From: a bacterium
Lineage (GTDB): Bacteria; Gemmatimonadota; Gemmatimonadetes; Gemmatimonadales; Gemmatimonadaceae
Direction: 5' to 3'
Assembly: GCA_021813725.1 (NCBI GenBank)
Contig: JAKAJN010000007.1
Location: forward strand, 1-49,904
DNA: 49,904 bases
This document shows positions 1-49,904 of this stretch, piece by piece (position 1 is the stretch's first letter; each line of letters begins with the position of its first letter). A program made the position numbers and the translations under genes. The notes under the pieces are model-generated. The model did no database searches. It saw nothing but the letters and a program-made list of their open reading frames with translations, and had not been told where the DNA came from.

Positions 1-1
1 C

Positions 2-532
2 GTCGTGACGCGCCGTGCGGTGATCGACAGCGTGGAAACGGATCCGAACCGGTTGCTCAACGAGAACTCGTATCCCAAGGGCGGGTTCGTGCTGCGGATG
101 TTGCGCGACGAGGTGGGCGACAGTGCTTTCCTCGCCGGCCTACGCCGCTACTACACGGCGCACCAGCACGGCAACGCGCTGACCGCGGACCTGCAGGCGG
201 CGGTCGAGGCCGCAACTGGCCGGGAGCTCGGCTGGTTCTTCGATCAGTGGCTGCGCAAGCCCGGATGGGCGGAGTTGCAAGCCGAGTTCACGTGGGATCC
301 CCCGACGCAACGCGTCACGGTGCTGCTGGAGCAAGGGACGCGCTTTGGGCCGTATCGCCTGACGCTCCCCGTGGAAATAGTGGACTTGTCGGGCGCCGTG
401 CATCGCGAGCGATTGCTCGTCGAAGCGACCGCGCGCCAGTCGGTGACACTGCCGGGGACGTATGCGTCCGCGCCGACGGCGGTGCGGTGCGATCCGAACC
501 TCACTCTGCTCGCGGTATGCACGGCCAAGTGA
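2..532 (+). CDS. M1 family metallo-aminopeptidase, C-terminal fragment (5' end outside window)
   Basis: The open frame enters from the left edge and ends at TGA 530-532, giving about 176 residues. The segment NSYPKGGFVLRML matches the M1 signature in which the Tyr of the Y-x-KG motif stabilises the transition state. It is followed by the typical GDSAFLAGLRRYY and WFFDQWLRKPGWAEL blocks that close the helical part of the M1 catalytic domain, and then by a beta-rich tail. The zinc motif HEXXH, which lies upstream in this family, is outside the window. M1 enzymes remove N-terminal residues from peptides. The probable cellular location cannot be judged without the N-terminus. The stop overlaps the next gene, so the two are likely co-transcribed. 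Confidence 0.85.
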   Translation, partial: VVTRRAVIDSVETDPNRLLNENSYPKGGFVLRMLRDEVGDSAFLAGLRRYYTAHQHGNALTADLQAAVEAATGRELGWFFDQWLRKPGWAELQAEFTWDPPTQRVTVLLEQGTRFGPYRLTLPVEIVDLSGAVHRERLLVEATARQSVTLPGTYASAPTAVRCDPNLTLLAVCTAK

Positions 533-1515
533 GACGGGGTCGGTGCCAGCAACCGCGGGTTGTGCGATCCTGCGCCGTGTTCGCTCTGACTTCAAGTCTT
601 GCGCTGACTGCCGGCGCGCAGGAAACGCGGCCGGGTGGCGCCGCAACGCAGGCGGCGACGAGCACAGCCGGGGTGGACGTACTCGAGCGCCGACTCTACG
701 ACGCGGTGCGGCGTGCACCGCGCGATCCGGCGGCGCGTGCTGCTCTCGGCAACTGGCTCGCGTCGCGCGGGCAGCTGAAATCCGGCTCGGTGCTGCTGGA
801 GGAGGCGCGGCTCTTCGGCGGGTCCGCAGGCGCCGTCGGCGCGCGCCTGCAGCATATCTATGTGTGGCTGCGCGACTGGCCGTCGTTGGCCGCACTTCCA
901 GCACCGCCGCTCTCACCCGGCGAGAAGGCGCGTGCCGCTGTGCTCGCGCAGCGCGCCACCAATGCATCGGGTACGGACAGCACCGTGGTGCCATTCGGGG
1001 CGGTCGAACTGGGGGGACTTGGCCGCGTGCCACTTATCCTGGGCCAGGACACCGTCTGGGCCGAGATTGATCCGCAGGAAGAAGGGGTCGTGCTTCCCGG
1101 ACTCGCACGAGGGGCCGGCCTCGTGGAGTTGCTGGGTGAAGATCGCCGAGGGCCGTTGGGCGTGTTGCGAGAGGTGGCGATGGGAACAATCGTCCTCCAG
1201 AACCTCCTGGTGAGCGTCGATGCGACGCTTCCTTCCGGCCGCGCCCGCATCGGCTTCGATGTGTTCGCGCAGCTCGCACCCACCGTGGATACGAAGGCCG
1301 CGACGGTGACACTGCACCGCGCCGGACGCGTGATCGAACCGCCGGGCGCGGCCGGCATTCCCTTCCTGCTCGGCTTCCCCGGCGTGAGCTTGGCGCTGCG
1401 CCCGGGAGAAGCGCCTGTGCCGATTGTGTCGCCTGCCGGACGTGCCGCGCTGCGTGGAAAGCGCTGGACCGTGGACCTGCACCGTGGAGTGCTGTGGGTG
1501 GAGCCGGCGCACTGA
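517..1515 (+). CDS. Secreted protein with degenerate retropepsin/aspartyl-protease-like domain
   Basis: 332 residues from ATG 517. GTG 529 is an alternative start whose codon overlaps the upstream stop (GTGA), and GTG 562 would give a tighter signal peptide. The sequence RSCAVFALTSSLALTAGAQ looks like a signal peptide. Residues about 70-130 form a TPR-like helical stretch (ALGNWLASRGQLKSGSVLLEEA). The second half has the spacing of clan AA aspartyl proteases: a strand, then AEIDPQEEGVVLP (Asp at about 185) where active members have a D-T/S-G loop, and later RIGFDVFAQLAPTVDTKAATVTL, which resembles the second-lobe motif G-x-D-hydrophobic followed by a V-D-x-x-x-x-x-x-T-L strand. The catalytic Thr/Ser-Gly are absent, so it is probably a non-catalytic relative. 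It is translationally coupled to the M1 peptidase gene. The fold assignment is inference. Confidence 0.6.
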   Translation: MHGQVRRGRCQQPRVVRSCAVFALTSSLALTAGAQETRPGGAATQAATSTAGVDVLERRLYDAVRRAPRDPAARAALGNWLASRGQLKSGSVLLEEARLFGGSAGAVGARLQHIYVWLRDWPSLAALPAPPLSPGEKARAAVLAQRATNASGTDSTVVPFGAVELGGLGRVPLILGQDTVWAEIDPQEEGVVLPGLARGAGLVELLGEDRRGPLGVLREVAMGTIVLQNLLVSVDATLPSGRARIGFDVFAQLAPTVDTKAATVTLHRAGRVIEPPGAAGIPFLLGFPGVSLALRPGEAPVPIVSPAGRAALRGKRWTVDLHRGVLWVEPAH

Positions 1516-1622
1516 GCGCAACGCGGCGCCGCCGCGGGCGGCAGAGCGGCAGCGCGCAACATAGATTTCTTGTTCTGCCCCCGGCGTAACGCATCGGTTT
1601 TCACTCGAACCCATCGTCTCCC

Positions 1623-2768
1623 ATGAACATGCTCGTGCTTGGCGCCGGGCTGCAGGGCTCCGCGTGCGCCTATGACCTGCTGCACCAACCTGACGTCACG
1701 GAGGTGCGCCTCGCGGACAAATCCGTGGATCACCTGCCGAAATTCCTTGCGCCCTATATCGGGGGCAAGCTGAAGCCGTTGACGCTCGATGTCACGGACA
1801 AAGGCGCAACCCTGAAGGCGATGGACGGCGTGACGGCGGTGATGTGCGCGGTTCCGTACTACTTCAACATGCCGATGACGGAGGCGGCCATCGCCTCGGG
1901 CGCGCATTTCTGCGATCTCGGCGGCAACACGGAAATCGTCTTCCAGCAGAAGACACTGCATGCCAAGGCGGTCGCGGCCGGCGTGCGGGTGATTCCCGAC
2001 TGTGGCCTCGCGCCGGGAATGGTGAACATCCTGGCTCAGCTCGGCATCGAGCGTTGCGAGACCGTGTCGTCCGTGAAGATCTTCGTCGGCGGCCTGCCGC
2101 AGAAGCCGGAGCCACCGCTCAACTATCAGGTGGTGTATTCGCTCGAGGGCGTGCTCGACTACTACACCACGCTGTCGTGGGTGATTCGCGACGGCAAACG
2201 GTACCAGGTGAAGGCGCTCTCGGAGCGTGAGCCGGTGGTCTTCAGCGAGCTCGGCGAACTCGAGGCGTTCCACACGGCGGGCGGCCTGTCCACGATCGGC
2301 TTCCGATACGAGGGGAAGATTCCGACGATGGAGTACAAGACGCTGCGCTATCCCGGACACGCGCACATCATGGAGGCCATCCGCGAGTTGGGGTTGCTCG
2401 ACTTGGGCGCGATCAACGTGAAGGGGACGCAGGTGGTGCCGCGCGACGTGGCGATTGCCTGCATGGCGCCGCGCCTCAACAAGCCCGATGGACGCGACCT
2501 CGTGGCGATGCGCGTGATCGTGAGCGGTGTGAAGGCAGGCAAGTCCGTGACGTACACATTCGAGATGGTGGACCGCTTTGACGAGAAGACGCACATCACG
2601 TCGATGGAGCGGACGACCGGTTTCTCGCTGGCGATCACCGGCCTGATGCAGGCGCGTGGCCAGATTGCGCCGGCCGGCGTGCACACGTCGGACGAGGTGA
2701 TGCCGGGCGACGCGTATGTGAAGGAACTGGCGAAGCGCGGCATCAGCATCGCGGAGTCCGTGGCCTGA
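1623..2768 (+). CDS. Saccharopine dehydrogenase family NAD(P)-binding oxidoreductase (lysine 6-dehydrogenase-like)
   Basis: 381 residues. The N-terminus MNMLVLGAGLQGSACAYDLL is a Rossmann dinucleotide-binding motif (GxGxxG), followed by an acidic residue after the second strand (VRLADKS). The block VMCAVPYYFNMPMTEAAIASGAHFCDLGGNTEIVFQQ and the segment VIPDCGLAPGMVNILAQ are typical of the saccharopine dehydrogenase/reductase superfamily. The absence of a fused lysine-ketoglutarate reductase domain and the length of about 380 residues fit bacterial lysine 6-dehydrogenase or related enzymes acting on amino-acid imines. The exact substrate cannot be read from the sequence. No signal peptide is seen, so it is cytoplasmic. 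It is a single gene followed by a strong terminator. Confidence 0.8.
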   Translation: MNMLVLGAGLQGSACAYDLLHQPDVTEVRLADKSVDHLPKFLAPYIGGKLKPLTLDVTDKGATLKAMDGVTAVMCAVPYYFNMPMTEAAIASGAHFCDLGGNTEIVFQQKTLHAKAVAAGVRVIPDCGLAPGMVNILAQLGIERCETVSSVKIFVGGLPQKPEPPLNYQVVYSLEGVLDYYTTLSWVIRDGKRYQVKALSEREPVVFSELGELEAFHTAGGLSTIGFRYEGKIPTMEYKTLRYPGHAHIMEAIRELGLLDLGAINVKGTQVVPRDVAIACMAPRLNKPDGRDLVAMRVIVSGVKAGKSVTYTFEMVDRFDEKTHITSMERTTGFSLAITGLMQARGQIAPAGVHTSDEVMPGDAYVKELAKRGISIAESVA

Positions 2769-2790
2769 CGCGCACGATGCGGGCAGAGCA

Positions 2791-2824
2791 GAGGCGGGGC
2801 CTTGCGGCCCCGCCTCGCTTTCTT
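2791..2824 (+). terminator. Rho-independent terminator after the saccharopine dehydrogenase gene
   Basis: A perfect 11-bp stem, GAGGCGGGGCC (2791-2801) with GGCCCCGCCTC (2806-2816), has a TTGC loop and is followed by GCTTTCTT. It lies 22 nt after the stop codon. Confidence 0.85.
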
Positions 2825-2954
2825 GGCGGCCAAGAACCCCGCAGCCGCGGTGATGTTCCGCGACGCCGGTAGTCCGCGATGCCGTATCGCCGCCACCCCC
2901 GGATCAATGCGGTTTCGCGGGGGGTAGAGGGCTCAGAACCCTCTTGGAGGTACG

Positions 2955-3623
2955 ATGGGTGTCATTCGTACGGCATTGGCGGTTGGTGCGCTGGCCATCA
3001 GCGTACCGTTGTATGCGCAGCCTGGCCGGTACGGCACAGACCGTTCACGCGCCGACCGCGGCGGCGACTCGCGCGGGGAGCGCAACGATCGGCGTGCCGA
3101 ACCGCGTGAACGGCGCGGCAACCCTCGGGCGGAACCACGTGACGAGGGACGTGCAGCGCCGCGCGTCCGCGTCCCGGATGCGGGGTGGGACCGCCGTGAC
3201 CGGCGGGACGAGCCGCGTGTCGCAGTGCGTCCGCCGGTGGTATTCGAACGGTATGACCACCGCGGGTCCCGCTACGGGCCGCCAATGCGTTACGGTCCGC
3301 CGGTGCGCTACCGCTATGGCGATCACGACTACCGCCAGCGCGATAGGTTCACGATCACCGCCTGGTTCCGCACGCTTCCGCCGGCGCGGCTCACCGCGTA
3401 CGGCTACTACGGTCCCAGCTATGCCGGTGTCCGGTACGCCTTCCGGCCGGGAATCTACCTGTCCTTGGGCGTCTACTCGCACCTCGGCGTGCTGCCGTAC
3501 GATCTGGAACTCGAACTCGGCGAGCTGCCGTGGTACCTCGAGCGCCGCATCTACGGCGACACGGTGCTCGTGATCGATTCGAGAACGAGGATGGTCGTGG
3601 ATATCTACGAGTTGGACGACTGA
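2955..3623 (+). CDS. Secreted Arg-rich protein with RcnB-like C-terminal pattern
   Basis: 222 residues. The start at ATG 2955 is supported by GGAGG at 2946-2950, four nt upstream. MGVIRTALAVGALAISVPLYAQ is a signal peptide. Residues about 23-120 are low complexity, very rich in Arg with Asp, Glu, Gly and Pro (blocks such as RGGDSRGERNDRRAEPRERR and repeated RYGPP). The C-terminal 80 residues are ordered: LPPARLTAYGYYGP, then LPWYLERRIYGDTVLVIDSRTRMVVDIYEL. An Arg/Pro/Gly-rich linker followed by a short beta unit ending in a V-x-D-x-x-T/R-x-x-V-x-D-I-like pattern recalls periplasmic RcnB-type proteins, but the match is loose. Function is unknown. It stands alone between two terminators. Confidence 0.65.
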   Translation: MGVIRTALAVGALAISVPLYAQPGRYGTDRSRADRGGDSRGERNDRRAEPRERRGNPRAEPRDEGRAAPRVRVPDAGWDRRDRRDEPRVAVRPPVVFERYDHRGSRYGPPMRYGPPVRYRYGDHDYRQRDRFTITAWFRTLPPARLTAYGYYGPSYAGVRYAFRPGIYLSLGVYSHLGVLPYDLELELGELPWYLERRIYGDTVLVIDSRTRMVVDIYELDD

Positions 3624-3772
3624 TTGCGGGTTGGGAATCCGGACTTCGATGCGAGGTGACGATTCCGGATCAGGATGGACGATGGGCCCCGGAACCACTT
3701 GGCTCCGGGGCCCATCGCCTGTCCTGATCCGAATTCGCGATTTTGAATTGGATGCCGGATTCCCGATCCGTT
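3622..3772. repeat. Long imperfect palindrome (about 150 nt) with GGGAATCCGG arms
   Basis: All paired blocks share one centre near 3698.5. GGGAATCCGG (3633-3642) faces CCGGATTCCC (3754-3763). ATTCCGGATCAGGA (3662-3675) faces TCCTGATCCGAAT (3722-3734). A perfect 13-bp stem sits in the middle (3681-3693 with 3704-3716). The right arm, read on the minus strand, closely matches 14236-14288, so the arm is a dispersed repeat unit. It fills the gap between two convergent genes and reaches the stop codon of the minus-strand gene. Confidence 0.75.
3681..3716. terminator. Strong central hairpin between convergent genes (bidirectional terminator candidate)
   Basis: A perfect 13-bp stem, GATGGGCCCCGGA (3681-3693) with TCCGGGGCCCATC (3704-3716), has a 10-nt loop. 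It sits between a plus-strand stop (3623) and a minus-strand stop (3771). There is no clear T-run on either side, so intrinsic termination is likely but not certain. Confidence 0.6.
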
Positions 3773-5396
3773 ATCGCTGGTAGTTCGCGAGCGTCGCGCC
3801 CATCGCGTCCATCGCTTCCTTGGCACGCCAGCGGTCGCGACCATTGTAGATGAATGCAAAGGCGAGGCGTTCGCCGTCGCGGGACGACACGTAGCCGCCG
3901 AGCGAGGCGACATCGTTGGTCGTGCCGGTCTTGGCGCGCAGGTTCCCCATGGCCGGCGTGAACTTCATGCGCTTGCGCAATGTTTCCGTGCGGCCGGCCA
4001 CCGGCAGCGACTGCTCGAGCACGTCGCGCCAGGGCGCCTTTGCGGCGTAGCCGAGCAGCTGGACCATCGAGCGGGGCGTCACGCGGTCGGCGGTGGACAG
4101 TCCGCTGCCGTCCGCGGCGTAGACGTCCACCGGCGGCACCTGCGCCTTCTCCCAGAGGAAGCGGCGCAGCAGGATGTTGGCGTTCTCCGCCGAGCCAACG
4201 ACACCGACGCTGCGGGCTGAGTTGCGGAAGACGAGTTCGGCGAAATGGTTGTTCGATTCGCCATTCATCGTGGTCACCAGTTCGCCGAGCGGTGCCGACG
4301 GAAGTGCCGCGACGCGCGGCGCTCCGGTCGGCGCCTTGCCGAGCCGGGCCCCGCCGCCCACCGCGATCCCCTGGGCTTCGAGCGCCGCACGGAACGCCGC
4401 CGTGGTGATGAGATCGGGATGCTCGGCGACGACCTGCACGCTGCGCCCGACGCCGGCGCGTCCCACGGAGCCGCGCACTTCGATGGCGTTCGCGCGCTGC
4501 ACGATGCTGATGCGCCCGCCGCGGCCGGCGACGACTCGGACCGCGTTCACGACCGGCAGGCCGGACAACGCAGGTTCGAACGCCACGACGGCCCTCTTCC
4601 CGGCCGGTTTCACGGTCACCTTCAGCAAATTCTCGTTATACGAGAGGGCCGAGACGCGGGCCGCGTACTTGGCGCCAAGGTAGCGCGAGCGCCACCCTTC
4701 CGGCACTGCGCGATCCTCGAAGGCCGAAGCGTCTCCAAGGACGTCGCCCGACACGCGACGCACGCCCGCCTGCGCCACAAGGCGCGCGATCGCGGCCATC
4801 GGCGTCTCACCGGAGGCGCCATCGGCAAAACGCCGGCTGAACGACGGATCGCCCGCGCCACGCAGCACAAGGTTGCCGCGCAGCGTGCCATCGCCGCCGA
4901 GGGTTCCCTCGCGAAGCACCTCGGTGACGAAGCGATAATCGGGACCAAAGCGGTCGAGCGCCACCGCCGATGTGTAGAGCTTCATCGTGCTGGCTGGAAG
5001 CAGGCGCTGATCGGCGTTCCGCGTGAACAGCGTGTCGCCACTCTCGAGCGAAACGACGGCGACGCCCCAGCTCCCGCTGCGCGAGGCGCGGTCGAGGATG
5101 TTGTCCAGGTCGGTCATCAGCTGGGTACTGCCGCGCGGCGACGTGTACTTCAGTGGTACCGGCGCAGGGGCGCGCCGCTTCGCGGCGGTGCGCACCTTCG
5201 TTGCGGACGGGTTGGCTGCCTTGCGGCGTGCCGACGCGGTACGGCGTCGCTCGGTCCCCGATTTCTTCGGCGTGGCTGCGCGCACCGAGGCCACGGCCGG
5301 ATTGGCCTGGGCCGGAAGCTGGGGACCGGCGGCCACGAGCGCGACGAGGACAACACACCACAGGCGGAGACGACGGTGGCAGGGCAGGACAGGCAT
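3771..5396 (-). CDS. dacB: D-alanyl-D-alanine carboxypeptidase/endopeptidase, PBP4 type (peptidase S13)
   Basis: 541 residues, beginning with a signal peptide (hydrophobic core about 11-30). All three serine penicillin-binding motifs are present in order and at family spacing: S-x-x-K as STMK at 136-139, S-x-N as SNN at 381-383, and KTG at 489-491. The large insert between the first and second motifs is typical of S13 enzymes. They trim the terminal D-Ala of peptidoglycan stem peptides and cleave cross-links in the periplasm. An unusual feature is the long basic linker (about 42-80, many Lys/Arg/Ala) between the signal peptide and the catalytic domain, which may bind the wall or an acidic polymer. 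The downstream end abuts the long palindrome at 3622-3772. Confidence 0.93.
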   Translation of the reverse strand: MPVLPCHRRLRLWCVVLVALVAAGPQLPAQANPAVASVRAATPKKSGTERRRTASARRKAANPSATKVRTAAKRRAPAPVPLKYTSPRGSTQLMTDLDNILDRASRSGSWGVAVVSLESGDTLFTRNADQRLLPASTMKLYTSAVALDRFGPDYRFVTEVLREGTLGGDGTLRGNLVLRGAGDPSFSRRFADGASGETPMAAIARLVAQAGVRRVSGDVLGDASAFEDRAVPEGWRSRYLGAKYAARVSALSYNENLLKVTVKPAGKRAVVAFEPALSGLPVVNAVRVVAGRGGRISIVQRANAIEVRGSVGRAGVGRSVQVVAEHPDLITTAAFRAALEAQGIAVGGGARLGKAPTGAPRVAALPSAPLGELVTTMNGESNNHFAELVFRNSARSVGVVGSAENANILLRRFLWEKAQVPPVDVYAADGSGLSTADRVTPRSMVQLLGYAAKAPWRDVLEQSLPVAGRTETLRKRMKFTPAMGNLRAKTGTTNDVASLGGYVSSRDGERLAFAFIYNGRDRWRAKEAMDAMGATLANYQR

Positions 5397-5451
5397 CAGG
5401 GGGTCGGCTCTCGTGCTGGGAAGGCGGCGGCCAGGGCCGCCGCCTGGCGCG

Positions 5452-6591
5452 TCACACCTTCAGTATCAGGTTGCGGCGGTAGAGCACCGCGAGAATGGCG
5501 TACCAGAACAGGACGAAACAGAGCGCGAAGGCCAGCGAGGCGTTGCGGGGTTCCAGCCACGAGAGGAACACCGATTTGTACACCACGGCCTGCACGGCGA
5601 TCGGCTTGCCGTCGACCTCGACCTTCCACAGCGAGTAGATGATGCGTGCCATCAGCCCCGATCCCACGAAGGCCACGATCGGGTTGACACCATATATGAC
5701 GAGCGGACGGGTCCACCACGTAACACCCTGCACGTCAATGATCCACGTGATCGTGGCGATCGAGACCGCCGCCATCCCCGCCGTGAAGACGACATACGAA
5801 CTCGTCCAGATGCCCTTGTTGATGGGGAAGGCCCAGTTCCACATCAGGCCGGCCATCATCAGGAGGGCACCGACGGCGAACATCGCGGTGAGCCGTTCGA
5901 GCAGCGGCCGCTCCTTCTGGGCGATCCAGCGCCCGCAGAGCACGCCAAGCATCGCCGTGCCGATGGCCGGCAGCGTGGAAAGCGGCCCTTCGGGATCCCA
6001 CGTCTTCGACGACTTCCACAGGTGGCCGTCGAGCAGGGTGCGATCGAGCCAAGCCGCGAGCGTGCGCGACGGGTCGTCGAGGCAGAGTGCGCCGAGGGAA
6101 CACCCCCCGGGCACCGGGAGGAGCGTCATCGCGAACCAATAGCCGTACAGCAGCACGACCAGCATGCCGACGACCTGCTTGACCGAGGCACGAAGGGTGA
6201 GCAGTCCGGCGATGAGGTACACCACGCCGATGCGTGGCAACACGCCCGGAATGCGAATCTCGGTGATGCGTTCGAGCGGGTAGTAGGGGAAGGCCGACAT
6301 TCCCCAGCCGATGAGCACAATCAGCACGCCACGCCGGATCACCTGCCGCCGTAGCGCCGCGTCGCTGTCGCCGCGCGCGCGGCGCGCGGCGAGCGAGAGG
6401 TGCGTGGTAACCCCCACGATGAACAGGAAGAACGGAAAGATCAGGTCGGTCGGCGTCCAGCCATTCCACGACGCATGCTCGAGCGGCGGGTAGATGGCCC
6501 CCCAACTGCCGGGGTTGTTCACGAGCAGCATGCCGGCGACAGTGAGGCCGCGGAAGACGTCGAGGCTGACCAGCCGTTCGCTCTGCTTCAC
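5452..6591 (-). CDS. HGSNAT/NagX-like membrane acyltransferase (DUF5009 type)
   Basis: 379 residues from GTG 6591, chosen because GGAG lies 7 nt upstream and the protein then begins MKQSERLVSLDVFRGLTVAGMLLVN, the conserved start of this family. The longer upstream open frame is Pro/His-rich and runs through repeat DNA. About ten membrane segments follow. WNGWTPTDLIFPFFLFIVG and a conserved His in PPLEHASWNG fit heparan-alpha-glucosaminide N-acetyltransferase relatives, which pass acetyl groups across a membrane onto amino sugars. In bacteria this may serve recycling of wall or polysaccharide sugars. The preceding D-Ala carboxypeptidase gene, in the same orientation 55 nt downstream, would agree with a cell-wall role. 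Substrate is inferred. Confidence 0.82.
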   Translation of the reverse strand: MKQSERLVSLDVFRGLTVAGMLLVNNPGSWGAIYPPLEHASWNGWTPTDLIFPFFLFIVGVTTHLSLAARRARGDSDAALRRQVIRRGVLIVLIGWGMSAFPYYPLERITEIRIPGVLPRIGVVYLIAGLLTLRASVKQVVGMLVVLLYGYWFAMTLLPVPGGCSLGALCLDDPSRTLAAWLDRTLLDGHLWKSSKTWDPEGPLSTLPAIGTAMLGVLCGRWIAQKERPLLERLTAMFAVGALLMMAGLMWNWAFPINKGIWTSSYVVFTAGMAAVSIATITWIIDVQGVTWWTRPLVIYGVNPIVAFVGSGLMARIIYSLWKVEVDGKPIAVQAVVYKSVFLSWLEPRNASLAFALCFVLFWYAILAVLYRRNLILKV

Positions 6592-6664
6592 CGGTGGGCT
6601 CCGATGGGGACAAGAGAAACTGGCGTCGGGTCCGGTGTGGGGGAAGGGCGCGTGACTCGACGCA

Positions 6665-6687
6665 GGGGGACGGGGGTGGGGCAGGGG
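6665..6687 (+). other. Canonical G-quadruplex motif upstream of the acyltransferase gene
   Basis: Four G-runs of at least four Gs (6665-6669, 6672-6676, 6678-6681, 6684-6687) are separated by loops of 1-2 nt on the plus strand. It lies 74-96 nt upstream of the minus-strand start at 6591, so the G-rich strand is the template strand of that gene. It overlaps the left copy of the 35-bp repeat. Confidence 0.6.
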
Positions 6688-6711
6688 CACTGGCACGGTG
6701 TGGGGCAAGGG
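6677..6711 (+). repeat. 35-bp G-rich dispersed repeat, copy 1
   Basis: It contains the core GGCACGGTGTGGGGCA preceded by TGGGGCAGGGGCAC. It matches the reverse complement of 7221-7255 at 30 of 35 positions and 34972-35006 at 28 of 35. Copies 1 and 2 face each other across the four-helix-bundle gene. Confidence 0.75.
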
Positions 6712-6772
6712 AATGAGTGGTGATGCGGTCTATTGGTGCCGCTCATCGTGCGCTGCGGCGCAGGATTCGTGC

Positions 6773-7213
6773 ATGGACACCCGCATCGAGCAGACACTCA
6801 CGGCGTGGGAATCGCACGTCGCGGCCGACGAGAAGGCTGATCCCGTCTGGCAGCTGCATGCGTATCGGGTCGCCCGCTGTCTGGTTGACCTCGTGCAGGA
6901 GGACACGACGACGACGCTGAACGCTCGCGTCGATCCCACGCTAATTGCCCAGCTGTCGCGCGCCATCGCATCAATCGGTGCGAACGTCGCTGAGGGATAC
7001 AGCCGCCGCTCGGCGGCCGACCGTTCTCGGTTTTACGGTCATGCGCTCGGATCAGCGCGCGAGGCCGCGCTCTGGTACCGCAGTATGGCGTGGTGCCTGG
7101 ATGGAACCGTGCTTGATCTGCGCATGGCATTTCTCGCCCAGGAACGCCGACTGCTTGTCGGCATGCTCAAGTCCGTGGAGCGGAATGGCACCCCCCGTTT
7201 CCAGTCTGGCTGA
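6773..7213 (+). CDS. Four-helix-bundle protein (23S rRNA intervening-sequence protein family, Avd-like fold)
   Basis: 146 residues. The ATG at 6773 is preceded by AGGA at about 7 nt. WQLHAYRVARCLVDLV starts the first helix. RAIASIGANVAEGYSRRSAADRSRFYGHALGSAREAALWY contains the family signature (IPANIAEGxxR then GSxxEL). The predicted structure is a bundle of four helices. Members were first described inside 23S rRNA insertions and resemble the accessory protein Avd of diversity-generating retroelements. Many members are orphan genes of unknown function, probably nucleic-acid binding. This is the only plus-strand gene between 3.8 and 14.4 kb. It is bracketed by two facing copies of a 35-bp repeat. 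No rRNA, reverse transcriptase or template repeat is nearby. Confidence 0.85.
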   Translation: MDTRIEQTLTAWESHVAADEKADPVWQLHAYRVARCLVDLVQEDTTTTLNARVDPTLIAQLSRAIASIGANVAEGYSRRSAADRSRFYGHALGSAREAALWYRSMAWCLDGTVLDLRMAFLAQERRLLVGMLKSVERNGTPRFQSG

Positions 7214-7220
7214 CCCCTGT

Positions 7221-7255
7221 CCTCTGCCCCATACCGTGCCCGTGCGCCTGCCCCA
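7221..7255 (-). repeat. 35-bp G-rich dispersed repeat, copy 2 (inverted)
   Basis: Read on the minus strand it carries TGGGGCAGGCGCAC followed by GGCACGGTATGGGGCA, with 5 differences from copy 1. It begins 8 nt after the stop codon of the four-helix-bundle gene. Confidence 0.75.
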
Positions 7256-7269
7256 CACCACCGAAGCAA

Positions 7270-7295
7270 ACGGGCGCCCCTCGCGGAGCGCCCGT
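7270..7295 (-). terminator. Terminator of the cytochrome oxidase operon
   Basis: The stem ACGGGCGC (7270-7277) with GCGCCCGT (7288-7295) is 8 bp with a 10-nt loop. On the minus strand the stem is followed by TTGCTTCGG. It lies about 20 nt past the ctaF stop codon. Confidence 0.65.
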
Positions 7296-7314
7296 GTGTG
7301 CCGCGTGTCCAGTC

Positions 7315-7626
7315 CTACAACTTGCCAAACAGGAACAGGAACGCGACCAGCGTGATGCCGGCGATCGTCAGCGGCCCGGTGAACAGCTTCCGGAACAGGT
7401 GGTGATCGTACTTGAGGTGCATGTAGAACATCACGACGATCGTGAACTTCACCACCATCATGAGCAGGATCGACGGCACAAAGGCCTTGCTGTTCACGAG
7501 GGCGGGAATGTAGTACGCCCACACCTCCGCTACCGTGATGATGAACAGCCAGAGCGCCACCCACTTGTACTGCTTCCAGGTGGGATGCTCGTGCACGTGA
7601 TCGGCGTGGACGCGATCGGTAGACAT
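7315..7626 (-). CDS. ctaF: Cytochrome c oxidase subunit IV (small caa3-type subunit)
   Basis: 103 residues from ATG 7626, opening with a His-rich cytoplasmic tail (STDRVHADHVHEHPTWKQY). Three membrane helices follow: about 19-39, 49-71 and 82-102. This matches the short prokaryotic subunit IV (COX4 pro/CyoD-like), which helps assembly or stabilises the CuB site of the oxidase. It is the last gene of the operon, 13 nt after ctaE, and is followed by a terminator. The upstream part of the longer open frame is Ser-rich and overlaps ctaE in another frame, so it was excluded. Confidence 0.88.
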   Translation of the reverse strand: MSTDRVHADHVHEHPTWKQYKWVALWLFIITVAEVWAYYIPALVNSKAFVPSILLMMVVKFTIVVMFYMHLKYDHHLFRKLFTGPLTIAGITLVAFLFLFGKL

Positions 7627-7639
7627 GGTCGGCAGTCCC

Positions 7640-8308
7640 TTACTTGATGAGGTAGACGAGCGCGAAGATGATGATCCAGACGACGTCGACGAAGTGCCAG
7701 TACAGCGCCATGATGTCGATGTTGATCGCATCCTTGGGCTGCAGCCCGCGCTTCATGTCGATGAAGAGCATCGTCATCAGCCACAGCACGCCGACCGCCA
7801 CGTGCGTGCCGTGGAATCCGGTGAGCGTGAAGAACGACGAGCCAAACAGGTTGGTCTTGATGGTCAGCCCTTCGTGCACGAAGGACGTGAACTCGTACGC
7901 CTGGAAGCCGAGGAAGGTCGCGCCGGCGGCGGCCGTCGCCGCCAGCCAGAACTTGGACGACCCGAGCAGTCCCTCGTAGCCGGGCTTCCCCTTGTTCTCC
8001 ACGGCGGCGAGCGCCAGCACCATGAACAACGACGACATCAGCAGCACGAACGTCGATGCCGACGTGACGGGGATGTTGAGGATCGGCTTGAACACCTGCC
8101 CGGTAGGCGACGTCCACGCCTCGTGCGGGAACGGCCCGACGACGGAGCGTCCCTTGTAGACGAGATAGGTGGAGATGAGCGAGCCGAAGAGCATGCACTC
8201 CGACCCGATGAAGGCCCACATGGCGATTTTCCGGTGGTTGAGGCCGGTCGTCGTGTAGTGGGCGTGCTCGTGCGCCTCGTGGGCGCCGGCGGCAGCAGCA
8301 GTGGCCAC
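7640..8308 (-). CDS. ctaE: Cytochrome c oxidase subunit III
   Basis: 222 residues from GTG 8308. After a His-containing N-terminus there are five membrane helices, as in the short caa3-type subunit III that lacks the first two helices of the mitochondrial form. Diagnostic segments are HRKIAMWAFIGSECMLFGSL, FLGFQAYEFTSFVHEGL, FFTLTGFHGTHVAVGV and ALYWHFVDVVWIIIFALVYL. The Glu in the second and the HxxxG pattern in the third are conserved in the family. It is a core subunit of the membrane oxidase and helps sustain proton uptake. It lies 15 nt downstream of ctaD. Confidence 0.95.
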   Translation of the reverse strand: MATAAAAGAHEAHEHAHYTTTGLNHRKIAMWAFIGSECMLFGSLISTYLVYKGRSVVGPFPHEAWTSPTGQVFKPILNIPVTSASTFVLLMSSLFMVLALAAVENKGKPGYEGLLGSSKFWLAATAAAGATFLGFQAYEFTSFVHEGLTIKTNLFGSSFFTLTGFHGTHVAVGVLWLMTMLFIDMKRGLQPKDAINIDIMALYWHFVDVVWIIIFALVYLIK

Positions 8309-8323
8309 GGTCTTGGTCTCCGT

Positions 8324-10240
8324 TTACTCGAGGGGGCTCGTGAGCCACGCATAAAGCGAGCCCACCATGAACGCGGCGCCGCCCAGCATGGTCGCCATCG
8401 CCAACGCGAAATGACCGGCGTGCAGCACGATCAGGCCGCTGAACAGGATCAGGATGCCGAGGGCCACCATGAACGGCTTGATGGTCGGGAACGGCATGGG
8501 AATGCCAAGCTCCTTCGCGGACCGGCGCTCGGTCTCCTCGTGCACCGGCACGGCGTGCGCGTCGGCGATCGTCGCGGCGTCGGCGTGCGAGTGCGCGATC
8601 CCCTCCGTGCGATCGGGCGCCTTGAGATCCCACATCGGGTAGCGCGACGCCACCTCGGGGATCTGCGCGAAGTTGTACTCCGGCGGCGGAGATGGGATAG
8701 ACCACTCGAGCGTCGGCGCGCCCCACGGGTCGTTCCCCGCCGCAGCGCCGCGCTGGCGGCTGGAGAAGAAGTTGTAGGCGAAGACCAGGCCCGCGATCAT
8801 CAGCATGTAGGTGCCGGTCGTGGACATCAGGTTGAAGAGGTCCCAGCCCTGACCGGCGTCGTACGTGTAGATGCGGCGGGGCATGCCGAGCATGCCGCTG
8901 AAGTGCATCGGGAAGAACGTGAGGTTCAGGCCGATGAAGTTCAGCCAGAAGTGCCACGAGCCGATCTTCTCGCTCATGAACCGGCCGGTGATCTTCGGGA
9001 AGTAGTGGTAGATGCCCGCGAAGATCCCCATGATCGCGCCGCCGTACAGGACGTAGTGGAAGTGCGCCACGACGAAGTACGTGTCGGTCTGCTGCAGGTC
9101 GGACGGCGGCGATGAGTGCATCACGCCCGAGATGCCGCCGATCGTGAACATCGCGATCAGCCCGATGGCGAACTTCATCGACGTCGGGAAGCGGAGCGAG
9201 CCGCCGTACATCGTCGCGATCCAGTTGAAGATCTTCACCCCGGTCGGGATGCCGATGAGCATCGTCGCCACCGAGAAGATCGAGTCGGCCACCGGCCCCA
9301 TACCGACCGCGAACATATGGTGCGCCCACACACCGAAGCCGAGGAAGCCGATCATGATGCCGGAGTAGGCCATCACGTTGTAGCCGAACAGCGGCTTGCG
9401 GCTGTGCGTCGGCAGCACCTCCGACACGAGGCCGAAGGCGGGAAGGATCAGGATGTACACCTCGGGGTGGCCGAACACCCAGAACAGGTGCTGCCAGAGC
9501 AGCGGATCGCCGCCCGCCGACACCTCGTAGAACTGCGTCCCGAAGAAGCGGTCGAACTGCAGGAAGAAGAGCGCCGCCGTGATCACCGGGAAGGCGAGCA
9601 CGATCAGGAACTGCACCACGAACGACATCCACGTGAACATCGGCATGCGCATCAGCGTCATGCCGGGGGCACGCAGGTTGATGATCGTCGTGATGAAGTT
9701 GAACGCGGCCGCGAGCGACGAGATGCCGAGGATCTGCAGGCCGAGGACCCAGAAGTCCATGTTGAAGCCGCCGCCATACGTGGGGCCGGAGAGCGGCGCG
9801 TAGCCGAACCAGCCGCCGTTGGGGGCGAGGCCGAAGAAGATCGGGAGCGTGATGAACAGGCCGCCCAGCGCGTACACCCAGTACGAGAAGGCGTTGAGTC
9901 GCGGGAACGCGACGTCGCGGGCGCCGATCTGCAGCGGGATGAGGTAGTTGAAGAAGGCCGCCGAGAGCGGCATCACCACGAGGAAGACCATCGTGGTGCC
10001 GTGCATCGTGAACAGCTGGTTGTACGTCTCGGCTGAGACGACGTGCAGGTTTGGCTTGGCCAGCTGGGTGCGGATGAGCAACGCCTCAAGACCGCCGACG
10101 AGCAGGTAGAACAGAGCGGTGTAGAGGTAGAGGATGCCGATCCGCTTGTGGTCGACGGTGGTCAGCCAGCTCCAGAGGCCGGTCTGCTCCGACGACGGCG
10201 ACGCGGCGGACGCGTGCGTCGGAATGGCGTGGGATGCCAT
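8324..10240 (-). CDS. ctaD: Cytochrome c oxidase subunit I (haem-copper oxidase)
   Basis: 638 residues. Haem and copper ligands are readable: the low-spin haem His in LFTMHGTTMVFL; CuB His and the cross-linked Tyr in WVFGHPEVYILILPAFG; the CuB His pair in VWAHHMFAVGM; and the last haem ligands in TYFVVAHFHYVLYGG. After the usual twelve helices there is a hydrophilic stretch (about 480-580, with a His/Glu/Ala-rich part) and then two further helices near the C-terminus, giving the 14-helix layout of caa3 enzymes. It reduces oxygen to water and pumps protons. The start ATG 10240 has GGAG about 10 nt upstream. It is 18 nt after ctaC. Confidence 0.97.
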   Translation of the reverse strand: MASHAIPTHASAASPSSEQTGLWSWLTTVDHKRIGILYLYTALFYLLVGGLEALLIRTQLAKPNLHVVSAETYNQLFTMHGTTMVFLVVMPLSAAFFNYLIPLQIGARDVAFPRLNAFSYWVYALGGLFITLPIFFGLAPNGGWFGYAPLSGPTYGGGFNMDFWVLGLQILGISSLAAAFNFITTIINLRAPGMTLMRMPMFTWMSFVVQFLIVLAFPVITAALFFLQFDRFFGTQFYEVSAGGDPLLWQHLFWVFGHPEVYILILPAFGLVSEVLPTHSRKPLFGYNVMAYSGIMIGFLGFGVWAHHMFAVGMGPVADSIFSVATMLIGIPTGVKIFNWIATMYGGSLRFPTSMKFAIGLIAMFTIGGISGVMHSSPPSDLQQTDTYFVVAHFHYVLYGGAIMGIFAGIYHYFPKITGRFMSEKIGSWHFWLNFIGLNLTFFPMHFSGMLGMPRRIYTYDAGQGWDLFNLMSTTGTYMLMIAGLVFAYNFFSSRQRGAAAGNDPWGAPTLEWSIPSPPPEYNFAQIPEVASRYPMWDLKAPDRTEGIAHSHADAATIADAHAVPVHEETERRSAKELGIPMPFPTIKPFMVALGILILFSGLIVLHAGHFALAMATMLGGAAFMVGSLYAWLTSPLE

Positions 10241-10258
10241 GGGTGCGGTTCTCCGGGG

Positions 10259-11584
10259 CTATTTGAGGGAGCGCAGATACGCGACGATGTCGGCGATCTG
10301 CTTGTCGTCGAGGCCAGCCGCCGCGGGGACGGCCGCCTTGATGGCGGGGTTGTACTCGCCGGCGCCGAACGTGGGCATCTGCGAGCCCGGCTTCATGGCC
10401 GGCGCGTTCTTGATCCAGAGCGCGAGCGACTTGGCGTCGAGGCGGTAGAGCCCGGCGCCGAACGTGTGACGCGAGCCGACGTGCGTCAGGTTGGGTCCCT
10501 TGGCGTTGTCGTCGCTGGCGTAGTTGGTCTCGCCCTTGATGACGTGGCAGGTGAGGCAGGGCGCCTTGCCGAGGTTGGCCGGATTGGTGAGCAGCGCGCG
10601 TCCCGTCGCGGCGTCGCCCGAGGCGAGCAGGGCCTCGTCAAACTTGGTCGCCGGGAGCGGCGTCTGCGGCCAGGCGTACGCGGCGATCTTTTCGGCGGGG
10701 AAAACCCACGCTTCGGGTGCTGACGAAGAGTCGGTGTGGGGTGCAAGCGCGACAGCGGGGACGACGGAAGCGGCCCTCACCACCGGCGACTTGGCTGCCG
10801 CCTTCGCGGCCGAATCCGCCGCGGCGGCGGCGGCGATCGCCGCCGGCGAGCCCATCGCCACCGTCTTTTGGTGAGCGGCCCACCGCTCGAACTCGGCGGG
10901 GGTTACGGTAAAGGTGCGGAAGCGCATGTTCGCGTGGCTCGCCCCGCAGTACTCGACGCAGGCCCCGTTGAGCGCCGTCGGTTCCATTGAGGCGCTGGGC
11001 GTGAACCAGATGTGATTCACCTTGTTCGCGATCAGGTCGCGCTTGCCGCCGAGCTGCGGCACCCAGAACGAGTGGAGGACGTCGCGCGTCTGGAGCGAGA
11101 AGTTCACCGTCTTGCCGATGGGGAGATACAGCTCATTGGCGGTGACGATGCCGTACTGCGGATAGCGGAACTCCCACCACCACTGATGGCCGATCACCTC
11201 CACCTGCAGCGCCTCAGCCGGAGCCTTCCGCTGGTTCTCGAAGATCGTCCGCACCGTGGGGACGGCGATGAAGACGAGGATCAGCGCGGGGATGGCCGTC
11301 CAGGTGATCTCGAGGGCCGCGTTGCCGTGGATCTGGCGCGGTCCCGGCCCGCCCTCACGCCGGCGGAACTTGAAGATCGTGTAGACCAGCAGGACCTCGA
11401 CGATCACGAAGACGATCGTGCCGAGGAGCATCATACGGTCCCAGAGGAAGACCGCGCCTTCGTTGAGCTCGGTGTGCCGGCTGAAGGTGGAGTTGGGGTA
11501 CTCTCCACCACACGCGGCAAGCACCAGCAGGGCAACAGCGAGTGCGGCGGCCGGCGCGAACCGGCGCAGATGCAGCTTGAGCAT
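10259..11584 (-). CDS. ctaC: Cytochrome c oxidase subunit II fused to cytochrome c (caa3 type)
   Basis: 441 residues. The lipoprotein signal ends in LVLAACGG. Two membrane hairpin helices follow (MMLLGTIVFVIVEVLLVYTIF and ITWTAIPALILVFIAVPTV). The CuA domain has the upstream His in VLHSFWVPQ and the cluster CVEYCGASHANM. An Ala-rich linker (about 235-300) leads to a cytochrome c domain with the haem site CLTCH and a Met ligand candidate in MPTFGAGEY. The fused haem c accepts electrons and hands them to CuA. It is the first gene of the ctaC-D-E-F operon. No haem-assembly genes (ctaA, ctaB, sco) are in the window. Confidence 0.96.
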   Translation of the reverse strand: MLKLHLRRFAPAAALAVALLVLAACGGEYPNSTFSRHTELNEGAVFLWDRMMLLGTIVFVIVEVLLVYTIFKFRRREGGPGPRQIHGNAALEITWTAIPALILVFIAVPTVRTIFENQRKAPAEALQVEVIGHQWWWEFRYPQYGIVTANELYLPIGKTVNFSLQTRDVLHSFWVPQLGGKRDLIANKVNHIWFTPSASMEPTALNGACVEYCGASHANMRFRTFTVTPAEFERWAAHQKTVAMGSPAAIAAAAAADSAAKAAAKSPVVRAASVVPAVALAPHTDSSSAPEAWVFPAEKIAAYAWPQTPLPATKFDEALLASGDAATGRALLTNPANLGKAPCLTCHVIKGETNYASDDNAKGPNLTHVGSRHTFGAGLYRLDAKSLALWIKNAPAMKPGSQMPTFGAGEYNPAIKAAVPAAAGLDDKQIADIVAYLRSLK

Positions 11585-11656
11585 CAGCGGTGATGTTTGG
11601 GGGTGAGGGCCCCTTGCCCGGCAGACTCGGACAAGGGTGTGCGGAAAAGCCGCAGA

Positions 11657-11685
11657 AAGTTAGCGGCTCAGGTCGGGCGATTCAA
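11657..11685 (-). promoter_or_regulatory. ctaC: Weak sigma70-like promoter candidate for the ctaC operon
   Basis: On the minus strand TTGAAT (11680-11685) is separated by 17 nt from TAACTT (11657-11662), about 73 nt upstream of the ctaC start. Only 4/6 and 3/6 positions agree with consensus. The rest of 11585-11745 shows no gene. Confidence 0.3.
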
Positions 11686-11745
11686 GCACGCGTGAGTCAG
11701 GCAACTACCTACACCGCACTGCTGTCCGCCACTGCGCCGCCCCGG

Positions 11746-12120
11746 CTACTCAGGGGCGAGCGAGATGTCCACCGCGTGCTCGACCTTCACCTTCTTCTGC
11801 GCAAAGTCGATGAGCTGACGAATGTTCGCGACCGCCTCGCGATAGGAGCGAAGCTTCACCTGGTCGCCGCCGCCACGTCCGCCGATGAGGAGCATCGCCG
11901 AGACCTGGTCGGCAATCATGCCGAACTGCCCCTTGAGCTGCCCCACGAGGGGGGTGGCCGTCCGCTTGAGCTGCATCGGAAAGACGCCCATCGGCTTGCC
12001 CGCTTTCATCTCCATGGCCGTCCGCTCGACCATGCTGTGGATCTGCGACATGCTCATCAGCGCCTCTTCCAGCGTCTTCATCTTCTGCGCGCCGGCGCCG
12101 TCGAGTTTTGTGCTGGCCAT
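11746..12120 (-). CDS. Small helical protein of unknown function
   Basis: 124 residues from ATG 12120. The longer frame above it runs into repeat DNA and was not used. There is no signal peptide or membrane segment. It is predicted largely helical, with KMKTLEEALMSMSQIHSMVERTAMEMKAGK followed by LKRTATPLVGQLKGQFGMIADQVSAMLLI, a GGRGGGDQ turn, then SYREAVANIRQLIDFAQKKVKVEHAV. It may form coiled-coil or bundle assemblies in the cytoplasm. I do not recognise the family. It lies 267 nt downstream of the aspartase gene on the same strand. The gap between them can fold through the facing pyrimidine/purine repeats at 12132-12180 and 12313-12385. Confidence 0.65.
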   Translation of the reverse strand: MASTKLDGAGAQKMKTLEEALMSMSQIHSMVERTAMEMKAGKPMGVFPMQLKRTATPLVGQLKGQFGMIADQVSAMLLIGGRGGGDQVKLRSYREAVANIRQLIDFAQKKVKVEHAVDISLAPE

Positions 12121-12131
12121 AGGGAGGGGAT

Positions 12132-12180
12132 GAGAGAGAGAACAGATAGACAACAGACAAACAGCAGACAAACAACAGAC
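12132..12180 (-). repeat. Pyrimidine-type repeat (CTGTTGTTTGTCT), left inverted arm
   Basis: Read on the minus strand it is a run of CTGTT/GTCT units ending in TCTCTCTC. AGACAAACAACAG at 12166-12178 is the exact reverse complement of 12314-12326. It lies directly upstream of the start of the small helical protein gene. Confidence 0.6.
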
Positions 12181-12312
12181 GATGCGGGGGAGGAGTGCAC
12201 CCCTGAAGGGTGCGGACCGCTGGTGCCCCGTTGGCCCTACGCAATCTAGGCGCTGTCGGCCGACGTCGTAATGACGCCGTCCCGATGCCGCCCTGACAGT
12301 TTCCGTTGTCGC

Positions 12313-12385
12313 GCTGTTGTTTGTCTCTGTTTTCTCTCTGTTTTCTCTCTGTTTTTTCTCTGTTTTCTCTCTGTTTTCTCTCTGT
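12313..12385 (+). repeat. Tandem 11-mer TTTTCTCTCTG, five units, right inverted arm
   Basis: Units at 12330-12340, 12341-12351, 12363-12373 and 12374-12384 are identical, and 12352-12362 is a one-base variant. A CTGTTGTTTGTCT lead at 12314-12326 pairs with the left arm. The array begins 2 nt after the aspartase stop codon on that gene's 3' side. The 11-mer recurs at 24749-24759. Confidence 0.85.
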
Positions 12386-12387
12386 CC

Positions 12388-14232
12388 CTATACCATCCTG
12401 CTCGGATCCAGCGCCTCATCCAGCTGCGCTCTCGTGAGCAGGCCGCGCTCCAGCACCAGCTCGTACACACCCCGCCCCGTCTGCAGCGCCTCCTTGGCCA
12501 CGGCGGTGCACGCCTCGTAGCCGATCACCGGTACCAGGGCGGTGACGATGCCCACCGAGCGCTGCACGAAGTCGCGCAGCTGGCCGGGATTGGCCGTGAT
12601 TCCCTCCACGCAGCGCGTGCGAAGGACGCGCACAGCGGCAGTCAGCGTGCGCGCGTTGTGCAACAGCCGGAAGGCGATGATCGGCTCGAAGACATTGAGC
12701 TGCAACTGGCCGCCCTCGGCCGCCATCGTCACCGTCATGTCGCCGCCGACGACATCGAAGCAGACCTGATTGACCGCCTCGGGAATGACCGGATTCACCT
12801 TGCCGGGCATGATGCTCGAGCCGGGCTGCATCGGGGGCAGGTTGATTTCGCCCAGTCCCGTCCGCGGCCCGCTCGACAGCAGCCGCAAGTCGTTGCAGAC
12901 CTTGCTCAGCTTCACGGCGCAGCGCTTGAGCACACCGGAGAGCTGCACGAAGGCGCCCGTGTCCGACGTCGCCTCCACCAGATCGGGGGCGGTGATGAGC
13001 GGCAATCCGGTGACGGCGCTCAGGTGCACCCGCACCGCTTCAGGATAGCCGGCGGGCGCATTGATCCGCGTGCCGATCGCCGTGGCCCCCATGTTGATCT
13101 CGCGGATCAGCGCCTGCGCCTCGCCGAGCCGGTCAATGTCTTCCGCGATGGTGTGACCGAACGCGGCGAACTCCTGCCCGAGCGTCATCGGCACCGCATC
13201 CTGGAGCTGTGTGCGTCCCATCTTCACCAGGTCCTTGAACTCTTCTCCCTTGCCGAGGAAGGCGTCCACCAACTCACGCATTGCGTCGCGCAGGCCGGCG
13301 ATGCTGGCGTGCAGCGCGAGCTTAACCGCCGTCGGGTAGACGTCGTTGGTGCTTTGCGACTTGTTGACGTGGTTGTTGGGATGGCAGTGATCGTACTCGC
13401 CGTGCCGATGGCCAAGCAGTTCGAGCGCGCGGTTGGCGATGACCTCGTTGGCGTTCATGTTCGTGGAGGTGCCGGCGCCTCCCTGGATCATGTCCACGAG
13501 AAAGTGCTCGTGGTGCCGGCCGTGCTGCACCTCTCGCGCGGCGCGCACGATGGCGTCCGTCACGGTGGCATCGAGCAGTCCGAGGTCGCTGTTCGCCAGC
13601 GCGGCGGCTTCCTTGACCTGCGCCAGGGCGACGATCAGCGCCGGGAACTCGCGCAGGGGAATGCCGGTGATGGGGAAATTCTCGAGCGCGCGCAGGGTCT
13701 GCACGCCATACAGGGCCTCGACGGGCACGTCGCGCTCGCCCAGCAGGTCGTGCTCCCGGCGCGTGCCGCCGCCGTAGAACCCGACTGCGCGGCCGTGCCC
13801 GACCAGCGTGGCGCTCGCGACGTGCAGCCGCTGGGCGATGGACCGCGCGGCGCGCGAGAGGAGGGCGGCGTGCAGTTGCGGCGTCTGCGACAGCACCGGG
13901 ACGAGGGCGTCGAGCTCGAACCGCAGCACCTCGGTCTTCTCCAGGGCGACGCCGGTCGTGCCGTGCGGCGAGTCGTCGAGCAGGAGCCCCTCGCCGACCA
14001 CCTCGCCGGCCCCCAACGTCGCGAGGCGCGTGACGCTCCCGCCGTGGGATTTCTCGATGGCCACGGCACCCGACTGGATGACCGCGAGGAAGGCGCGCGG
14101 GTCGCCTTCCGTGAACAGGTGTGCGCCTTCGTCGTAGGTCGCCGCGGCGGCCGTGCGCGCCAGCGGTTTGAGCAGTGTGTCGGCCAGACCGGCGAAGAAG
14201 GGGACGCCCTGCAGGGACTTGGCTATTGGCAT
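12388..14232 (-). CDS. aspA: Aspartate ammonia-lyase with N-terminal cyclic-nucleotide-binding-type domain
   Basis: 614 residues. Residues about 145-614 are an aspartase/fumarase-superfamily lyase: REHDLLGERDVPVEALYGVQT (159-180), STNMNANEV (256-264), and the catalytic-loop signature GSSIMPGKVNP (471-481). The segment after it (VIPEAVNQVCFDVVGGD) and the N-terminal motif favour aspartase (L-aspartate to fumarate and ammonia) over fumarase. Residues 1-135 form a cNMP-binding-type beta barrel (PFFAGL, then LFTEGDPRAFLAVIQSGAVAI). In the phosphate-binding cassette (80-94) the Gly-Glu is kept, but the Arg expected ten residues after the Glu is replaced (SPHGTTG). The domain may therefore bind another ligand or none. 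Regulation by a small molecule is inferred. Confidence 0.9.
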   Translation of the reverse strand: MPIAKSLQGVPFFAGLADTLLKPLARTAAAATYDEGAHLFTEGDPRAFLAVIQSGAVAIEKSHGGSVTRLATLGAGEVVGEGLLLDDSPHGTTGVALEKTEVLRFELDALVPVLSQTPQLHAALLSRAARSIAQRLHVASATLVGHGRAVGFYGGGTRREHDLLGERDVPVEALYGVQTLRALENFPITGIPLREFPALIVALAQVKEAAALANSDLGLLDATVTDAIVRAAREVQHGRHHEHFLVDMIQGGAGTSTNMNANEVIANRALELLGHRHGEYDHCHPNNHVNKSQSTNDVYPTAVKLALHASIAGLRDAMRELVDAFLGKGEEFKDLVKMGRTQLQDAVPMTLGQEFAAFGHTIAEDIDRLGEAQALIREINMGATAIGTRINAPAGYPEAVRVHLSAVTGLPLITAPDLVEATSDTGAFVQLSGVLKRCAVKLSKVCNDLRLLSSGPRTGLGEINLPPMQPGSSIMPGKVNPVIPEAVNQVCFDVVGGDMTVTMAAEGGQLQLNVFEPIIAFRLLHNARTLTAAVRVLRTRCVEGITANPGQLRDFVQRSVGIVTALVPVIGYEACTAVAKEALQTGRGVYELVLERGLLTRAQLDEALDPSRMV

Positions 14233-14235
14233 GGA

Positions 14236-14288
14236 TCCGAAACGATTGAGGATCGGGAATCCGGATTCCGACTGGAAATCGCGAACTC
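14236..14288 (+). repeat. Third copy of the GGGAATCCGG arm sequence
   Basis: GATTGAGGATCGGGAATCCGG followed by CC, AATCGCGA and TCGGAT blocks matches, in the same order and spacing, the reverse complement of 3723-3772. The first half also matches 3622-3645. It lies 4 nt upstream of the aspartase start, so it is in that gene's leader. Confidence 0.65.
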
Positions 14289-14458
14289 GGATGGAGCTTG
14301 GCGATCCATTAATTGTGCCGTGTCGTCCGCACCGCGGACAAGGCGCCTCGGGCTGCCGATGGTGTGGCGCGCTCTTGCGGAATCGCGCGTTGGTGTCCCT
14401 ATCCGGATCCCCGCTTCCCGGTCAAATTCGGAAGCTGGTCCCCAACGCCGAGTCGCCG

Positions 14459-15526
14459 ATGATTGACCGCCGCGCCTTCCTCGAAAAGTCTGCGCTCCTC
14501 TCCGCCCTTGGCTTCCTGCCGCGGGCGCTGACCATCGAGGAATACGAACGCGACGTGATGGGCGGCAATATCGCAGCGCTCCCGAACTTCCGCGGTCGTC
14601 CGTGCGTGGTCTCGAGTGCGAATGGCATCAAGGGCGTGCGGCTCGCGTACGACCGCATCACGGCCGGCACTGATGCGCTCGACGCCATCATCGCCGGCGT
14701 GAACCTGGTGGAACTTGATCCGAACGACCAGTCGGTCGGGCTCGGCGGCCTGCCGAACGAGGAGGGCGTGGTGCAACTCGATGCGAGCTGCATGCACGGT
14801 CCGACGCGGCGCGCCGGCGCCGTCGGCTGCCTCGAGGAGATCGCGACGCCGTCGCTCGTGGCCAAGGCCGTGATGGACTACACGACGCACGTCCTGCTCG
14901 TCGGTCCGGGGGCGAGGAAGTTCGCGGTCGCGATGGGCTTCAAGACACAGAACCTGCTGACGGAAAAGAGCCGCCAGGACTGGCTGCGCTGGAAGTCGCG
15001 CCTCAGCAAGAACGACAACTGGCTCGACCACGACGACGACGTGAGGATCAACTGGACGCACGGCACCATCAACATGAACGCAGTGAATGCGGCCGGGGAC
15101 ATCAGCTCGGTGACGACGACGAGCGGCCTGGCGTGGAAGCTCGACGGGCGGCTGGGCGACTCGCCGATCCACGGCGCCGGCCAGTACACGGACAACGATG
15201 TTGGCGCGGCCGGGAGCACGGGACTCGGTGAGATCAACATCAAGGCGTGCGGCGGCTTCCTGACGGTGGAGTTCATGCGCAACGGCGCGACGCCCGAGCA
15301 GGCGGCGCTCAAGACCCTCGAGCGCATGGTGCACGTCACCGAGCCGCGCCTGCTCGACGAGCGCGGACGCCCGCGGTACGACATCCAGGTGTATGCGGTC
15401 GCGAAGGACGGACGCTACGGCGCCGCCGGGATGTATGAGGGCGCGTCGTTCGCGGTCTGCGACGAGCAGGGCGCGCGTCTCGAGAAGTGCGCGTACCTCT
15501 ACCGGGGCGCGGAGCGCCCGCGCTGA
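14459..15526 (+). CDS. N4-(beta-N-acetylglucosaminyl)-L-asparaginase (Ntn hydrolase), Tat-exported
   Basis: 355 residues from ATG 14459. The N-terminus IDRRAFLEKSALLSALGFLPRA has a twin-arginine pattern and a short hydrophobic stretch, so export by Tat is likely. The protein follows the glycosylasparaginase plan. An alpha-chain part includes DALDAIIAGVNLVELDP and VGLGGLPNEEG. HGTINM at 201-206 is the autocleavage site, where Thr203 becomes the N-terminal nucleophile of the beta chain. GDSPIHGAGQYTDNDVGAAGSTGLGE lines the active site. The enzyme cleaves the amide between asparagine and N-acetylglucosamine. In bacteria it may also act on beta-aspartyl compounds. It is coupled to the following channel gene (1 nt between stop and start). 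Confidence 0.9.
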   Translation: MIDRRAFLEKSALLSALGFLPRALTIEEYERDVMGGNIAALPNFRGRPCVVSSANGIKGVRLAYDRITAGTDALDAIIAGVNLVELDPNDQSVGLGGLPNEEGVVQLDASCMHGPTRRAGAVGCLEEIATPSLVAKAVMDYTTHVLLVGPGARKFAVAMGFKTQNLLTEKSRQDWLRWKSRLSKNDNWLDHDDDVRINWTHGTINMNAVNAAGDISSVTTTSGLAWKLDGRLGDSPIHGAGQYTDNDVGAAGSTGLGEINIKACGGFLTVEFMRNGATPEQAALKTLERMVHVTEPRLLDERGRPRYDIQVYAVAKDGRYGAAGMYEGASFAVCDEQGARLEKCAYLYRGAERPR

Positions 15527-15527
15527 G

Positions 15528-16577
15528 ATGACCGACTGGCGTGACGAACTGAGCACGCTGGCGCGGCGGATCCTGACGCCGCTCGCCGTGCTCTTCGCCA
15601 CGTACCTGGTGGGGATCGTCGGCTACAAGTGGATCGGCGGCCGCGACCACAGCTGGCTGGACGCGTTCTACATGACGACGATCACCCTGACGACCACCGG
15701 GTATCGCGAAGTCATCGATATCACAGCGCACCCCGCGGCGATGATCTTCACGATCGTCCTGCTGCTGTTCGGCGCGACCGCGGTGGTGATGACGGGCTCG
15801 ATGCTCACGGCCTATGTGGTCGAGGGCGACCTGACGGCTGGATTCCGGAGGCGGCGGATGCAGAAGCGGATTGACGCAATGCGCGCGCACACCATCGTGT
15901 GCGGTGCTGGGCAGACCGGAACGGCGGTGGTGCGCGAGCTCGTCTCGACCGACCGGCCTGCCGTGGCCATCGAGGGGAACGCGGAGCGGGCGGCGCTCTT
16001 TGAGAAGCTCTTTCCGGACGTGCCCGTGCTGGTCGGCGACTGCACCGACGACGAAGTGCTGACGCAGGCCGGGGTCACCCGGGCGTCGGGGGTGGTGGTC
16101 TGCACCGACGACGACAAGGTGGCGCTGGTGACCACGGTGCTGGCGCGGCAGATGGCGCCCAAGGCACGAATCGTCGCGCGAGCTTCCGACGAACGTGCGG
16201 CCGCGCGGCTGAAACAGAGTGGCGCAGACGCGGTGGTCTCCCCGGGACGCATCGGCGGGATGCGCATGGCGAGCGAACTTCTGCGGCCGAGCGTGGTGAC
16301 CTTCCTCGACCAGATGCTGCGCGACGAGAACCGGAACTTGCGGATCGAGGAAGTGCTGGTGGAGCAGGGGAGCGCGCTTGACGCGCACCACGTGGCCTCG
16401 CTGCGGCTGCACGAGTACGGCACCGGGTTGCTGCTGCTTGCGATGCGCACCCGCGCGGGGGACTACATCTTCAACCCGCCGGCCTCCACTGCGGTGCAGG
16501 GCGGCTGCTACCTCATCGTGATGGGCGATCCGGCGTCGGTGACGCACCTGCAGACGGCGGGGGTCGCGGCGCGATAG
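15528..16577 (+). CDS. Two-helix potassium-channel-type protein with TrkA-N (RCK) domain, atypical filter
   Basis: 349 residues. Two membrane helices (about 14-33 and 70-97) flank a pore loop with the filter TTGYR at 56-60 instead of the usual TVGYG. Residues from about 120 form an RCK/TrkA-N domain starting HTIVCGAGQTGTAVVREL (GxGxxG nucleotide motif), with a later GDCTDDEVL block. A TrkA-C-like part ends the protein (about 260-349: ALDAHHVASLRLHEYGTGLLLLAMR). Such proteins form tetrameric channels gated by Ca2+ or nucleotides. The changed filter makes potassium selectivity uncertain. It is cotranscribed with the glycosylasparaginase gene, an unobvious functional pair. Confidence 0.85.
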   Translation: MTDWRDELSTLARRILTPLAVLFATYLVGIVGYKWIGGRDHSWLDAFYMTTITLTTTGYREVIDITAHPAAMIFTIVLLLFGATAVVMTGSMLTAYVVEGDLTAGFRRRRMQKRIDAMRAHTIVCGAGQTGTAVVRELVSTDRPAVAIEGNAERAALFEKLFPDVPVLVGDCTDDEVLTQAGVTRASGVVVCTDDDKVALVTTVLARQMAPKARIVARASDERAAARLKQSGADAVVSPGRIGGMRMASELLRPSVVTFLDQMLRDENRNLRIEEVLVEQGSALDAHHVASLRLHEYGTGLLLLAMRTRAGDYIFNPPASTAVQGGCYLIVMGDPASVTHLQTAGVAAR

Positions 16578-16636
16578 CGCACGCCGGCGCCCGTGTCGGC
16601 GCCCGAGCCCGCGCCAACCAGGCGCCCGCGCGCCGC

Positions 16637-16665
16637 TTGGAGCGATGGTCGGGTCGGGCTAGATT
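16637..16665 (+). promoter_or_regulatory. leuS: Possible leuS promoter
   Basis: TTGGAG (16637-16642), 17 nt, TAGATT (16660-16665), about 75 nt upstream of the leuS ATG. The consensus match is weak (3/6 and 4/6). No T-box or attenuator-like structure was recognised in 16578-16740. Confidence 0.3.
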
Positions 16666-16740
16666 CCGCAAGTCCCCGCGGGTCGCGCTCCGGCGCCGGG
16701 CCTCGTGCGGGGAGTCCCGTACCACCCAGCCACTACCGTG

Positions 16741-19239
16741 ATGACCGTACCGAATTCGCCGGCCGGCCCTGCTGAGCCCGTCGGCTACGACCCGACTGCC
16801 GTGGAAGCCAAGTGGCGCGCCCGGTGGGTCGAGCGCGGCACCCACGCCACCGACCTGCTTGGCGCACGCCCGTTCTACCAGCTGATGATGTTCCCGTATC
16901 CGTCCGCCGAGGGACTGCACATCGGCAACCTGTACGCGTTCACGGGAAACGACATCCACGGGCGATTCCAGCGGTTGCAGGGCCACACGGTCCTCGAGCC
17001 GCTGGGCTATGATGCCTTCGGCATCCACTCGGAGAACTTCGCCCTCAAGATGGGCGTGCATCCGATGGAACTCATTCCGCGCAATGTCGCCAACTTCCGG
17101 CGGCAGCTCGACCGCGCGGGGCTGATGGTAGACTGGCGCCGTTCGGTGGACACCACCGATCCGAGCTACTACAGGTGGACGCAATGGGTCTTCCTGAAGC
17201 TCTTCGAGCGCGGCCTGGCGTACCGGAAGCAGGCGGCAGTGAACTGGTGCCCGTCGTGCAAGACGGTGCTGGCCAACGAGCAGGTGATCAATGGCGCCTG
17301 CGAGCGGTGCCACACGCCGGTCGAGCAGCGTGCGCTCGAACAGTGGTTCTTCCGCATCACCGACTATGCCGAGCGCCTGCTCAAGAATCTCGACTGGATT
17401 GACTGGTCGGAGAGCACGCGCACGGCGCAGCGCAATTGGCTCGGGCGCAGCGAGGGGGCCGAGCTGCGCTTCCGCGTGCTCGATCCGCTCACCGACGCCG
17501 GCAGCGCCGGCGTGATGGTGTCACAGGAGATCACCAGCGGCTCGACGGTGATCAACGTCTTCACGACACGCCCCGACACGATCTTCGGCGCCACCTATCT
17601 GGTGCTCGCCCCCGAGCATCCCGCGGTGGACCGCATTGTGACGAATGACCAGCGCGGCGCGGTGGAGGCGTACCGCGAGGCGGCGCGCAAGCAGGACCTC
17701 GTGAGCCGCCAGGTGAACAAGGAGAAGACCGGCGTCTTCACCGGCGCGTACGCCGTGAACCCGGCGAACGGCGAGATGATCCCCGTCTGGACGGCCGACT
17801 ACGTGTTGATGGGCTACGGTACCGGTGCGATCATGGCCGTGCCGGGGCACGACGAGCGCGACTTCGAGTTTGCGCAGAAGTTCAACCTCCCCATCGTGCG
17901 CGTCGTCGCCGGTCCCGACGACACCTCGCGCACGCCACTCGCCGCGGCGTACACGGACGACGCGGATGGCCGCCTCGTGAACAGCGAGCAGTTCGACGGC
18001 GTCGCGGTGCCGGACGCCAAGCGTCAGGTCACCGACTGGCTCACCGGCCGCGGCTCGGCGAAGCCGGTGACCACGTACCGCCTGCGTGACTGGTGCGTCT
18101 CGCGTCAGCGCTACTGGGGTCCGCCGATCCCGATCATCTACTGCGACGCGTGCGGAACGGTGCCGGTGCCGGAGAAGGACCTGCCCGTGCTGCTGCCGAA
18201 CGTCCCCGACTACAAGCCCGACGACTCCGGCGTCGGACCGCTGGCCCGCCACGCCGCGTTCTATCACGTCCCGTGCCCGACGTGCGGCAAGCCGGCGCGA
18301 CGCGAGACGGACGTGAGCGACACCTTCCTCGACAGCGCGTGGTACTTCCTGCGGTATCCGAGTGTGCCGAACGACGCGGTGCCGTTCGACCCGGCGACCA
18401 CGAAGACCTGGCTGCCGGTGTCGACGTACATCGGCGGCAACGAGCACGCGGTGCTGCACCTGCTGTACGCGCGCTTCATCAACATGGTGATGTTCGATGC
18501 GGGGCTGGTGCCGGAGGAGGAGCCGTTCCGGAGGTTCCGCGCGCACGGGATGATCATCCGCGACGGCGCCAAGATGTCGAAGTCGCGCGGCAACGTGGTG
18601 AACCCCGACGCCTACATGGACCAGTGGGGCGCCGACACGGTGCGCACCTACCTGATGTTCATCGGGCCGTTCGAGGAGGGCGGCGACTTCCGCGACCAGT
18701 CCATCAGCGGTGTGCGCCGCTTCCTCGACCGGCTCTGGGCCAGCGTGCGCGATGCGCGGCGCGACGGCGACCCCGACGCCGAGGTGATGCGCAAGCTGCA
18801 CCAGACGATCAAGAAGGTCGGGGCGGACATTCCGGCGCTCAGCTATAACACCGCGATTGCCGCGATGATGGAGTACATGAACGCGCTGCGCCGCGGCGAG
18901 CGCGTGCCGCACCGCAGTGAAGTGGCGCCGCTGGTGCAGCTCGTGTCGCCGTTCGCGCCGCACATCGCCGAGGAGCTGTGGGAGATGCTCGGCCACCAGG
19001 CGAGCGTCTTCGATGCCGGCTGGCCCGCGTACGATGCGGCGCTATCACACGATGATACGTTTGAGCTGGTGGTGCAGGTCAATGGCAAGACACGCGGCAA
19101 GGTGGGTGTGCCGCGCGAGGTCACGCAGGACGCGGCGTTGGCCGCGGCGCGCGCGGACGCCGGCATCGCCAAGTTCCTGACAGGCGAACCGAAGAAGGTG
19201 GTGTATGTGAAGGGGAGACTCTTGAGTGTGGTGGTGTAG
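16741..19239 (+). CDS. leuS: Leucyl-tRNA synthetase
   Basis: 832 residues from ATG 16741. The class I signature HIGH appears as HIGN in PYPSAEGLHIGNLYAFT. The zinc-type loop NWCPSCKTVLANEQVINGACERC follows. The CP1 editing domain carries TTRPDTIFGATYLVLAPEHP and the conserved MGYGTGAIMAVPGHDERDFEFA block. A second Cys pair (YCDACGTV) and the KMSKS loop (GAKMSKSRGNVVNP) complete the catalytic core, and the C-terminal anticodon-binding and LeuRS-specific domains close the protein. Length and order are normal for the bacterial enzyme, which charges tRNA-Leu and edits misactivated norvaline and isoleucine. It is a single gene; its stop codon overlaps the first base of the GACGGGA repeat. Confidence 0.98.
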   Translation: MTVPNSPAGPAEPVGYDPTAVEAKWRARWVERGTHATDLLGARPFYQLMMFPYPSAEGLHIGNLYAFTGNDIHGRFQRLQGHTVLEPLGYDAFGIHSENFALKMGVHPMELIPRNVANFRRQLDRAGLMVDWRRSVDTTDPSYYRWTQWVFLKLFERGLAYRKQAAVNWCPSCKTVLANEQVINGACERCHTPVEQRALEQWFFRITDYAERLLKNLDWIDWSESTRTAQRNWLGRSEGAELRFRVLDPLTDAGSAGVMVSQEITSGSTVINVFTTRPDTIFGATYLVLAPEHPAVDRIVTNDQRGAVEAYREAARKQDLVSRQVNKEKTGVFTGAYAVNPANGEMIPVWTADYVLMGYGTGAIMAVPGHDERDFEFAQKFNLPIVRVVAGPDDTSRTPLAAAYTDDADGRLVNSEQFDGVAVPDAKRQVTDWLTGRGSAKPVTTYRLRDWCVSRQRYWGPPIPIIYCDACGTVPVPEKDLPVLLPNVPDYKPDDSGVGPLARHAAFYHVPCPTCGKPARRETDVSDTFLDSAWYFLRYPSVPNDAVPFDPATTKTWLPVSTYIGGNEHAVLHLLYARFINMVMFDAGLVPEEEPFRRFRAHGMIIRDGAKMSKSRGNVVNPDAYMDQWGADTVRTYLMFIGPFEEGGDFRDQSISGVRRFLDRLWASVRDARRDGDPDAEVMRKLHQTIKKVGADIPALSYNTAIAAMMEYMNALRRGERVPHRSEVAPLVQLVSPFAPHIAEELWEMLGHQASVFDAGWPAYDAALSHDDTFELVVQVNGKTRGKVGVPREVTQDAALAAARADAGIAKFLTGEPKKVVYVKGRLLSVVV

Positions 19240-19344
19240 ACGGGAGACGGGAGACGGGAGCTAGAAGACGACTGCGGCCTGCGACGTGCAGGGCGTTCAT
19301 CGTGGGTCGCGCCATCTCCCGTCTTCCGTCTCCCGTCTCCCGTC
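19239..19344. repeat. Inverted GACGGGA heptamer arrays between leuS and the cysteine synthase gene
   Basis: The left arm 19239-19260 holds three GACGGGA units. The right arm 19323-19344 is its reverse complement with one mismatch in 22, and one further unit extends to 19316. A 62-nt spacer separates them. The left arm starts on the last base of the leuS stop codon. Because the flanking genes converge, the hairpin may act as a bidirectional terminator. Confidence 0.8.
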
Positions 19345-19363
19345 ACTATCCATCCGCGCCGAT

Positions 19364-20461
19364 CTATCCCCTCGCCAAATGCACCGGCGCCCCGTCCGGA
19401 TCTGTCGGGTCAAAACACGCATCGCACATCCGGTTCAATGCGCGGAAGCTGAGGAGCTTCACCTCGCTCGACAGGAACCCGGCCTTCACGGGCTCCGCCT
19501 GCATCAGGTCGGTGCTGAGGTATTTCTTGTTGTCGTCGCTGAGCACCGTCACCACCGTCGCATCGCCCCCCATCTGCTCCTGCACCAGGAGCGCCGCGAG
19601 GACATTGCACCCGCTCGAGATGCCCACGCCGATGCCGAGTTCCGAGGCGAGCCGCTGGGCCATGATGATCGAGTCGCCGTCATCCACGGCCACGACGGCA
19701 TCGAGTTCGTCGAGCTTGACGATGGCGGGAATGAACTCGTCGCTGATCCCCTGAATGCGGTGCTTTCCCACCTTGTAGCCGGTGCTGAGCGTCGGTGAGT
19801 TCGACGGCTCCACCGGATGCAGCTTGATGTCGGGGTTACGCTCGCGCAGGAAGCGGCCGGTCCCCATGATCGTGCCGCCCGTTCCCACGCCAGCGACGAA
19901 GGCGTCCGGAACCAGCCCGCGGGCGCGCACCTGCGCCCAGATTTCCGGACCGGTGCTGTATTCGTGCGCGGCGCAGTTCTGCACGTTGGCGAACTGCCGC
20001 GGCAGGAACGACCCCGCGGTGCTCGCGGCGAACTCCTCCGACAACCGGATCGATCCGAGGAACCCCCCCTGCTCGTGCGACACGAGGCGCACCTCGGCGC
20101 CGAACGACCGGATCAGGCGCTTGCGCTCCTCGCTCATCCAGTCTGGCATGAAGATGACGACTGGGTGCCCGAGCGCGCGGCCCACCGCGCTGAAGGCGAT
20201 GCCCGTGTTGCCGCTGGTGGCTTCGATGACCACGGCCCCCGGCTGCAGCTGCCCCGATTCGTACGCGCAGCGCATGATGTGCACGGCCATCCGGTCCTTG
20301 ATGGAGCCGGTGAAGTTCAGGTGCTCGGCCTTGGCGAAGATGCGGCGCGGACGCCCGCGAAAGCGGACATCAATCGCCAGCAGCGGTGTGTTGCCGACGA
20401 GATTGCGCAGCCCCTTCAGGCGGTCGAGAGCGGGCTGGGGTGGGTGCACCTGGACAGTCAC
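19364..20461 (-). CDS. Cysteine synthase family PLP enzyme
   Basis: 365 residues from GTG 20461, preferred over TTG 20467 because GGAG lies 7 nt upstream. It is a fold type II PLP enzyme: [11 protein letters not shown] contains the Schiff-base Lys (about 55), TSGNTG (82-87) is the substrate loop, and [14 protein letters not shown] (192-204) binds the PLP phosphate. The pattern fits O-acetylserine sulfhydrylase/cystathionine beta-synthase-like enzymes, which make cysteine or a related product from an activated serine. The C-terminus is longer than in standard CysK and contains [15 protein letters not shown], a Cys pair of unknown use. The exact substrate is undetermined. A small GGCGCC-GGAC-GGCGCC hairpin lies just upstream of the start. 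Confidence 0.85.
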
Positions 20462-20704
20462 GAGCAAACTCCGGTGGATCGTGGGAGGCGCCGGACGGCG
20501 CCCCTGAAAAGGTCAGAGGTACGGCGGAGGCGCGCAGTCAGCGAAAGTTGACGGCGCTGTAGGACAATTCACGCGCTCCCCGCGTGCCGTGGCCGACGCC
20601 GATCGGGCGGCGAAGGCCCGCTTCCGGTGCAGGCAACCCTCCGCCGCGGCCGCGTGACAATTCGGGTGGACCACTGAATCTACCGAATCCACACCGAGGC
20701 TCCC

Positions 20705-21859
20705 ATGCGCCGACCCGCGATTCTTCTTGGCACGCTTCTGCTCGTTGCGCCGTTTGCGGCGCCGCTCGCCGCGCAGCAGGTGCGCGTCTACACCAACGCC
20801 GACCGCCGGATGGCCGAGGCTGGCGGCGACCGCGCGATGATCGGCGTCTCCACCGCGTCGGGTTCGAAGCGCGACACCCTCGGCGTGCTCGTGTCGTCGG
20901 TGACGGAAGGCGGGCCGGCGGAGAAGGCCGGGTTCAGCGAGGGCGACCGCATTCAGTCCATCAACGGCGTCTCGCTGCGGGTGAATCGCGAGGATGCCGG
21001 CGACGACGAGATGAGCGGCATCATGCAGCGGCGCCTGACGCGGGAGCTGGGCAAGGTGAAGGCCGGTGACGAGGTGACGCTGCAGGTCTGGCACGACGGC
21101 GCGAGTCGAAGCTACAAGCTCAAGACCGTGGCAGCCGACGAGCTGTACAAGCCGGCCATGGCGCGCACGGCCAGTGAGGACCGGGCCGTGCTGGGCATCG
21201 GCTTCGGGCTGACCGGAAGCAAGCGCGACACGGCCGGCGTTTTCGTGAACTCGGTGACGGAGGACGGCCCGGCGGAGAAGGCCGGCATCGTCGAGGGGGA
21301 CCGCATTGCGGCGATCAACGGCGTCTCCCTGCGCCAGTCGAAGGATGACATCGAGGACGGATGGATTGCGAACTCCCGGCTCAATCGCCTGACGCGCGAA
21401 ATGCAGAAGGTGAAGGCCGGCGACGCAGTGGAGCTCACGGTGATCAGTGGCGGACGTGCGCGGCAGGTGAAGGTGACCAGCGCCAAGGCCTCGACGCTGA
21501 AGAAGGAGGGCGGGCGCTCCTTCACGATCTTCCGTTCGCCGGACGCGCCGATGGCCCAAATGGCCCCGATGGCCCCGATGGCCCCGATGCCGCCCATGAG
21601 CTTCGCCGTTCCGGCGGTGCCCAAGGCCCCCGCGGCGCCGCGCGCGCCGCGCGCGCCGGTGATTCGCTACTACGACCTCGATGGCAACGAGTCGGCGGTG
21701 CACCTGCAGCTGGACGATGTACGCGCCGAAGTGGAGCGGACGCTGAAGCTGGAGATGCCGCGCGTGCGATACGAAACGCAGCGCGCACTCGACGCGGCGC
21801 GTCGCGGGCTCGAAGAAGTGCGCCTCACCGGCCGCGCCGGGCGGACGATCCGGATGTAG
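20705..21859 (+). CDS. Secreted protein with two tandem PDZ domains
   Basis: 384 residues. The signal peptide MRRPAILLGTLLLVAPFAAPLAAQ is followed by two clearly duplicated PDZ units: SKRDTLGVLVSSVTEGGPAEKAG...GDRIQSINGVSLR (about 54-135) and SKRDTAGVFVNSVTEDGPAEKAG...GDRIAAINGVSLR (about 174-255). After these comes a Met/Ala/Pro stretch encoded by repeated GATGGCCCC units (21550-21600), then AAPRAPRAP, and a C-terminal helix (VHLQLDDVRAEVERTLKLEMPRV). No protease domain is present, so it is probably a periplasmic adaptor or chaperone-like protein that binds C-termini of other proteins. A GAGG at 5 nt supports the start. Confidence 0.88.
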   Translation: MRRPAILLGTLLLVAPFAAPLAAQQVRVYTNADRRMAEAGGDRAMIGVSTASGSKRDTLGVLVSSVTEGGPAEKAGFSEGDRIQSINGVSLRVNREDAGDDEMSGIMQRRLTRELGKVKAGDEVTLQVWHDGASRSYKLKTVAADELYKPAMARTASEDRAVLGIGFGLTGSKRDTAGVFVNSVTEDGPAEKAGIVEGDRIAAINGVSLRQSKDDIEDGWIANSRLNRLTREMQKVKAGDAVELTVISGGRARQVKVTSAKASTLKKEGGRSFTIFRSPDAPMAQMAPMAPMAPMPPMSFAVPAVPKAPAAPRAPRAPVIRYYDLDGNESAVHLQLDDVRAEVERTLKLEMPRVRYETQRALDAARRGLEEVRLTGRAGRTIRM

Positions 21860-21896
21860 CGTACCGTGCTGGCGCCGCCTGTCGTTGCCGGGCCTG

Positions 21897-24650
21897 TCAG
21901 AACGACGGCCCCAACAGCACGGCGTTGAAGACCACGCGGTCGAGCGCGCGCCACCAGCCGCGGAACAGCGGATCGTTGGCGAAGAGCACGACGTGTCCGC
22001 GTCCGACCTTCTCCTCGACGAGCAGCGCGGTCCCCTTGAGCAGGCGTTCGGTGTTGTCGGGGAAGCTGAAGCCGGCGCGCTTGAGCGGACCGGTCACCGG
22101 AAAGACGCCGACATTCGACCCGTCCTTGGAGAGCTTGAGGAACGCGTCACCGTCCATCAACACCGTCGTGCGCTGCTGCTCGACACCAAGCGTAAGCCAG
22201 TGCGTCAGGTCGAACACGGCGTCGAAGTGCGCGCCCGGAATGGGCTGCGGCGCATTGGCATTGGCGCTGGGACTCTTGATGGCGAGGAGCGAATCGGTGG
22301 CCGCGGATGGCGTCTCCTCCGCCTTCTTCCCCTTGCCCGAATCGTCCGCCGAGAGGATGCGCGCCGTCGTCAGCCCCACATCCTCGCGCGCGGCCCACGA
22401 GGTGGCCCGCCCCATCGTGATCAGCGTGCCGCCGCGTTCGATCCACGCCTTCAGGCCGGCCCCCTTGCCCAGTGCGCCCACGCCGCCGTCGGGGATGATG
22501 ACGACGTTGAACGCCGAAAGGTCGCCGTTGAGCGTGGCCAGCGTGACCGGCGTGAATTTCAGGCCGTAGCGCTTGTCCATGCTCCACCAGACTTCTCCAT
22601 ACGCGCCAAGACCGATGCCTTGGTCGGCGACGATGGCAATCTTCGGCTCCTGGACCGAGAGGGTGCTCCCCGACCCGGTGCCGTACTGCGAACTCTCCGG
22701 GAAGGCGGTGTTTACGCCGGTGACCTCGACGCCGGCGGGCCTGGCCAGCGCATCAATGCGCGCTTCGAGCGTGGCGTCGTTGCGCGAGACGCGCGCCACC
22801 CACGTACCGCGCGGCCAGTCCGTCTTCCCGGTCTGAATTGGCTGGCTGGCGATGGCCAGCTTGTACCCTTCCTGCAGCAGCTGGCCGGCCAGGCGCGACG
22901 CACCGGCGCGATCGTTGCGCCAGAGGTATGCCGACTTCGCGCCGGCCCCCTCCACGATGCCGCCGCGCACCGCGAACGGCAGTGCCTCGCCGTTGATGCG
23001 CGGGGCCGGCTCCGCGGGGAGTGTGAGCTTGTCGCCCGCGATCGGCGCCGCGTCTTCGGTCCACCACGACTCGACGCCAAACGCGACGGGCAGGGCCCAC
23101 GCCGTAATGTCGTAGAACTCGTACCCTTCACCGTCGGCGTTCTTGCCGCGGTTCAAGTTGCGGCGGAAGTACTCGAGCTGCGTCTTCGCAAAGACCGGGT
23201 CGAGCGACGGATCGGGTTCGAGCACCGCCTTGGCGAGCCGCCCCTGTGGCTGGGCGAGGTCCACGACGAGCGACCCGGCGGGGAAAGTACGGGTGCCGAC
23301 GGCGTCGTCCGCGTAGGCGTGTGCCTTCGCGCTGGTGAGCGGCTGCGAGAGTCGCTGCACCTCGACACCGGCACGGAGCAGCGCTGCGGCGAGTTCGCCG
23401 GCCCGTGCCGGATCGCTCCCCGGGGCAAAGACCACGCGCTTCATCGTCTGCGTGCGACCGTCGGCCACCGCCGACTGGCGGAAGGCGAGGTAGTCCTTCA
23501 CCCGTTCCGAGGCGCGCGCCGCGGTCGTTTCGAAGGTCGCGATTGCCGCCGTGAAATGCTTGGCGATGCCGTCGCGCAGGGAGAGCAGCGTGCCGTCGTC
23601 GCGGCGCTTGAGCAGGGCCGGGCCGCCGTCCGTCTCGTACGTCGCGCCGGTGGCGCCGGTCAGCGACGGCCACGTGTCGTAGTAGCCAGGGTAGTACAGG
23701 TCGAACTGGTCCCGCACGTAGTAGAGCCAGCCGAACTCGTCGAAGGCGCGCGCGTTGCCGGCGCCCACGGCCTCGTTCCATTTGTTGGGCCAGCCACTGA
23801 TGTTCGCGTTGATCGGTCGCGACGCAGGCGCCATGTAGTACTGCACGGTGTAGCCGTGCAAGTCCGCCGTCACCATCGGGTGCCAGCGCAGCATCCCGCC
23901 CACGATGTTGCGCACCTCCTGCTGCGTGGTGGCAATCAGGTCGCGGTTCATATCGAACCGGTAATGATTGTAGCGGCCGCTGATCGTCCACGGCTGGCCG
24001 CGCTGCTGCTCGAGCCCCACGCGCTCGGGGCTGCCGACGGCGATGGAGTTGGACCAGACGGCGAAGCGTTCGTGCCCGTCGGGGTTCGACGACGGGTTGA
24101 TGATCACGATTGCCTTCTGCAGCAGCGCGAGCGTCTTGGGGTCTTCCGTGGCGGCGAAGTGGTAGAGCAGCGCCATCGAGGCCTCGAAACCGGGGACCTC
24201 GTCGCCGTGCACCGATCCGCTAAACCAGACCACGGCCGGCGTGCGCGCCGCCACGGCATCGAGTTCGGCCGCGCTGGCGCCCCGCGGGTCGGCGATGCGG
24301 TCGAGGTCGGCGCGGATCTGGTCGAGGCGGGCGATGTTCTCCGGCGTCGAGACCACATAGATGCGCATCGTGCGCTTCTCATTCGTGCGTCCGATCTCCT
24401 CGACGCGCACGCGATCCCTGGCGGCGTCGGCGATGGCGAGGAGCACGCGCTCCTGCGCAGCGTACTGCGTGTGCCACGTGCCGATGCCGTAGCCCAGCAG
24501 GTCGTCCGGCTTCGGTACCGTCGTCCGGTACGGCCCCTTGGCGTAGAACGAGAAGCGCGCGTCGTCGCGCAGGGAATCGACGGGCGTGCGCTGCGCGGCG
24601 AGGGGCGCGGCAGCGGCGAACACCAGGGCAGCAAGAAGAAGTCGGCGCAT
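21897..24650 (-). CDS. Secreted M14-family zinc metallopeptidase with C-terminal class I amidotransferase-like domain
   Basis: 917 residues from ATG 24650. The frame stays open further upstream, but that part is antisense to or out of frame with kup. A signal peptide (MRRLLLAALVFAAAAPLAAQ) is followed by an M14 carboxypeptidase domain: zinc ligands in SGSVHGDEVPGFEA (HxxE) and ADLHGYTVQYY, with INPSSNPDGHERF and YNHYRFDMNRDL as typical active-site blocks, and a possible catalytic Glu in YETDGG. The C-terminal third contains FNVVIIPDGGVGALGKGAGLKAWIERGGTLITMG, the look of a glutamine-amidotransferase-like/ThuA-like fold. It is probably a periplasmic exopeptidase. A pyrimidine repeat separates it from kup upstream on the same strand. 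Confidence 0.88.
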   Translation of the reverse strand: MRRLLLAALVFAAAAPLAAQRTPVDSLRDDARFSFYAKGPYRTTVPKPDDLLGYGIGTWHTQYAAQERVLLAIADAARDRVRVEEIGRTNEKRTMRIYVVSTPENIARLDQIRADLDRIADPRGASAAELDAVAARTPAVVWFSGSVHGDEVPGFEASMALLYHFAATEDPKTLALLQKAIVIINPSSNPDGHERFAVWSNSIAVGSPERVGLEQQRGQPWTISGRYNHYRFDMNRDLIATTQQEVRNIVGGMLRWHPMVTADLHGYTVQYYMAPASRPINANISGWPNKWNEAVGAGNARAFDEFGWLYYVRDQFDLYYPGYYDTWPSLTGATGATYETDGGPALLKRRDDGTLLSLRDGIAKHFTAAIATFETTAARASERVKDYLAFRQSAVADGRTQTMKRVVFAPGSDPARAGELAAALLRAGVEVQRLSQPLTSAKAHAYADDAVGTRTFPAGSLVVDLAQPQGRLAKAVLEPDPSLDPVFAKTQLEYFRRNLNRGKNADGEGYEFYDITAWALPVAFGVESWWTEDAAPIAGDKLTLPAEPAPRINGEALPFAVRGGIVEGAGAKSAYLWRNDRAGASRLAGQLLQEGYKLAIASQPIQTGKTDWPRGTWVARVSRNDATLEARIDALARPAGVEVTGVNTAFPESSQYGTGSGSTLSVQEPKIAIVADQGIGLGAYGEVWWSMDKRYGLKFTPVTLATLNGDLSAFNVVIIPDGGVGALGKGAGLKAWIERGGTLITMGRATSWAAREDVGLTTARILSADDSGKGKKAEETPSAATDSLLAIKSPSANANAPQPIPGAHFDAVFDLTHWLTLGVEQQRTTVLMDGDAFLKLSKDGSNVGVFPVTGPLKRAGFSFPDNTERLLKGTALLVEEKVGRGHVVLFANDPLFRGWWRALDRVVFNAVLLGPSF

Positions 24651-24732
24651 GGCGGCGTGAGCAGGAATAGGAAGCCCAGAAATTGCACCGAGGACACCGG
24701 CGCGGCTACTGTGGTCTTCCCCGCCGCGCGTA

Positions 24733-24778
24733 GTCTGTTGTCTCGCTGTTTTCTCTCTGTTTCTTCTCTGTTGTCTCT
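24733..24778 (+). repeat. TTTTCTCTCTG-type pyrimidine repeat at the end of kup
   Basis: It holds one exact TTTTCTCTCTG (24749-24759) plus related units TTTCTTCTCTG and CTGTTGTCTC. It directly abuts the kup stop codon (24779-24781), just as the larger array at 12313-12385 abuts the aspartase stop. Confidence 0.7.
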
Positions 24779-26824
24779 CTAGAATTCGATCTGCGTCCCC
24801 AGCTCCACCACCCGGTTGGGCGGCAGTTGGAAGAAGGCCGCCGCCGACACGGCGTTGCGCGACATCACCGCGAAGAGCTTCTTGCGCCAGATGCTCATCG
24901 TCATGCCGCCCTCCTTCCACGCCTTCTGCCGCGGAATGAGCAGCTCGCGTCCGAGGTAGTAGCTCGTTTCCATTGGCCGCGCCTTCAGCCCGCGTTGACG
25001 CAGCAGCGCGAGCAGGTGCGTGACATCCGGCGACTCCATGAACCCGTACAGGGCCGTCGCGCGCACGAAGCCGTGCTCGAGGCGTTCCAGCGTCACCCGC
25101 TCCTCGTCGCGCACTTCGGGCACCTCGACCGTCGAGATCGAAAGCAGGATCACCTGCTCGTGCAACACCTTGTTGTGCTTCAAATGGTGCAGCAGCACCA
25201 CCGGGGCGCCGGTGGAGTGCGACGCCATGAACACCGCCGTGCCGGGAACGCGGGGAATCTTCCCGGACGACAGGCTCTTGAGGAACGCGTCGAGCGGCAT
25301 CGTGATTTCCTGCAGCCGCTCGCGGAGAATCAGCTTGCCGCGCTTCCACGTGGTCATCAGCGTGAACAGCGCAATCGCCAGCGCCACGGGCACCCACCCG
25401 CCGTGTTCGATCTTGATGGCGTTGGCACCGAGGAAGCTGAGGTCGATCGCGAGGAACAGGAGCGTCAGCGCCGTCACCCGCCACACCGGCCAGTGCCAGC
25501 GCCGCGCGGCGATGACAAAGAACAGCAGGGTCGTCACGGTCATCGTCCCGGTGACGGCGATGCCGTATGCCGCGCCGAGCTTGCTCGACGACTGGAAGCC
25601 AAGCACCACCAGCACTGTGCCGACGCCGAGCGCCATGTTCACCTCGGGGACGAAGATCTGCCCGAACTCGCGGGCCGAGGTGTGCACAATGGACATCCGC
25701 GGGCTGTAGCCGAGCTGGATGCACTGCTGGGTGAGCGAGAACGCGCCCGAGATCAGCGCCTGCGAGGCGATGATGGTGGCGCCGGTGGCGAGCGCGACCA
25801 TCGGCAGCAGCATCGCCGAGGGCGCGAGAATGTAGAACGGATTCTCCGCGGCCGCCGGGTTGCCGAGGACCAGGGAGCCCTGCCCGAAATAGTTGAGCAG
25901 CAACGCGGGAAAGACGAGCCAGAACCAGGCCGTCCGAATGGGGCGCTTGCCGAAATGTCCCATGTCCGCGTACAGCGCCTCGGCGCCCGTCACCGCCAGC
26001 ACGACGGCGCCCAGCACGGTCACCGCGTGCAGGTCGTGGTGCTGGAAGAAGCGATAGCCCCAGATCGGGTTGATCGCGGAGAGGACGCTCGCGTCGCGCA
26101 TCACCTGCACGAGCCCGAGGCCGCCGATGGCGACGAACCAAAGCGCCATCAGCGGGCCGAACGCCGCGCCGACGCGCGTGGTGCCGTGGCGCTGCACGGC
26201 GAACAGGCCGACGATGATCATCACCGTGATCGGCACGACCCACGAGGCCATCTCCTCGTTGTGCACCGTCAGCCCCTCGATGGCCGAGAGGACGGAGATG
26301 GCCGGCGTGATCACGCCATCGCCGTATAGCAGCGCGGCCCCGAACAGCCCGAGACCGATGAGCACGACGCGTCCGCGACGATGCTCCGAGTCCTTCTTGA
26401 GGATGAGGGCGAGCATCGCCACGATGCCGCCTTCGCCGCGGTTGTCCGCCCGCATGATGAAGACGATGTACTTGAAGCTGACCACGAGAATCAGCGACCA
26501 GAGGATCAGCGAGAGGACGCCGTAGACGTTCTCCGGTGTGGGCGTCAGCCCGTACTCCGCCTTGAAGCACTCCTTGAAGGCATACAGCGGGCTGGTGCCG
26601 ATGTCGCCGAAGACGACACCCAGGGCGGTCAGCGTCAGTACCGACAGCCGCTTGCCAGTGGGATGCTCCTCGACGTGGTGTCGTTCCATCGGGGGCACCA
26701 CGTGCTCCGCCGTTTCGTTGCGGGGCGCTGCGCCGTTTGCCGCGCTGTTCGCGGCGACTGACCCGGAAGGGTCGGGGGGCGGGGTGGGACTGCTTGGTTC
26801 AGCCGGCATATGATCGTGGGGCAT
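24779..26824 (-). CDS. kup: Kup/HAK/KT-type potassium uptake transporter
   Basis: 681 residues. A hydrophilic, Pro/Ala-rich N-terminal tail of about 55 residues precedes the family signature LGVVFGDIGTSPLYAFKECF. About twelve membrane segments follow, with GEGGIVAMLALI, YGDGVITPAISVLSAIEGL and GHFGKRPIRTAWFWLVFPALLLNYFGQG all characteristic. A cytoplasmic C-terminal domain of about 190 residues ends the protein (PRVPGTAVFMASHSTGAPVVLLHHLKHNKVLHE). It carries potassium into the cell with protons. ATG 26824 is used; ATG 26809 is an alternative. It is a single gene, and no riboswitch was recognised in its 137-nt upstream gap. Confidence 0.96.
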   Translation of the reverse strand: MPHDHMPAEPSSPTPPPDPSGSVAANSAANGAAPRNETAEHVVPPMERHHVEEHPTGKRLSVLTLTALGVVFGDIGTSPLYAFKECFKAEYGLTPTPENVYGVLSLILWSLILVVSFKYIVFIMRADNRGEGGIVAMLALILKKDSEHRRGRVVLIGLGLFGAALLYGDGVITPAISVLSAIEGLTVHNEEMASWVVPITVMIIVGLFAVQRHGTTRVGAAFGPLMALWFVAIGGLGLVQVMRDASVLSAINPIWGYRFFQHHDLHAVTVLGAVVLAVTGAEALYADMGHFGKRPIRTAWFWLVFPALLLNYFGQGSLVLGNPAAAENPFYILAPSAMLLPMVALATGATIIASQALISGAFSLTQQCIQLGYSPRMSIVHTSAREFGQIFVPEVNMALGVGTVLVVLGFQSSSKLGAAYGIAVTGTMTVTTLLFFVIAARRWHWPVWRVTALTLLFLAIDLSFLGANAIKIEHGGWVPVALAIALFTLMTTWKRGKLILRERLQEITMPLDAFLKSLSSGKIPRVPGTAVFMASHSTGAPVVLLHHLKHNKVLHEQVILLSISTVEVPEVRDEERVTLERLEHGFVRATALYGFMESPDVTHLLALLRQRGLKARPMETSYYLGRELLIPRQKAWKEGGMTMSIWRKKLFAVMSRNAVSAAAFFQLPPNRVVELGTQIEF

Positions 26825-26874
26825 CGCCCCAGGGAGATCGCGTTGTCAGGGGCACGCAGGGCGTCCCATGCAAA

Positions 26875-26901
26875 ACGGGCCGCGCACGATGCGCGACCCG
26901 T
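26875..26901 (-). terminator. Rho-independent terminator of the padR-type gene
   Basis: The stem ACGGGCCGCGCA (26875-26886) with TGCGCGACCCGT (26890-26901) has one mismatch and a CGA loop. Read on the minus strand it ends in CCCGTTTTG. It lies 60 nt past the PadR stop. A second palindromic stretch, CCAGACGTCGTCTGG, sits between them at about 26929-26943. Confidence 0.75.
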
Positions 26902-26961
26902 TGTAACATAGGGCGTGCTTCTGTGGCGTCCAGACGTCGTCTGGCCAGACGCCAGCCGTCG

Positions 26962-27558
26962 CTACTTCCGCGTGGCCAACGTGTTGACCGCCACGGCGGC
27001 CTCCTCGAGCACCTTGGCCACCGCGCGCAGGTACTCGTGGTCGTCGAGCCGGTGCGAGGCCTGCGCGTAGGTGGCGCGCGCCAGGCGCCCGAAGGCGCGG
27101 TTCATCTCCTGCATCGCGTCGCTGGTGAGACCGGCGCCCGTGCGGGCAATGCGCGAGAAGATGTCGTCCACCGTGCTGCGATGCTCGGCGAGATGCTGCC
27201 GTCCCGCGTCGGTGATTTCGTAGATGCGCTTGCCGCCATCGTCGGACGCGGCGTGCGCGAAGCCCATTTCCTCGAGCAGCGTCAGCGTGGGGTAGACCGT
27301 GCCTGCACTCGGCTGATACAAGCCGCCCGAGCGCTCCTCGATGGCCTTGATGATGTCGTAGCCGTGGCGCGGCCGCTCAGCGAGCAGCGAGAGAATGACG
27401 AGCTTCAAATCGCCGTGGCCAAAGAACCGGCCGCCGCGAAATCCGGCGCCACGGAAATGGCCGCCAACGCGCCCGAGGAAAGCGGAGATGTCGGCGTCAA
27501 ACCCGGCCCATCCACGGCCGGCTCCTCGGCAGTTCGAACCCCGGTGAAAGTGATGCAT
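26962..27558 (-). CDS. PadR-family transcriptional regulator
   Basis: 198 residues from ATG 27558, chosen because TGGAGG lies 6 nt upstream. The N-terminal 50 residues are rich in Gly, Arg, His and Phe (HHFHRG, FRGAGFRGGRFFGHG). The PadR winged helix follows: GDLKLVILSLLAERPRHGYDIIKAIEERSGGLYQPSAGTVYPTLTLLEEMGF, with the wing in KRIYEITDAGRQHL. The C-terminal part is helical and serves for dimerisation in this family. Such repressors control efflux pumps, detoxification or envelope genes and usually their own gene. A promoter with an overlapping AT-rich inverted repeat lies upstream. The ligand is unknown; the His-rich start might bind metal (inference). Confidence 0.9.
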   Translation of the reverse strand: MHHFHRGSNCRGAGRGWAGFDADISAFLGRVGGHFRGAGFRGGRFFGHGDLKLVILSLLAERPRHGYDIIKAIEERSGGLYQPSAGTVYPTLTLLEEMGFAHAASDDGGKRIYEITDAGRQHLAEHRSTVDDIFSRIARTGAGLTSDAMQEMNRAFGRLARATYAQASHRLDDHEYLRAVAKVLEEAAVAVNTLATRK

Positions 27559-27607
27559 CGTGACCCTCCAGTGGTTGAGCGGCACCAACAAGCAACTAAG
27601 CGATAGT

Positions 27608-27650
27608 GCTAAGATATTGCTAAGATATATCGAAGATATGTCTAAGTCAA
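27608..27650 (-). promoter_or_regulatory. PadR gene promoter with overlapping operator
   Basis: On the minus strand TTGACT (27645-27650), 17 nt, TATCTT (27622-27627) is a good sigma70-type promoter. AGATATAT-CGAAG-ATATGTCT (27623-27643) is an inverted repeat with one mismatch covering the spacer and the -10. Adjacent 11-nt direct repeats GCTAAGATAT(T/A) occur at 27608 and 27619. The block is strikingly AT-rich for this genome, which suggests autorepression. Confidence 0.65.
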
Positions 27651-27800
27651 GTGGCCGAAGAGTTCTGCCTGACGGCATGCATTGCCCTGCGAGCGAATCG
27701 GCCGCCGGGGTTGCATCGTAGTGGCGATGGTTCGGTGATCAGACGAGTCTGTAGTGAAGGTGAGACCCTTGCCAGGTTCTGTGGCACGCCCGGAGCGTCC

Positions 27801-28502
27801 GTGTTCGATCTGCTGCAGCATCCTCCCCGAAGTCCGGAACGCCTTCCGCTTGGCGCGGGGGTGAGCATCGCCGTGCATGCGATGCTCGCCCTGCTCCTCA
27901 CGGTCGGTGCGGGCAAGACGCTGCTCGAACCGTCGACCAAGGAGACGCAGTCGGTCATCGAGTCGGCTCTGCGCTACCTGCTCCCGCCGAACCGGCCGGG
28001 ACAGGCGGCCTCGGAGGCGCAGGCCGCGTGGTCGGCGGTGCAGAGTGGCACGTTGCCGCCGGCACCGCCGGACGTCTACACGGAAAAGCGGGATCAGCCC
28101 GGCACGACCGAGCCCGCGCCGGAAGACCGTGCGGCCCCGGAGCCGCTTGCCGAGGCCGCCGCCGCGCAAAATGCCTTCACGTACCTCGACGTCGACACGG
28201 CGGTCGTGCGTGACCCAACCAGCGCGGTGCCTGTCTACCCGAGTCTGCTCGAGAAGCAGGGCATCGAAGGGGTGGCGGTGGTGCGCTTTGTCGTGGACAC
28301 CACCGGTCACGCCGACGTGTCCACGTTTCGCGTGGTCGAAACGAACCACTCGCTCTTCGCCGCCGCCGTGCGCGACGCCCTGCCGGGGATGAAGTTCCAT
28401 CCGGCCACCGTCGGGCCGCAGAAGGTGCGCCAACTCGTGGAGATTCCGTTCGGCTTCCAGATTGTTCGCCGCAACGCCGCCGACACGCGACGCAAGCCCT
28501 AG
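27801..28502 (+). CDS. TonB-family energy transducer protein
   Basis: 233 residues from GTG 27801 with GGAG at about 5 nt. The frame is open further upstream, but that part lacks a plausible start. One N-terminal membrane helix (about 17-38: LGAGVSIAVHAMLALLLTVGAG) is followed by a Pro/Glu/Ala-rich periplasmic linker. The C-terminal TonB domain, PVYPSLLEKQGIEGVAVVRFVVDTTGHADVSTFRVV then FAAAVRDALPGMKFHPA, contacts outer-membrane receptors. It passes energy from the inner membrane to receptors such as the one at 35036-38863. ExbB/ExbD partners are not in the window. It is divergent from the PadR gene and may share its operator region. Confidence 0.88.
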   Translation: MFDLLQHPPRSPERLPLGAGVSIAVHAMLALLLTVGAGKTLLEPSTKETQSVIESALRYLLPPNRPGQAASEAQAAWSAVQSGTLPPAPPDVYTEKRDQPGTTEPAPEDRAAPEPLAEAAAAQNAFTYLDVDTAVVRDPTSAVPVYPSLLEKQGIEGVAVVRFVVDTTGHADVSTFRVVETNHSLFAAAVRDALPGMKFHPATVGPQKVRQLVEIPFGFQIVRRNAADTRRKP

Positions 28503-28505
28503 CAA

Positions 28506-28544
28506 GCACGGCGCGCCACGCAGAAGCTGCGTGGCGCGCCGTGC
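28506..28544. terminator. Perfect 18-bp hairpin between convergent tonB-like and macB genes
   Basis: GCACGGCGCGCCACGCAG (28506-28523) pairs perfectly with 28527-28544 across a 3-nt loop (AAG). It lies 4 nt after one stop codon and 20 nt from the other. There is no T-run, so it may block or stabilise transcripts from both sides rather than act as a classic intrinsic terminator. Confidence 0.7.
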
Positions 28545-28563
28545 ACACGATCGCTGTTGCGCG

Positions 28564-29787
28564 CTACTCGTATCGTAGCGCCACGATCGGGTCCATTGTT
28601 GCCGCGCGACGCGCCGGATAGACGCCAAAGATCACGCCGACACTCGCCGAGAAGCCGAAGGCGAGTGCGACGGCCGTGGAGCCGACCTCGGTGGTCCAGC
28701 CCATCACCTTGGTGAAGGCGGCGGCGCCGCCCGCTCCGACGAGAATGCCAATGGCGCCGCCAACGAGGCAGAGCACCACCGCCTCGACGAGGAACTGGAA
28801 CATGATGTTGAGCCGCGTCGCGCCAAGCGCCTTGCGAATGCCGATCTCGCGGGTGCGCTCGGTGACCGACACGAGCATGATGTTCATGATGCCGATGCCG
28901 CCCACGATGAGCGACACGGTCGCAATGCCGGCGAGGAGGAGCGAGAAGACCTGCGTCGTCTCGCCGAGCGTGTTCAGAAAGTCGGCCTGCGAGCGGATGT
29001 TAAAGTCGTCTTCCTTGCCGGCGCGCAGGCGGTGCTCGCGGCGCAGGATCTTCTGGATCTCGGCCATCGTCTCGGGAATATCGTCTTCCGAGGGCGAGAG
29101 CACACTCACCGACCGAATGCGGTTTTGGCCAAGGACGCGGTAGCGCGCGGTGGTGATGGGAATCAGGACCTGGTCATCGGGGTTGTTGAATGGCGATGCC
29201 TGCCCCTTCGACTTGTACACGCCGATCACCTGGAACTGGATGCCGCGAATGCGCACCGTCTCGCCCAGGATGGCGTCGGGTGTCTGGAGGCCGAGGTTCT
29301 CGAGGACGGTCGGGCCAACCACGGCAACGCGCTGGCGCGAATTGTCCTCCGCCGTCGTGAAGAACCGGCCCGCGGCGAGTTCGTACTTGCGAACTTCGGG
29401 GAAGTTCGACGAGACGCCGACAATCTGCGTGTTGGTGTTCTTGTTCAGGTACTGCACCTGCAGGTTGCCGGACATCTCGGGCTGCACCGCGAGGATCTTG
29501 GTGCTGCTGTCGGCGAGGGCCTTGGCGTCCTCGAGCGTCAGGCGCGCACTGCCGAAGCCGACGCGCACGCCACCCTGGCCGAACGCCTGCCCGGGGCTCA
29601 CGGTGAGAAGCGTGGTGCCGAGCGCGGCGATGCGGTCGTTGACGGCCCTCTGCGCGCCGCGGCCCAGCGCCACCACCGCGATGACGGCGGCGACGCCGAT
29701 GACGATACCGAGCATGGTGAGCAGGGAGCGCAGCTTGTTGGCGCGCAGCGCTCCGAGTGCGACCATGATGGTCTCACCAAACAGCAT
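28564..29787 (-). CDS. MacB-type ABC transporter permease (no ATPase domain)
   Basis: 407 residues. FGETIMVALGALRANKLRSLLTMLGIVIGVAAVIAVVALG is the first membrane segment of MacB/LolC/FtsX permeases. A periplasmic MacB-PCD domain (about 50-275) follows, then three more helices including GGIGIMNIMLVSVTERTREIGIRKALGATRLNIMFQFLVEA and the ending YPARRAATMDPIVALRYE. Classical MacB has an ATPase domain fused in front of the permease. Here it is absent and no separate ATPase gene is in the operon. It forms the inner-membrane part of a macrolide/peptide/lipid-type efflux system with the two genes upstream. It is the last gene of a six-gene operon. Confidence 0.9.
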   Translation of the reverse strand: MLFGETIMVALGALRANKLRSLLTMLGIVIGVAAVIAVVALGRGAQRAVNDRIAALGTTLLTVSPGQAFGQGGVRVGFGSARLTLEDAKALADSSTKILAVQPEMSGNLQVQYLNKNTNTQIVGVSSNFPEVRKYELAAGRFFTTAEDNSRQRVAVVGPTVLENLGLQTPDAILGETVRIRGIQFQVIGVYKSKGQASPFNNPDDQVLIPITTARYRVLGQNRIRSVSVLSPSEDDIPETMAEIQKILRREHRLRAGKEDDFNIRSQADFLNTLGETTQVFSLLLAGIATVSLIVGGIGIMNIMLVSVTERTREIGIRKALGATRLNIMFQFLVEAVVLCLVGGAIGILVGAGGAAAFTKVMGWTTEVGSTAVALAFGFSASVGVIFGVYPARRAATMDPIVALRYE

Positions 29788-29790
29788 GCG

Positions 29791-31575
29791 TCAGTTCCTT
29801 GGCCGGGCCGTCGAAGTGGCAGCTGGCGGCGGGCCACCGCCGCCCGGTCCACCGCCACGGCCGCCGCCGGCCGCCCCGCCGAGCGGACTGCCGCCGCCCA
29901 TCATCTGGCGCACGCGATTCTGCGCGGCCTCGCGCTGGGCCTGCATGGCTGCCGCCGAGAGCAGCGCGACGCGCTCGCCTTCCTTGAGGCCGTCGAGCAC
30001 TTCGGTATAGTCGAAGTTGGCGACGCCGAGGCGCACCATGCGCGGCTCCCATGTGGAGTCGGCCTTCTGGACAAAGACGAGGCCGGTGCGCGCACGCGCG
30101 CGCATGCCGGGGCCCTGCGGCACGTCCACACTGCGTCCGGCCTGGTCACCGCGTGCCGACTGGCGAGCGGCGGTGCCACGTGCGGACGCGCCCGCGGTCG
30201 CGCCGCTCGGCCGCGCGCCGCCCATTACATTCGTCGCGCCGCCGCCGAATCCACCGCCGTTGCCGCCGTCGCGGCGCCGGCAGGCGCCCGCGATGCGCGC
30301 GTCCACGCCGAGCTTTGCGTACAGCTCCTGCGTCTGTGTGAAGAGTGCGCGGCGATCCGCGTCGGGGTTGCGCATCTGCTCGCGCAGCGCGTCGAGCTGC
30401 TTGGCGACGGCGGGCTGCTTCTTGACCGCGTCGTCCACCTTCTTGCAATCGGCGTCGGTGACTTCAACCTGCTGGAAGCCACCGCCCTGTCGGCCACCCG
30501 GCTGCTGCAGCTCCACTTCACCGTTGCTCGTCTGCGTGCGCCCCCCCTGGCCCGGGCGTCCACCACGAGCGCCGCCGCTGCCGCCGCGCAACATTCCACC
30601 CATGCTCGAGCGCAACTGTGCGCTCACGCTGTCGGGGTCGAGGTTGAGCAGTGGGGCGATGTTCTGCACTTCGCGCATATTGCGCACGGCATCGTTGGGG
30701 ATGGCCAGCACGTCGGTGCGGCGATCCACGAGCACCGACGCTTCGCCGTTCATCCCGGGCTTGAGCATCCCGTCCTCGTTGGAGAGCGAAATCAGCACCG
30801 GGAACATCGTGACGTTCTGCTGCACGACCGCCTGCGGTTCAACCTTTTCCACCTTGCCGCGGAACGGATGGTCGGGGAAGGCATCCACCGTGACGGTGGC
30901 CTCCTGTCCGGCGGCGATCTGGCCGATGTCGGTCTCGTTGACGAGCGCCCGGGCGCGCACGCGGGTGAGGTCGGCCATCTTGAGGATGGTCGAGCCGCCG
31001 CCCATCGAGGTGGTGCCGGCCTGAATCACCTGGCCGAGCGAGACGGTCTTCTCGATCACCGTGCCCTCGACGGGCGCGCGCACCGTGGCATCCTCGAGGC
31101 GCTGCTGCGCGAGGTCGAGCGACGTGCGGGCGCGGACGAAGCTGGCCTGCGCGTTGGCGAAGTCGAGGTTCGCCGTCTCGTTCTCCTGGGCGGTGATGAT
31201 GCGCTGCTGGAACAAGTCGTCGGAGCGCTTCTTCTGTGCGGTCGACGTGTTCAGCTTGGCCTGGGCGGCCTCGAAGTCGGCCTGCGCCTGGTTGGCGGCG
31301 TTCGTCAGATCGCGCGTGTCAATCTGGACGATGAGGTCGCCGGGCTTCACGGACGAGCCGACCTCGACGGTCATCTTGGTGATCTGTCCCGACGCGGTCT
31401 TCGACTTGACCTCGACGATGTTGATGGGCTCGATGACGGCCGTGGCCGTGGCGTCCACAATGATGTCACGGCGCGTCACAGGCGCAGTCTGAATGGCGAC
31501 CGGCTTCTCGGTCTTCTTGCCGCATGCGGCGAGGGACGCCGCGGCGGCGAGGGCAAGGACGAATCGGCGGTTCAC
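29791..31575 (-). CDS. MacA/HlyD-type periplasmic adaptor lipoprotein with large insertion
   Basis: 594 residues from GTG 31575 (GGAG about 7 nt upstream). The lipoprotein signal ends in LAAC (Cys18). Biotinyl-lipoyl halves (ITKMTVEVGSSVKPGDLIVQID and VRAPVEGTVIEKTVSLGQVI) flank a helical hairpin (about 88-162). A beta-barrel domain follows (TDIGQIAAGQEATVTVDAFP). Typical MacA has about 370 residues. Here about 190 extra residues (about 305-495) enter before the membrane-proximal domain. They are Gly/Arg/Gln-rich tracts around a helical unit with two Cys (377 and 432). The protein also ends in a Gly/Pro tail. It bridges the MacB permease (3 nt downstream) and TolC (upstream). Confidence 0.88.
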   Translation of the reverse strand: MNRRFVLALAAAASLAACGKKTEKPVAIQTAPVTRRDIIVDATATAVIEPINIVEVKSKTASGQITKMTVEVGSSVKPGDLIVQIDTRDLTNAANQAQADFEAAQAKLNTSTAQKKRSDDLFQQRIITAQENETANLDFANAQASFVRARTSLDLAQQRLEDATVRAPVEGTVIEKTVSLGQVIQAGTTSMGGGSTILKMADLTRVRARALVNETDIGQIAAGQEATVTVDAFPDHPFRGKVEKVEPQAVVQQNVTMFPVLISLSNEDGMLKPGMNGEASVLVDRRTDVLAIPNDAVRNMREVQNIAPLLNLDPDSVSAQLRSSMGGMLRGGSGGARGGRPGQGGRTQTSNGEVELQQPGGRQGGGFQQVEVTDADCKKVDDAVKKQPAVAKQLDALREQMRNPDADRRALFTQTQELYAKLGVDARIAGACRRRDGGNGGGFGGGATNVMGGARPSGATAGASARGTAARQSARGDQAGRSVDVPQGPGMRARARTGLVFVQKADSTWEPRMVRLGVANFDYTEVLDGLKEGERVALLSAAAMQAQREAAQNRVRQMMGGGSPLGGAAGGGRGGGPGGGGPPPAATSTARPRN

Positions 31576-31610
31576 GAGATGCTCCGAAAGGGGCGTCGGT
31601 CGGTGTCGGG

Positions 31611-32915
31611 TCACTTGAGGTCGCGGCCGACGAGGGCCTCGACCTGCGCCTTGGCGATGCGGGCGTCGTAGCGCGCCTGAATGAGCGAGGCGCGGGCCTG
31701 ATCGAGTGTCGTCTGCGACGTCAGCAGGTCGAGCAGCACGGAGGCACCGAGCGCGTAGCGCTGCTGCTGCACGCGCAGGTCCTCCTCGGCGGCGGCGACG
31801 CTGGCGAGCTGGATGGCGACGCGTTCCTCCGCTGTGCGGAAGGCGCCGAGGAACTGCACGAGTGACTGTTGCTGGGCGAGCTTGGCGTCACGCAGGGCGG
31901 CCACCGCATTCTCCTCGGCCACCGTTGTGCGCGTGAGGTTCTCCTCACGGCTCAGGTTGTTGAAGAGCGGGAAGTTGAGCGAAAAGCGAAGGCTGTTCTG
32001 TTTCGGAATGCGGCCGCTTCCCCAGTCGAACGTCTCGGACGTATTGTTGCCGCTGAGACTGTACGACGACGAAATGGTGGGCATGTACGGCGTCTTGGCG
32101 GCTCGCTTGGCGGCCTGCGCGGCGACGAGCGCCGCGTCGGCCTGACGGACGGCCGGTCCGTCGAGCGCCAACGCAGTGAGCTGGGTGCTGTCGAGCACGA
32201 TGCGACCCATCTCGGCCGTGTCGGCTGGCGTGGCGGTGACGACATCGGCGGCGCCGATGAGGCGCGTCAGGGCCGCGTTTGCCACGCGCAGGTTGTTTTG
32301 CGCGGTGAGCTGGGCGAGGCGCGCGTTGCCCACCTGGATGGCGGAGCGCAGCGAATCGCTCTTGGTGGCGATGCCGGCGCGCACCTTGGCGGTGGACGAC
32401 TTGAGCTGTTCCTGCGCCTGCTCGAGCTGACGGTTGGCTGCCGCTTCGCTTTCGCGCGCGGCGAGCACGGCGAAGTACTGCTGCTTGACCTGCAGGGCAA
32501 TGCTGAAGCGCTGCGACGTTTCACCGGCGTCGGCGGCGTCCACATTCGCCTGTGCCGACTTCAGGTTGTACCAACGGCGGCCGCCGTCGAAGAGTTCGAG
32601 ACTGGTCGACAGCCCGCGCGAGAACGACCACGGCACGCCGCTGTACGGGACGAGCTTGCCTTGGAAGAACGTCTCACCGCCCTGGCGCGAGCCAGAGCCG
32701 GAGATCGAGAGCGAAGGGAGATACTGCGCGTAGGCGGTGCGCACCGCCGCGGCGCTGGTGCGCAGCGCATTGCGAGCCGACACGGCAGCCGGTGCGTTGC
32801 GCTGCGCCTCACGCACCGCGTCGTCGAGTGTGATGGCACGCGCCCCCGCGTCCGACGACTGCTGCGCCGCGACGGCGAGCGGCAGCGCAGCGCACAGCAT
32901 GGCAACCCGGTACAT
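31611..32915 (-). CDS. TolC-family outer-membrane efflux protein (first copy)
   Basis: 434 residues with a signal peptide ending near AAQQ. ITLDDAVREAQRNAPAAVSARNALRTSAAAVRTAYAQYLPSLSISG is the usual start of an OEP repeat. Two such helical/beta-strand repeats are present, the second around QADAALVAAQAAKRAAKTPYMPTISSSYSLSG. It forms the trimeric exit duct of the three-part pump with the MacA and MacB homologues downstream. It starts 3 nt after the Spy-like gene and ends 35 nt before macA, so it is in one operon with the ECF sigma factor upstream. Confidence 0.92.
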   Translation of the reverse strand: MYRVAMLCAALPLAVAAQQSSDAGARAITLDDAVREAQRNAPAAVSARNALRTSAAAVRTAYAQYLPSLSISGSGSRQGGETFFQGKLVPYSGVPWSFSRGLSTSLELFDGGRRWYNLKSAQANVDAADAGETSQRFSIALQVKQQYFAVLAARESEAAANRQLEQAQEQLKSSTAKVRAGIATKSDSLRSAIQVGNARLAQLTAQNNLRVANAALTRLIGAADVVTATPADTAEMGRIVLDSTQLTALALDGPAVRQADAALVAAQAAKRAAKTPYMPTISSSYSLSGNNTSETFDWGSGRIPKQNSLRFSLNFPLFNNLSREENLTRTTVAEENAVAALRDAKLAQQQSLVQFLGAFRTAEERVAIQLASVAAAEEDLRVQQQRYALGASVLLDLLTSQTTLDQARASLIQARYDARIAKAQVEALVGRDLK

Positions 32916-32918
32916 GTC

Positions 32919-33284
32919 CTATTTCTTCTCCTGGGCGCGGGCCTTCTGGTCCCGCTGCATCTGCTCATACACGCTGCGCTGTTCCGGCGTGAGGACGGCC
33001 GAAATCCGGGCGCGCGCGTCGCCGCGAATGGAGTCGAGCTGCGGCCGGATGGGTACGACGAGCAGCGACTCGGCGCGGAACCGAGCATCGAGAATGCTGT
33101 CCACCGCGGCCCGCTGTTCCGTCGTCAGCTTGAGGTCGCTGGCGAAGCGCGCGCGCATCTCCCGCACGGTCAGACGCGCTGCGGCGGGCGGGCGGAGCAG
33201 GCGGTCGGCGGCGATGCCGATGGCGAGGCCAGCCACAGCCGCGCCGAGATAGAACGCCAGGGCGAGTCCTTTGGTTCGCGTCAT
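32919..33284 (-). CDS. Spy/CpxP-like LTxxQ periplasmic protein (first copy)
   Basis: 121 residues from ATG 33284. A membrane anchor or uncleaved signal (about 7-26) precedes a helical periplasmic part with the paired motifs of the Spy/CpxP group: LKLTTEQRAAVDSIL (Gln at 57) and AVLTPEQRSVYEQM (Gln at 102). Family members are stress chaperones or metal/stress sensors that modulate signal transduction. Its place right after a sigma/anti-sigma pair suggests a sensing or feedback role for that circuit (inference). The C-terminus is basic (RDQKARAQEKK). TolC follows after 3 nt. Confidence 0.8.
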   Translation of the reverse strand: MTRTKGLALAFYLGAAVAGLAIGIAADRLLRPPAAARLTVREMRARFASDLKLTTEQRAAVDSILDARFRAESLLVVPIRPQLDSIRGDARARISAVLTPEQRSVYEQMQRDQKARAQEKK

Positions 33285-33313
33285 GTTGCCAGCCGGGGGC
33301 GGCGCCGCTTCGG

Positions 33314-33694
33314 CTACCGCCCGTTGATGTAATTGAGTGTTGCCTGCCGCTCGCTCTGCGCGTCGCGGATGGCGAGGGTGGGTCCGCCGTTCGACGGGCC
33401 GAGGATGGAGTCGTAGGCCATCTGCCGCTGCTCGGCGCGCGCGCGCAGGACGAGCGAACCCGCCACGATGAGGGCGAAGCCCGCGGCAATCAGGCCAATG
33501 CGCGCCCACTGCGTCGGCACCGACCACCAGGCGTCGAGTGACTCGCCGCCGGCGATCCGGTCCATGATGCGCTGTTCCAGCGCGCTCCAGTAACCGGGCG
33601 CATCGGGTGGCGCGTACAGTTGGCGCAGTGCGTGGGTCAGTTCGGCGTCGGCATCGTCGGGGACGAGGCGCAGCGGCGTGTGGTCGTGGGTCAT
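33314..33694 (-). CDS. Single-pass membrane protein, probable anti-sigma factor (first copy)
   Basis: 126 residues. A cytoplasmic N-terminal half (ELTHALRQLYAPPDAPGYWSALEQRIMDRI) is followed by one membrane helix (about 67-84) and a short periplasmic tail (QMAYDSILGPSNGG, QSERQATLNYINGR). The start codon overlaps the stop of the ECF sigma gene by 4 nt (ATGA), the usual sigma/anti-sigma arrangement. The zinc anti-sigma motif (HxxxCxxC) is absent. The role is therefore inferred from position and topology only. Confidence 0.7.
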   Translation of the reverse strand: MTHDHTPLRLVPDDADAELTHALRQLYAPPDAPGYWSALEQRIMDRIAGGESLDAWWSVPTQWARIGLIAAGFALIVAGSLVLRARAEQRQMAYDSILGPSNGGPTLAIRDAQSERQATLNYINGR

Positions 33695-34302
33695 TGCGGA
33701 CTCCGGAGCTGATCGAGCAGGCGCCGCAACGCCGACCGTGCGTAGTGCAGGTCGGAGCGCGCCGTCCCCTCGGGAATGCCAAGCAGTTTGCCGATTTCAG
33801 AGTGCTTGAATCCTTCGACGTCGTGCAGCACGATCACCGAGCGCTGGCGCTCGGGAAGCTGGGCGAGCGCCTCGTGCAGGCGCAGGCGCAGCTCGTCGCT
33901 CTCGGCTGGGTCGCGGAAGGGCGACGCGATCGTCTCGGGCAGGTCGTCGGCGTCGCGCACCTTGCGGCGGCGCGTGATGTCGAGCGACGCATTGGCGACG
34001 ATGCGGTGCAGCCAGGCACCGAACGCCTGGTCGGGGAGGAAGCGGTGCAGGGCGCGATAGGCGTGCAGGAACGCGTCCTGCACGGCGTCCTCCGCATCCT
34101 CGTGCGTGGTGACGATGGCGCGCGCCACGGCGTAGGCGCGCCGCTGATGGCGGCGCACCAGTTCCGAGAACGCCTCGAGCTCGCCGCGCTGGGCGGAGAG
34201 CACGAGCGCCTTCTCGTCGTCGGGGCGGTCAGGCGTCGTCACGCGGCGGCGCAGGCGGCCGGGGAGCGCGAGGGACACCGGACGCAGGGCAATGGTAGTC
34301 AT
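33691..34302 (-). CDS. ECF sigma factor (first copy)
   Basis: 203 residues. Region 2 is ALVLSAQRGELEAFSELVRRHQRRAYAVARAIV with the core-binding and -10 recognition part HEDAEDAVQDAFLHAYRAL. Region 4 is ALAQLPERQRSVIVLHDVEGFKHSEIGKLLGIPEGTARSDLHYARSALR, a helix-turn-helix for the -35 element. There is no region 3 or extension, so it is a standard RpoE-like ECF factor. It heads the operon sigma/anti-sigma/Spy/TolC/MacA/MacB. A match to an ECF-type promoter directly upstream suggests self-activation. Confidence 0.95.
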   Translation of the reverse strand: MTTIALRPVSLALPGRLRRRVTTPDRPDDEKALVLSAQRGELEAFSELVRRHQRRAYAVARAIVTTHEDAEDAVQDAFLHAYRALHRFLPDQAFGAWLHRIVANASLDITRRRKVRDADDLPETIASPFRDPAESDELRLRLHEALAQLPERQRSVIVLHDVEGFKHSEIGKLLGIPEGTARSDLHYARSALRRLLDQLRSPQ

Positions 34303-34330
34303 CGCGTCTCGTCACGAGGTGCACTCCATA

Positions 34331-34354
34331 GACGGACGGCAAAGGTGAAACGTT
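34331..34354 (-). promoter_or_regulatory. ECF-type promoter candidate upstream of the first sigma gene
   Basis: On the minus strand AAC (34352-34354), 17 nt, CGTC (34331-34334, followed by TA). AAC in the -35 and CGTC in the -10 are the common core of ECF promoters. The -10 is 28 nt from the start codon. Confidence 0.4.
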
Positions 34355-34373
34355 GAGGGCAATCGTCGCGCGG

Positions 34374-34949
34374 TCACGCCCCGGCCAGACCGAGCGCTTC
34401 GGCATTCCCCTTCAACGCCTCGACGACGAAGGCGATGTGCGCGTCGAGTTCCACGCCGAGCTCGGCCGCGCCATGGGTGATGTCTTCGCGCGAGACGCCG
34501 CGGGCGAACGCCTTGTCTTTCATCTTCTTTCGCACCGACGACGGTTCGAGGTCCAGGATGCTCTTGCTCGGTCGCACGTAGGTCGCGGCGGTGACGAGTC
34601 CGCAGAGTTCATCCACCGCGAACAGCGTCTTGGCCATCGGGGTCTCGCGCGGCGTGTGCGTGTACTCGGCGTGCCCGAGAATGGCGGTGCAGATCTCGTC
34701 GGAAACGCCGAGGGTGCGCAGGTGGCGCACGCCGTGCGACGGATGTTCCTCGGTGGCGGAGTGCGCGTCGTTGGGAAAGCGCTCGTAATCGAAGTCGTGG
34801 AGCAGACCGGCAAGCGCCCACGCCTCCTCATCCGCCCCGAACCGTCGGGCATAGGCGCGCATCGCCGTCTCGACGGCGAGCATGTGTTTGCGGAGCGATT
34901 CGCTCTGCGTCCATTCGCAAACAAGTGTCCAGGCGGCTTGGCGATCCAT
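34374..34949 (-). CDS. HD-domain hydrolase family protein
   Basis: 191 residues from ATG 34949. The upstream continuation of the frame is translated repeat DNA and was excluded. The pattern H...HD...H is visible: LRKHMLAVETAM, then LAGLLHDFDYERF with the HD pair, and EEHPSHGVRHLRTLG. HAEYTHTPRETPMAKTLFAVDELCGLVTA contains a further conserved Asp. Such proteins are metal-dependent phosphohydrolases acting on nucleotides or related compounds in the cytoplasm. The substrate is unknown. A 35-bp G-rich repeat lies 23 nt upstream of the start. Confidence 0.85.
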   Translation of the reverse strand: MDRQAAWTLVCEWTQSESLRKHMLAVETAMRAYARRFGADEEAWALAGLLHDFDYERFPNDAHSATEEHPSHGVRHLRTLGVSDEICTAILGHAEYTHTPRETPMAKTLFAVDELCGLVTAATYVRPSKSILDLEPSSVRKKMKDKAFARGVSREDITHGAAELGVELDAHIAFVVEALKGNAEALGLAGA

Positions 34950-34971
34950 GGCGGGTGGTGGGTGCAGGGTA

Positions 34972-35006
34972 TGGTGCAGGAGCGCAGGCACGGTGTGGTG
35001 CAGGGC
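34972..35006 (+). repeat. 35-bp G-rich dispersed repeat, copy 3
   Basis: GGCACGGTGTGGTGCAGGG is preceded by TGGTGCAGGAGCGCA; 28 of 35 positions match copy 1. As with copy 1, it lies upstream of a minus-strand gene and has the same orientation relative to it. A further GGTGCAGGGT unit precedes it at about 34961. Confidence 0.65.
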
Positions 35007-35035
35007 GCAGGGGTGAATTGTAGCCCCGCGCGGGC

Positions 35036-38000
35036 TCAAGGGGGGCCTTCGGGCAGACGACCACCGGCACCGCCCGCCGGTCGCAGGGTGGGGTTCTTCA
35101 CCGACTCAGGGACCTCGGCCCACTGCTCTTCCGACAGCACCTTCTGAATGGACGTCGTGGCCTCTATGTAATTGTTGCGCGCCTCCTGGAACATCGGCTG
35201 CAGCTTGGGGAAGAGCGTCTGCAGGTCGCCGCCGCCCTTGGCCTCCTTTTGCATCTGCGCTTCCAGTCGCCTGGTGACCGCCCTCGTGCGCGCGTTGAGC
35301 GAATCGCCGATCGCCTTGAGTGCGGTGACCTGCGCCGGAGTCAACTTCAGTTGTGCGCGAAGGTCGAGCAGGGGACGGATCGGGTCGGGCGCGAGGCGGC
35401 GCGCAATGGTGCGCACGTCCATGCGCGGTCGGTTGCCTGCGCCCGCGTTGAGCATCCTCTCGAGCAGCTGGCGTTGACGGTCCACGCCCACCTGCAGGCG
35501 CGCCGTGAGGGCGATCTGGAACGGATTGCGGAGCGCGGAGCGCGAGAGCGCATTGCTGCCGAAGCGCTCGTTGACGACGTAGCGGAAGGCCTTCGCCGCG
35601 GGATCGAACCCCCGCACGTAGAGCAGGGTCTGATCGACGAAGGTGGGCTGGCCCCAGCCGCGCAGGTTGTCCGCGCCGTGCAGCAGTTGATCGAGCCCGG
35701 CGAGCGGATTCACGAGACCGACCTGCACCTGCAGGCGACGGCCAATGGTCGGGCCGAGTTGCGGCCGGAAGTTGAGCTGCATATCGAGCGACGTGTACCA
35801 GGCCGTGCGGCAGCTGTTACGGCCGGCGATGGTTCCGAGCTGCGATCGCAGGCAGTTGCGTGCCGCGCCAGGCGCCGTGGCGAGGAGGCGCTGCATGCCG
35901 TTGGCGAGCGCGCTGTCCACCGCCGCCGACGGGTCGAAGATGTACGCGCGATCGTTGCGCGAGCCGTCGCCGTTGATGTCGCCGCCGACCCGCGGCGTGT
36001 ACGGCTGGCCCGACTGCACGCGCATCACGCCGGTCACGTCGAGCCACGGCCGGGCGAGCCACGTGACGGATCCATTGAAGCCGTGCCGCCGTTCGAGGTC
36101 GCTCGTCGTCACGCGCAAAATGTTGGGATCGCCAGCCGTCGTCGGCGACGCGAATCCGCCCTGCGCACTGCCGCCGGAGAAGCTCGACTGGTCGGTGGAG
36201 CGTGTGAAAGTGTACGACAGGTGCCAGACAAGCTGGCGGAACGAGTTGCCGTTGAGCGACGTCGTGACTTGCGTGGTGTGCGACTTCAACGGCGATGCGA
36301 CGCGCAGCACAAACCCGTACTCAGGGTGCAGGCGTGACGCGGCAAGCGTCGTGATGCCAGTGCCCGGCACGATGGTGGAAGCCGGCACGTATACGGGGCG
36401 ATTGTCCTCGCGGGACAGGGAAAACTTGGGTGCCTCGGCGAGGTTGAGGTCGGTCACGCCATACAGACTCGTGCCGAGTGAATACGACGCGTCGATGCTG
36501 GCGTTGTAACGCTGGCGGAACCGCTTTGAGAGCCCGAGTGAACCGCGGATCGAGCGCGGCGTGGCAAAGTCGGGATCGAACGTGGTGACATTCGGACGCG
36601 TGCGGCTCAGCGGCACGCCCGGACCGGAGCCGTCGGCGCAGGTGGTCGGGATCGTGCTGTAGTCGTGCAGATACGAACTCCAGGCGGGGGTCGGCGCCGC
36701 GTTGCCGACACAGGTGAGCTGCGTCTCTCCCCCGGGAAGTCCAGTCGCGTCGATCGCCGACGAGAACAACTGCGTCGGCGCCCTACCGCGGAATTCGCCA
36801 ACGCCGCCTCGCACAATCCACGGCTGAGGTATCTGTGGAGTGGCGGCGTTTGGCATCGCCTGGGCGACGAAGCCACCGAGACCGCCCCTCCCACCACGCC
36901 CGCCATCACCGCCGCCCGCCGCGCCACGAGGAAAGCCGCCGCCGACAAATCCGCCGCCGGCCGTGCGCTGGCCGGCGCCGGGCGCTCCCTCCTGCGCCGG
37001 GCGATTCGCCCGACGTCCGGTGTCGGTGGGAAGGCCGAGCGTCAGCGTGAATCCAACACGCGGGCTCACACGCACGTCCGCTGGAATGCGATCGGTGCGC
37101 AACCCGAACTTGGCGTCGATGTCGGGATTGTACTGCGGCTGGCCATCCACGGTGCTTCCTTCGCCGCGCAGGCCGTAGGTCAGTTGGAACTTGCGATTCG
37201 GCCGCCAGATGTCGCCGAGGTAGACTGCCGCGACCACCGCGCCACCGGTGCGCTGGGCCGGCGCGAACGAGCGGCTGAACTGGCTCGGCCGGTTGGCGTC
37301 GAAATCGGCCAGCGACTGGAACTGAAAGTTCCCCGAGCGATTGGACCCGGCAGTGGTGCGGAATCCAGAGCGATTGACCAGTCCGCCGAGTTTCCAACGG
37401 TGGCGTCCGCCGCCGGACAGCCACGACAGTTCGTCGGTGAGTTCGAGCTGATTCGACGCATTGTCGTTGGGGAGTGCGCCATTGCCGCCGAAGTCGAGCC
37501 CGGAAATGGCCACCTGCCCGGTGGAGAGTTTGCTTCCCACCAGCACCCGTCCCTCCGGCAGGCGCAAGTACGGATTGGCCCCGCGCGTGTCGAGACTGTA
37601 CGAGCCCTTGAACTCGTTCAGGAACTGCCCCATCACCGACGAGAGCGACACGAGTCCGCCGACGCCACTCCCCTTCTGTTCCCCCGCGTGCGTGGGCACG
37701 CTCTGCGCCGAGCTGCGGAACCCGTCGAGCAAGGTGCCGGAGACGTTGGCGCGCAGCGACAGCGAGTGCGCCTCGCTGAGCTGCTGATCCAGCCGGACGA
37801 TGCCGGTGGCGTTGTCGTTGATGCGGTCATCGGGGACGAGTGCATTGCGCAACGGCAGGCCGTAACGCGTGAGGAGCGACAGGAACCGCGCGGCGGAGTC
37901 GGCCTGCACGTTGAGCGCTTCGAGCGTTTGCGTGCCCGCACCGAGCAGGGACTGCAGCGCGTCAAGCCGGCGGCGCAGCTGGAAGCTGGCAAACCAGAAG

Positions 38001-38863
38001 GTGCGGTCCCGTGCGATCGCCCCGCCCACGCCTCCGCTCACCTGATGCTGGGTGTACGCGCCGCTGAACGTGGACGCCGCGTCGTCGCCGGTGGCGAACT
38101 CGAGGTCCGGGTCGCGCAGGGCGTACGCGAGCGAACCCGAGAGATCGTTGGTCCCCCCCCGCGTCGTGGATGCCACCTGCCCGCCCGTGAAGAGGCCGCG
38201 CGCGATGTCGTACGTGCTGGTGATCACGCGTGTGCTGCGTACGGCCTCGGCGGGGACGGATCCGCCGAACGAGAGCCCGTCGAGCGTCACGAGATTCTGG
38301 TCGGCGCGCTGGCCGGCCACGGAGAATCCCGCGGCGGTCGAGTCGGTGCCCGTGATCCCGACCACGCCGGGTGAGAGCGCCGCGATGGCGTTGATGTCGG
38401 ACGCGTCGATGGGAAGGCGCATCAATTGTTCGCCGGTGAGTGCGCGCTCGAGGCTGCCGGGTGTGGGCTGATTGTCGTTGGACCGTGGCGTCTGCCGTGC
38501 GCTGACGGTGACCGTGCCGAGCACGGTCGGCGAGAGCCGGAAATCGGCGACGAGGCGGTCTTCGTCGGAGAGCCGGTTGAGGTTCGTCGTCGCCGGCTGC
38601 AGGCCGATGGCGCGCGCCGTCACGCTGTACTGCCCGCCCCCGTCGGGGAAGAGCAGGGTGTACTGCCCCTTCTCGTTGGTCGTCCGCACCCGGGTGATGC
38701 CCGTCTCCACCGAGGTCACCTCGACGCGGGCATTGGCAACCGGGAGGTTCTCCGTGGTGCGCACGGTCCCGGTGATGATGTCCGTCGTGGATCCGACCTG
38801 CGCACCAGCCGCGAGGGGCACGAGCAGGAGAAGCAGCGAGAGCAGGGGAGGGCGAAGACGCAT
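35036..38863 (-). CDS. TonB-dependent receptor with carboxypeptidase-regulatory N-domain and Spy-like C-terminal tail
   Basis: 1275 residues with a signal peptide (MRLRPPLLSLLLLLVPLAAGAQ). An Ig-like carboxypeptidase-regulatory domain (about 28-115: GTVRTTENLPVANARVEV, YTLLFPDGGGQYSVTARAIG) precedes a plug domain (about 150-250: LPIDASDINAIAALSPGVVGITGTD) and a long beta-barrel, an OmpA/SusC-like oar-type receptor layout. The tail from about 1165 is helical and carries LKLTPAQVTALKAI (1173 on) and KVLSEEQWAEV (1244-1249), the two LTxxQ-type motifs of Spy-like proteins. A Gly-rich insertion (around 640-670) lies in the barrel. It probably imports or exports large or complexed nutrients with TonB. 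Substrate unknown. Confidence 0.9.
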   Translation of the reverse strand: MRLRPPLLSLLLLLVPLAAGAQVGSTTDIITGTVRTTENLPVANARVEVTSVETGITRVRTTNEKGQYTLLFPDGGGQYSVTARAIGLQPATTNLNRLSDEDRLVADFRLSPTVLGTVTVSARQTPRSNDNQPTPGSLERALTGEQLMRLPIDASDINAIAALSPGVVGITGTDSTAAGFSVAGQRADQNLVTLDGLSFGGSVPAEAVRSTRVITSTYDIARGLFTGGQVASTTRGGTNDLSGSLAYALRDPDLEFATGDDAASTFSGAYTQHQVSGGVGGAIARDRTFWFASFQLRRRLDALQSLLGAGTQTLEALNVQADSAARFLSLLTRYGLPLRNALVPDDRINDNATGIVRLDQQLSEAHSLSLRANVSGTLLDGFRSSAQSVPTHAGEQKGSGVGGLVSLSSVMGQFLNEFKGSYSLDTRGANPYLRLPEGRVLVGSKLSTGQVAISGLDFGGNGALPNDNASNQLELTDELSWLSGGGRHRWKLGGLVNRSGFRTTAGSNRSGNFQFQSLADFDANRPSQFSRSFAPAQRTGGAVVAAVYLGDIWRPNRKFQLTYGLRGEGSTVDGQPQYNPDIDAKFGLRTDRIPADVRVSPRVGFTLTLGLPTDTGRRANRPAQEGAPGAGQRTAGGGFVGGGFPRGAAGGGDGGRGGRGGLGGFVAQAMPNAATPQIPQPWIVRGGVGEFRGRAPTQLFSSAIDATGLPGGETQLTCVGNAAPTPAWSSYLHDYSTIPTTCADGSGPGVPLSRTRPNVTTFDPDFATPRSIRGSLGLSKRFRQRYNASIDASYSLGTSLYGVTDLNLAEAPKFSLSREDNRPVYVPASTIVPGTGITTLAASRLHPEYGFVLRVASPLKSHTTQVTTSLNGNSFRQLVWHLSYTFTRSTDQSSFSGGSAQGGFASPTTAGDPNILRVTTSDLERRHGFNGSVTWLARPWLDVTGVMRVQSGQPYTPRVGGDINGDGSRNDRAYIFDPSAAVDSALANGMQRLLATAPGAARNCLRSQLGTIAGRNSCRTAWYTSLDMQLNFRPQLGPTIGRRLQVQVGLVNPLAGLDQLLHGADNLRGWGQPTFVDQTLLYVRGFDPAAKAFRYVVNERFGSNALSRSALRNPFQIALTARLQVGVDRQRQLLERMLNAGAGNRPRMDVRTIARRLAPDPIRPLLDLRAQLKLTPAQVTALKAIGDSLNARTRAVTRRLEAQMQKEAKGGGDLQTLFPKLQPMFQEARNNYIEATTSIQKVLSEEQWAEVPESVKNPTLRPAGGAGGRLPEGPP

Positions 38864-38949
38864 CGGCAGGAGCGCGCCACGTCAGCGGGGCGCGCGCGGA
38901 GGGGTTCGAGGGACGTTGAGGATGACGCGGCCCGCGCGGGGGTGTTAAC

Positions 38950-39462
38950 TCACGGACGCGGGCCGGGCGGACGCGGCCAGTCTCCGGCTCCCCGGTTCGG
39001 CGCACCGTCCGGATACCGCCGTTTCATCGCCGCCTCGCGCCGGGCGTGCGCGGAATCGAGCACCGCGCGCTGCGTCGGCGTGAGAATGCTGTCCATCGAG
39101 CGCCGCGTCTGCGCCATCAGCGAGTCGATGGCCGGCTGGGTGCTCTTCCGGATCTCGCGGAACCCCCGCATCTGCCGCTCGATCAGCGTGTCAATGCGCA
39201 CGGCTTGCTCCTCGCTGAGCTTGAGCTCGGCGGGGAGCATGGCACTCGGCCGTCGCGGTGCGGCACGCCGGTCGCCGCGCGGGGCATTGGCGCGTTCGGC
39301 CCACCGGTGCGGACGGAGCACGGTGCGCTCGAGCGCGATGCCGCCGAGGATGCCGGCGAGCGCCACGATGACGAGCACCCCCACGGCGAGGAGTCGAGTG
39401 GAACGCGCAGGTGGAGAGGACGGCGTCTCGCCGGCCGCGTCAAGTTGAGTCGGATCGGTCAT
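38950..39462 (-). CDS. Spy/CpxP-like LTxxQ membrane-anchored protein (second copy)
   Basis: 170 residues. A cytoplasmic tail of about 20 residues, one membrane helix (about 22-45) and an Arg/Pro-rich linker lead to a helical periplasmic part with ELKLSEEQAVRIDTL (82-86 core) and SILTPTQRAVLDSA (127-131 core), the paired motifs of the Spy group. The C-terminus is Pro/Arg-rich. It overlaps the preceding membrane protein gene by 4 nt, so it belongs to the second sigma operon. It mirrors the gene at 32919-33284 in order and type. The TonB-dependent receptor gene follows after 86 nt. Confidence 0.8.
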   Translation of the reverse strand: MTDPTQLDAAGETPSSPPARSTRLLAVGVLVIVALAGILGGIALERTVLRPHRWAERANAPRGDRRAAPRRPSAMLPAELKLSEEQAVRIDTLIERQMRGFREIRKSTQPAIDSLMAQTRRSMDSILTPTQRAVLDSAHARREAAMKRRYPDGAPNRGAGDWPRPPGPRP

Positions 39463-39848
39463 CGGTCTACCGCCATCGCGATGAGGAACTCGGTGGAATC
39501 AGGGCCGACCACGGCGTCGGTGACAGCGGAACGCGAACCACCGGTCACGGCGCCGCGCAGATCTGTTGCGGCGGCCTGCACGGCGAGTTCGGCCTCGCTG
39601 CGCACCGACCGGTTGAGAATCACCGCGGCGATCAGCGCCGCCGCGATGCCGATGGGAACGGCAGCGCGGCCATAGCGGGCGACCCAGCCGTACCACGGAG
39701 TGTCGACGCGCCGCAGTCCGCGGCGCCGCGCGGCCACGCCGATGCGCTCGCGGAGCCGCGCCTCGCGCAACAACGCGCCGAGCATCGGATCGCGCTCCGG
39801 GTCATTGGCCAGGCGCGCGTCGGTCGGCGTGAGGATGTCGTCGGTCAT
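39459..39848 (-). CDS. Single-pass membrane protein, probable anti-sigma factor (second copy)
   Basis: 129 residues from ATG 39848 with GAGGGG 5 nt upstream. The cytoplasmic half (LGALLREARLRERIGVAARRRGLRRVDTPWYGWVARYG) is basic. One membrane helix (about 62-80) and a short periplasmic tail follow. The start overlaps the sigma gene stop by 4 nt and its own stop overlaps the Spy-like gene by 4 nt, so all three are translationally coupled. There is no zinc anti-sigma motif. The role is inferred from position and topology. Confidence 0.68.
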   Translation of the reverse strand: MTDDILTPTDARLANDPERDPMLGALLREARLRERIGVAARRRGLRRVDTPWYGWVARYGRAAVPIGIAAALIAAVILNRSVRSEAELAVQAAATDLRGAVTGGSRSAVTDAVVGPDSTEFLIAMAVDR

Positions 39849-40423
39849 GAGTTCCCCTCTTCCATCAGCGGTGCCAGCGCTGTCCGCAGGCTCTTCTTGG
39901 CCTGGTGCAGGTGCCACCGCACGTTCTCGGGCGTGAGACCCAGGTGTTTCGCGATCTCCGCGCCCTTCCACCCTTCGACTTCGAAGAGCATCACAATTTC
40001 CCGCTGCCGCGGCGTCAGCGCCGCGAGTGCCGCGTCGAACCGCTCCCGCACTTCCGTTCGTATCATCGCTTCGTCCGGCAGCGCATCCGGCGAGGCCGCA
40101 TCGAGCGGTTCGGGCTCGGTGTGGCGCACGCGGCGGGCGCGCAGCTGGTTGATGCCCAGATTGCGCAGCAGCGTGAAAAACCACGGCCCGAACGGTCGGC
40201 CCGGATCGAGCAGCGGCAGGCGGTCGAGCGCGCGCAGGAACGCATCCTGCACGAGATCCTCCGCATCGCTGCGGTCTCCCAACAACCGTTCGGCGGCGAC
40301 GAGAGCGCCCGGGAGATGGCGACGGACGAGCGCATCGAACGCCGCTGGGTCGCCGCGCCGTGCGCGGACGACCAACGCCGATTCATCTGCGTCGGACGCC
40401 GGCTCGCGGGTGGGCTCTCGCAT
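39845..40423 (-). CDS. ECF sigma factor (second copy)
   Basis: 192 residues from ATG 40423, chosen because TGAGG, which overlaps the stop codon of the upstream gene, sits at ideal distance; TTG 40435 is an alternative. Region 2: ALVVRARRGDPAAFDALVRRHLPGALVAAERLLG, with SDAEDLVQDAFLRALDRLP. Region 4: LAALTPRQREIVMLFEVEGWKGAEIAKHLGLTPENVRWHLHQAKKSLR. It differs enough from the copy at 33691-34302 that they are not a recent duplication. Confidence 0.95.
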   Translation of the reverse strand: MREPTREPASDADESALVVRARRGDPAAFDALVRRHLPGALVAAERLLGDRSDAEDLVQDAFLRALDRLPLLDPGRPFGPWFFTLLRNLGINQLRARRVRHTEPEPLDAASPDALPDEAMIRTEVRERFDAALAALTPRQREIVMLFEVEGWKGAEIAKHLGLTPENVRWHLHQAKKSLRTALAPLMEEGNS

Positions 40424-40431
40424 CCAATTCC

Positions 40432-40782
40432 TCAAACACCCGGCCCGGGGCGGCCGTTAGCCGCGCCCGGCAGCATCCGGCCGAAGCGCTCGGCGTCTTC
40501 CTTCCACAGCGTCTCGGCCTTCGGCGGCTGGTCGGGACTGAGGCGCTTGAGCGTCTCCTCACGCGACCACGCGTCGTTCTCGCGGATCGCGCGCAGCAGC
40601 GCCGCCATGTGCGGTCGTGCGGTCGCCATCACCGCCCGGTCCGCCCGGGATCCGCCGCTCATGCCGCCGGCGCCGCGGCCGCCCATATCGCCGGCACGTT
40701 CGCCGCCAACATTGACGCCGCGTTGGGCGCCGGCGAGCGCGGGAAGCGCAGCCAGCGAGAGCAGAAGCAGGGAAGGACGCAT
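40432..40782 (-). CDS. Small secreted protein of unknown function heading the second ECF operon
   Basis: 116 residues from ATG 40782. The signal peptide MRPSLLLLSLAALPALAGAQ is followed by a Gly/Met/Arg-rich stretch (VGGERAGDMGGRGAGGMSGGSRADRAV) and a helical part (MAALLRAIRENDAWSREETLKRLSPDQPPKAETLWKEDAERFGRML). Family not recognised. It ends where the Shine-Dalgarno of the ECF sigma gene begins, so the two are coupled. This suggests the protein could be an extracytoplasmic input or target of the circuit (inference). LSPDQ is a weak echo of the LTxxQ motif in its neighbours. Confidence 0.7.
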   Translation of the reverse strand: MRPSLLLLSLAALPALAGAQRGVNVGGERAGDMGGRGAGGMSGGSRADRAVMATARPHMAALLRAIRENDAWSREETLKRLSPDQPPKAETLWKEDAERFGRMLPGAANGRPGPGV

Positions 40783-40820
40783 ACGCACGGGGCCTCTCCG
40801 TTGAAGCCGCGCCAGGGTGA

Positions 40821-40849
40821 CAAACCTACAATGCCGATCGCCCATCCAA
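40821..40849 (-). promoter_or_regulatory. FCB-type promoter candidate of the second ECF operon
   Basis: On the minus strand TTGG (40846-40849), 17 nt, TAGGTTTG (40821-40828). The latter fits the TAnnTTTG -7 element known from Bacteroidetes. It is about 40 nt from the first start codon. One instance only, so weak. Confidence 0.3.
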
Positions 40850-40875
40850 CGCGCGAGGGGGGGACCAGCGCTGGC

Positions 40876-42441
40876 CTAGTGTCCGCTGTCACGCAGCACC
40901 ATGCCGCGCGGCCGTCCATTGTGCCAGAACAACATCAACGGCGTCGCGCTCAACAGCACCAGGCCGCTGATCCAATAGATGCGGGAGAAGGACAGCACGC
41001 TCGCCTGCACCCCGACCGTGCGGTCCAGAATGGCGAGCGCCTGCTGATGCGCCACGGTGGCCGAGGCACCCTTGGCCACCATGGCGTGCGTCAGCGCCTC
41101 CACTCGCCCCTGCACGGCCGGTGACGTCGAGACCAGATGATCCACGAGCAGCGCCTTCTTTCCCTTGGTCACGTGATTGAGCTGCGTGGCGAGCACGGCG
41201 ATGCCGATGCTGCCACCGAGTTGGCGCGTGAGATTGAAGAGCCCTGTCCCCGAGGCGAGATCACGCGGCGCCAGCTCCGCCAGGGCGATGGCATTCAGCG
41301 GGATGAACATCATGCCGAGCGCCACCCCGCGAGTGACGAGCGGCCAGAACAGGTCGCCCTTGCCACTGTCGTACGTCAGGCCAGCGAGCTGCCACATGCA
41401 CAGCATGAAGAGCGCCGAGCCGAGCAGAATGATGGGGCGGCCATCGTTCATCTGGCGCATGCGGCGTCCCATCGTCGCCATCACCGCCGCCGACGCGAGT
41501 GCGCCGGGCAGGATCACCATGCCCGTCTGGTTGGCCGTGAAGCCGTGCAGCGATTGCAGGAAGACCGGGAGCACGAAGACCGATCCGAAGAGCGCGAAGC
41601 CGAGCACGCCCCCCATGATGACTCCGGTCGCGAGCTGACGATTCTTGAGCAGATGAAAGTCGATGACCGGCTCGTCGGTGTGCAGTTCATGCCAGACCAG
41701 CCAGATAAAGGAGCCGACAGAGACAAGCGCCAACGTGGTGACGAAACGCGACTCGAACCAGTCGTACCGCTCGCCGCGCTCGAGCATCCACTGGAGCGAG
41801 CCAACGGCCGCCGTCAGCAGGCCAATGCCGAGCCAGTCCACCTTCTCGGCGCGCTCCTGATGCTCCGAGTCGGTGACGTATGTCGAGACGAGCGCGGCCG
41901 CGATGAGCCCGAGCGGGAGGTTGATGTAGAAGATCCAGGGCCAGTTCCAGTTGTCCACGATGAAGCCGCCCAGCGTCGGGCCCAGGGTGGGGCCAACCAT
42001 CACGCCGACGCCAAAGATTGCCTGGCCGATGGCGACCTCGTGCGGCGGGAAGGCCTCCCACAGCGTGGACTGCGCCGTCGAGAGCAGCGCGCCGCCGCCA
42101 ACGCCCTGCACGACGCGCCAGAAGACGAGCTCCCACAGCGAGGTGGACGCGCCGCAGAAGAACGACGCGGCGACAAAAAGCAGGATGGACGTCGTGAGAT
42201 AGCGGCGGCGGCCGTAGTAGGCCGAGAGCCAGCTCGACATCGGAATCACGATGACGTTGGCGATGATGTAGCCAACGCTCACCCAGGAGATCTCGTCGAG
42301 CGTCGCGCCCAGGTTCCCCATCATGTGCGGGATCGCGACGTTCACGATGGACGTGTCGATGAGCTCCAGCACCGCCGCCATCGTGACGGCGGCGGCGATG
42401 AGGTACTTGTGGCGGTACTTGTCGGGCGGGGAGGCAGACAC
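40876..42441 (-). CDS. EmrB/DHA2-family MFS drug efflux transporter
   Basis: 521 residues from GTG 42441 with about fourteen membrane segments. SIVNVAIPHMMGNLGATLDEISWVSVGYIIANVIVIPMSSWLS is the DHA2 start. The motif C-like GVGVMVGPTLGPTLGGFIVDNWNWPWIFYINLPLG is diagnostic of drug/proton antiporters. It exports hydrophobic compounds using the proton gradient, with the EmrA-like adaptor and TolC of the same operon forming a duct through both membranes. It is the last gene of tetR-tolC-emrA-emrB. A GACGGGA heptamer array lies 8 nt upstream of the start, and no clear ribosome site is seen, so the array may affect its translation. Confidence 0.93.
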   Translation of the reverse strand: MSASPPDKYRHKYLIAAAVTMAAVLELIDTSIVNVAIPHMMGNLGATLDEISWVSVGYIIANVIVIPMSSWLSAYYGRRRYLTTSILLFVAASFFCGASTSLWELVFWRVVQGVGGGALLSTAQSTLWEAFPPHEVAIGQAIFGVGVMVGPTLGPTLGGFIVDNWNWPWIFYINLPLGLIAAALVSTYVTDSEHQERAEKVDWLGIGLLTAAVGSLQWMLERGERYDWFESRFVTTLALVSVGSFIWLVWHELHTDEPVIDFHLLKNRQLATGVIMGGVLGFALFGSVFVLPVFLQSLHGFTANQTGMVILPGALASAAVMATMGRRMRQMNDGRPIILLGSALFMLCMWQLAGLTYDSGKGDLFWPLVTRGVALGMMFIPLNAIALAELAPRDLASGTGLFNLTRQLGGSIGIAVLATQLNHVTKGKKALLVDHLVSTSPAVQGRVEALTHAMVAKGASATVAHQQALAILDRTVGVQASVLSFSRIYWISGLVLLSATPLMLFWHNGRPRGMVLRDSGH

Positions 42442-42448
42442 GGATACA

Positions 42449-42484
42449 GACGGGAGACGGGAGACGGAAGACGGAAGACGGAAG
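42449..42484 (+). repeat. GACGGGA/GACGGAA heptamer array between emrA and emrB
   Basis: Five consecutive 7-nt units (two GACGGGA, then three GACGGAA). They share the unit with the inverted arms at 19239-19344. The array fills most of the 61-nt gap between the two genes. Confidence 0.85.
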
Positions 42485-42502
42485 AGCGGGGACGGGGGGG
42501 CG

Positions 42503-43537
42503 CTACTTCACGGACACGTGCGCGACGACGCTCATTCCGGGACGGAGCGGGCGCTCGGCGCCGCAGTCGCGCGTGACCGCGATCCGCACCGGAATGCGTT
42601 GCACCACCTTCGTGAAGTTGCCGGTGGCGTTGTCGGGTGGGAGCAGCGCGAACCGTGCGCCGGTGGCCGCACTCAGACTCTCCACTTTCCCCGCGGCGTC
42701 GCAGTCCGGATACGAGTCAATCTCGAGCTCCACCGACTGGCCGACGTGCATGTCGGAGAGTTGAGTCTCCTTGAAGTTCGCCGTCACCCAGGTGTGCGTG
42801 GCATCCACCACGGTCAGCAACGGCTGACCCGCCGCCACCAGCTGACCGACCTCGACCTGCTTCTTCGACACCACTCCCGTGAGCGGTGAGTGCACGATGG
42901 TGTAGGCGAGCTGCAACCGCGCATTCTCGAGCGATGCGCGCGCGCCGGCGAGCCGCGCGTTGGCCAGTCGCGAGCCCGCCTGCGCGCCGGCGAACTGCGC
43001 ATCGGCCGCGCGGGCCTGCCGCTCGACCGCCTGCAGGCTGGCGGCGGCCTGTTCGTATGCGGTCTGCGCCGCGTCGAGCTGCTGCCGGCTGACGATCTGC
43101 TTGCCCGCCAGCTCCTTGGCGCGGGCGAGATCGGCCGTCGCCTTGGCCAGCTGCGCGCGTGCCGCGTCAATCTGCGCGCCGACCACCTGCCGCTGGCTCT
43201 CGGCGCCACGCAACTGCGCGTCGGCCTGGCCGCCGACGCCTCGCGCTCCGGCCACGGAAGCCGCCGCCTCGAGGTCAGCGTTGGCCTGCGCCAGGCGCAT
43301 GGCGTACTCGGCGGTGTCGAGGCGCACCAGCACGTCGCCATCCTTGACGGGTTGATTCTCCGCCACGTCCAGCTTGGAGACATATCCGCCCACCTTGGCG
43401 AGCACCGGCACGATGGAGCCATCCACCTGCGCGTTATCGGTGCTCTCGTGCGCGAAGTTGTACAGACTGGTCTTGCCCACCCAGTACAGGGCGCCGACGG
43501 CGGCGAGGGCAACGATGGGAATGAGGGGCTTCTTCAT
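42503..43537 (-). CDS. EmrA/HlyD-family membrane fusion protein
   Basis: 344 residues. An N-terminal membrane anchor (about 7-25) leads to STDNAQVDGSIVPVLAKVGGYVSKLDVAENQPVKDGDVLVRLDTAEY, the lipoyl-like half with the EmrA-type T-D-N-A-Q-V motif. An Ala-rich helical hairpin follows (about 75-205), then the second half LAYTIVHSPLTGVVSKKQVEVGQLVAAGQPLLTVVD and the beta-barrel (TWVTANFKETQLSDMHVGQSVELEIDSYP). It links the EmrB-like transporter (downstream) with TolC (upstream). The order tolC-emrA-emrB is normal for such operons. Confidence 0.93.
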   Translation of the reverse strand: MKKPLIPIVALAAVGALYWVGKTSLYNFAHESTDNAQVDGSIVPVLAKVGGYVSKLDVAENQPVKDGDVLVRLDTAEYAMRLAQANADLEAAASVAGARGVGGQADAQLRGAESQRQVVGAQIDAARAQLAKATADLARAKELAGKQIVSRQQLDAAQTAYEQAAASLQAVERQARAADAQFAGAQAGSRLANARLAGARASLENARLQLAYTIVHSPLTGVVSKKQVEVGQLVAAGQPLLTVVDATHTWVTANFKETQLSDMHVGQSVELEIDSYPDCDAAGKVESLSAATGARFALLPPDNATGNFTKVVQRIPVRIAVTRDCGAERPLRPGMSVVAHVSVK

Positions 43538-43563
43538 ACGATGGTGGATTGGGATCGAGGAGT

Positions 43564-43595
43564 GCGATGGGGCGATGGCGAAGGGCGATGGCGAG
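43564..43595 (+). repeat. Short GCGATGG tandem repeat between tolC and emrA
   Basis: GCGATGG occurs at 43564, 43572 and 43585, with GCGA/GAAG spacers. It occupies half of the 64-nt gap between the two genes. Confidence 0.6.
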
Positions 43596-43601
43596 GAACG
43601 A

Positions 43602-44939
43602 TCACGGCAGTTCCGTCACGGTTCCCTCGGCGCGGGCGAGCGTCACACGTGCGGCTTGGAGTGCCGCGCGCGCATCGATCTCCTGTGTGCGGGCCGAGTT
43701 GAGGGCGAGCGACGCAGTGATGACGTCCGCGTTGCCGCTGACGCCCGCGGTGAAGCGCGCGCGCGCCTGTTCCAGTTCCTGCTGCGCGAGCGAGAGCCGT
43801 TCGGTCGCCGCGTCCAGCATTTCGCGCGCCGAGCGCAGGTCGAGCAACGCCGAGCGGATCTCGATGCCTGTCTGCGCTTCGAGATCGTGGTGCCGCGCCT
43901 CGGTCTCGCGCACCTGCGCGCGCTGCTCCTCGAGGCGTCCCTCGCGCCGGAAGCCGTCGAAGAGCGGGATCGCGACCTGCACGCCCCAGGCGTACGTGTT
44001 GAGCAGATGCGCCGACGACGGACCGATGACGCCCTGGTCGCCGAAGACGCCGAGCGTCGGGAGGCGTTCGAGTTTGGTGGCTGCGACGCTGCGTTCCGCG
44101 GCGCGGCGCTGTTCCTCGATGGACCGAAGGTCGGCACGATGCGCGAGCGCAACGCGCGTCGCCTCGTCTACCGACGGAGCGGTGGCGTCCACGGGGAGCG
44201 ACATCAGCGAATCGGCCAGCACGAGCGGCGCGGCGGGGTCGAGGCCGATGATGCGATGCAGGTCGAGCCGGGTGCGATCGCAATCCGCCCGAGCCGCGAT
44301 GAGCTGCGCGTGGGCCTGCGACAGCTGGCTGCGCGCGCGGGTGACGTCGAGCGCGACCCCCACACCGGCCTGCACCTGTTCGCCGGCGATGGTCAGCAGT
44401 TCGGCGGCGAGCGTGGAGTCGGCGAGGCGCGCGCCCATCGCGGCGTCGGCACGCACCGCGCGCACGTACGCGGCCGCGGCGAGCGTGGCCGCCTGGTCGC
44501 CCGCGCCTGCCGCCTCGGCCTCCGCCACGCGGGACTGCTGACGCACCGCCCCCAGCTTGGCGCCCACGGAAAGATCGAGCAGGTTCGCCTGCACGCGGCC
44601 ACGGAAATCCATCACCTTCACCGGCGGCAGAATCTGCCCGTTCGGGTTGAAGAGCGGCGTGCCCGTCGGACCACGGAACGAGAATCCGAACGTGGCCGTG
44701 TTCTGGTTGCGTTCGCTTTCGCCCGCCGTGGCGGAGAGCGTGGGGAAGAGCAGCGACCGCGCCTGACGCACGCGCGCGTCGGCCTGCTCCACACGCGTGC
44801 GGGCGATGATGCTCGCGCCGCTCTGCGCGGCGGCAAGGCGCGCCGCCCCACCCAGGGTGAGGGTGACGGGAGACTGCGCGGCGAGCGCGCCGGGGAGCAG
44901 GAGCGGGAGTGCGCGAAGCAGGGGGCGGATCCGAGTCAT
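43602..44939 (-). CDS. TolC-family outer-membrane efflux protein (second copy)
   Basis: 445 residues with a signal peptide (LLRALPLLLPGALAAQS). The OEP repeats are visible: VTLTLGGAARLAAAQSGASIIARTRVEQADARVRQARSLLFPTLSATAGES, and in the second half HRADLRSIEEQRRAAERSVAATKLERLPTLGVFGDQG. It forms the exit duct for the EmrA-EmrB pump. The start overlaps the TetR stop by 4 nt, so the regulator and pump are in one operon. It shares only family resemblance with the copy at 31611-32915. Confidence 0.93.
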   Translation of the reverse strand: MTRIRPLLRALPLLLPGALAAQSPVTLTLGGAARLAAAQSGASIIARTRVEQADARVRQARSLLFPTLSATAGESERNQNTATFGFSFRGPTGTPLFNPNGQILPPVKVMDFRGRVQANLLDLSVGAKLGAVRQQSRVAEAEAAGAGDQAATLAAAAYVRAVRADAAMGARLADSTLAAELLTIAGEQVQAGVGVALDVTRARSQLSQAHAQLIAARADCDRTRLDLHRIIGLDPAAPLVLADSLMSLPVDATAPSVDEATRVALAHRADLRSIEEQRRAAERSVAATKLERLPTLGVFGDQGVIGPSSAHLLNTYAWGVQVAIPLFDGFRREGRLEEQRAQVRETEARHHDLEAQTGIEIRSALLDLRSAREMLDAATERLSLAQQELEQARARFTAGVSGNADVITASLALNSARTQEIDARAALQAARVTLARAEGTVTELP

Positions 44940-45592
44940 TGTGCGGGGCTGTGGAATGCGGGATTGCGAAGTGCGGCGAGCGCAAAGTCGACGATGGCGT
45001 CGATGAGCTGTTGGCGGTCGCGCGACTGGTATTCGGGGCGGATCGAGTTGGCGCTGACCCAGTGCCGGTGCATGATCACCAGCGAGTTGGCGAACCCCAC
45101 GGCGAGGCGCGGCTCGACGCGGCGGAACTCGCCGGAAGCAACGCCGCGCGCGATGATGGCCTCGAGCTTGGCCCAGCCGCGGTCTATGACGGCGCGATTG
45201 TAGAACGCGAGGAGTTCCGGGTGCTTGGGGAGCTCGGCGATGAGGATGCGGAACCAGCCATCAAACCGCGGGAGCGTGATGAACGCCCAGTTGGCCCGCA
45301 TCGCCCGCTCAAGCGCCTCGCTCTCCGACTTGGGCGTCGGTCCTTGATGGGCCTCGCGCAGTTGGGCGGCGATGACGTCGTTCACCACTGCCTTGAAGAG
45401 CTCTTCCTTGCTGTCGAAGTAGAGGTAGATGGTCCCCTTGGACACCCCGGCGCGGCGCGCGATCTCGTCGAGCTTGGCGGCGTTGAACCCGCGCTCGGAA
45501 AAGACATCGAGTGCCGCCTCGATGAGCTGATGCGGGCGTTCGCCGGGGAGCCGGCGCCACTTCGGATCGTGTGCGATCGGTTCGGCGGACAC
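44936..45592 (-). CDS. TetR/AcrR-family repressor of the EmrAB-TolC operon
   Basis: 218 residues from GTG 45592, preferred over TTG 45613 because GGGAG lies 7 nt upstream. The helix-turn-helix is canonical: HQLIEAALDVFSERGFNAAKLDEIARRAGVSKGTIYLYFDSKEELFKAVV. The C-terminal ligand domain (about 70-218) is helical and ends in a short tail encoded by G-rich repeat-like DNA. It probably represses its own operon by binding the perfect palindrome at 45663-45680 and is released by pump substrates. It may also control the divergent S15 hydrolase gene. Confidence 0.93.
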   Translation of the reverse strand: MSAEPIAHDPKWRRLPGERPHQLIEAALDVFSERGFNAAKLDEIARRAGVSKGTIYLYFDSKEELFKAVVNDVIAAQLREAHQGPTPKSESEALERAMRANWAFITLPRFDGWFRILIAELPKHPELLAFYNRAVIDRGWAKLEAIIARGVASGEFRRVEPRLAVGFANSLVIMHRHWVSANSIRPEYQSRDRQQLIDAIVDFALAALRNPAFHSPAQ

Positions 45593-45662
45593 GAGCGATC
45601 TCCCAGGGGGCAATGGGGTAGGCGTTGGGGGACAAAAAAGCCGGGCGCGCGGCCCAGCTGTA

Positions 45663-45680
45663 TTACTGACTGGTCAGTAA
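45663..45680. promoter_or_regulatory. TetR-type operator, perfect 18-bp palindrome
   Basis: TTACTGAC-TG-GTCAGTAA lies in the divergent gap, 71 nt from the tetR start and 87 nt from the S15 hydrolase start. TGAC/GTCA half-sites at this spacing are typical of TetR/AcrR regulators. The surrounding 20 nt are AT-rich. Confidence 0.85.
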
Positions 45681-45766
45681 GTTATGTTCCGGACGGGTAT
45701 TGTCAACCCGCTCATCCGCGTCGCCACATTTGAAGGCACCTTCAGCATCGTCGGACGCCGACTCAT

Positions 45767-47665
45767 ATGAAGATCCTCCCCGCGCTAGCCGCGCTCTCGC
45801 TGGTCATCGCGCCGGTTCTCCCGGCCCAGGACTCCGACGCCGCATTCATCAAGGCCAACTACACCAAGCACATTGCCCGCATCGCAATGCGCGACGGCGT
45901 GAAGCTGTTCACCATCTATTACGTGCCGAAGGACGCGAGTCCGGAGCGCACGTATCCAATGGTGATGGAGCGCACCTGCTACTCCATCGCGCCGTACGGC
46001 GAGACAGAGTACCCGGCGCAGCTGGGTCCCAACCGGTTCATGATGCGCGACAAGTACATCGTCGTGTACCAGGATGTGCGCGGCCGCTTCATGAGCGAGG
46101 GGAAGTGGACCAATGTGCGGCCGATCCTCGACGCGCCGAGCGATCCGTCACAGGTCGATGAGGCGACGGACACGTACGACACCATCGAGTGGCTGCTGAA
46201 GAACGTGCCGCACAACAACGGGCGCGTGGGGCAGTGGGGGATCTCGTACCCGGGCTTCTTCACCACCGCCGGCATTCTCTCGCGGCATCCGGCGCTGAAG
46301 GCCGCGTCACCACAGGCGCCGGTGACCGACTTCTACTTCGAGGACTTCCATCACAACGGGGCGCTGACGCAGGGCTACTTCTATACCTATCCCGTGTTCG
46401 GCTACGACTCCCCCACGGGACCCACATCGCAACCCTGGTTCTTCAACAAGATGGTCCAGGAAGGGCTTCCGGCGGACTACGATTTCCAGCTCCGACTTGG
46501 CGCGCTCAAGCACACGACGGATCGGTACTACAAGGACAATTACTTCTGGCAGGAACTCGTCGAGCATCCCAACTACGACCAGCACTGGCAGGAGCGCGCC
46601 ATCGCGCCGCACCTCAGCAACGTGAAGACGGCGGTGATGACGGTCGGCGGCTGGTACGACGCCGAGGATCTCTACGGCCCGCTCAAGGTCTACAAGACCA
46701 TCGAGCAGAAGAACCCCGGCATCTACAACACGCTGGTGATGGGGCCGTTCCGGCACGGCGGCTGGGCGGCGCAGAACGTCGTGCACACGCTGCACGGCGA
46801 CATCTGGTTCGGCGATTCGCTGGAGACAAAGTTCCAGCGCGACGTCGAGGCCCCGTTCTTCGAGCACTTCCTCAAGGGGGCGGGCGACGGCAAGACCGGA
46901 CTGCCGGAAGCCTACATGTTCGACACGGGGAAGAAGGAATGGGTGCGGTTTGCCAAGTGGCCGGCAGATCACGCGCAGTGGAAGTCGCTCAATTTCGAGG
47001 CGGGGGGCAGGCTGGCCATCGATGCGGCGCCCGACACGGGGAGCGACGCGTTCGTCAGCGATCCCGCGAAGCCCGTGCCGGGGCGGTGTGTGGGGCCGAG
47101 CATCGAAGGGTTCACGATGTACCAGTACATGAGCGACGACCAGCGCTGCTTCAGCACGCGCACCGACGTGCTCACGTACGAGACCGAGCCGCTCGCCGAA
47201 GAGGTGACGCTGGGTGGCGAGATCCGGATCCGGCTGCGGGTGGCGACCACCGGAACCGACGCCGACTTCGTGGTGAAACTGGTGGACGTGTATCCACCGA
47301 CGGAGAAGGACCACCCGTACATGCCGAACCGGAACATCCACCTCGCCGGCTACCAGCAGATGGTGCGCAGCGAGGTCATGCGTGCGCGCTGGCGCGACGG
47401 ATTCGACACGCCTCGGCCGCTCGTACCGGGCGAGGTGGCGGAGGTGCCATTCGCCCTGCAGGACGTGCTGCACACGTTCAAGCAGGGGCACCGCATCATG
47501 GTGCAGGTGCAGAGTTCGATGTTCCCCGTCTTCGATCGCAATCCGCAGAAGTTCGTCCCCAACATCTTCACCGCGGACGACAAGGACTTCATCAAGGCGA
47601 CGCAGACGGTGTACCGCAACAGCAGCATCCAGGTGCAGGTGCTGGGGGCGGAGCTCAGGCCATAG
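45767..47665 (+). CDS. Secreted CocE/NonD-family hydrolase (peptidase S15 / alpha-amino acid ester hydrolase type)
   Basis: 632 residues with a signal peptide (MKILPALAALSLVIAPVLPAQ). An alpha/beta-hydrolase domain carries the nucleophile Ser160 in QWGISYPGF (G-x-S-Y as in X-Pro dipeptidyl peptidases and cocaine esterase), the Asp candidate in VGGWYDAEDLYGP and the His in GPFRHGGW. A jelly-roll C-terminal domain (about 450-632: LAEEVTLGGEIRIRLRVATTGTDADFVVKLVDVYPP) completes the family layout. Such enzymes hydrolyse esters or amides of amino acids, including some beta-lactam acyl groups. The promoter region contains the TetR operator, which may link it to the pump operon. Confidence 0.92.
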   Translation: MKILPALAALSLVIAPVLPAQDSDAAFIKANYTKHIARIAMRDGVKLFTIYYVPKDASPERTYPMVMERTCYSIAPYGETEYPAQLGPNRFMMRDKYIVVYQDVRGRFMSEGKWTNVRPILDAPSDPSQVDEATDTYDTIEWLLKNVPHNNGRVGQWGISYPGFFTTAGILSRHPALKAASPQAPVTDFYFEDFHHNGALTQGYFYTYPVFGYDSPTGPTSQPWFFNKMVQEGLPADYDFQLRLGALKHTTDRYYKDNYFWQELVEHPNYDQHWQERAIAPHLSNVKTAVMTVGGWYDAEDLYGPLKVYKTIEQKNPGIYNTLVMGPFRHGGWAAQNVVHTLHGDIWFGDSLETKFQRDVEAPFFEHFLKGAGDGKTGLPEAYMFDTGKKEWVRFAKWPADHAQWKSLNFEAGGRLAIDAAPDTGSDAFVSDPAKPVPGRCVGPSIEGFTMYQYMSDDQRCFSTRTDVLTYETEPLAEEVTLGGEIRIRLRVATTGTDADFVVKLVDVYPPTEKDHPYMPNRNIHLAGYQQMVRSEVMRARWRDGFDTPRPLVPGEVAEVPFALQDVLHTFKQGHRIMVQVQSSMFPVFDRNPQKFVPNIFTADDKDFIKATQTVYRNSSIQVQVLGAELRP

Positions 47666-47690
47666 CGCATACAACACTACAACTGCTCAC

Positions 47691-47730
47691 CACGGAGGCC
47701 CGGAGAGCACGGAGGTACACGGAGAACGGC
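47691..47730 (+). repeat. Short CACGGAG-type tandem repeat
   Basis: CACGGAG or close variants occur four times at 9-11 nt spacing within the 157-nt gap between two plus-strand genes. No further structure was recognised in this gap. Confidence 0.6.
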
Positions 47731-47822
47731 AGTACTTGATGGAACAACAGGGCGCGGCTCCGCAGTAGCCGCGAAGGACACGGATTCGCAGATTCTCGGG
47801 GTCATCATCGTCCGGGACTCAT

Positions 47823-49904
47823 ATGTCATCGCGCTCCATCTCCCTCTCCGCCGCGACGCTGCTTGCCTTCGCGGCGCTTTCATTCTCCGTTCAGGCCCAG
47901 CAGCGTACACGAGCGGTCGCGACTGCACCGACAGCGGCGGCGCCCTCGGCCGACGCGTGGAAGGACCTGCACTGGCGCAATATTGGCCCCGAAGGGAATC
48001 GCTTCTCGGCGGCGGCCGGCATTCCCGGCGATCCGCTGACGTACTACGTGGGCGCTGCATCGGGCGGCGTCTGGAAGACCACCGACGGGGGCACCAACTG
48101 GCGGCCGCTCTTCGACAAGGAGCCCGTGCAGTCCATCGGCTCCATCGCGGTCGCGCGTTCGGACAAGAACGTCGTCTGGGTGGGCACCGGCGAAGGGAAG
48201 ATTCGCAGTCACATCTCGGTGGGGCAGGGGGTGTACAAGTCCACCGATGCCGGCGAGACGTGGACGCTGACCGGGCTGGAAAAGACGGCGCGCATTCCGC
48301 GCATCATCGTGCACCCGCAGGATCCCAACACGGTGTTGGTGTGTGCGCTCGGCCACGCCTACGGCCCGCAGCCGGAGCGCGGCGTGTATCGCACCACCGA
48401 CGGCGGCGCCACCTGGACGCGCGTGCTGTTTGTGGACGAGAACACCGGCTGCTCCGACCTGGCGATGGATCCGTCGAACCCGCGCGTGCTGTTCGCGGGG
48501 ATGTGGCAGCTCGAGATCCATACGTGGGGGCGCACAAGCGGTGGCCCGGGCGGCGGACTGTTCGTGTCGCGCGACGGTGGCACGACATGGACGCGCCTCA
48601 AGGGTAATGGGCTCCCGACGAAACCGGTCGGCAAGGTCGCGGTGGCGATCGCGAACTCCAATCCGAAGCGCGTGTACGCGATGATCGAGACGGGCGACGG
48701 CATTCCGTGGAATGGCGAGCCGACGGAGAGCGGCCAGCTCTGGCGGTCGGAGGACGGCGGGCGCCAGTGGACGCTGATCAGCCGAGACCGGAACGTGATG
48801 GGGCGCGCGCACTACTACTCGCGCATGGCGGTGTCCACCGATGACGAAGACGAGGCCTACTTCCTCACCGCGTCGTACTCCAAGACCATCGATGGCGGAC
48901 GCACCGTCACCGTCATCCCGCGCGGGCAGGCGCCGGGCGGCGATCATCACGATATGTGGATCGACCCGACGAACGCGAATCGCATGATCGTCGTGCACGA
49001 CCAGGGGCTCTCGATCTCGCAGAACCGCGGCAAGACGTGGTATCGCCAGCGCCTCACCAACGCGCAGATCTACCACGTCACGGTGGACAACAACATTCCG
49101 TACAACGTGCTCGGGAACAAGCAGGATGAGCCGACGTACCGCGGACCGAGCAATGGCCGACTGCAGAGCGGACGCATCGCGCGCGGGCAGTGGCACGCGG
49201 TGGGGGGCGGCGAGAGCGGCTGGGCGACACCCGATCCGGTGGACCCGAACATCATCTGGTCCACCGCGTCGGGTTCGGGAATGGTGGGCGGCATCGTCGT
49301 GCGGTTCGAGGAGAACCGGCGGCAGTTCCGCTCGGTGGAGATCTGGCCCAAGCAGTCCAACGGGCCGGCGGCGGGGGTGAAGTATCGGTTTGTGTGGGAC
49401 TCGCCGTTGCAGATCTCGCCGTGGGACCACAACACCATTTATGTGGGGAGCCAGCACATTCATCGCACGCGCGATGGCGGGCAGAGCTGGCAGGTGATCA
49501 GCCCCGACCTCACGCTGAACGATCGCAGCAGGATGGGAAGTTCCGGCGGCCTCACCGGCGACAACATCGGCGTGGAATACGCGGGCGTCGTGTATTCGAT
49601 CGCCGAGTCGGCCAAGGAGCGCGGGCTCATCTGGGCCGGCACCAACGATGGCCTCGTGCACGTGTCGCGCGACACGGGAGCGACGTGGACCAACGTGACA
49701 GCGAACATCCCCAACCTGCCGGTCTGGGGATCGGTGCGCAGCATTGCGCCGTCCAAGTTTGATGCCGGCACCGCGTATATCGCGGTGGATTTCCACCAGA
49801 TGAACAACCGCGATCCGTTCGTCTACAAGACCACGGACTACGGCAGGACGTGGAAGGCCATCACCAGCGGCCTGCCGCGCGACAACCTGAGCTACGCCAA
49901 GATC
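47823..49904 (+). CDS. Sortilin-like (VPS10/BNR repeat) secreted protein, N-terminal 694 residues
   Basis: It is open from ATG 47823 to the right edge, so the C-terminus is missing. A signal peptide (about 1-26, SAATLLAFAALSFSVQAQ) precedes WKDLHWRNIGPEGNR. Repeated BNR/Asp-box motifs of the form S/T-x-D-G-G-x-T-W are at about 86-93 (KTTDGGTNW), 138-145 (KSTDAGETW), 193-200 (RTTDGGATW), 249-256 (SRDGGTTW) and further on, marking a beta-propeller of the sortilin/VPS10 type. These large secreted proteins are usually annotated as glycosyl hydrolases without demonstrated activity. They are common next to secreted peptidases and hydrolases as here. Confidence 0.9.
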   Translation, partial: MSSRSISLSAATLLAFAALSFSVQAQQRTRAVATAPTAAAPSADAWKDLHWRNIGPEGNRFSAAAGIPGDPLTYYVGAASGGVWKTTDGGTNWRPLFDKEPVQSIGSIAVARSDKNVVWVGTGEGKIRSHISVGQGVYKSTDAGETWTLTGLEKTARIPRIIVHPQDPNTVLVCALGHAYGPQPERGVYRTTDGGATWTRVLFVDENTGCSDLAMDPSNPRVLFAGMWQLEIHTWGRTSGGPGGGLFVSRDGGTTWTRLKGNGLPTKPVGKVAVAIANSNPKRVYAMIETGDGIPWNGEPTESGQLWRSEDGGRQWTLISRDRNVMGRAHYYSRMAVSTDDEDEAYFLTASYSKTIDGGRTVTVIPRGQAPGGDHHDMWIDPTNANRMIVVHDQGLSISQNRGKTWYRQRLTNAQIYHVTVDNNIPYNVLGNKQDEPTYRGPSNGRLQSGRIARGQWHAVGGGESGWATPDPVDPNIIWSTASGSGMVGGIVVRFEENRRQFRSVEIWPKQSNGPAAGVKYRFVWDSPLQISPWDHNTIYVGSQHIHRTRDGGQSWQVISPDLTLNDRSRMGSSGGLTGDNIGVEYAGVVYSIAESAKERGLIWAGTNDGLVHVSRDTGATWTNVTANIPNLPVWGSVRSIAPSKFDAGTAYIAVDFHQMNNRDPFVYKTTDYGRTWKAITSGLPRDNLSYAKI

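Follow-up and report, generated by a model that had tools for sequence, protein, structure and literature searches.

Two gene sets in the analysed window, which is the whole stretch of 49,904 nucleotides, each encode an ECF sigma factor, a small one-helix membrane protein and a membrane-anchored Spy-like protein. We give a slightly better than even chance to the reading that both triplets work as three-part transmembrane sigma switches, similar to CnrYXH but lacking its metal ligands and paired with an exporter of the ABC type where CnrYXH has an RND pump. The source is a draft genome (G000) of 3.0 Mb in 237 contigs, belonging to the Gemmatimonadota; the host type is a soil and water bacterium of this phylum. 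The features of set A (sig1, anti1, spy1 and the exporter genes), of set B (sig2, anti2, spy2) and of their neighbours are as follows.

28564..29787, minus strand: MacB-like permease without ATPase domain (MacB_PCD and FtsX)
29791..31614, minus strand: MacA-like periplasmic adaptor with a Gly-rich, Cys-containing insert that is also found in relatives (HlyD_D23, RND_mfp)
31611..32915, minus strand: TolC-type outer membrane protein (Pfam OEP), 3 nt after spy1
32919..33284, minus strand: spy1, membrane-anchored Spy/LTxxQ-like protein, transmembrane (TM) helix 7-25; profile in 228 of 249 phylum genomes
33314..33694, minus strand: anti1, one-helix membrane protein, putative anti-sigma, without Pfam family; TM helix about 65-83
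33691..34302, minus strand: sig1, ECF sigma factor (Pfam Sigma70_r2 and Sigma70_r4_2), in the clade of Spy-linked triplet sigmas (support 100/97)
34330..34355, minus strand: candidate sigma1 promoter CAACG-N16-CGTC (CAACGTTTCACCTTTGCCGTCCGTCT), a fixed-spacing element upstream of sig1
34374..34949, minus strand: HD-domain protein (Pfam HD), conserved neighbour of sig1 by synteny
35036..38863, minus strand: TonB-dependent receptor (CarboxypepD_reg, OMP_b-brl_4)
35117..35365, minus strand: C-terminal LTXXQ (Spy-like) domain of the receptor, residues 1167-1249 (Pfam 24.4 bits, cut-off 24.3)
38950..39462, minus strand: spy2, membrane-anchored Spy/LTxxQ-like paralogue of spy1 (E=2.8e-14 to the spy1 family profile)
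39459..39848, minus strand: anti2, one-helix membrane protein, putative anti-sigma
39845..40423, minus strand: sig2, ECF sigma factor (Pfam, sigma tree)
40432..40788, minus strand: sec, shortened secreted LTXXQ-like protein with a full-length LTXXQ relative in locus L034
40436..40460, minus strand: candidate set B promoter (CTAACGGCCGCCCCGGGCCGGGTGT), directly before sig2, conserved in 9 of 9 genus copies
40876..45613, minus strand: TetR-TolC-EmrA-EmrB operon, a separate, independently conserved neighbour

The sequence-only reading had described two sets of ECF sigma, one-helix protein and LTxxQ protein in the same order and on the same strand, and the open reading frames and families agree with this. 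The 4-nt overlap of the membrane-protein gene with the sigma gene is present in both sets. The TonB-dependent receptor that was placed after set B and the TetR-TolC-EmrA-EmrB operon upstream of it are also found.

The junctions of set A are -4 nt for sigma/anti (an ATGA overlap), 29 nt for anti/spy, 3 nt for spy/TolC, -4 nt for TolC/MacA and 3 nt for MacA/permease, with the ATG at 33284 as the likely start of spy1. Since no gap between neighbouring genes exceeds 29 nt and two pairs overlap, one transcript from 34302 to 28564 would be the simplest reading of set A. There is no space for a terminator between the triplet and the exporter genes. The sigma/anti junction is exactly -4 in 31 of 41 orthologous loci. 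The earlier statement that set A runs on into TolC-MacA-MacB holds for the joining of the genes, which overlap or are at most 3 nt apart, and fails for the last gene, whose "MacB" product has no ATPase domain.

Like MacAB-TolC, set A has a TolC, a MacA-type adaptor and a permease with a MacB-type periplasmic core and FtsX. Unlike MacAB-TolC, it lacks the ATPase domain fused to MacB, and there is no neighbouring ATPase gene. A scan for open reading frames with Walker A and signature motifs gave none in the window and none in 38 loci of the family. In other families there are many loci whose TolC and MacA genes flank an ATPase gene (GPSGSGKST, LSGGQR). The nearest ATPase in the source genome belongs to another operon, which has the order TolC-MacA-ATPase-three permeases. 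From a permease and a locus without ATPase we therefore infer that the set A pump borrows an ATPase or works otherwise.

The one-helix proteins are putative anti-sigma factors, judged by position, overlap and topology. A cytoplasmic N-terminus and a short periplasmic tail are predicted for anti1, and one TM helix is found in 40 of its 41 orthologues. Residues P30, W36 and A70 are invariant, and a cytoplasmic block, D..L...LR..YAAP....YW..L..RIMARI, is conserved. No Pfam anti-sigma family is matched by anti1, its orthologues or anti2. The earlier observation that the membrane proteins lack the zinc anti-sigma motif is borne out, as neither contains any Cys; a zinc anti-sigma (HxxxCxxC) or RseA-type (class I) identity was rejected on the lack of Cys and of a recognised anti-sigma family. 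The AlphaFold model of anti1 shows two short helices before the TM helix. It is compatible with a CnrY-like two-helix anti-sigma, and because of its low confidence (pLDDT 58) no anti-sigma fold class can be assigned to anti1. Direct profile comparison of anti1 with anti2 gave no match. A scan of genome contigs with the single anti1 protein found only six close relatives, and its closest named relatives are Gemmatimonadetes MAGs, two of them described as groundwater isolates.

The Spy-like proteins have an N-terminal anchor without an obvious signal-peptidase site (judged by eye), followed by two LTxxQ helices. In the anchor G19 is invariant and G23 nearly invariant, forming a small-residue GxxxG step. 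As single sequences, the two proteins fall just short of the LTxxQ identity proposed from the sequence, with 22.2 and 22.4 bits against the Pfam LTXXQ (PF07813) cut-off of 24.3. At the family level, 30 of the 36 sequences aligned for spy1 reach LTXXQ with E<=0.1, and a PDB search with the family profile hits E. coli Spy (E=3.3e-4) and, weakly, CpxP. Pfam Metal_resist is matched by 16 of the 36 members at E<=0.1. There is no His or Cys in spy1 and no conserved His/Cys column in the family; some orthologues contain Cys or His. In the source genome spy2 is the sole other match of the spy1 family profile, and spy1 has no match among plasmid records.

Occurrence of the triplet in related genomes had been set beforehand as the first of the points on which the proposal could fall, and the triplet is found in relatives throughout the phylum. 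The spy1 profile, which represents the anchored Spy protein, has matches in 228 of 249 Gemmatimonadota genomes. We inspected 40 further loci, 38 of them outside the family, and in every one the Spy-like gene is preceded by an ECF sigma gene in the same orientation. This linkage is far beyond chance, since only about 10 ECF genes are found in the 3-Mb source genome. TolC/MacA/MacB genes stand alongside in about 30 of these 40 loci (one of them divergent), a fraction that may be biased upward because the loci were drawn from better-scoring profile matches. Within the relatives, anti1 is a single-copy gene in 62 of 99 genomes, covering nearly the whole family, and the order HD-sigma1-anti1-spy1-TolC-MacA-permease is syntenic across most genera examined. 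Several genera keep the triplet and have no exporter genes; because such loci lack TolC-MacA-MacB, the exporter would be a common but not an obligatory output.

HD and the triplet, with or without TolC-MacA-MacB, are conserved family-wide, whereas set B with its receptor stands between EmrB and HD only in the genus, in 9 of 11 genomes. EmrB and HD adjoin in other genera without set B, and TetR-TolC-EmrA-EmrB adjoins the HD-sigma1 block in many of them. The "dedicated envelope-stress island" of the sequence-only reading thus dissolves into a genus-level insertion, set B, beside a separately conserved TetR-EmrAB operon.

In the sigma tree, the sigmas of the anchored-Spy loci form one clade (support 100/97) with one outlier, from locus L156, and the rest of the ECF sigmas of the source genome fall outside it. 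Sigma1 and sigma2 are placed in separate deep branches (98/80 and 99/91), by which they are ancient paralogues, and a recent duplication of the two circuits is ruled out by these different branches. A third triplet of sigma, anti-sigma and LTXXQ protein is present on contig C54. Its anti-sigma has a zinc finger and its sigma lies outside the Spy-linked clade.

Each triplet has its own candidate promoter. The element CAACn-N16-CGT[ATC] is found upstream of sigma1 in 40 of 41 loci, while any other spacing is found in 0-3 of 41. In its strict form for the genus, CAACGTT-N14-CGTCT, the element precedes sigma1 in 10 of 11 genomes; nine of these have it once and one has it twice, with the second site elsewhere. 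The reversed control of this pattern gave no matches in the genus genomes. The genus genome without the sigma1 site (G007) is also the one without anti1. The set B element, CTAACR..CGCSCC.....GSGTGT, is found in the genus only before sigma2-like genes. Both patterns were derived from their own sites, so that what counts is how rarely they occur elsewhere, judged for sigma1 with the strict pattern only. Because of this rarity in pattern searches, each sigma probably serves mainly its own operon.

Set B was said to be headed by an unknown secreted protein. This protein, sec, turns out to be a shortened LTXXQ-type protein and an inconstant part of the set, which is missing, replaced or broken in other genus copies. 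A promoter upstream of sec was rejected as the head of set B, as the conserved element lies inside the sec end and sec is inconstant. The set B triplet is closed by two 4-nt overlaps (sig2/anti2 and anti2/spy2), and the gap from spy2 to the receptor is 86 nt here and 0 to about 80 nt in sister genomes.

The receptor's own C-terminal Spy-like domain was not part of the earlier description. Its structure model is a helical hairpin (pLDDT 73), and a PDB fold search gave no match at E<=0.001, with ZraP, CnrX and NccX recurring among the weak ones. The tail profile finds matches in 94 of the 249 phylum genomes, and most of them lie in open frames of the size expected for a receptor. Of the 40 loci fetched, every one has the tail at the end of the receptor frame, and some hold two or more copies. 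This receptor architecture is separate and widespread in the phylum, and no description of it was found in the literature library searched. A gene for a sigma of the Spy-linked type is nearby in only about 3 of the 40 tail loci, by which the tail was mostly rejected as a regular partner of the sigma triplet.

A possible function for the tail is cell-surface signalling, in which the C-terminal Spy-like domain of the set B receptor would signal to spy2/anti2 and play the role of FecA from the opposite end. Set B does join an ECF sigma, a membrane protein (the putative anti-sigma) and a TonB-dependent receptor, as FecIRA-type systems do; the receptor follows spy2 by 0-86 nt in the genus copies, and the tail shares the LTXXQ type with spy2. 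Spy-family proteins form dimers, which would also allow such a contact. In contrast to FecIRA, the Spy-like domain is at the receptor C-terminus, and among Pfam matches at E<=1 there is no STN on the receptor and no FecR on the anti-sigma. The scarcity of such sigma genes around tailed receptors elsewhere (about 3 of 40) further argues that the tail is useful without a triplet. We consider this signalling route unlikely; if true, it would be a new kind of cell-surface signalling. The wider idea is just as speculative: Spy-like domains might be a shared periplasmic signalling language in Gemmatimonadota, with the anchored Spy as the phylum-wide sensor of the sigma switch, fed in set B by the receptor tail at the end opposite to that of FecA.

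For the three-part switch we propose the following working. The one-helix protein would hold the ECF sigma at the inner membrane. The Spy-like helical domain, tethered to the inner membrane and facing the periplasm, would bind misfolded protein or an amphipathic toxic compound; the envelope stress named in the sequence-only reading is a putative signal. When occupied, it would loosen or tighten the anti-sigma through the membrane, as CnrX acts on CnrY. The freed sigma1 would read the CAAC-N16-CGT promoter before its own gene and raise sigma1, anti1, spy1 and the joined TolC-MacA-permease exporter in one transcript. Set B would be an ancient paralogue with its own promoter, and its likely output in the genus would be the TonB-dependent receptor with the Spy-like tail.

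The central point of this proposal is that the Spy-like part is a sensor rather than a product, which we favour because its gene always follows the anti-sigma gene and the protein is tethered to the membrane. It could instead be an output. Anti1 and anti2 would then sense the stress themselves, for example through proteolysis, and the anchored Spy would act as a chaperone in the periplasm, produced together with the exporter when needed and contributing no more than a CpxP-type feedback. In E. coli, Spy and CpxP belong to stress regulons as chaperone or feedback components; they are also the nearest PDB matches of the family, and the Spy-like gene shares its transcript with the outputs. However, the gene follows the anti-sigma gene directly also in loci that have no exporter, the tether of its product has the conserved GxxxG step, and anti1 has only about 40 residues outside the membrane, with little room for a sensor of its own. 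The output role is therefore the less probable one, although it deserves to be taken seriously. A true CnrYXH-type metal sensor, in which the Spy-like domain would be the binding site for Ni, Co, Zn or Cu and the exporter would remove the metal, would share the part list and topology of CnrYXH and would suit the Metal_resist matches (16 of 36 members) and the Cys or His of some orthologues. It is very unlikely: spy1 has no His/Cys and the family no conserved column of them, there is no significant similarity to CnrX, and the transporter is ABC-type and not RND. As the main reading it was rejected for the lack of ligands in spy1.

Compared with Spy, CpxP and ZraP (LTXXQ, PF07813), the Spy-like proteins share the two LTxxQ helices, and E. 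coli Spy is among the PDB matches of the spy1 family profile. They differ in being membrane-anchored and encoded in an ECF sigma operon, whereas those proteins are soluble and under a two-component system. A literature search found nothing specific on ECF sigmas with Spy/LTXXQ proteins in Gemmatimonadota. The coupling of sigma, Spy-like protein and pump is nevertheless less novel than claimed before, as CnrYXH of Cupriavidus metallidurans (pMOL28) already joins equivalent parts: an ECF sigma, a one-helix anti-sigma and an anchored periplasmic helical sensor, linked to an efflux pump (PMC7689651, PMC4803752). There, the anchored CnrX acts on CnrY and frees CnrH for transcription of cnrYXH and cnrCBA (PMC7689651, PMC4803752; further on the mechanism, PMC4598750, PMC7406223).

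The likeness to CnrYXH-CnrCBA includes the ECF sigma, the small, zinc-free partner with one TM helix, the N-terminally anchored periplasmic helical protein, the short overlaps and the position next to TolC-type, adaptor and pump genes. In Cnr, the sigma transcribes both its own operon and the pump genes (PMC4803752, PMC7689651); here a conserved, nearly unique candidate promoter element stands before sig1. The gene order is different, being anti-sensor-sigma in Cnr and sigma-anti-Spy in the present triplets. CnrX has metal ligands (His, Met123), while spy1 has no His or Cys. The Cnr pump is RND, while set A has a MacB-type permease and no RND gene. In hhalign comparisons with the pMOL28 genes the probability was 0.1 for anti1-CnrY and 3.6 for spy1-CnrX, which shows no sequence relation. 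Because sensor and anti-sigma are unrelated in sequence, metal ligands are absent, and gene order and pump type are different, the triplet is best read as CnrYXH-like in its working and not as a CnrYXH member.

An equivalent three-gene pattern is present in another phylum, in an Azospirillum brasilense operon of RpoE8, a hypothetical protein and a "periplasmic heavy metal sensor"; it is likened by its gene description, is uncharacterised, and no pump is noted in the part of the source consulted (PMC12826043). The phylum-wide triplet is a new form of a known switch type. If our reading is right, the design of a tethered Spy with a sigma extends to nearly all of Gemmatimonadota, in many cases with an exporter attached, and the triplet is a testable candidate for envelope sensing in a little-studied phylum. 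The CnrYXH arrangement would then be more than a curiosity of metal resistance: it would exemplify a wider principle, by which an ECF sigma learns the state of the periplasm from a tethered Spy-type protein.

TonB-dependent receptors carrying a C-terminal Spy-like (LTXXQ) domain are found in 94 of the 249 Gemmatimonadota genomes (loci L224-L263); in the window's own receptor the domain lies at 35117-35365. The domain is present in tandem copies in some of these receptors (L226, L251 and L261).

The secreted LTXXQ-like gene preceding sigma2 (40432-40788) looks like a shortened copy of the full-length LTXXQ protein of locus L034, and the sigma2 promoter element falls within the end of this gene. 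The start of a second sigma2-like gene, together with its promoter element, is observed at a contig end in another genome (L273; G003 contig C107), and represents either a copy or contamination. The genome containing the window (G000) also harbors a third triplet of ECF sigma, anti-sigma and LTXXQ genes on contig C54 (L001:1285-3141), in which the anti-sigma is of the zf-HC2 zinc-finger type and the LTXXQ protein is secreted. An HD-domain gene (34374-34949) adjoins sigma1 across at least two families.

The MacB-like permease of the window (28564-29787) is encoded without an ATPase, whose gene is present in the operons of many related families and absent from those scanned in Gemmatimonadaceae, the window's own family. 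A further TolC-MacA-ATPase operon of the same genome (L275, contig C60) is followed by three consecutive MacB-like permease genes. In the window and in many family members, MacA (29791-31614) contains a Gly-rich insert roughly 200 residues long, which includes a conserved helical stretch and a pair of Cys separated by about 60 residues. Convergent with the permease gene lies a gene for a TonB C-terminal-domain protein with a PadR regulator beyond it (26962-28502), and both are seen again in several relatives.
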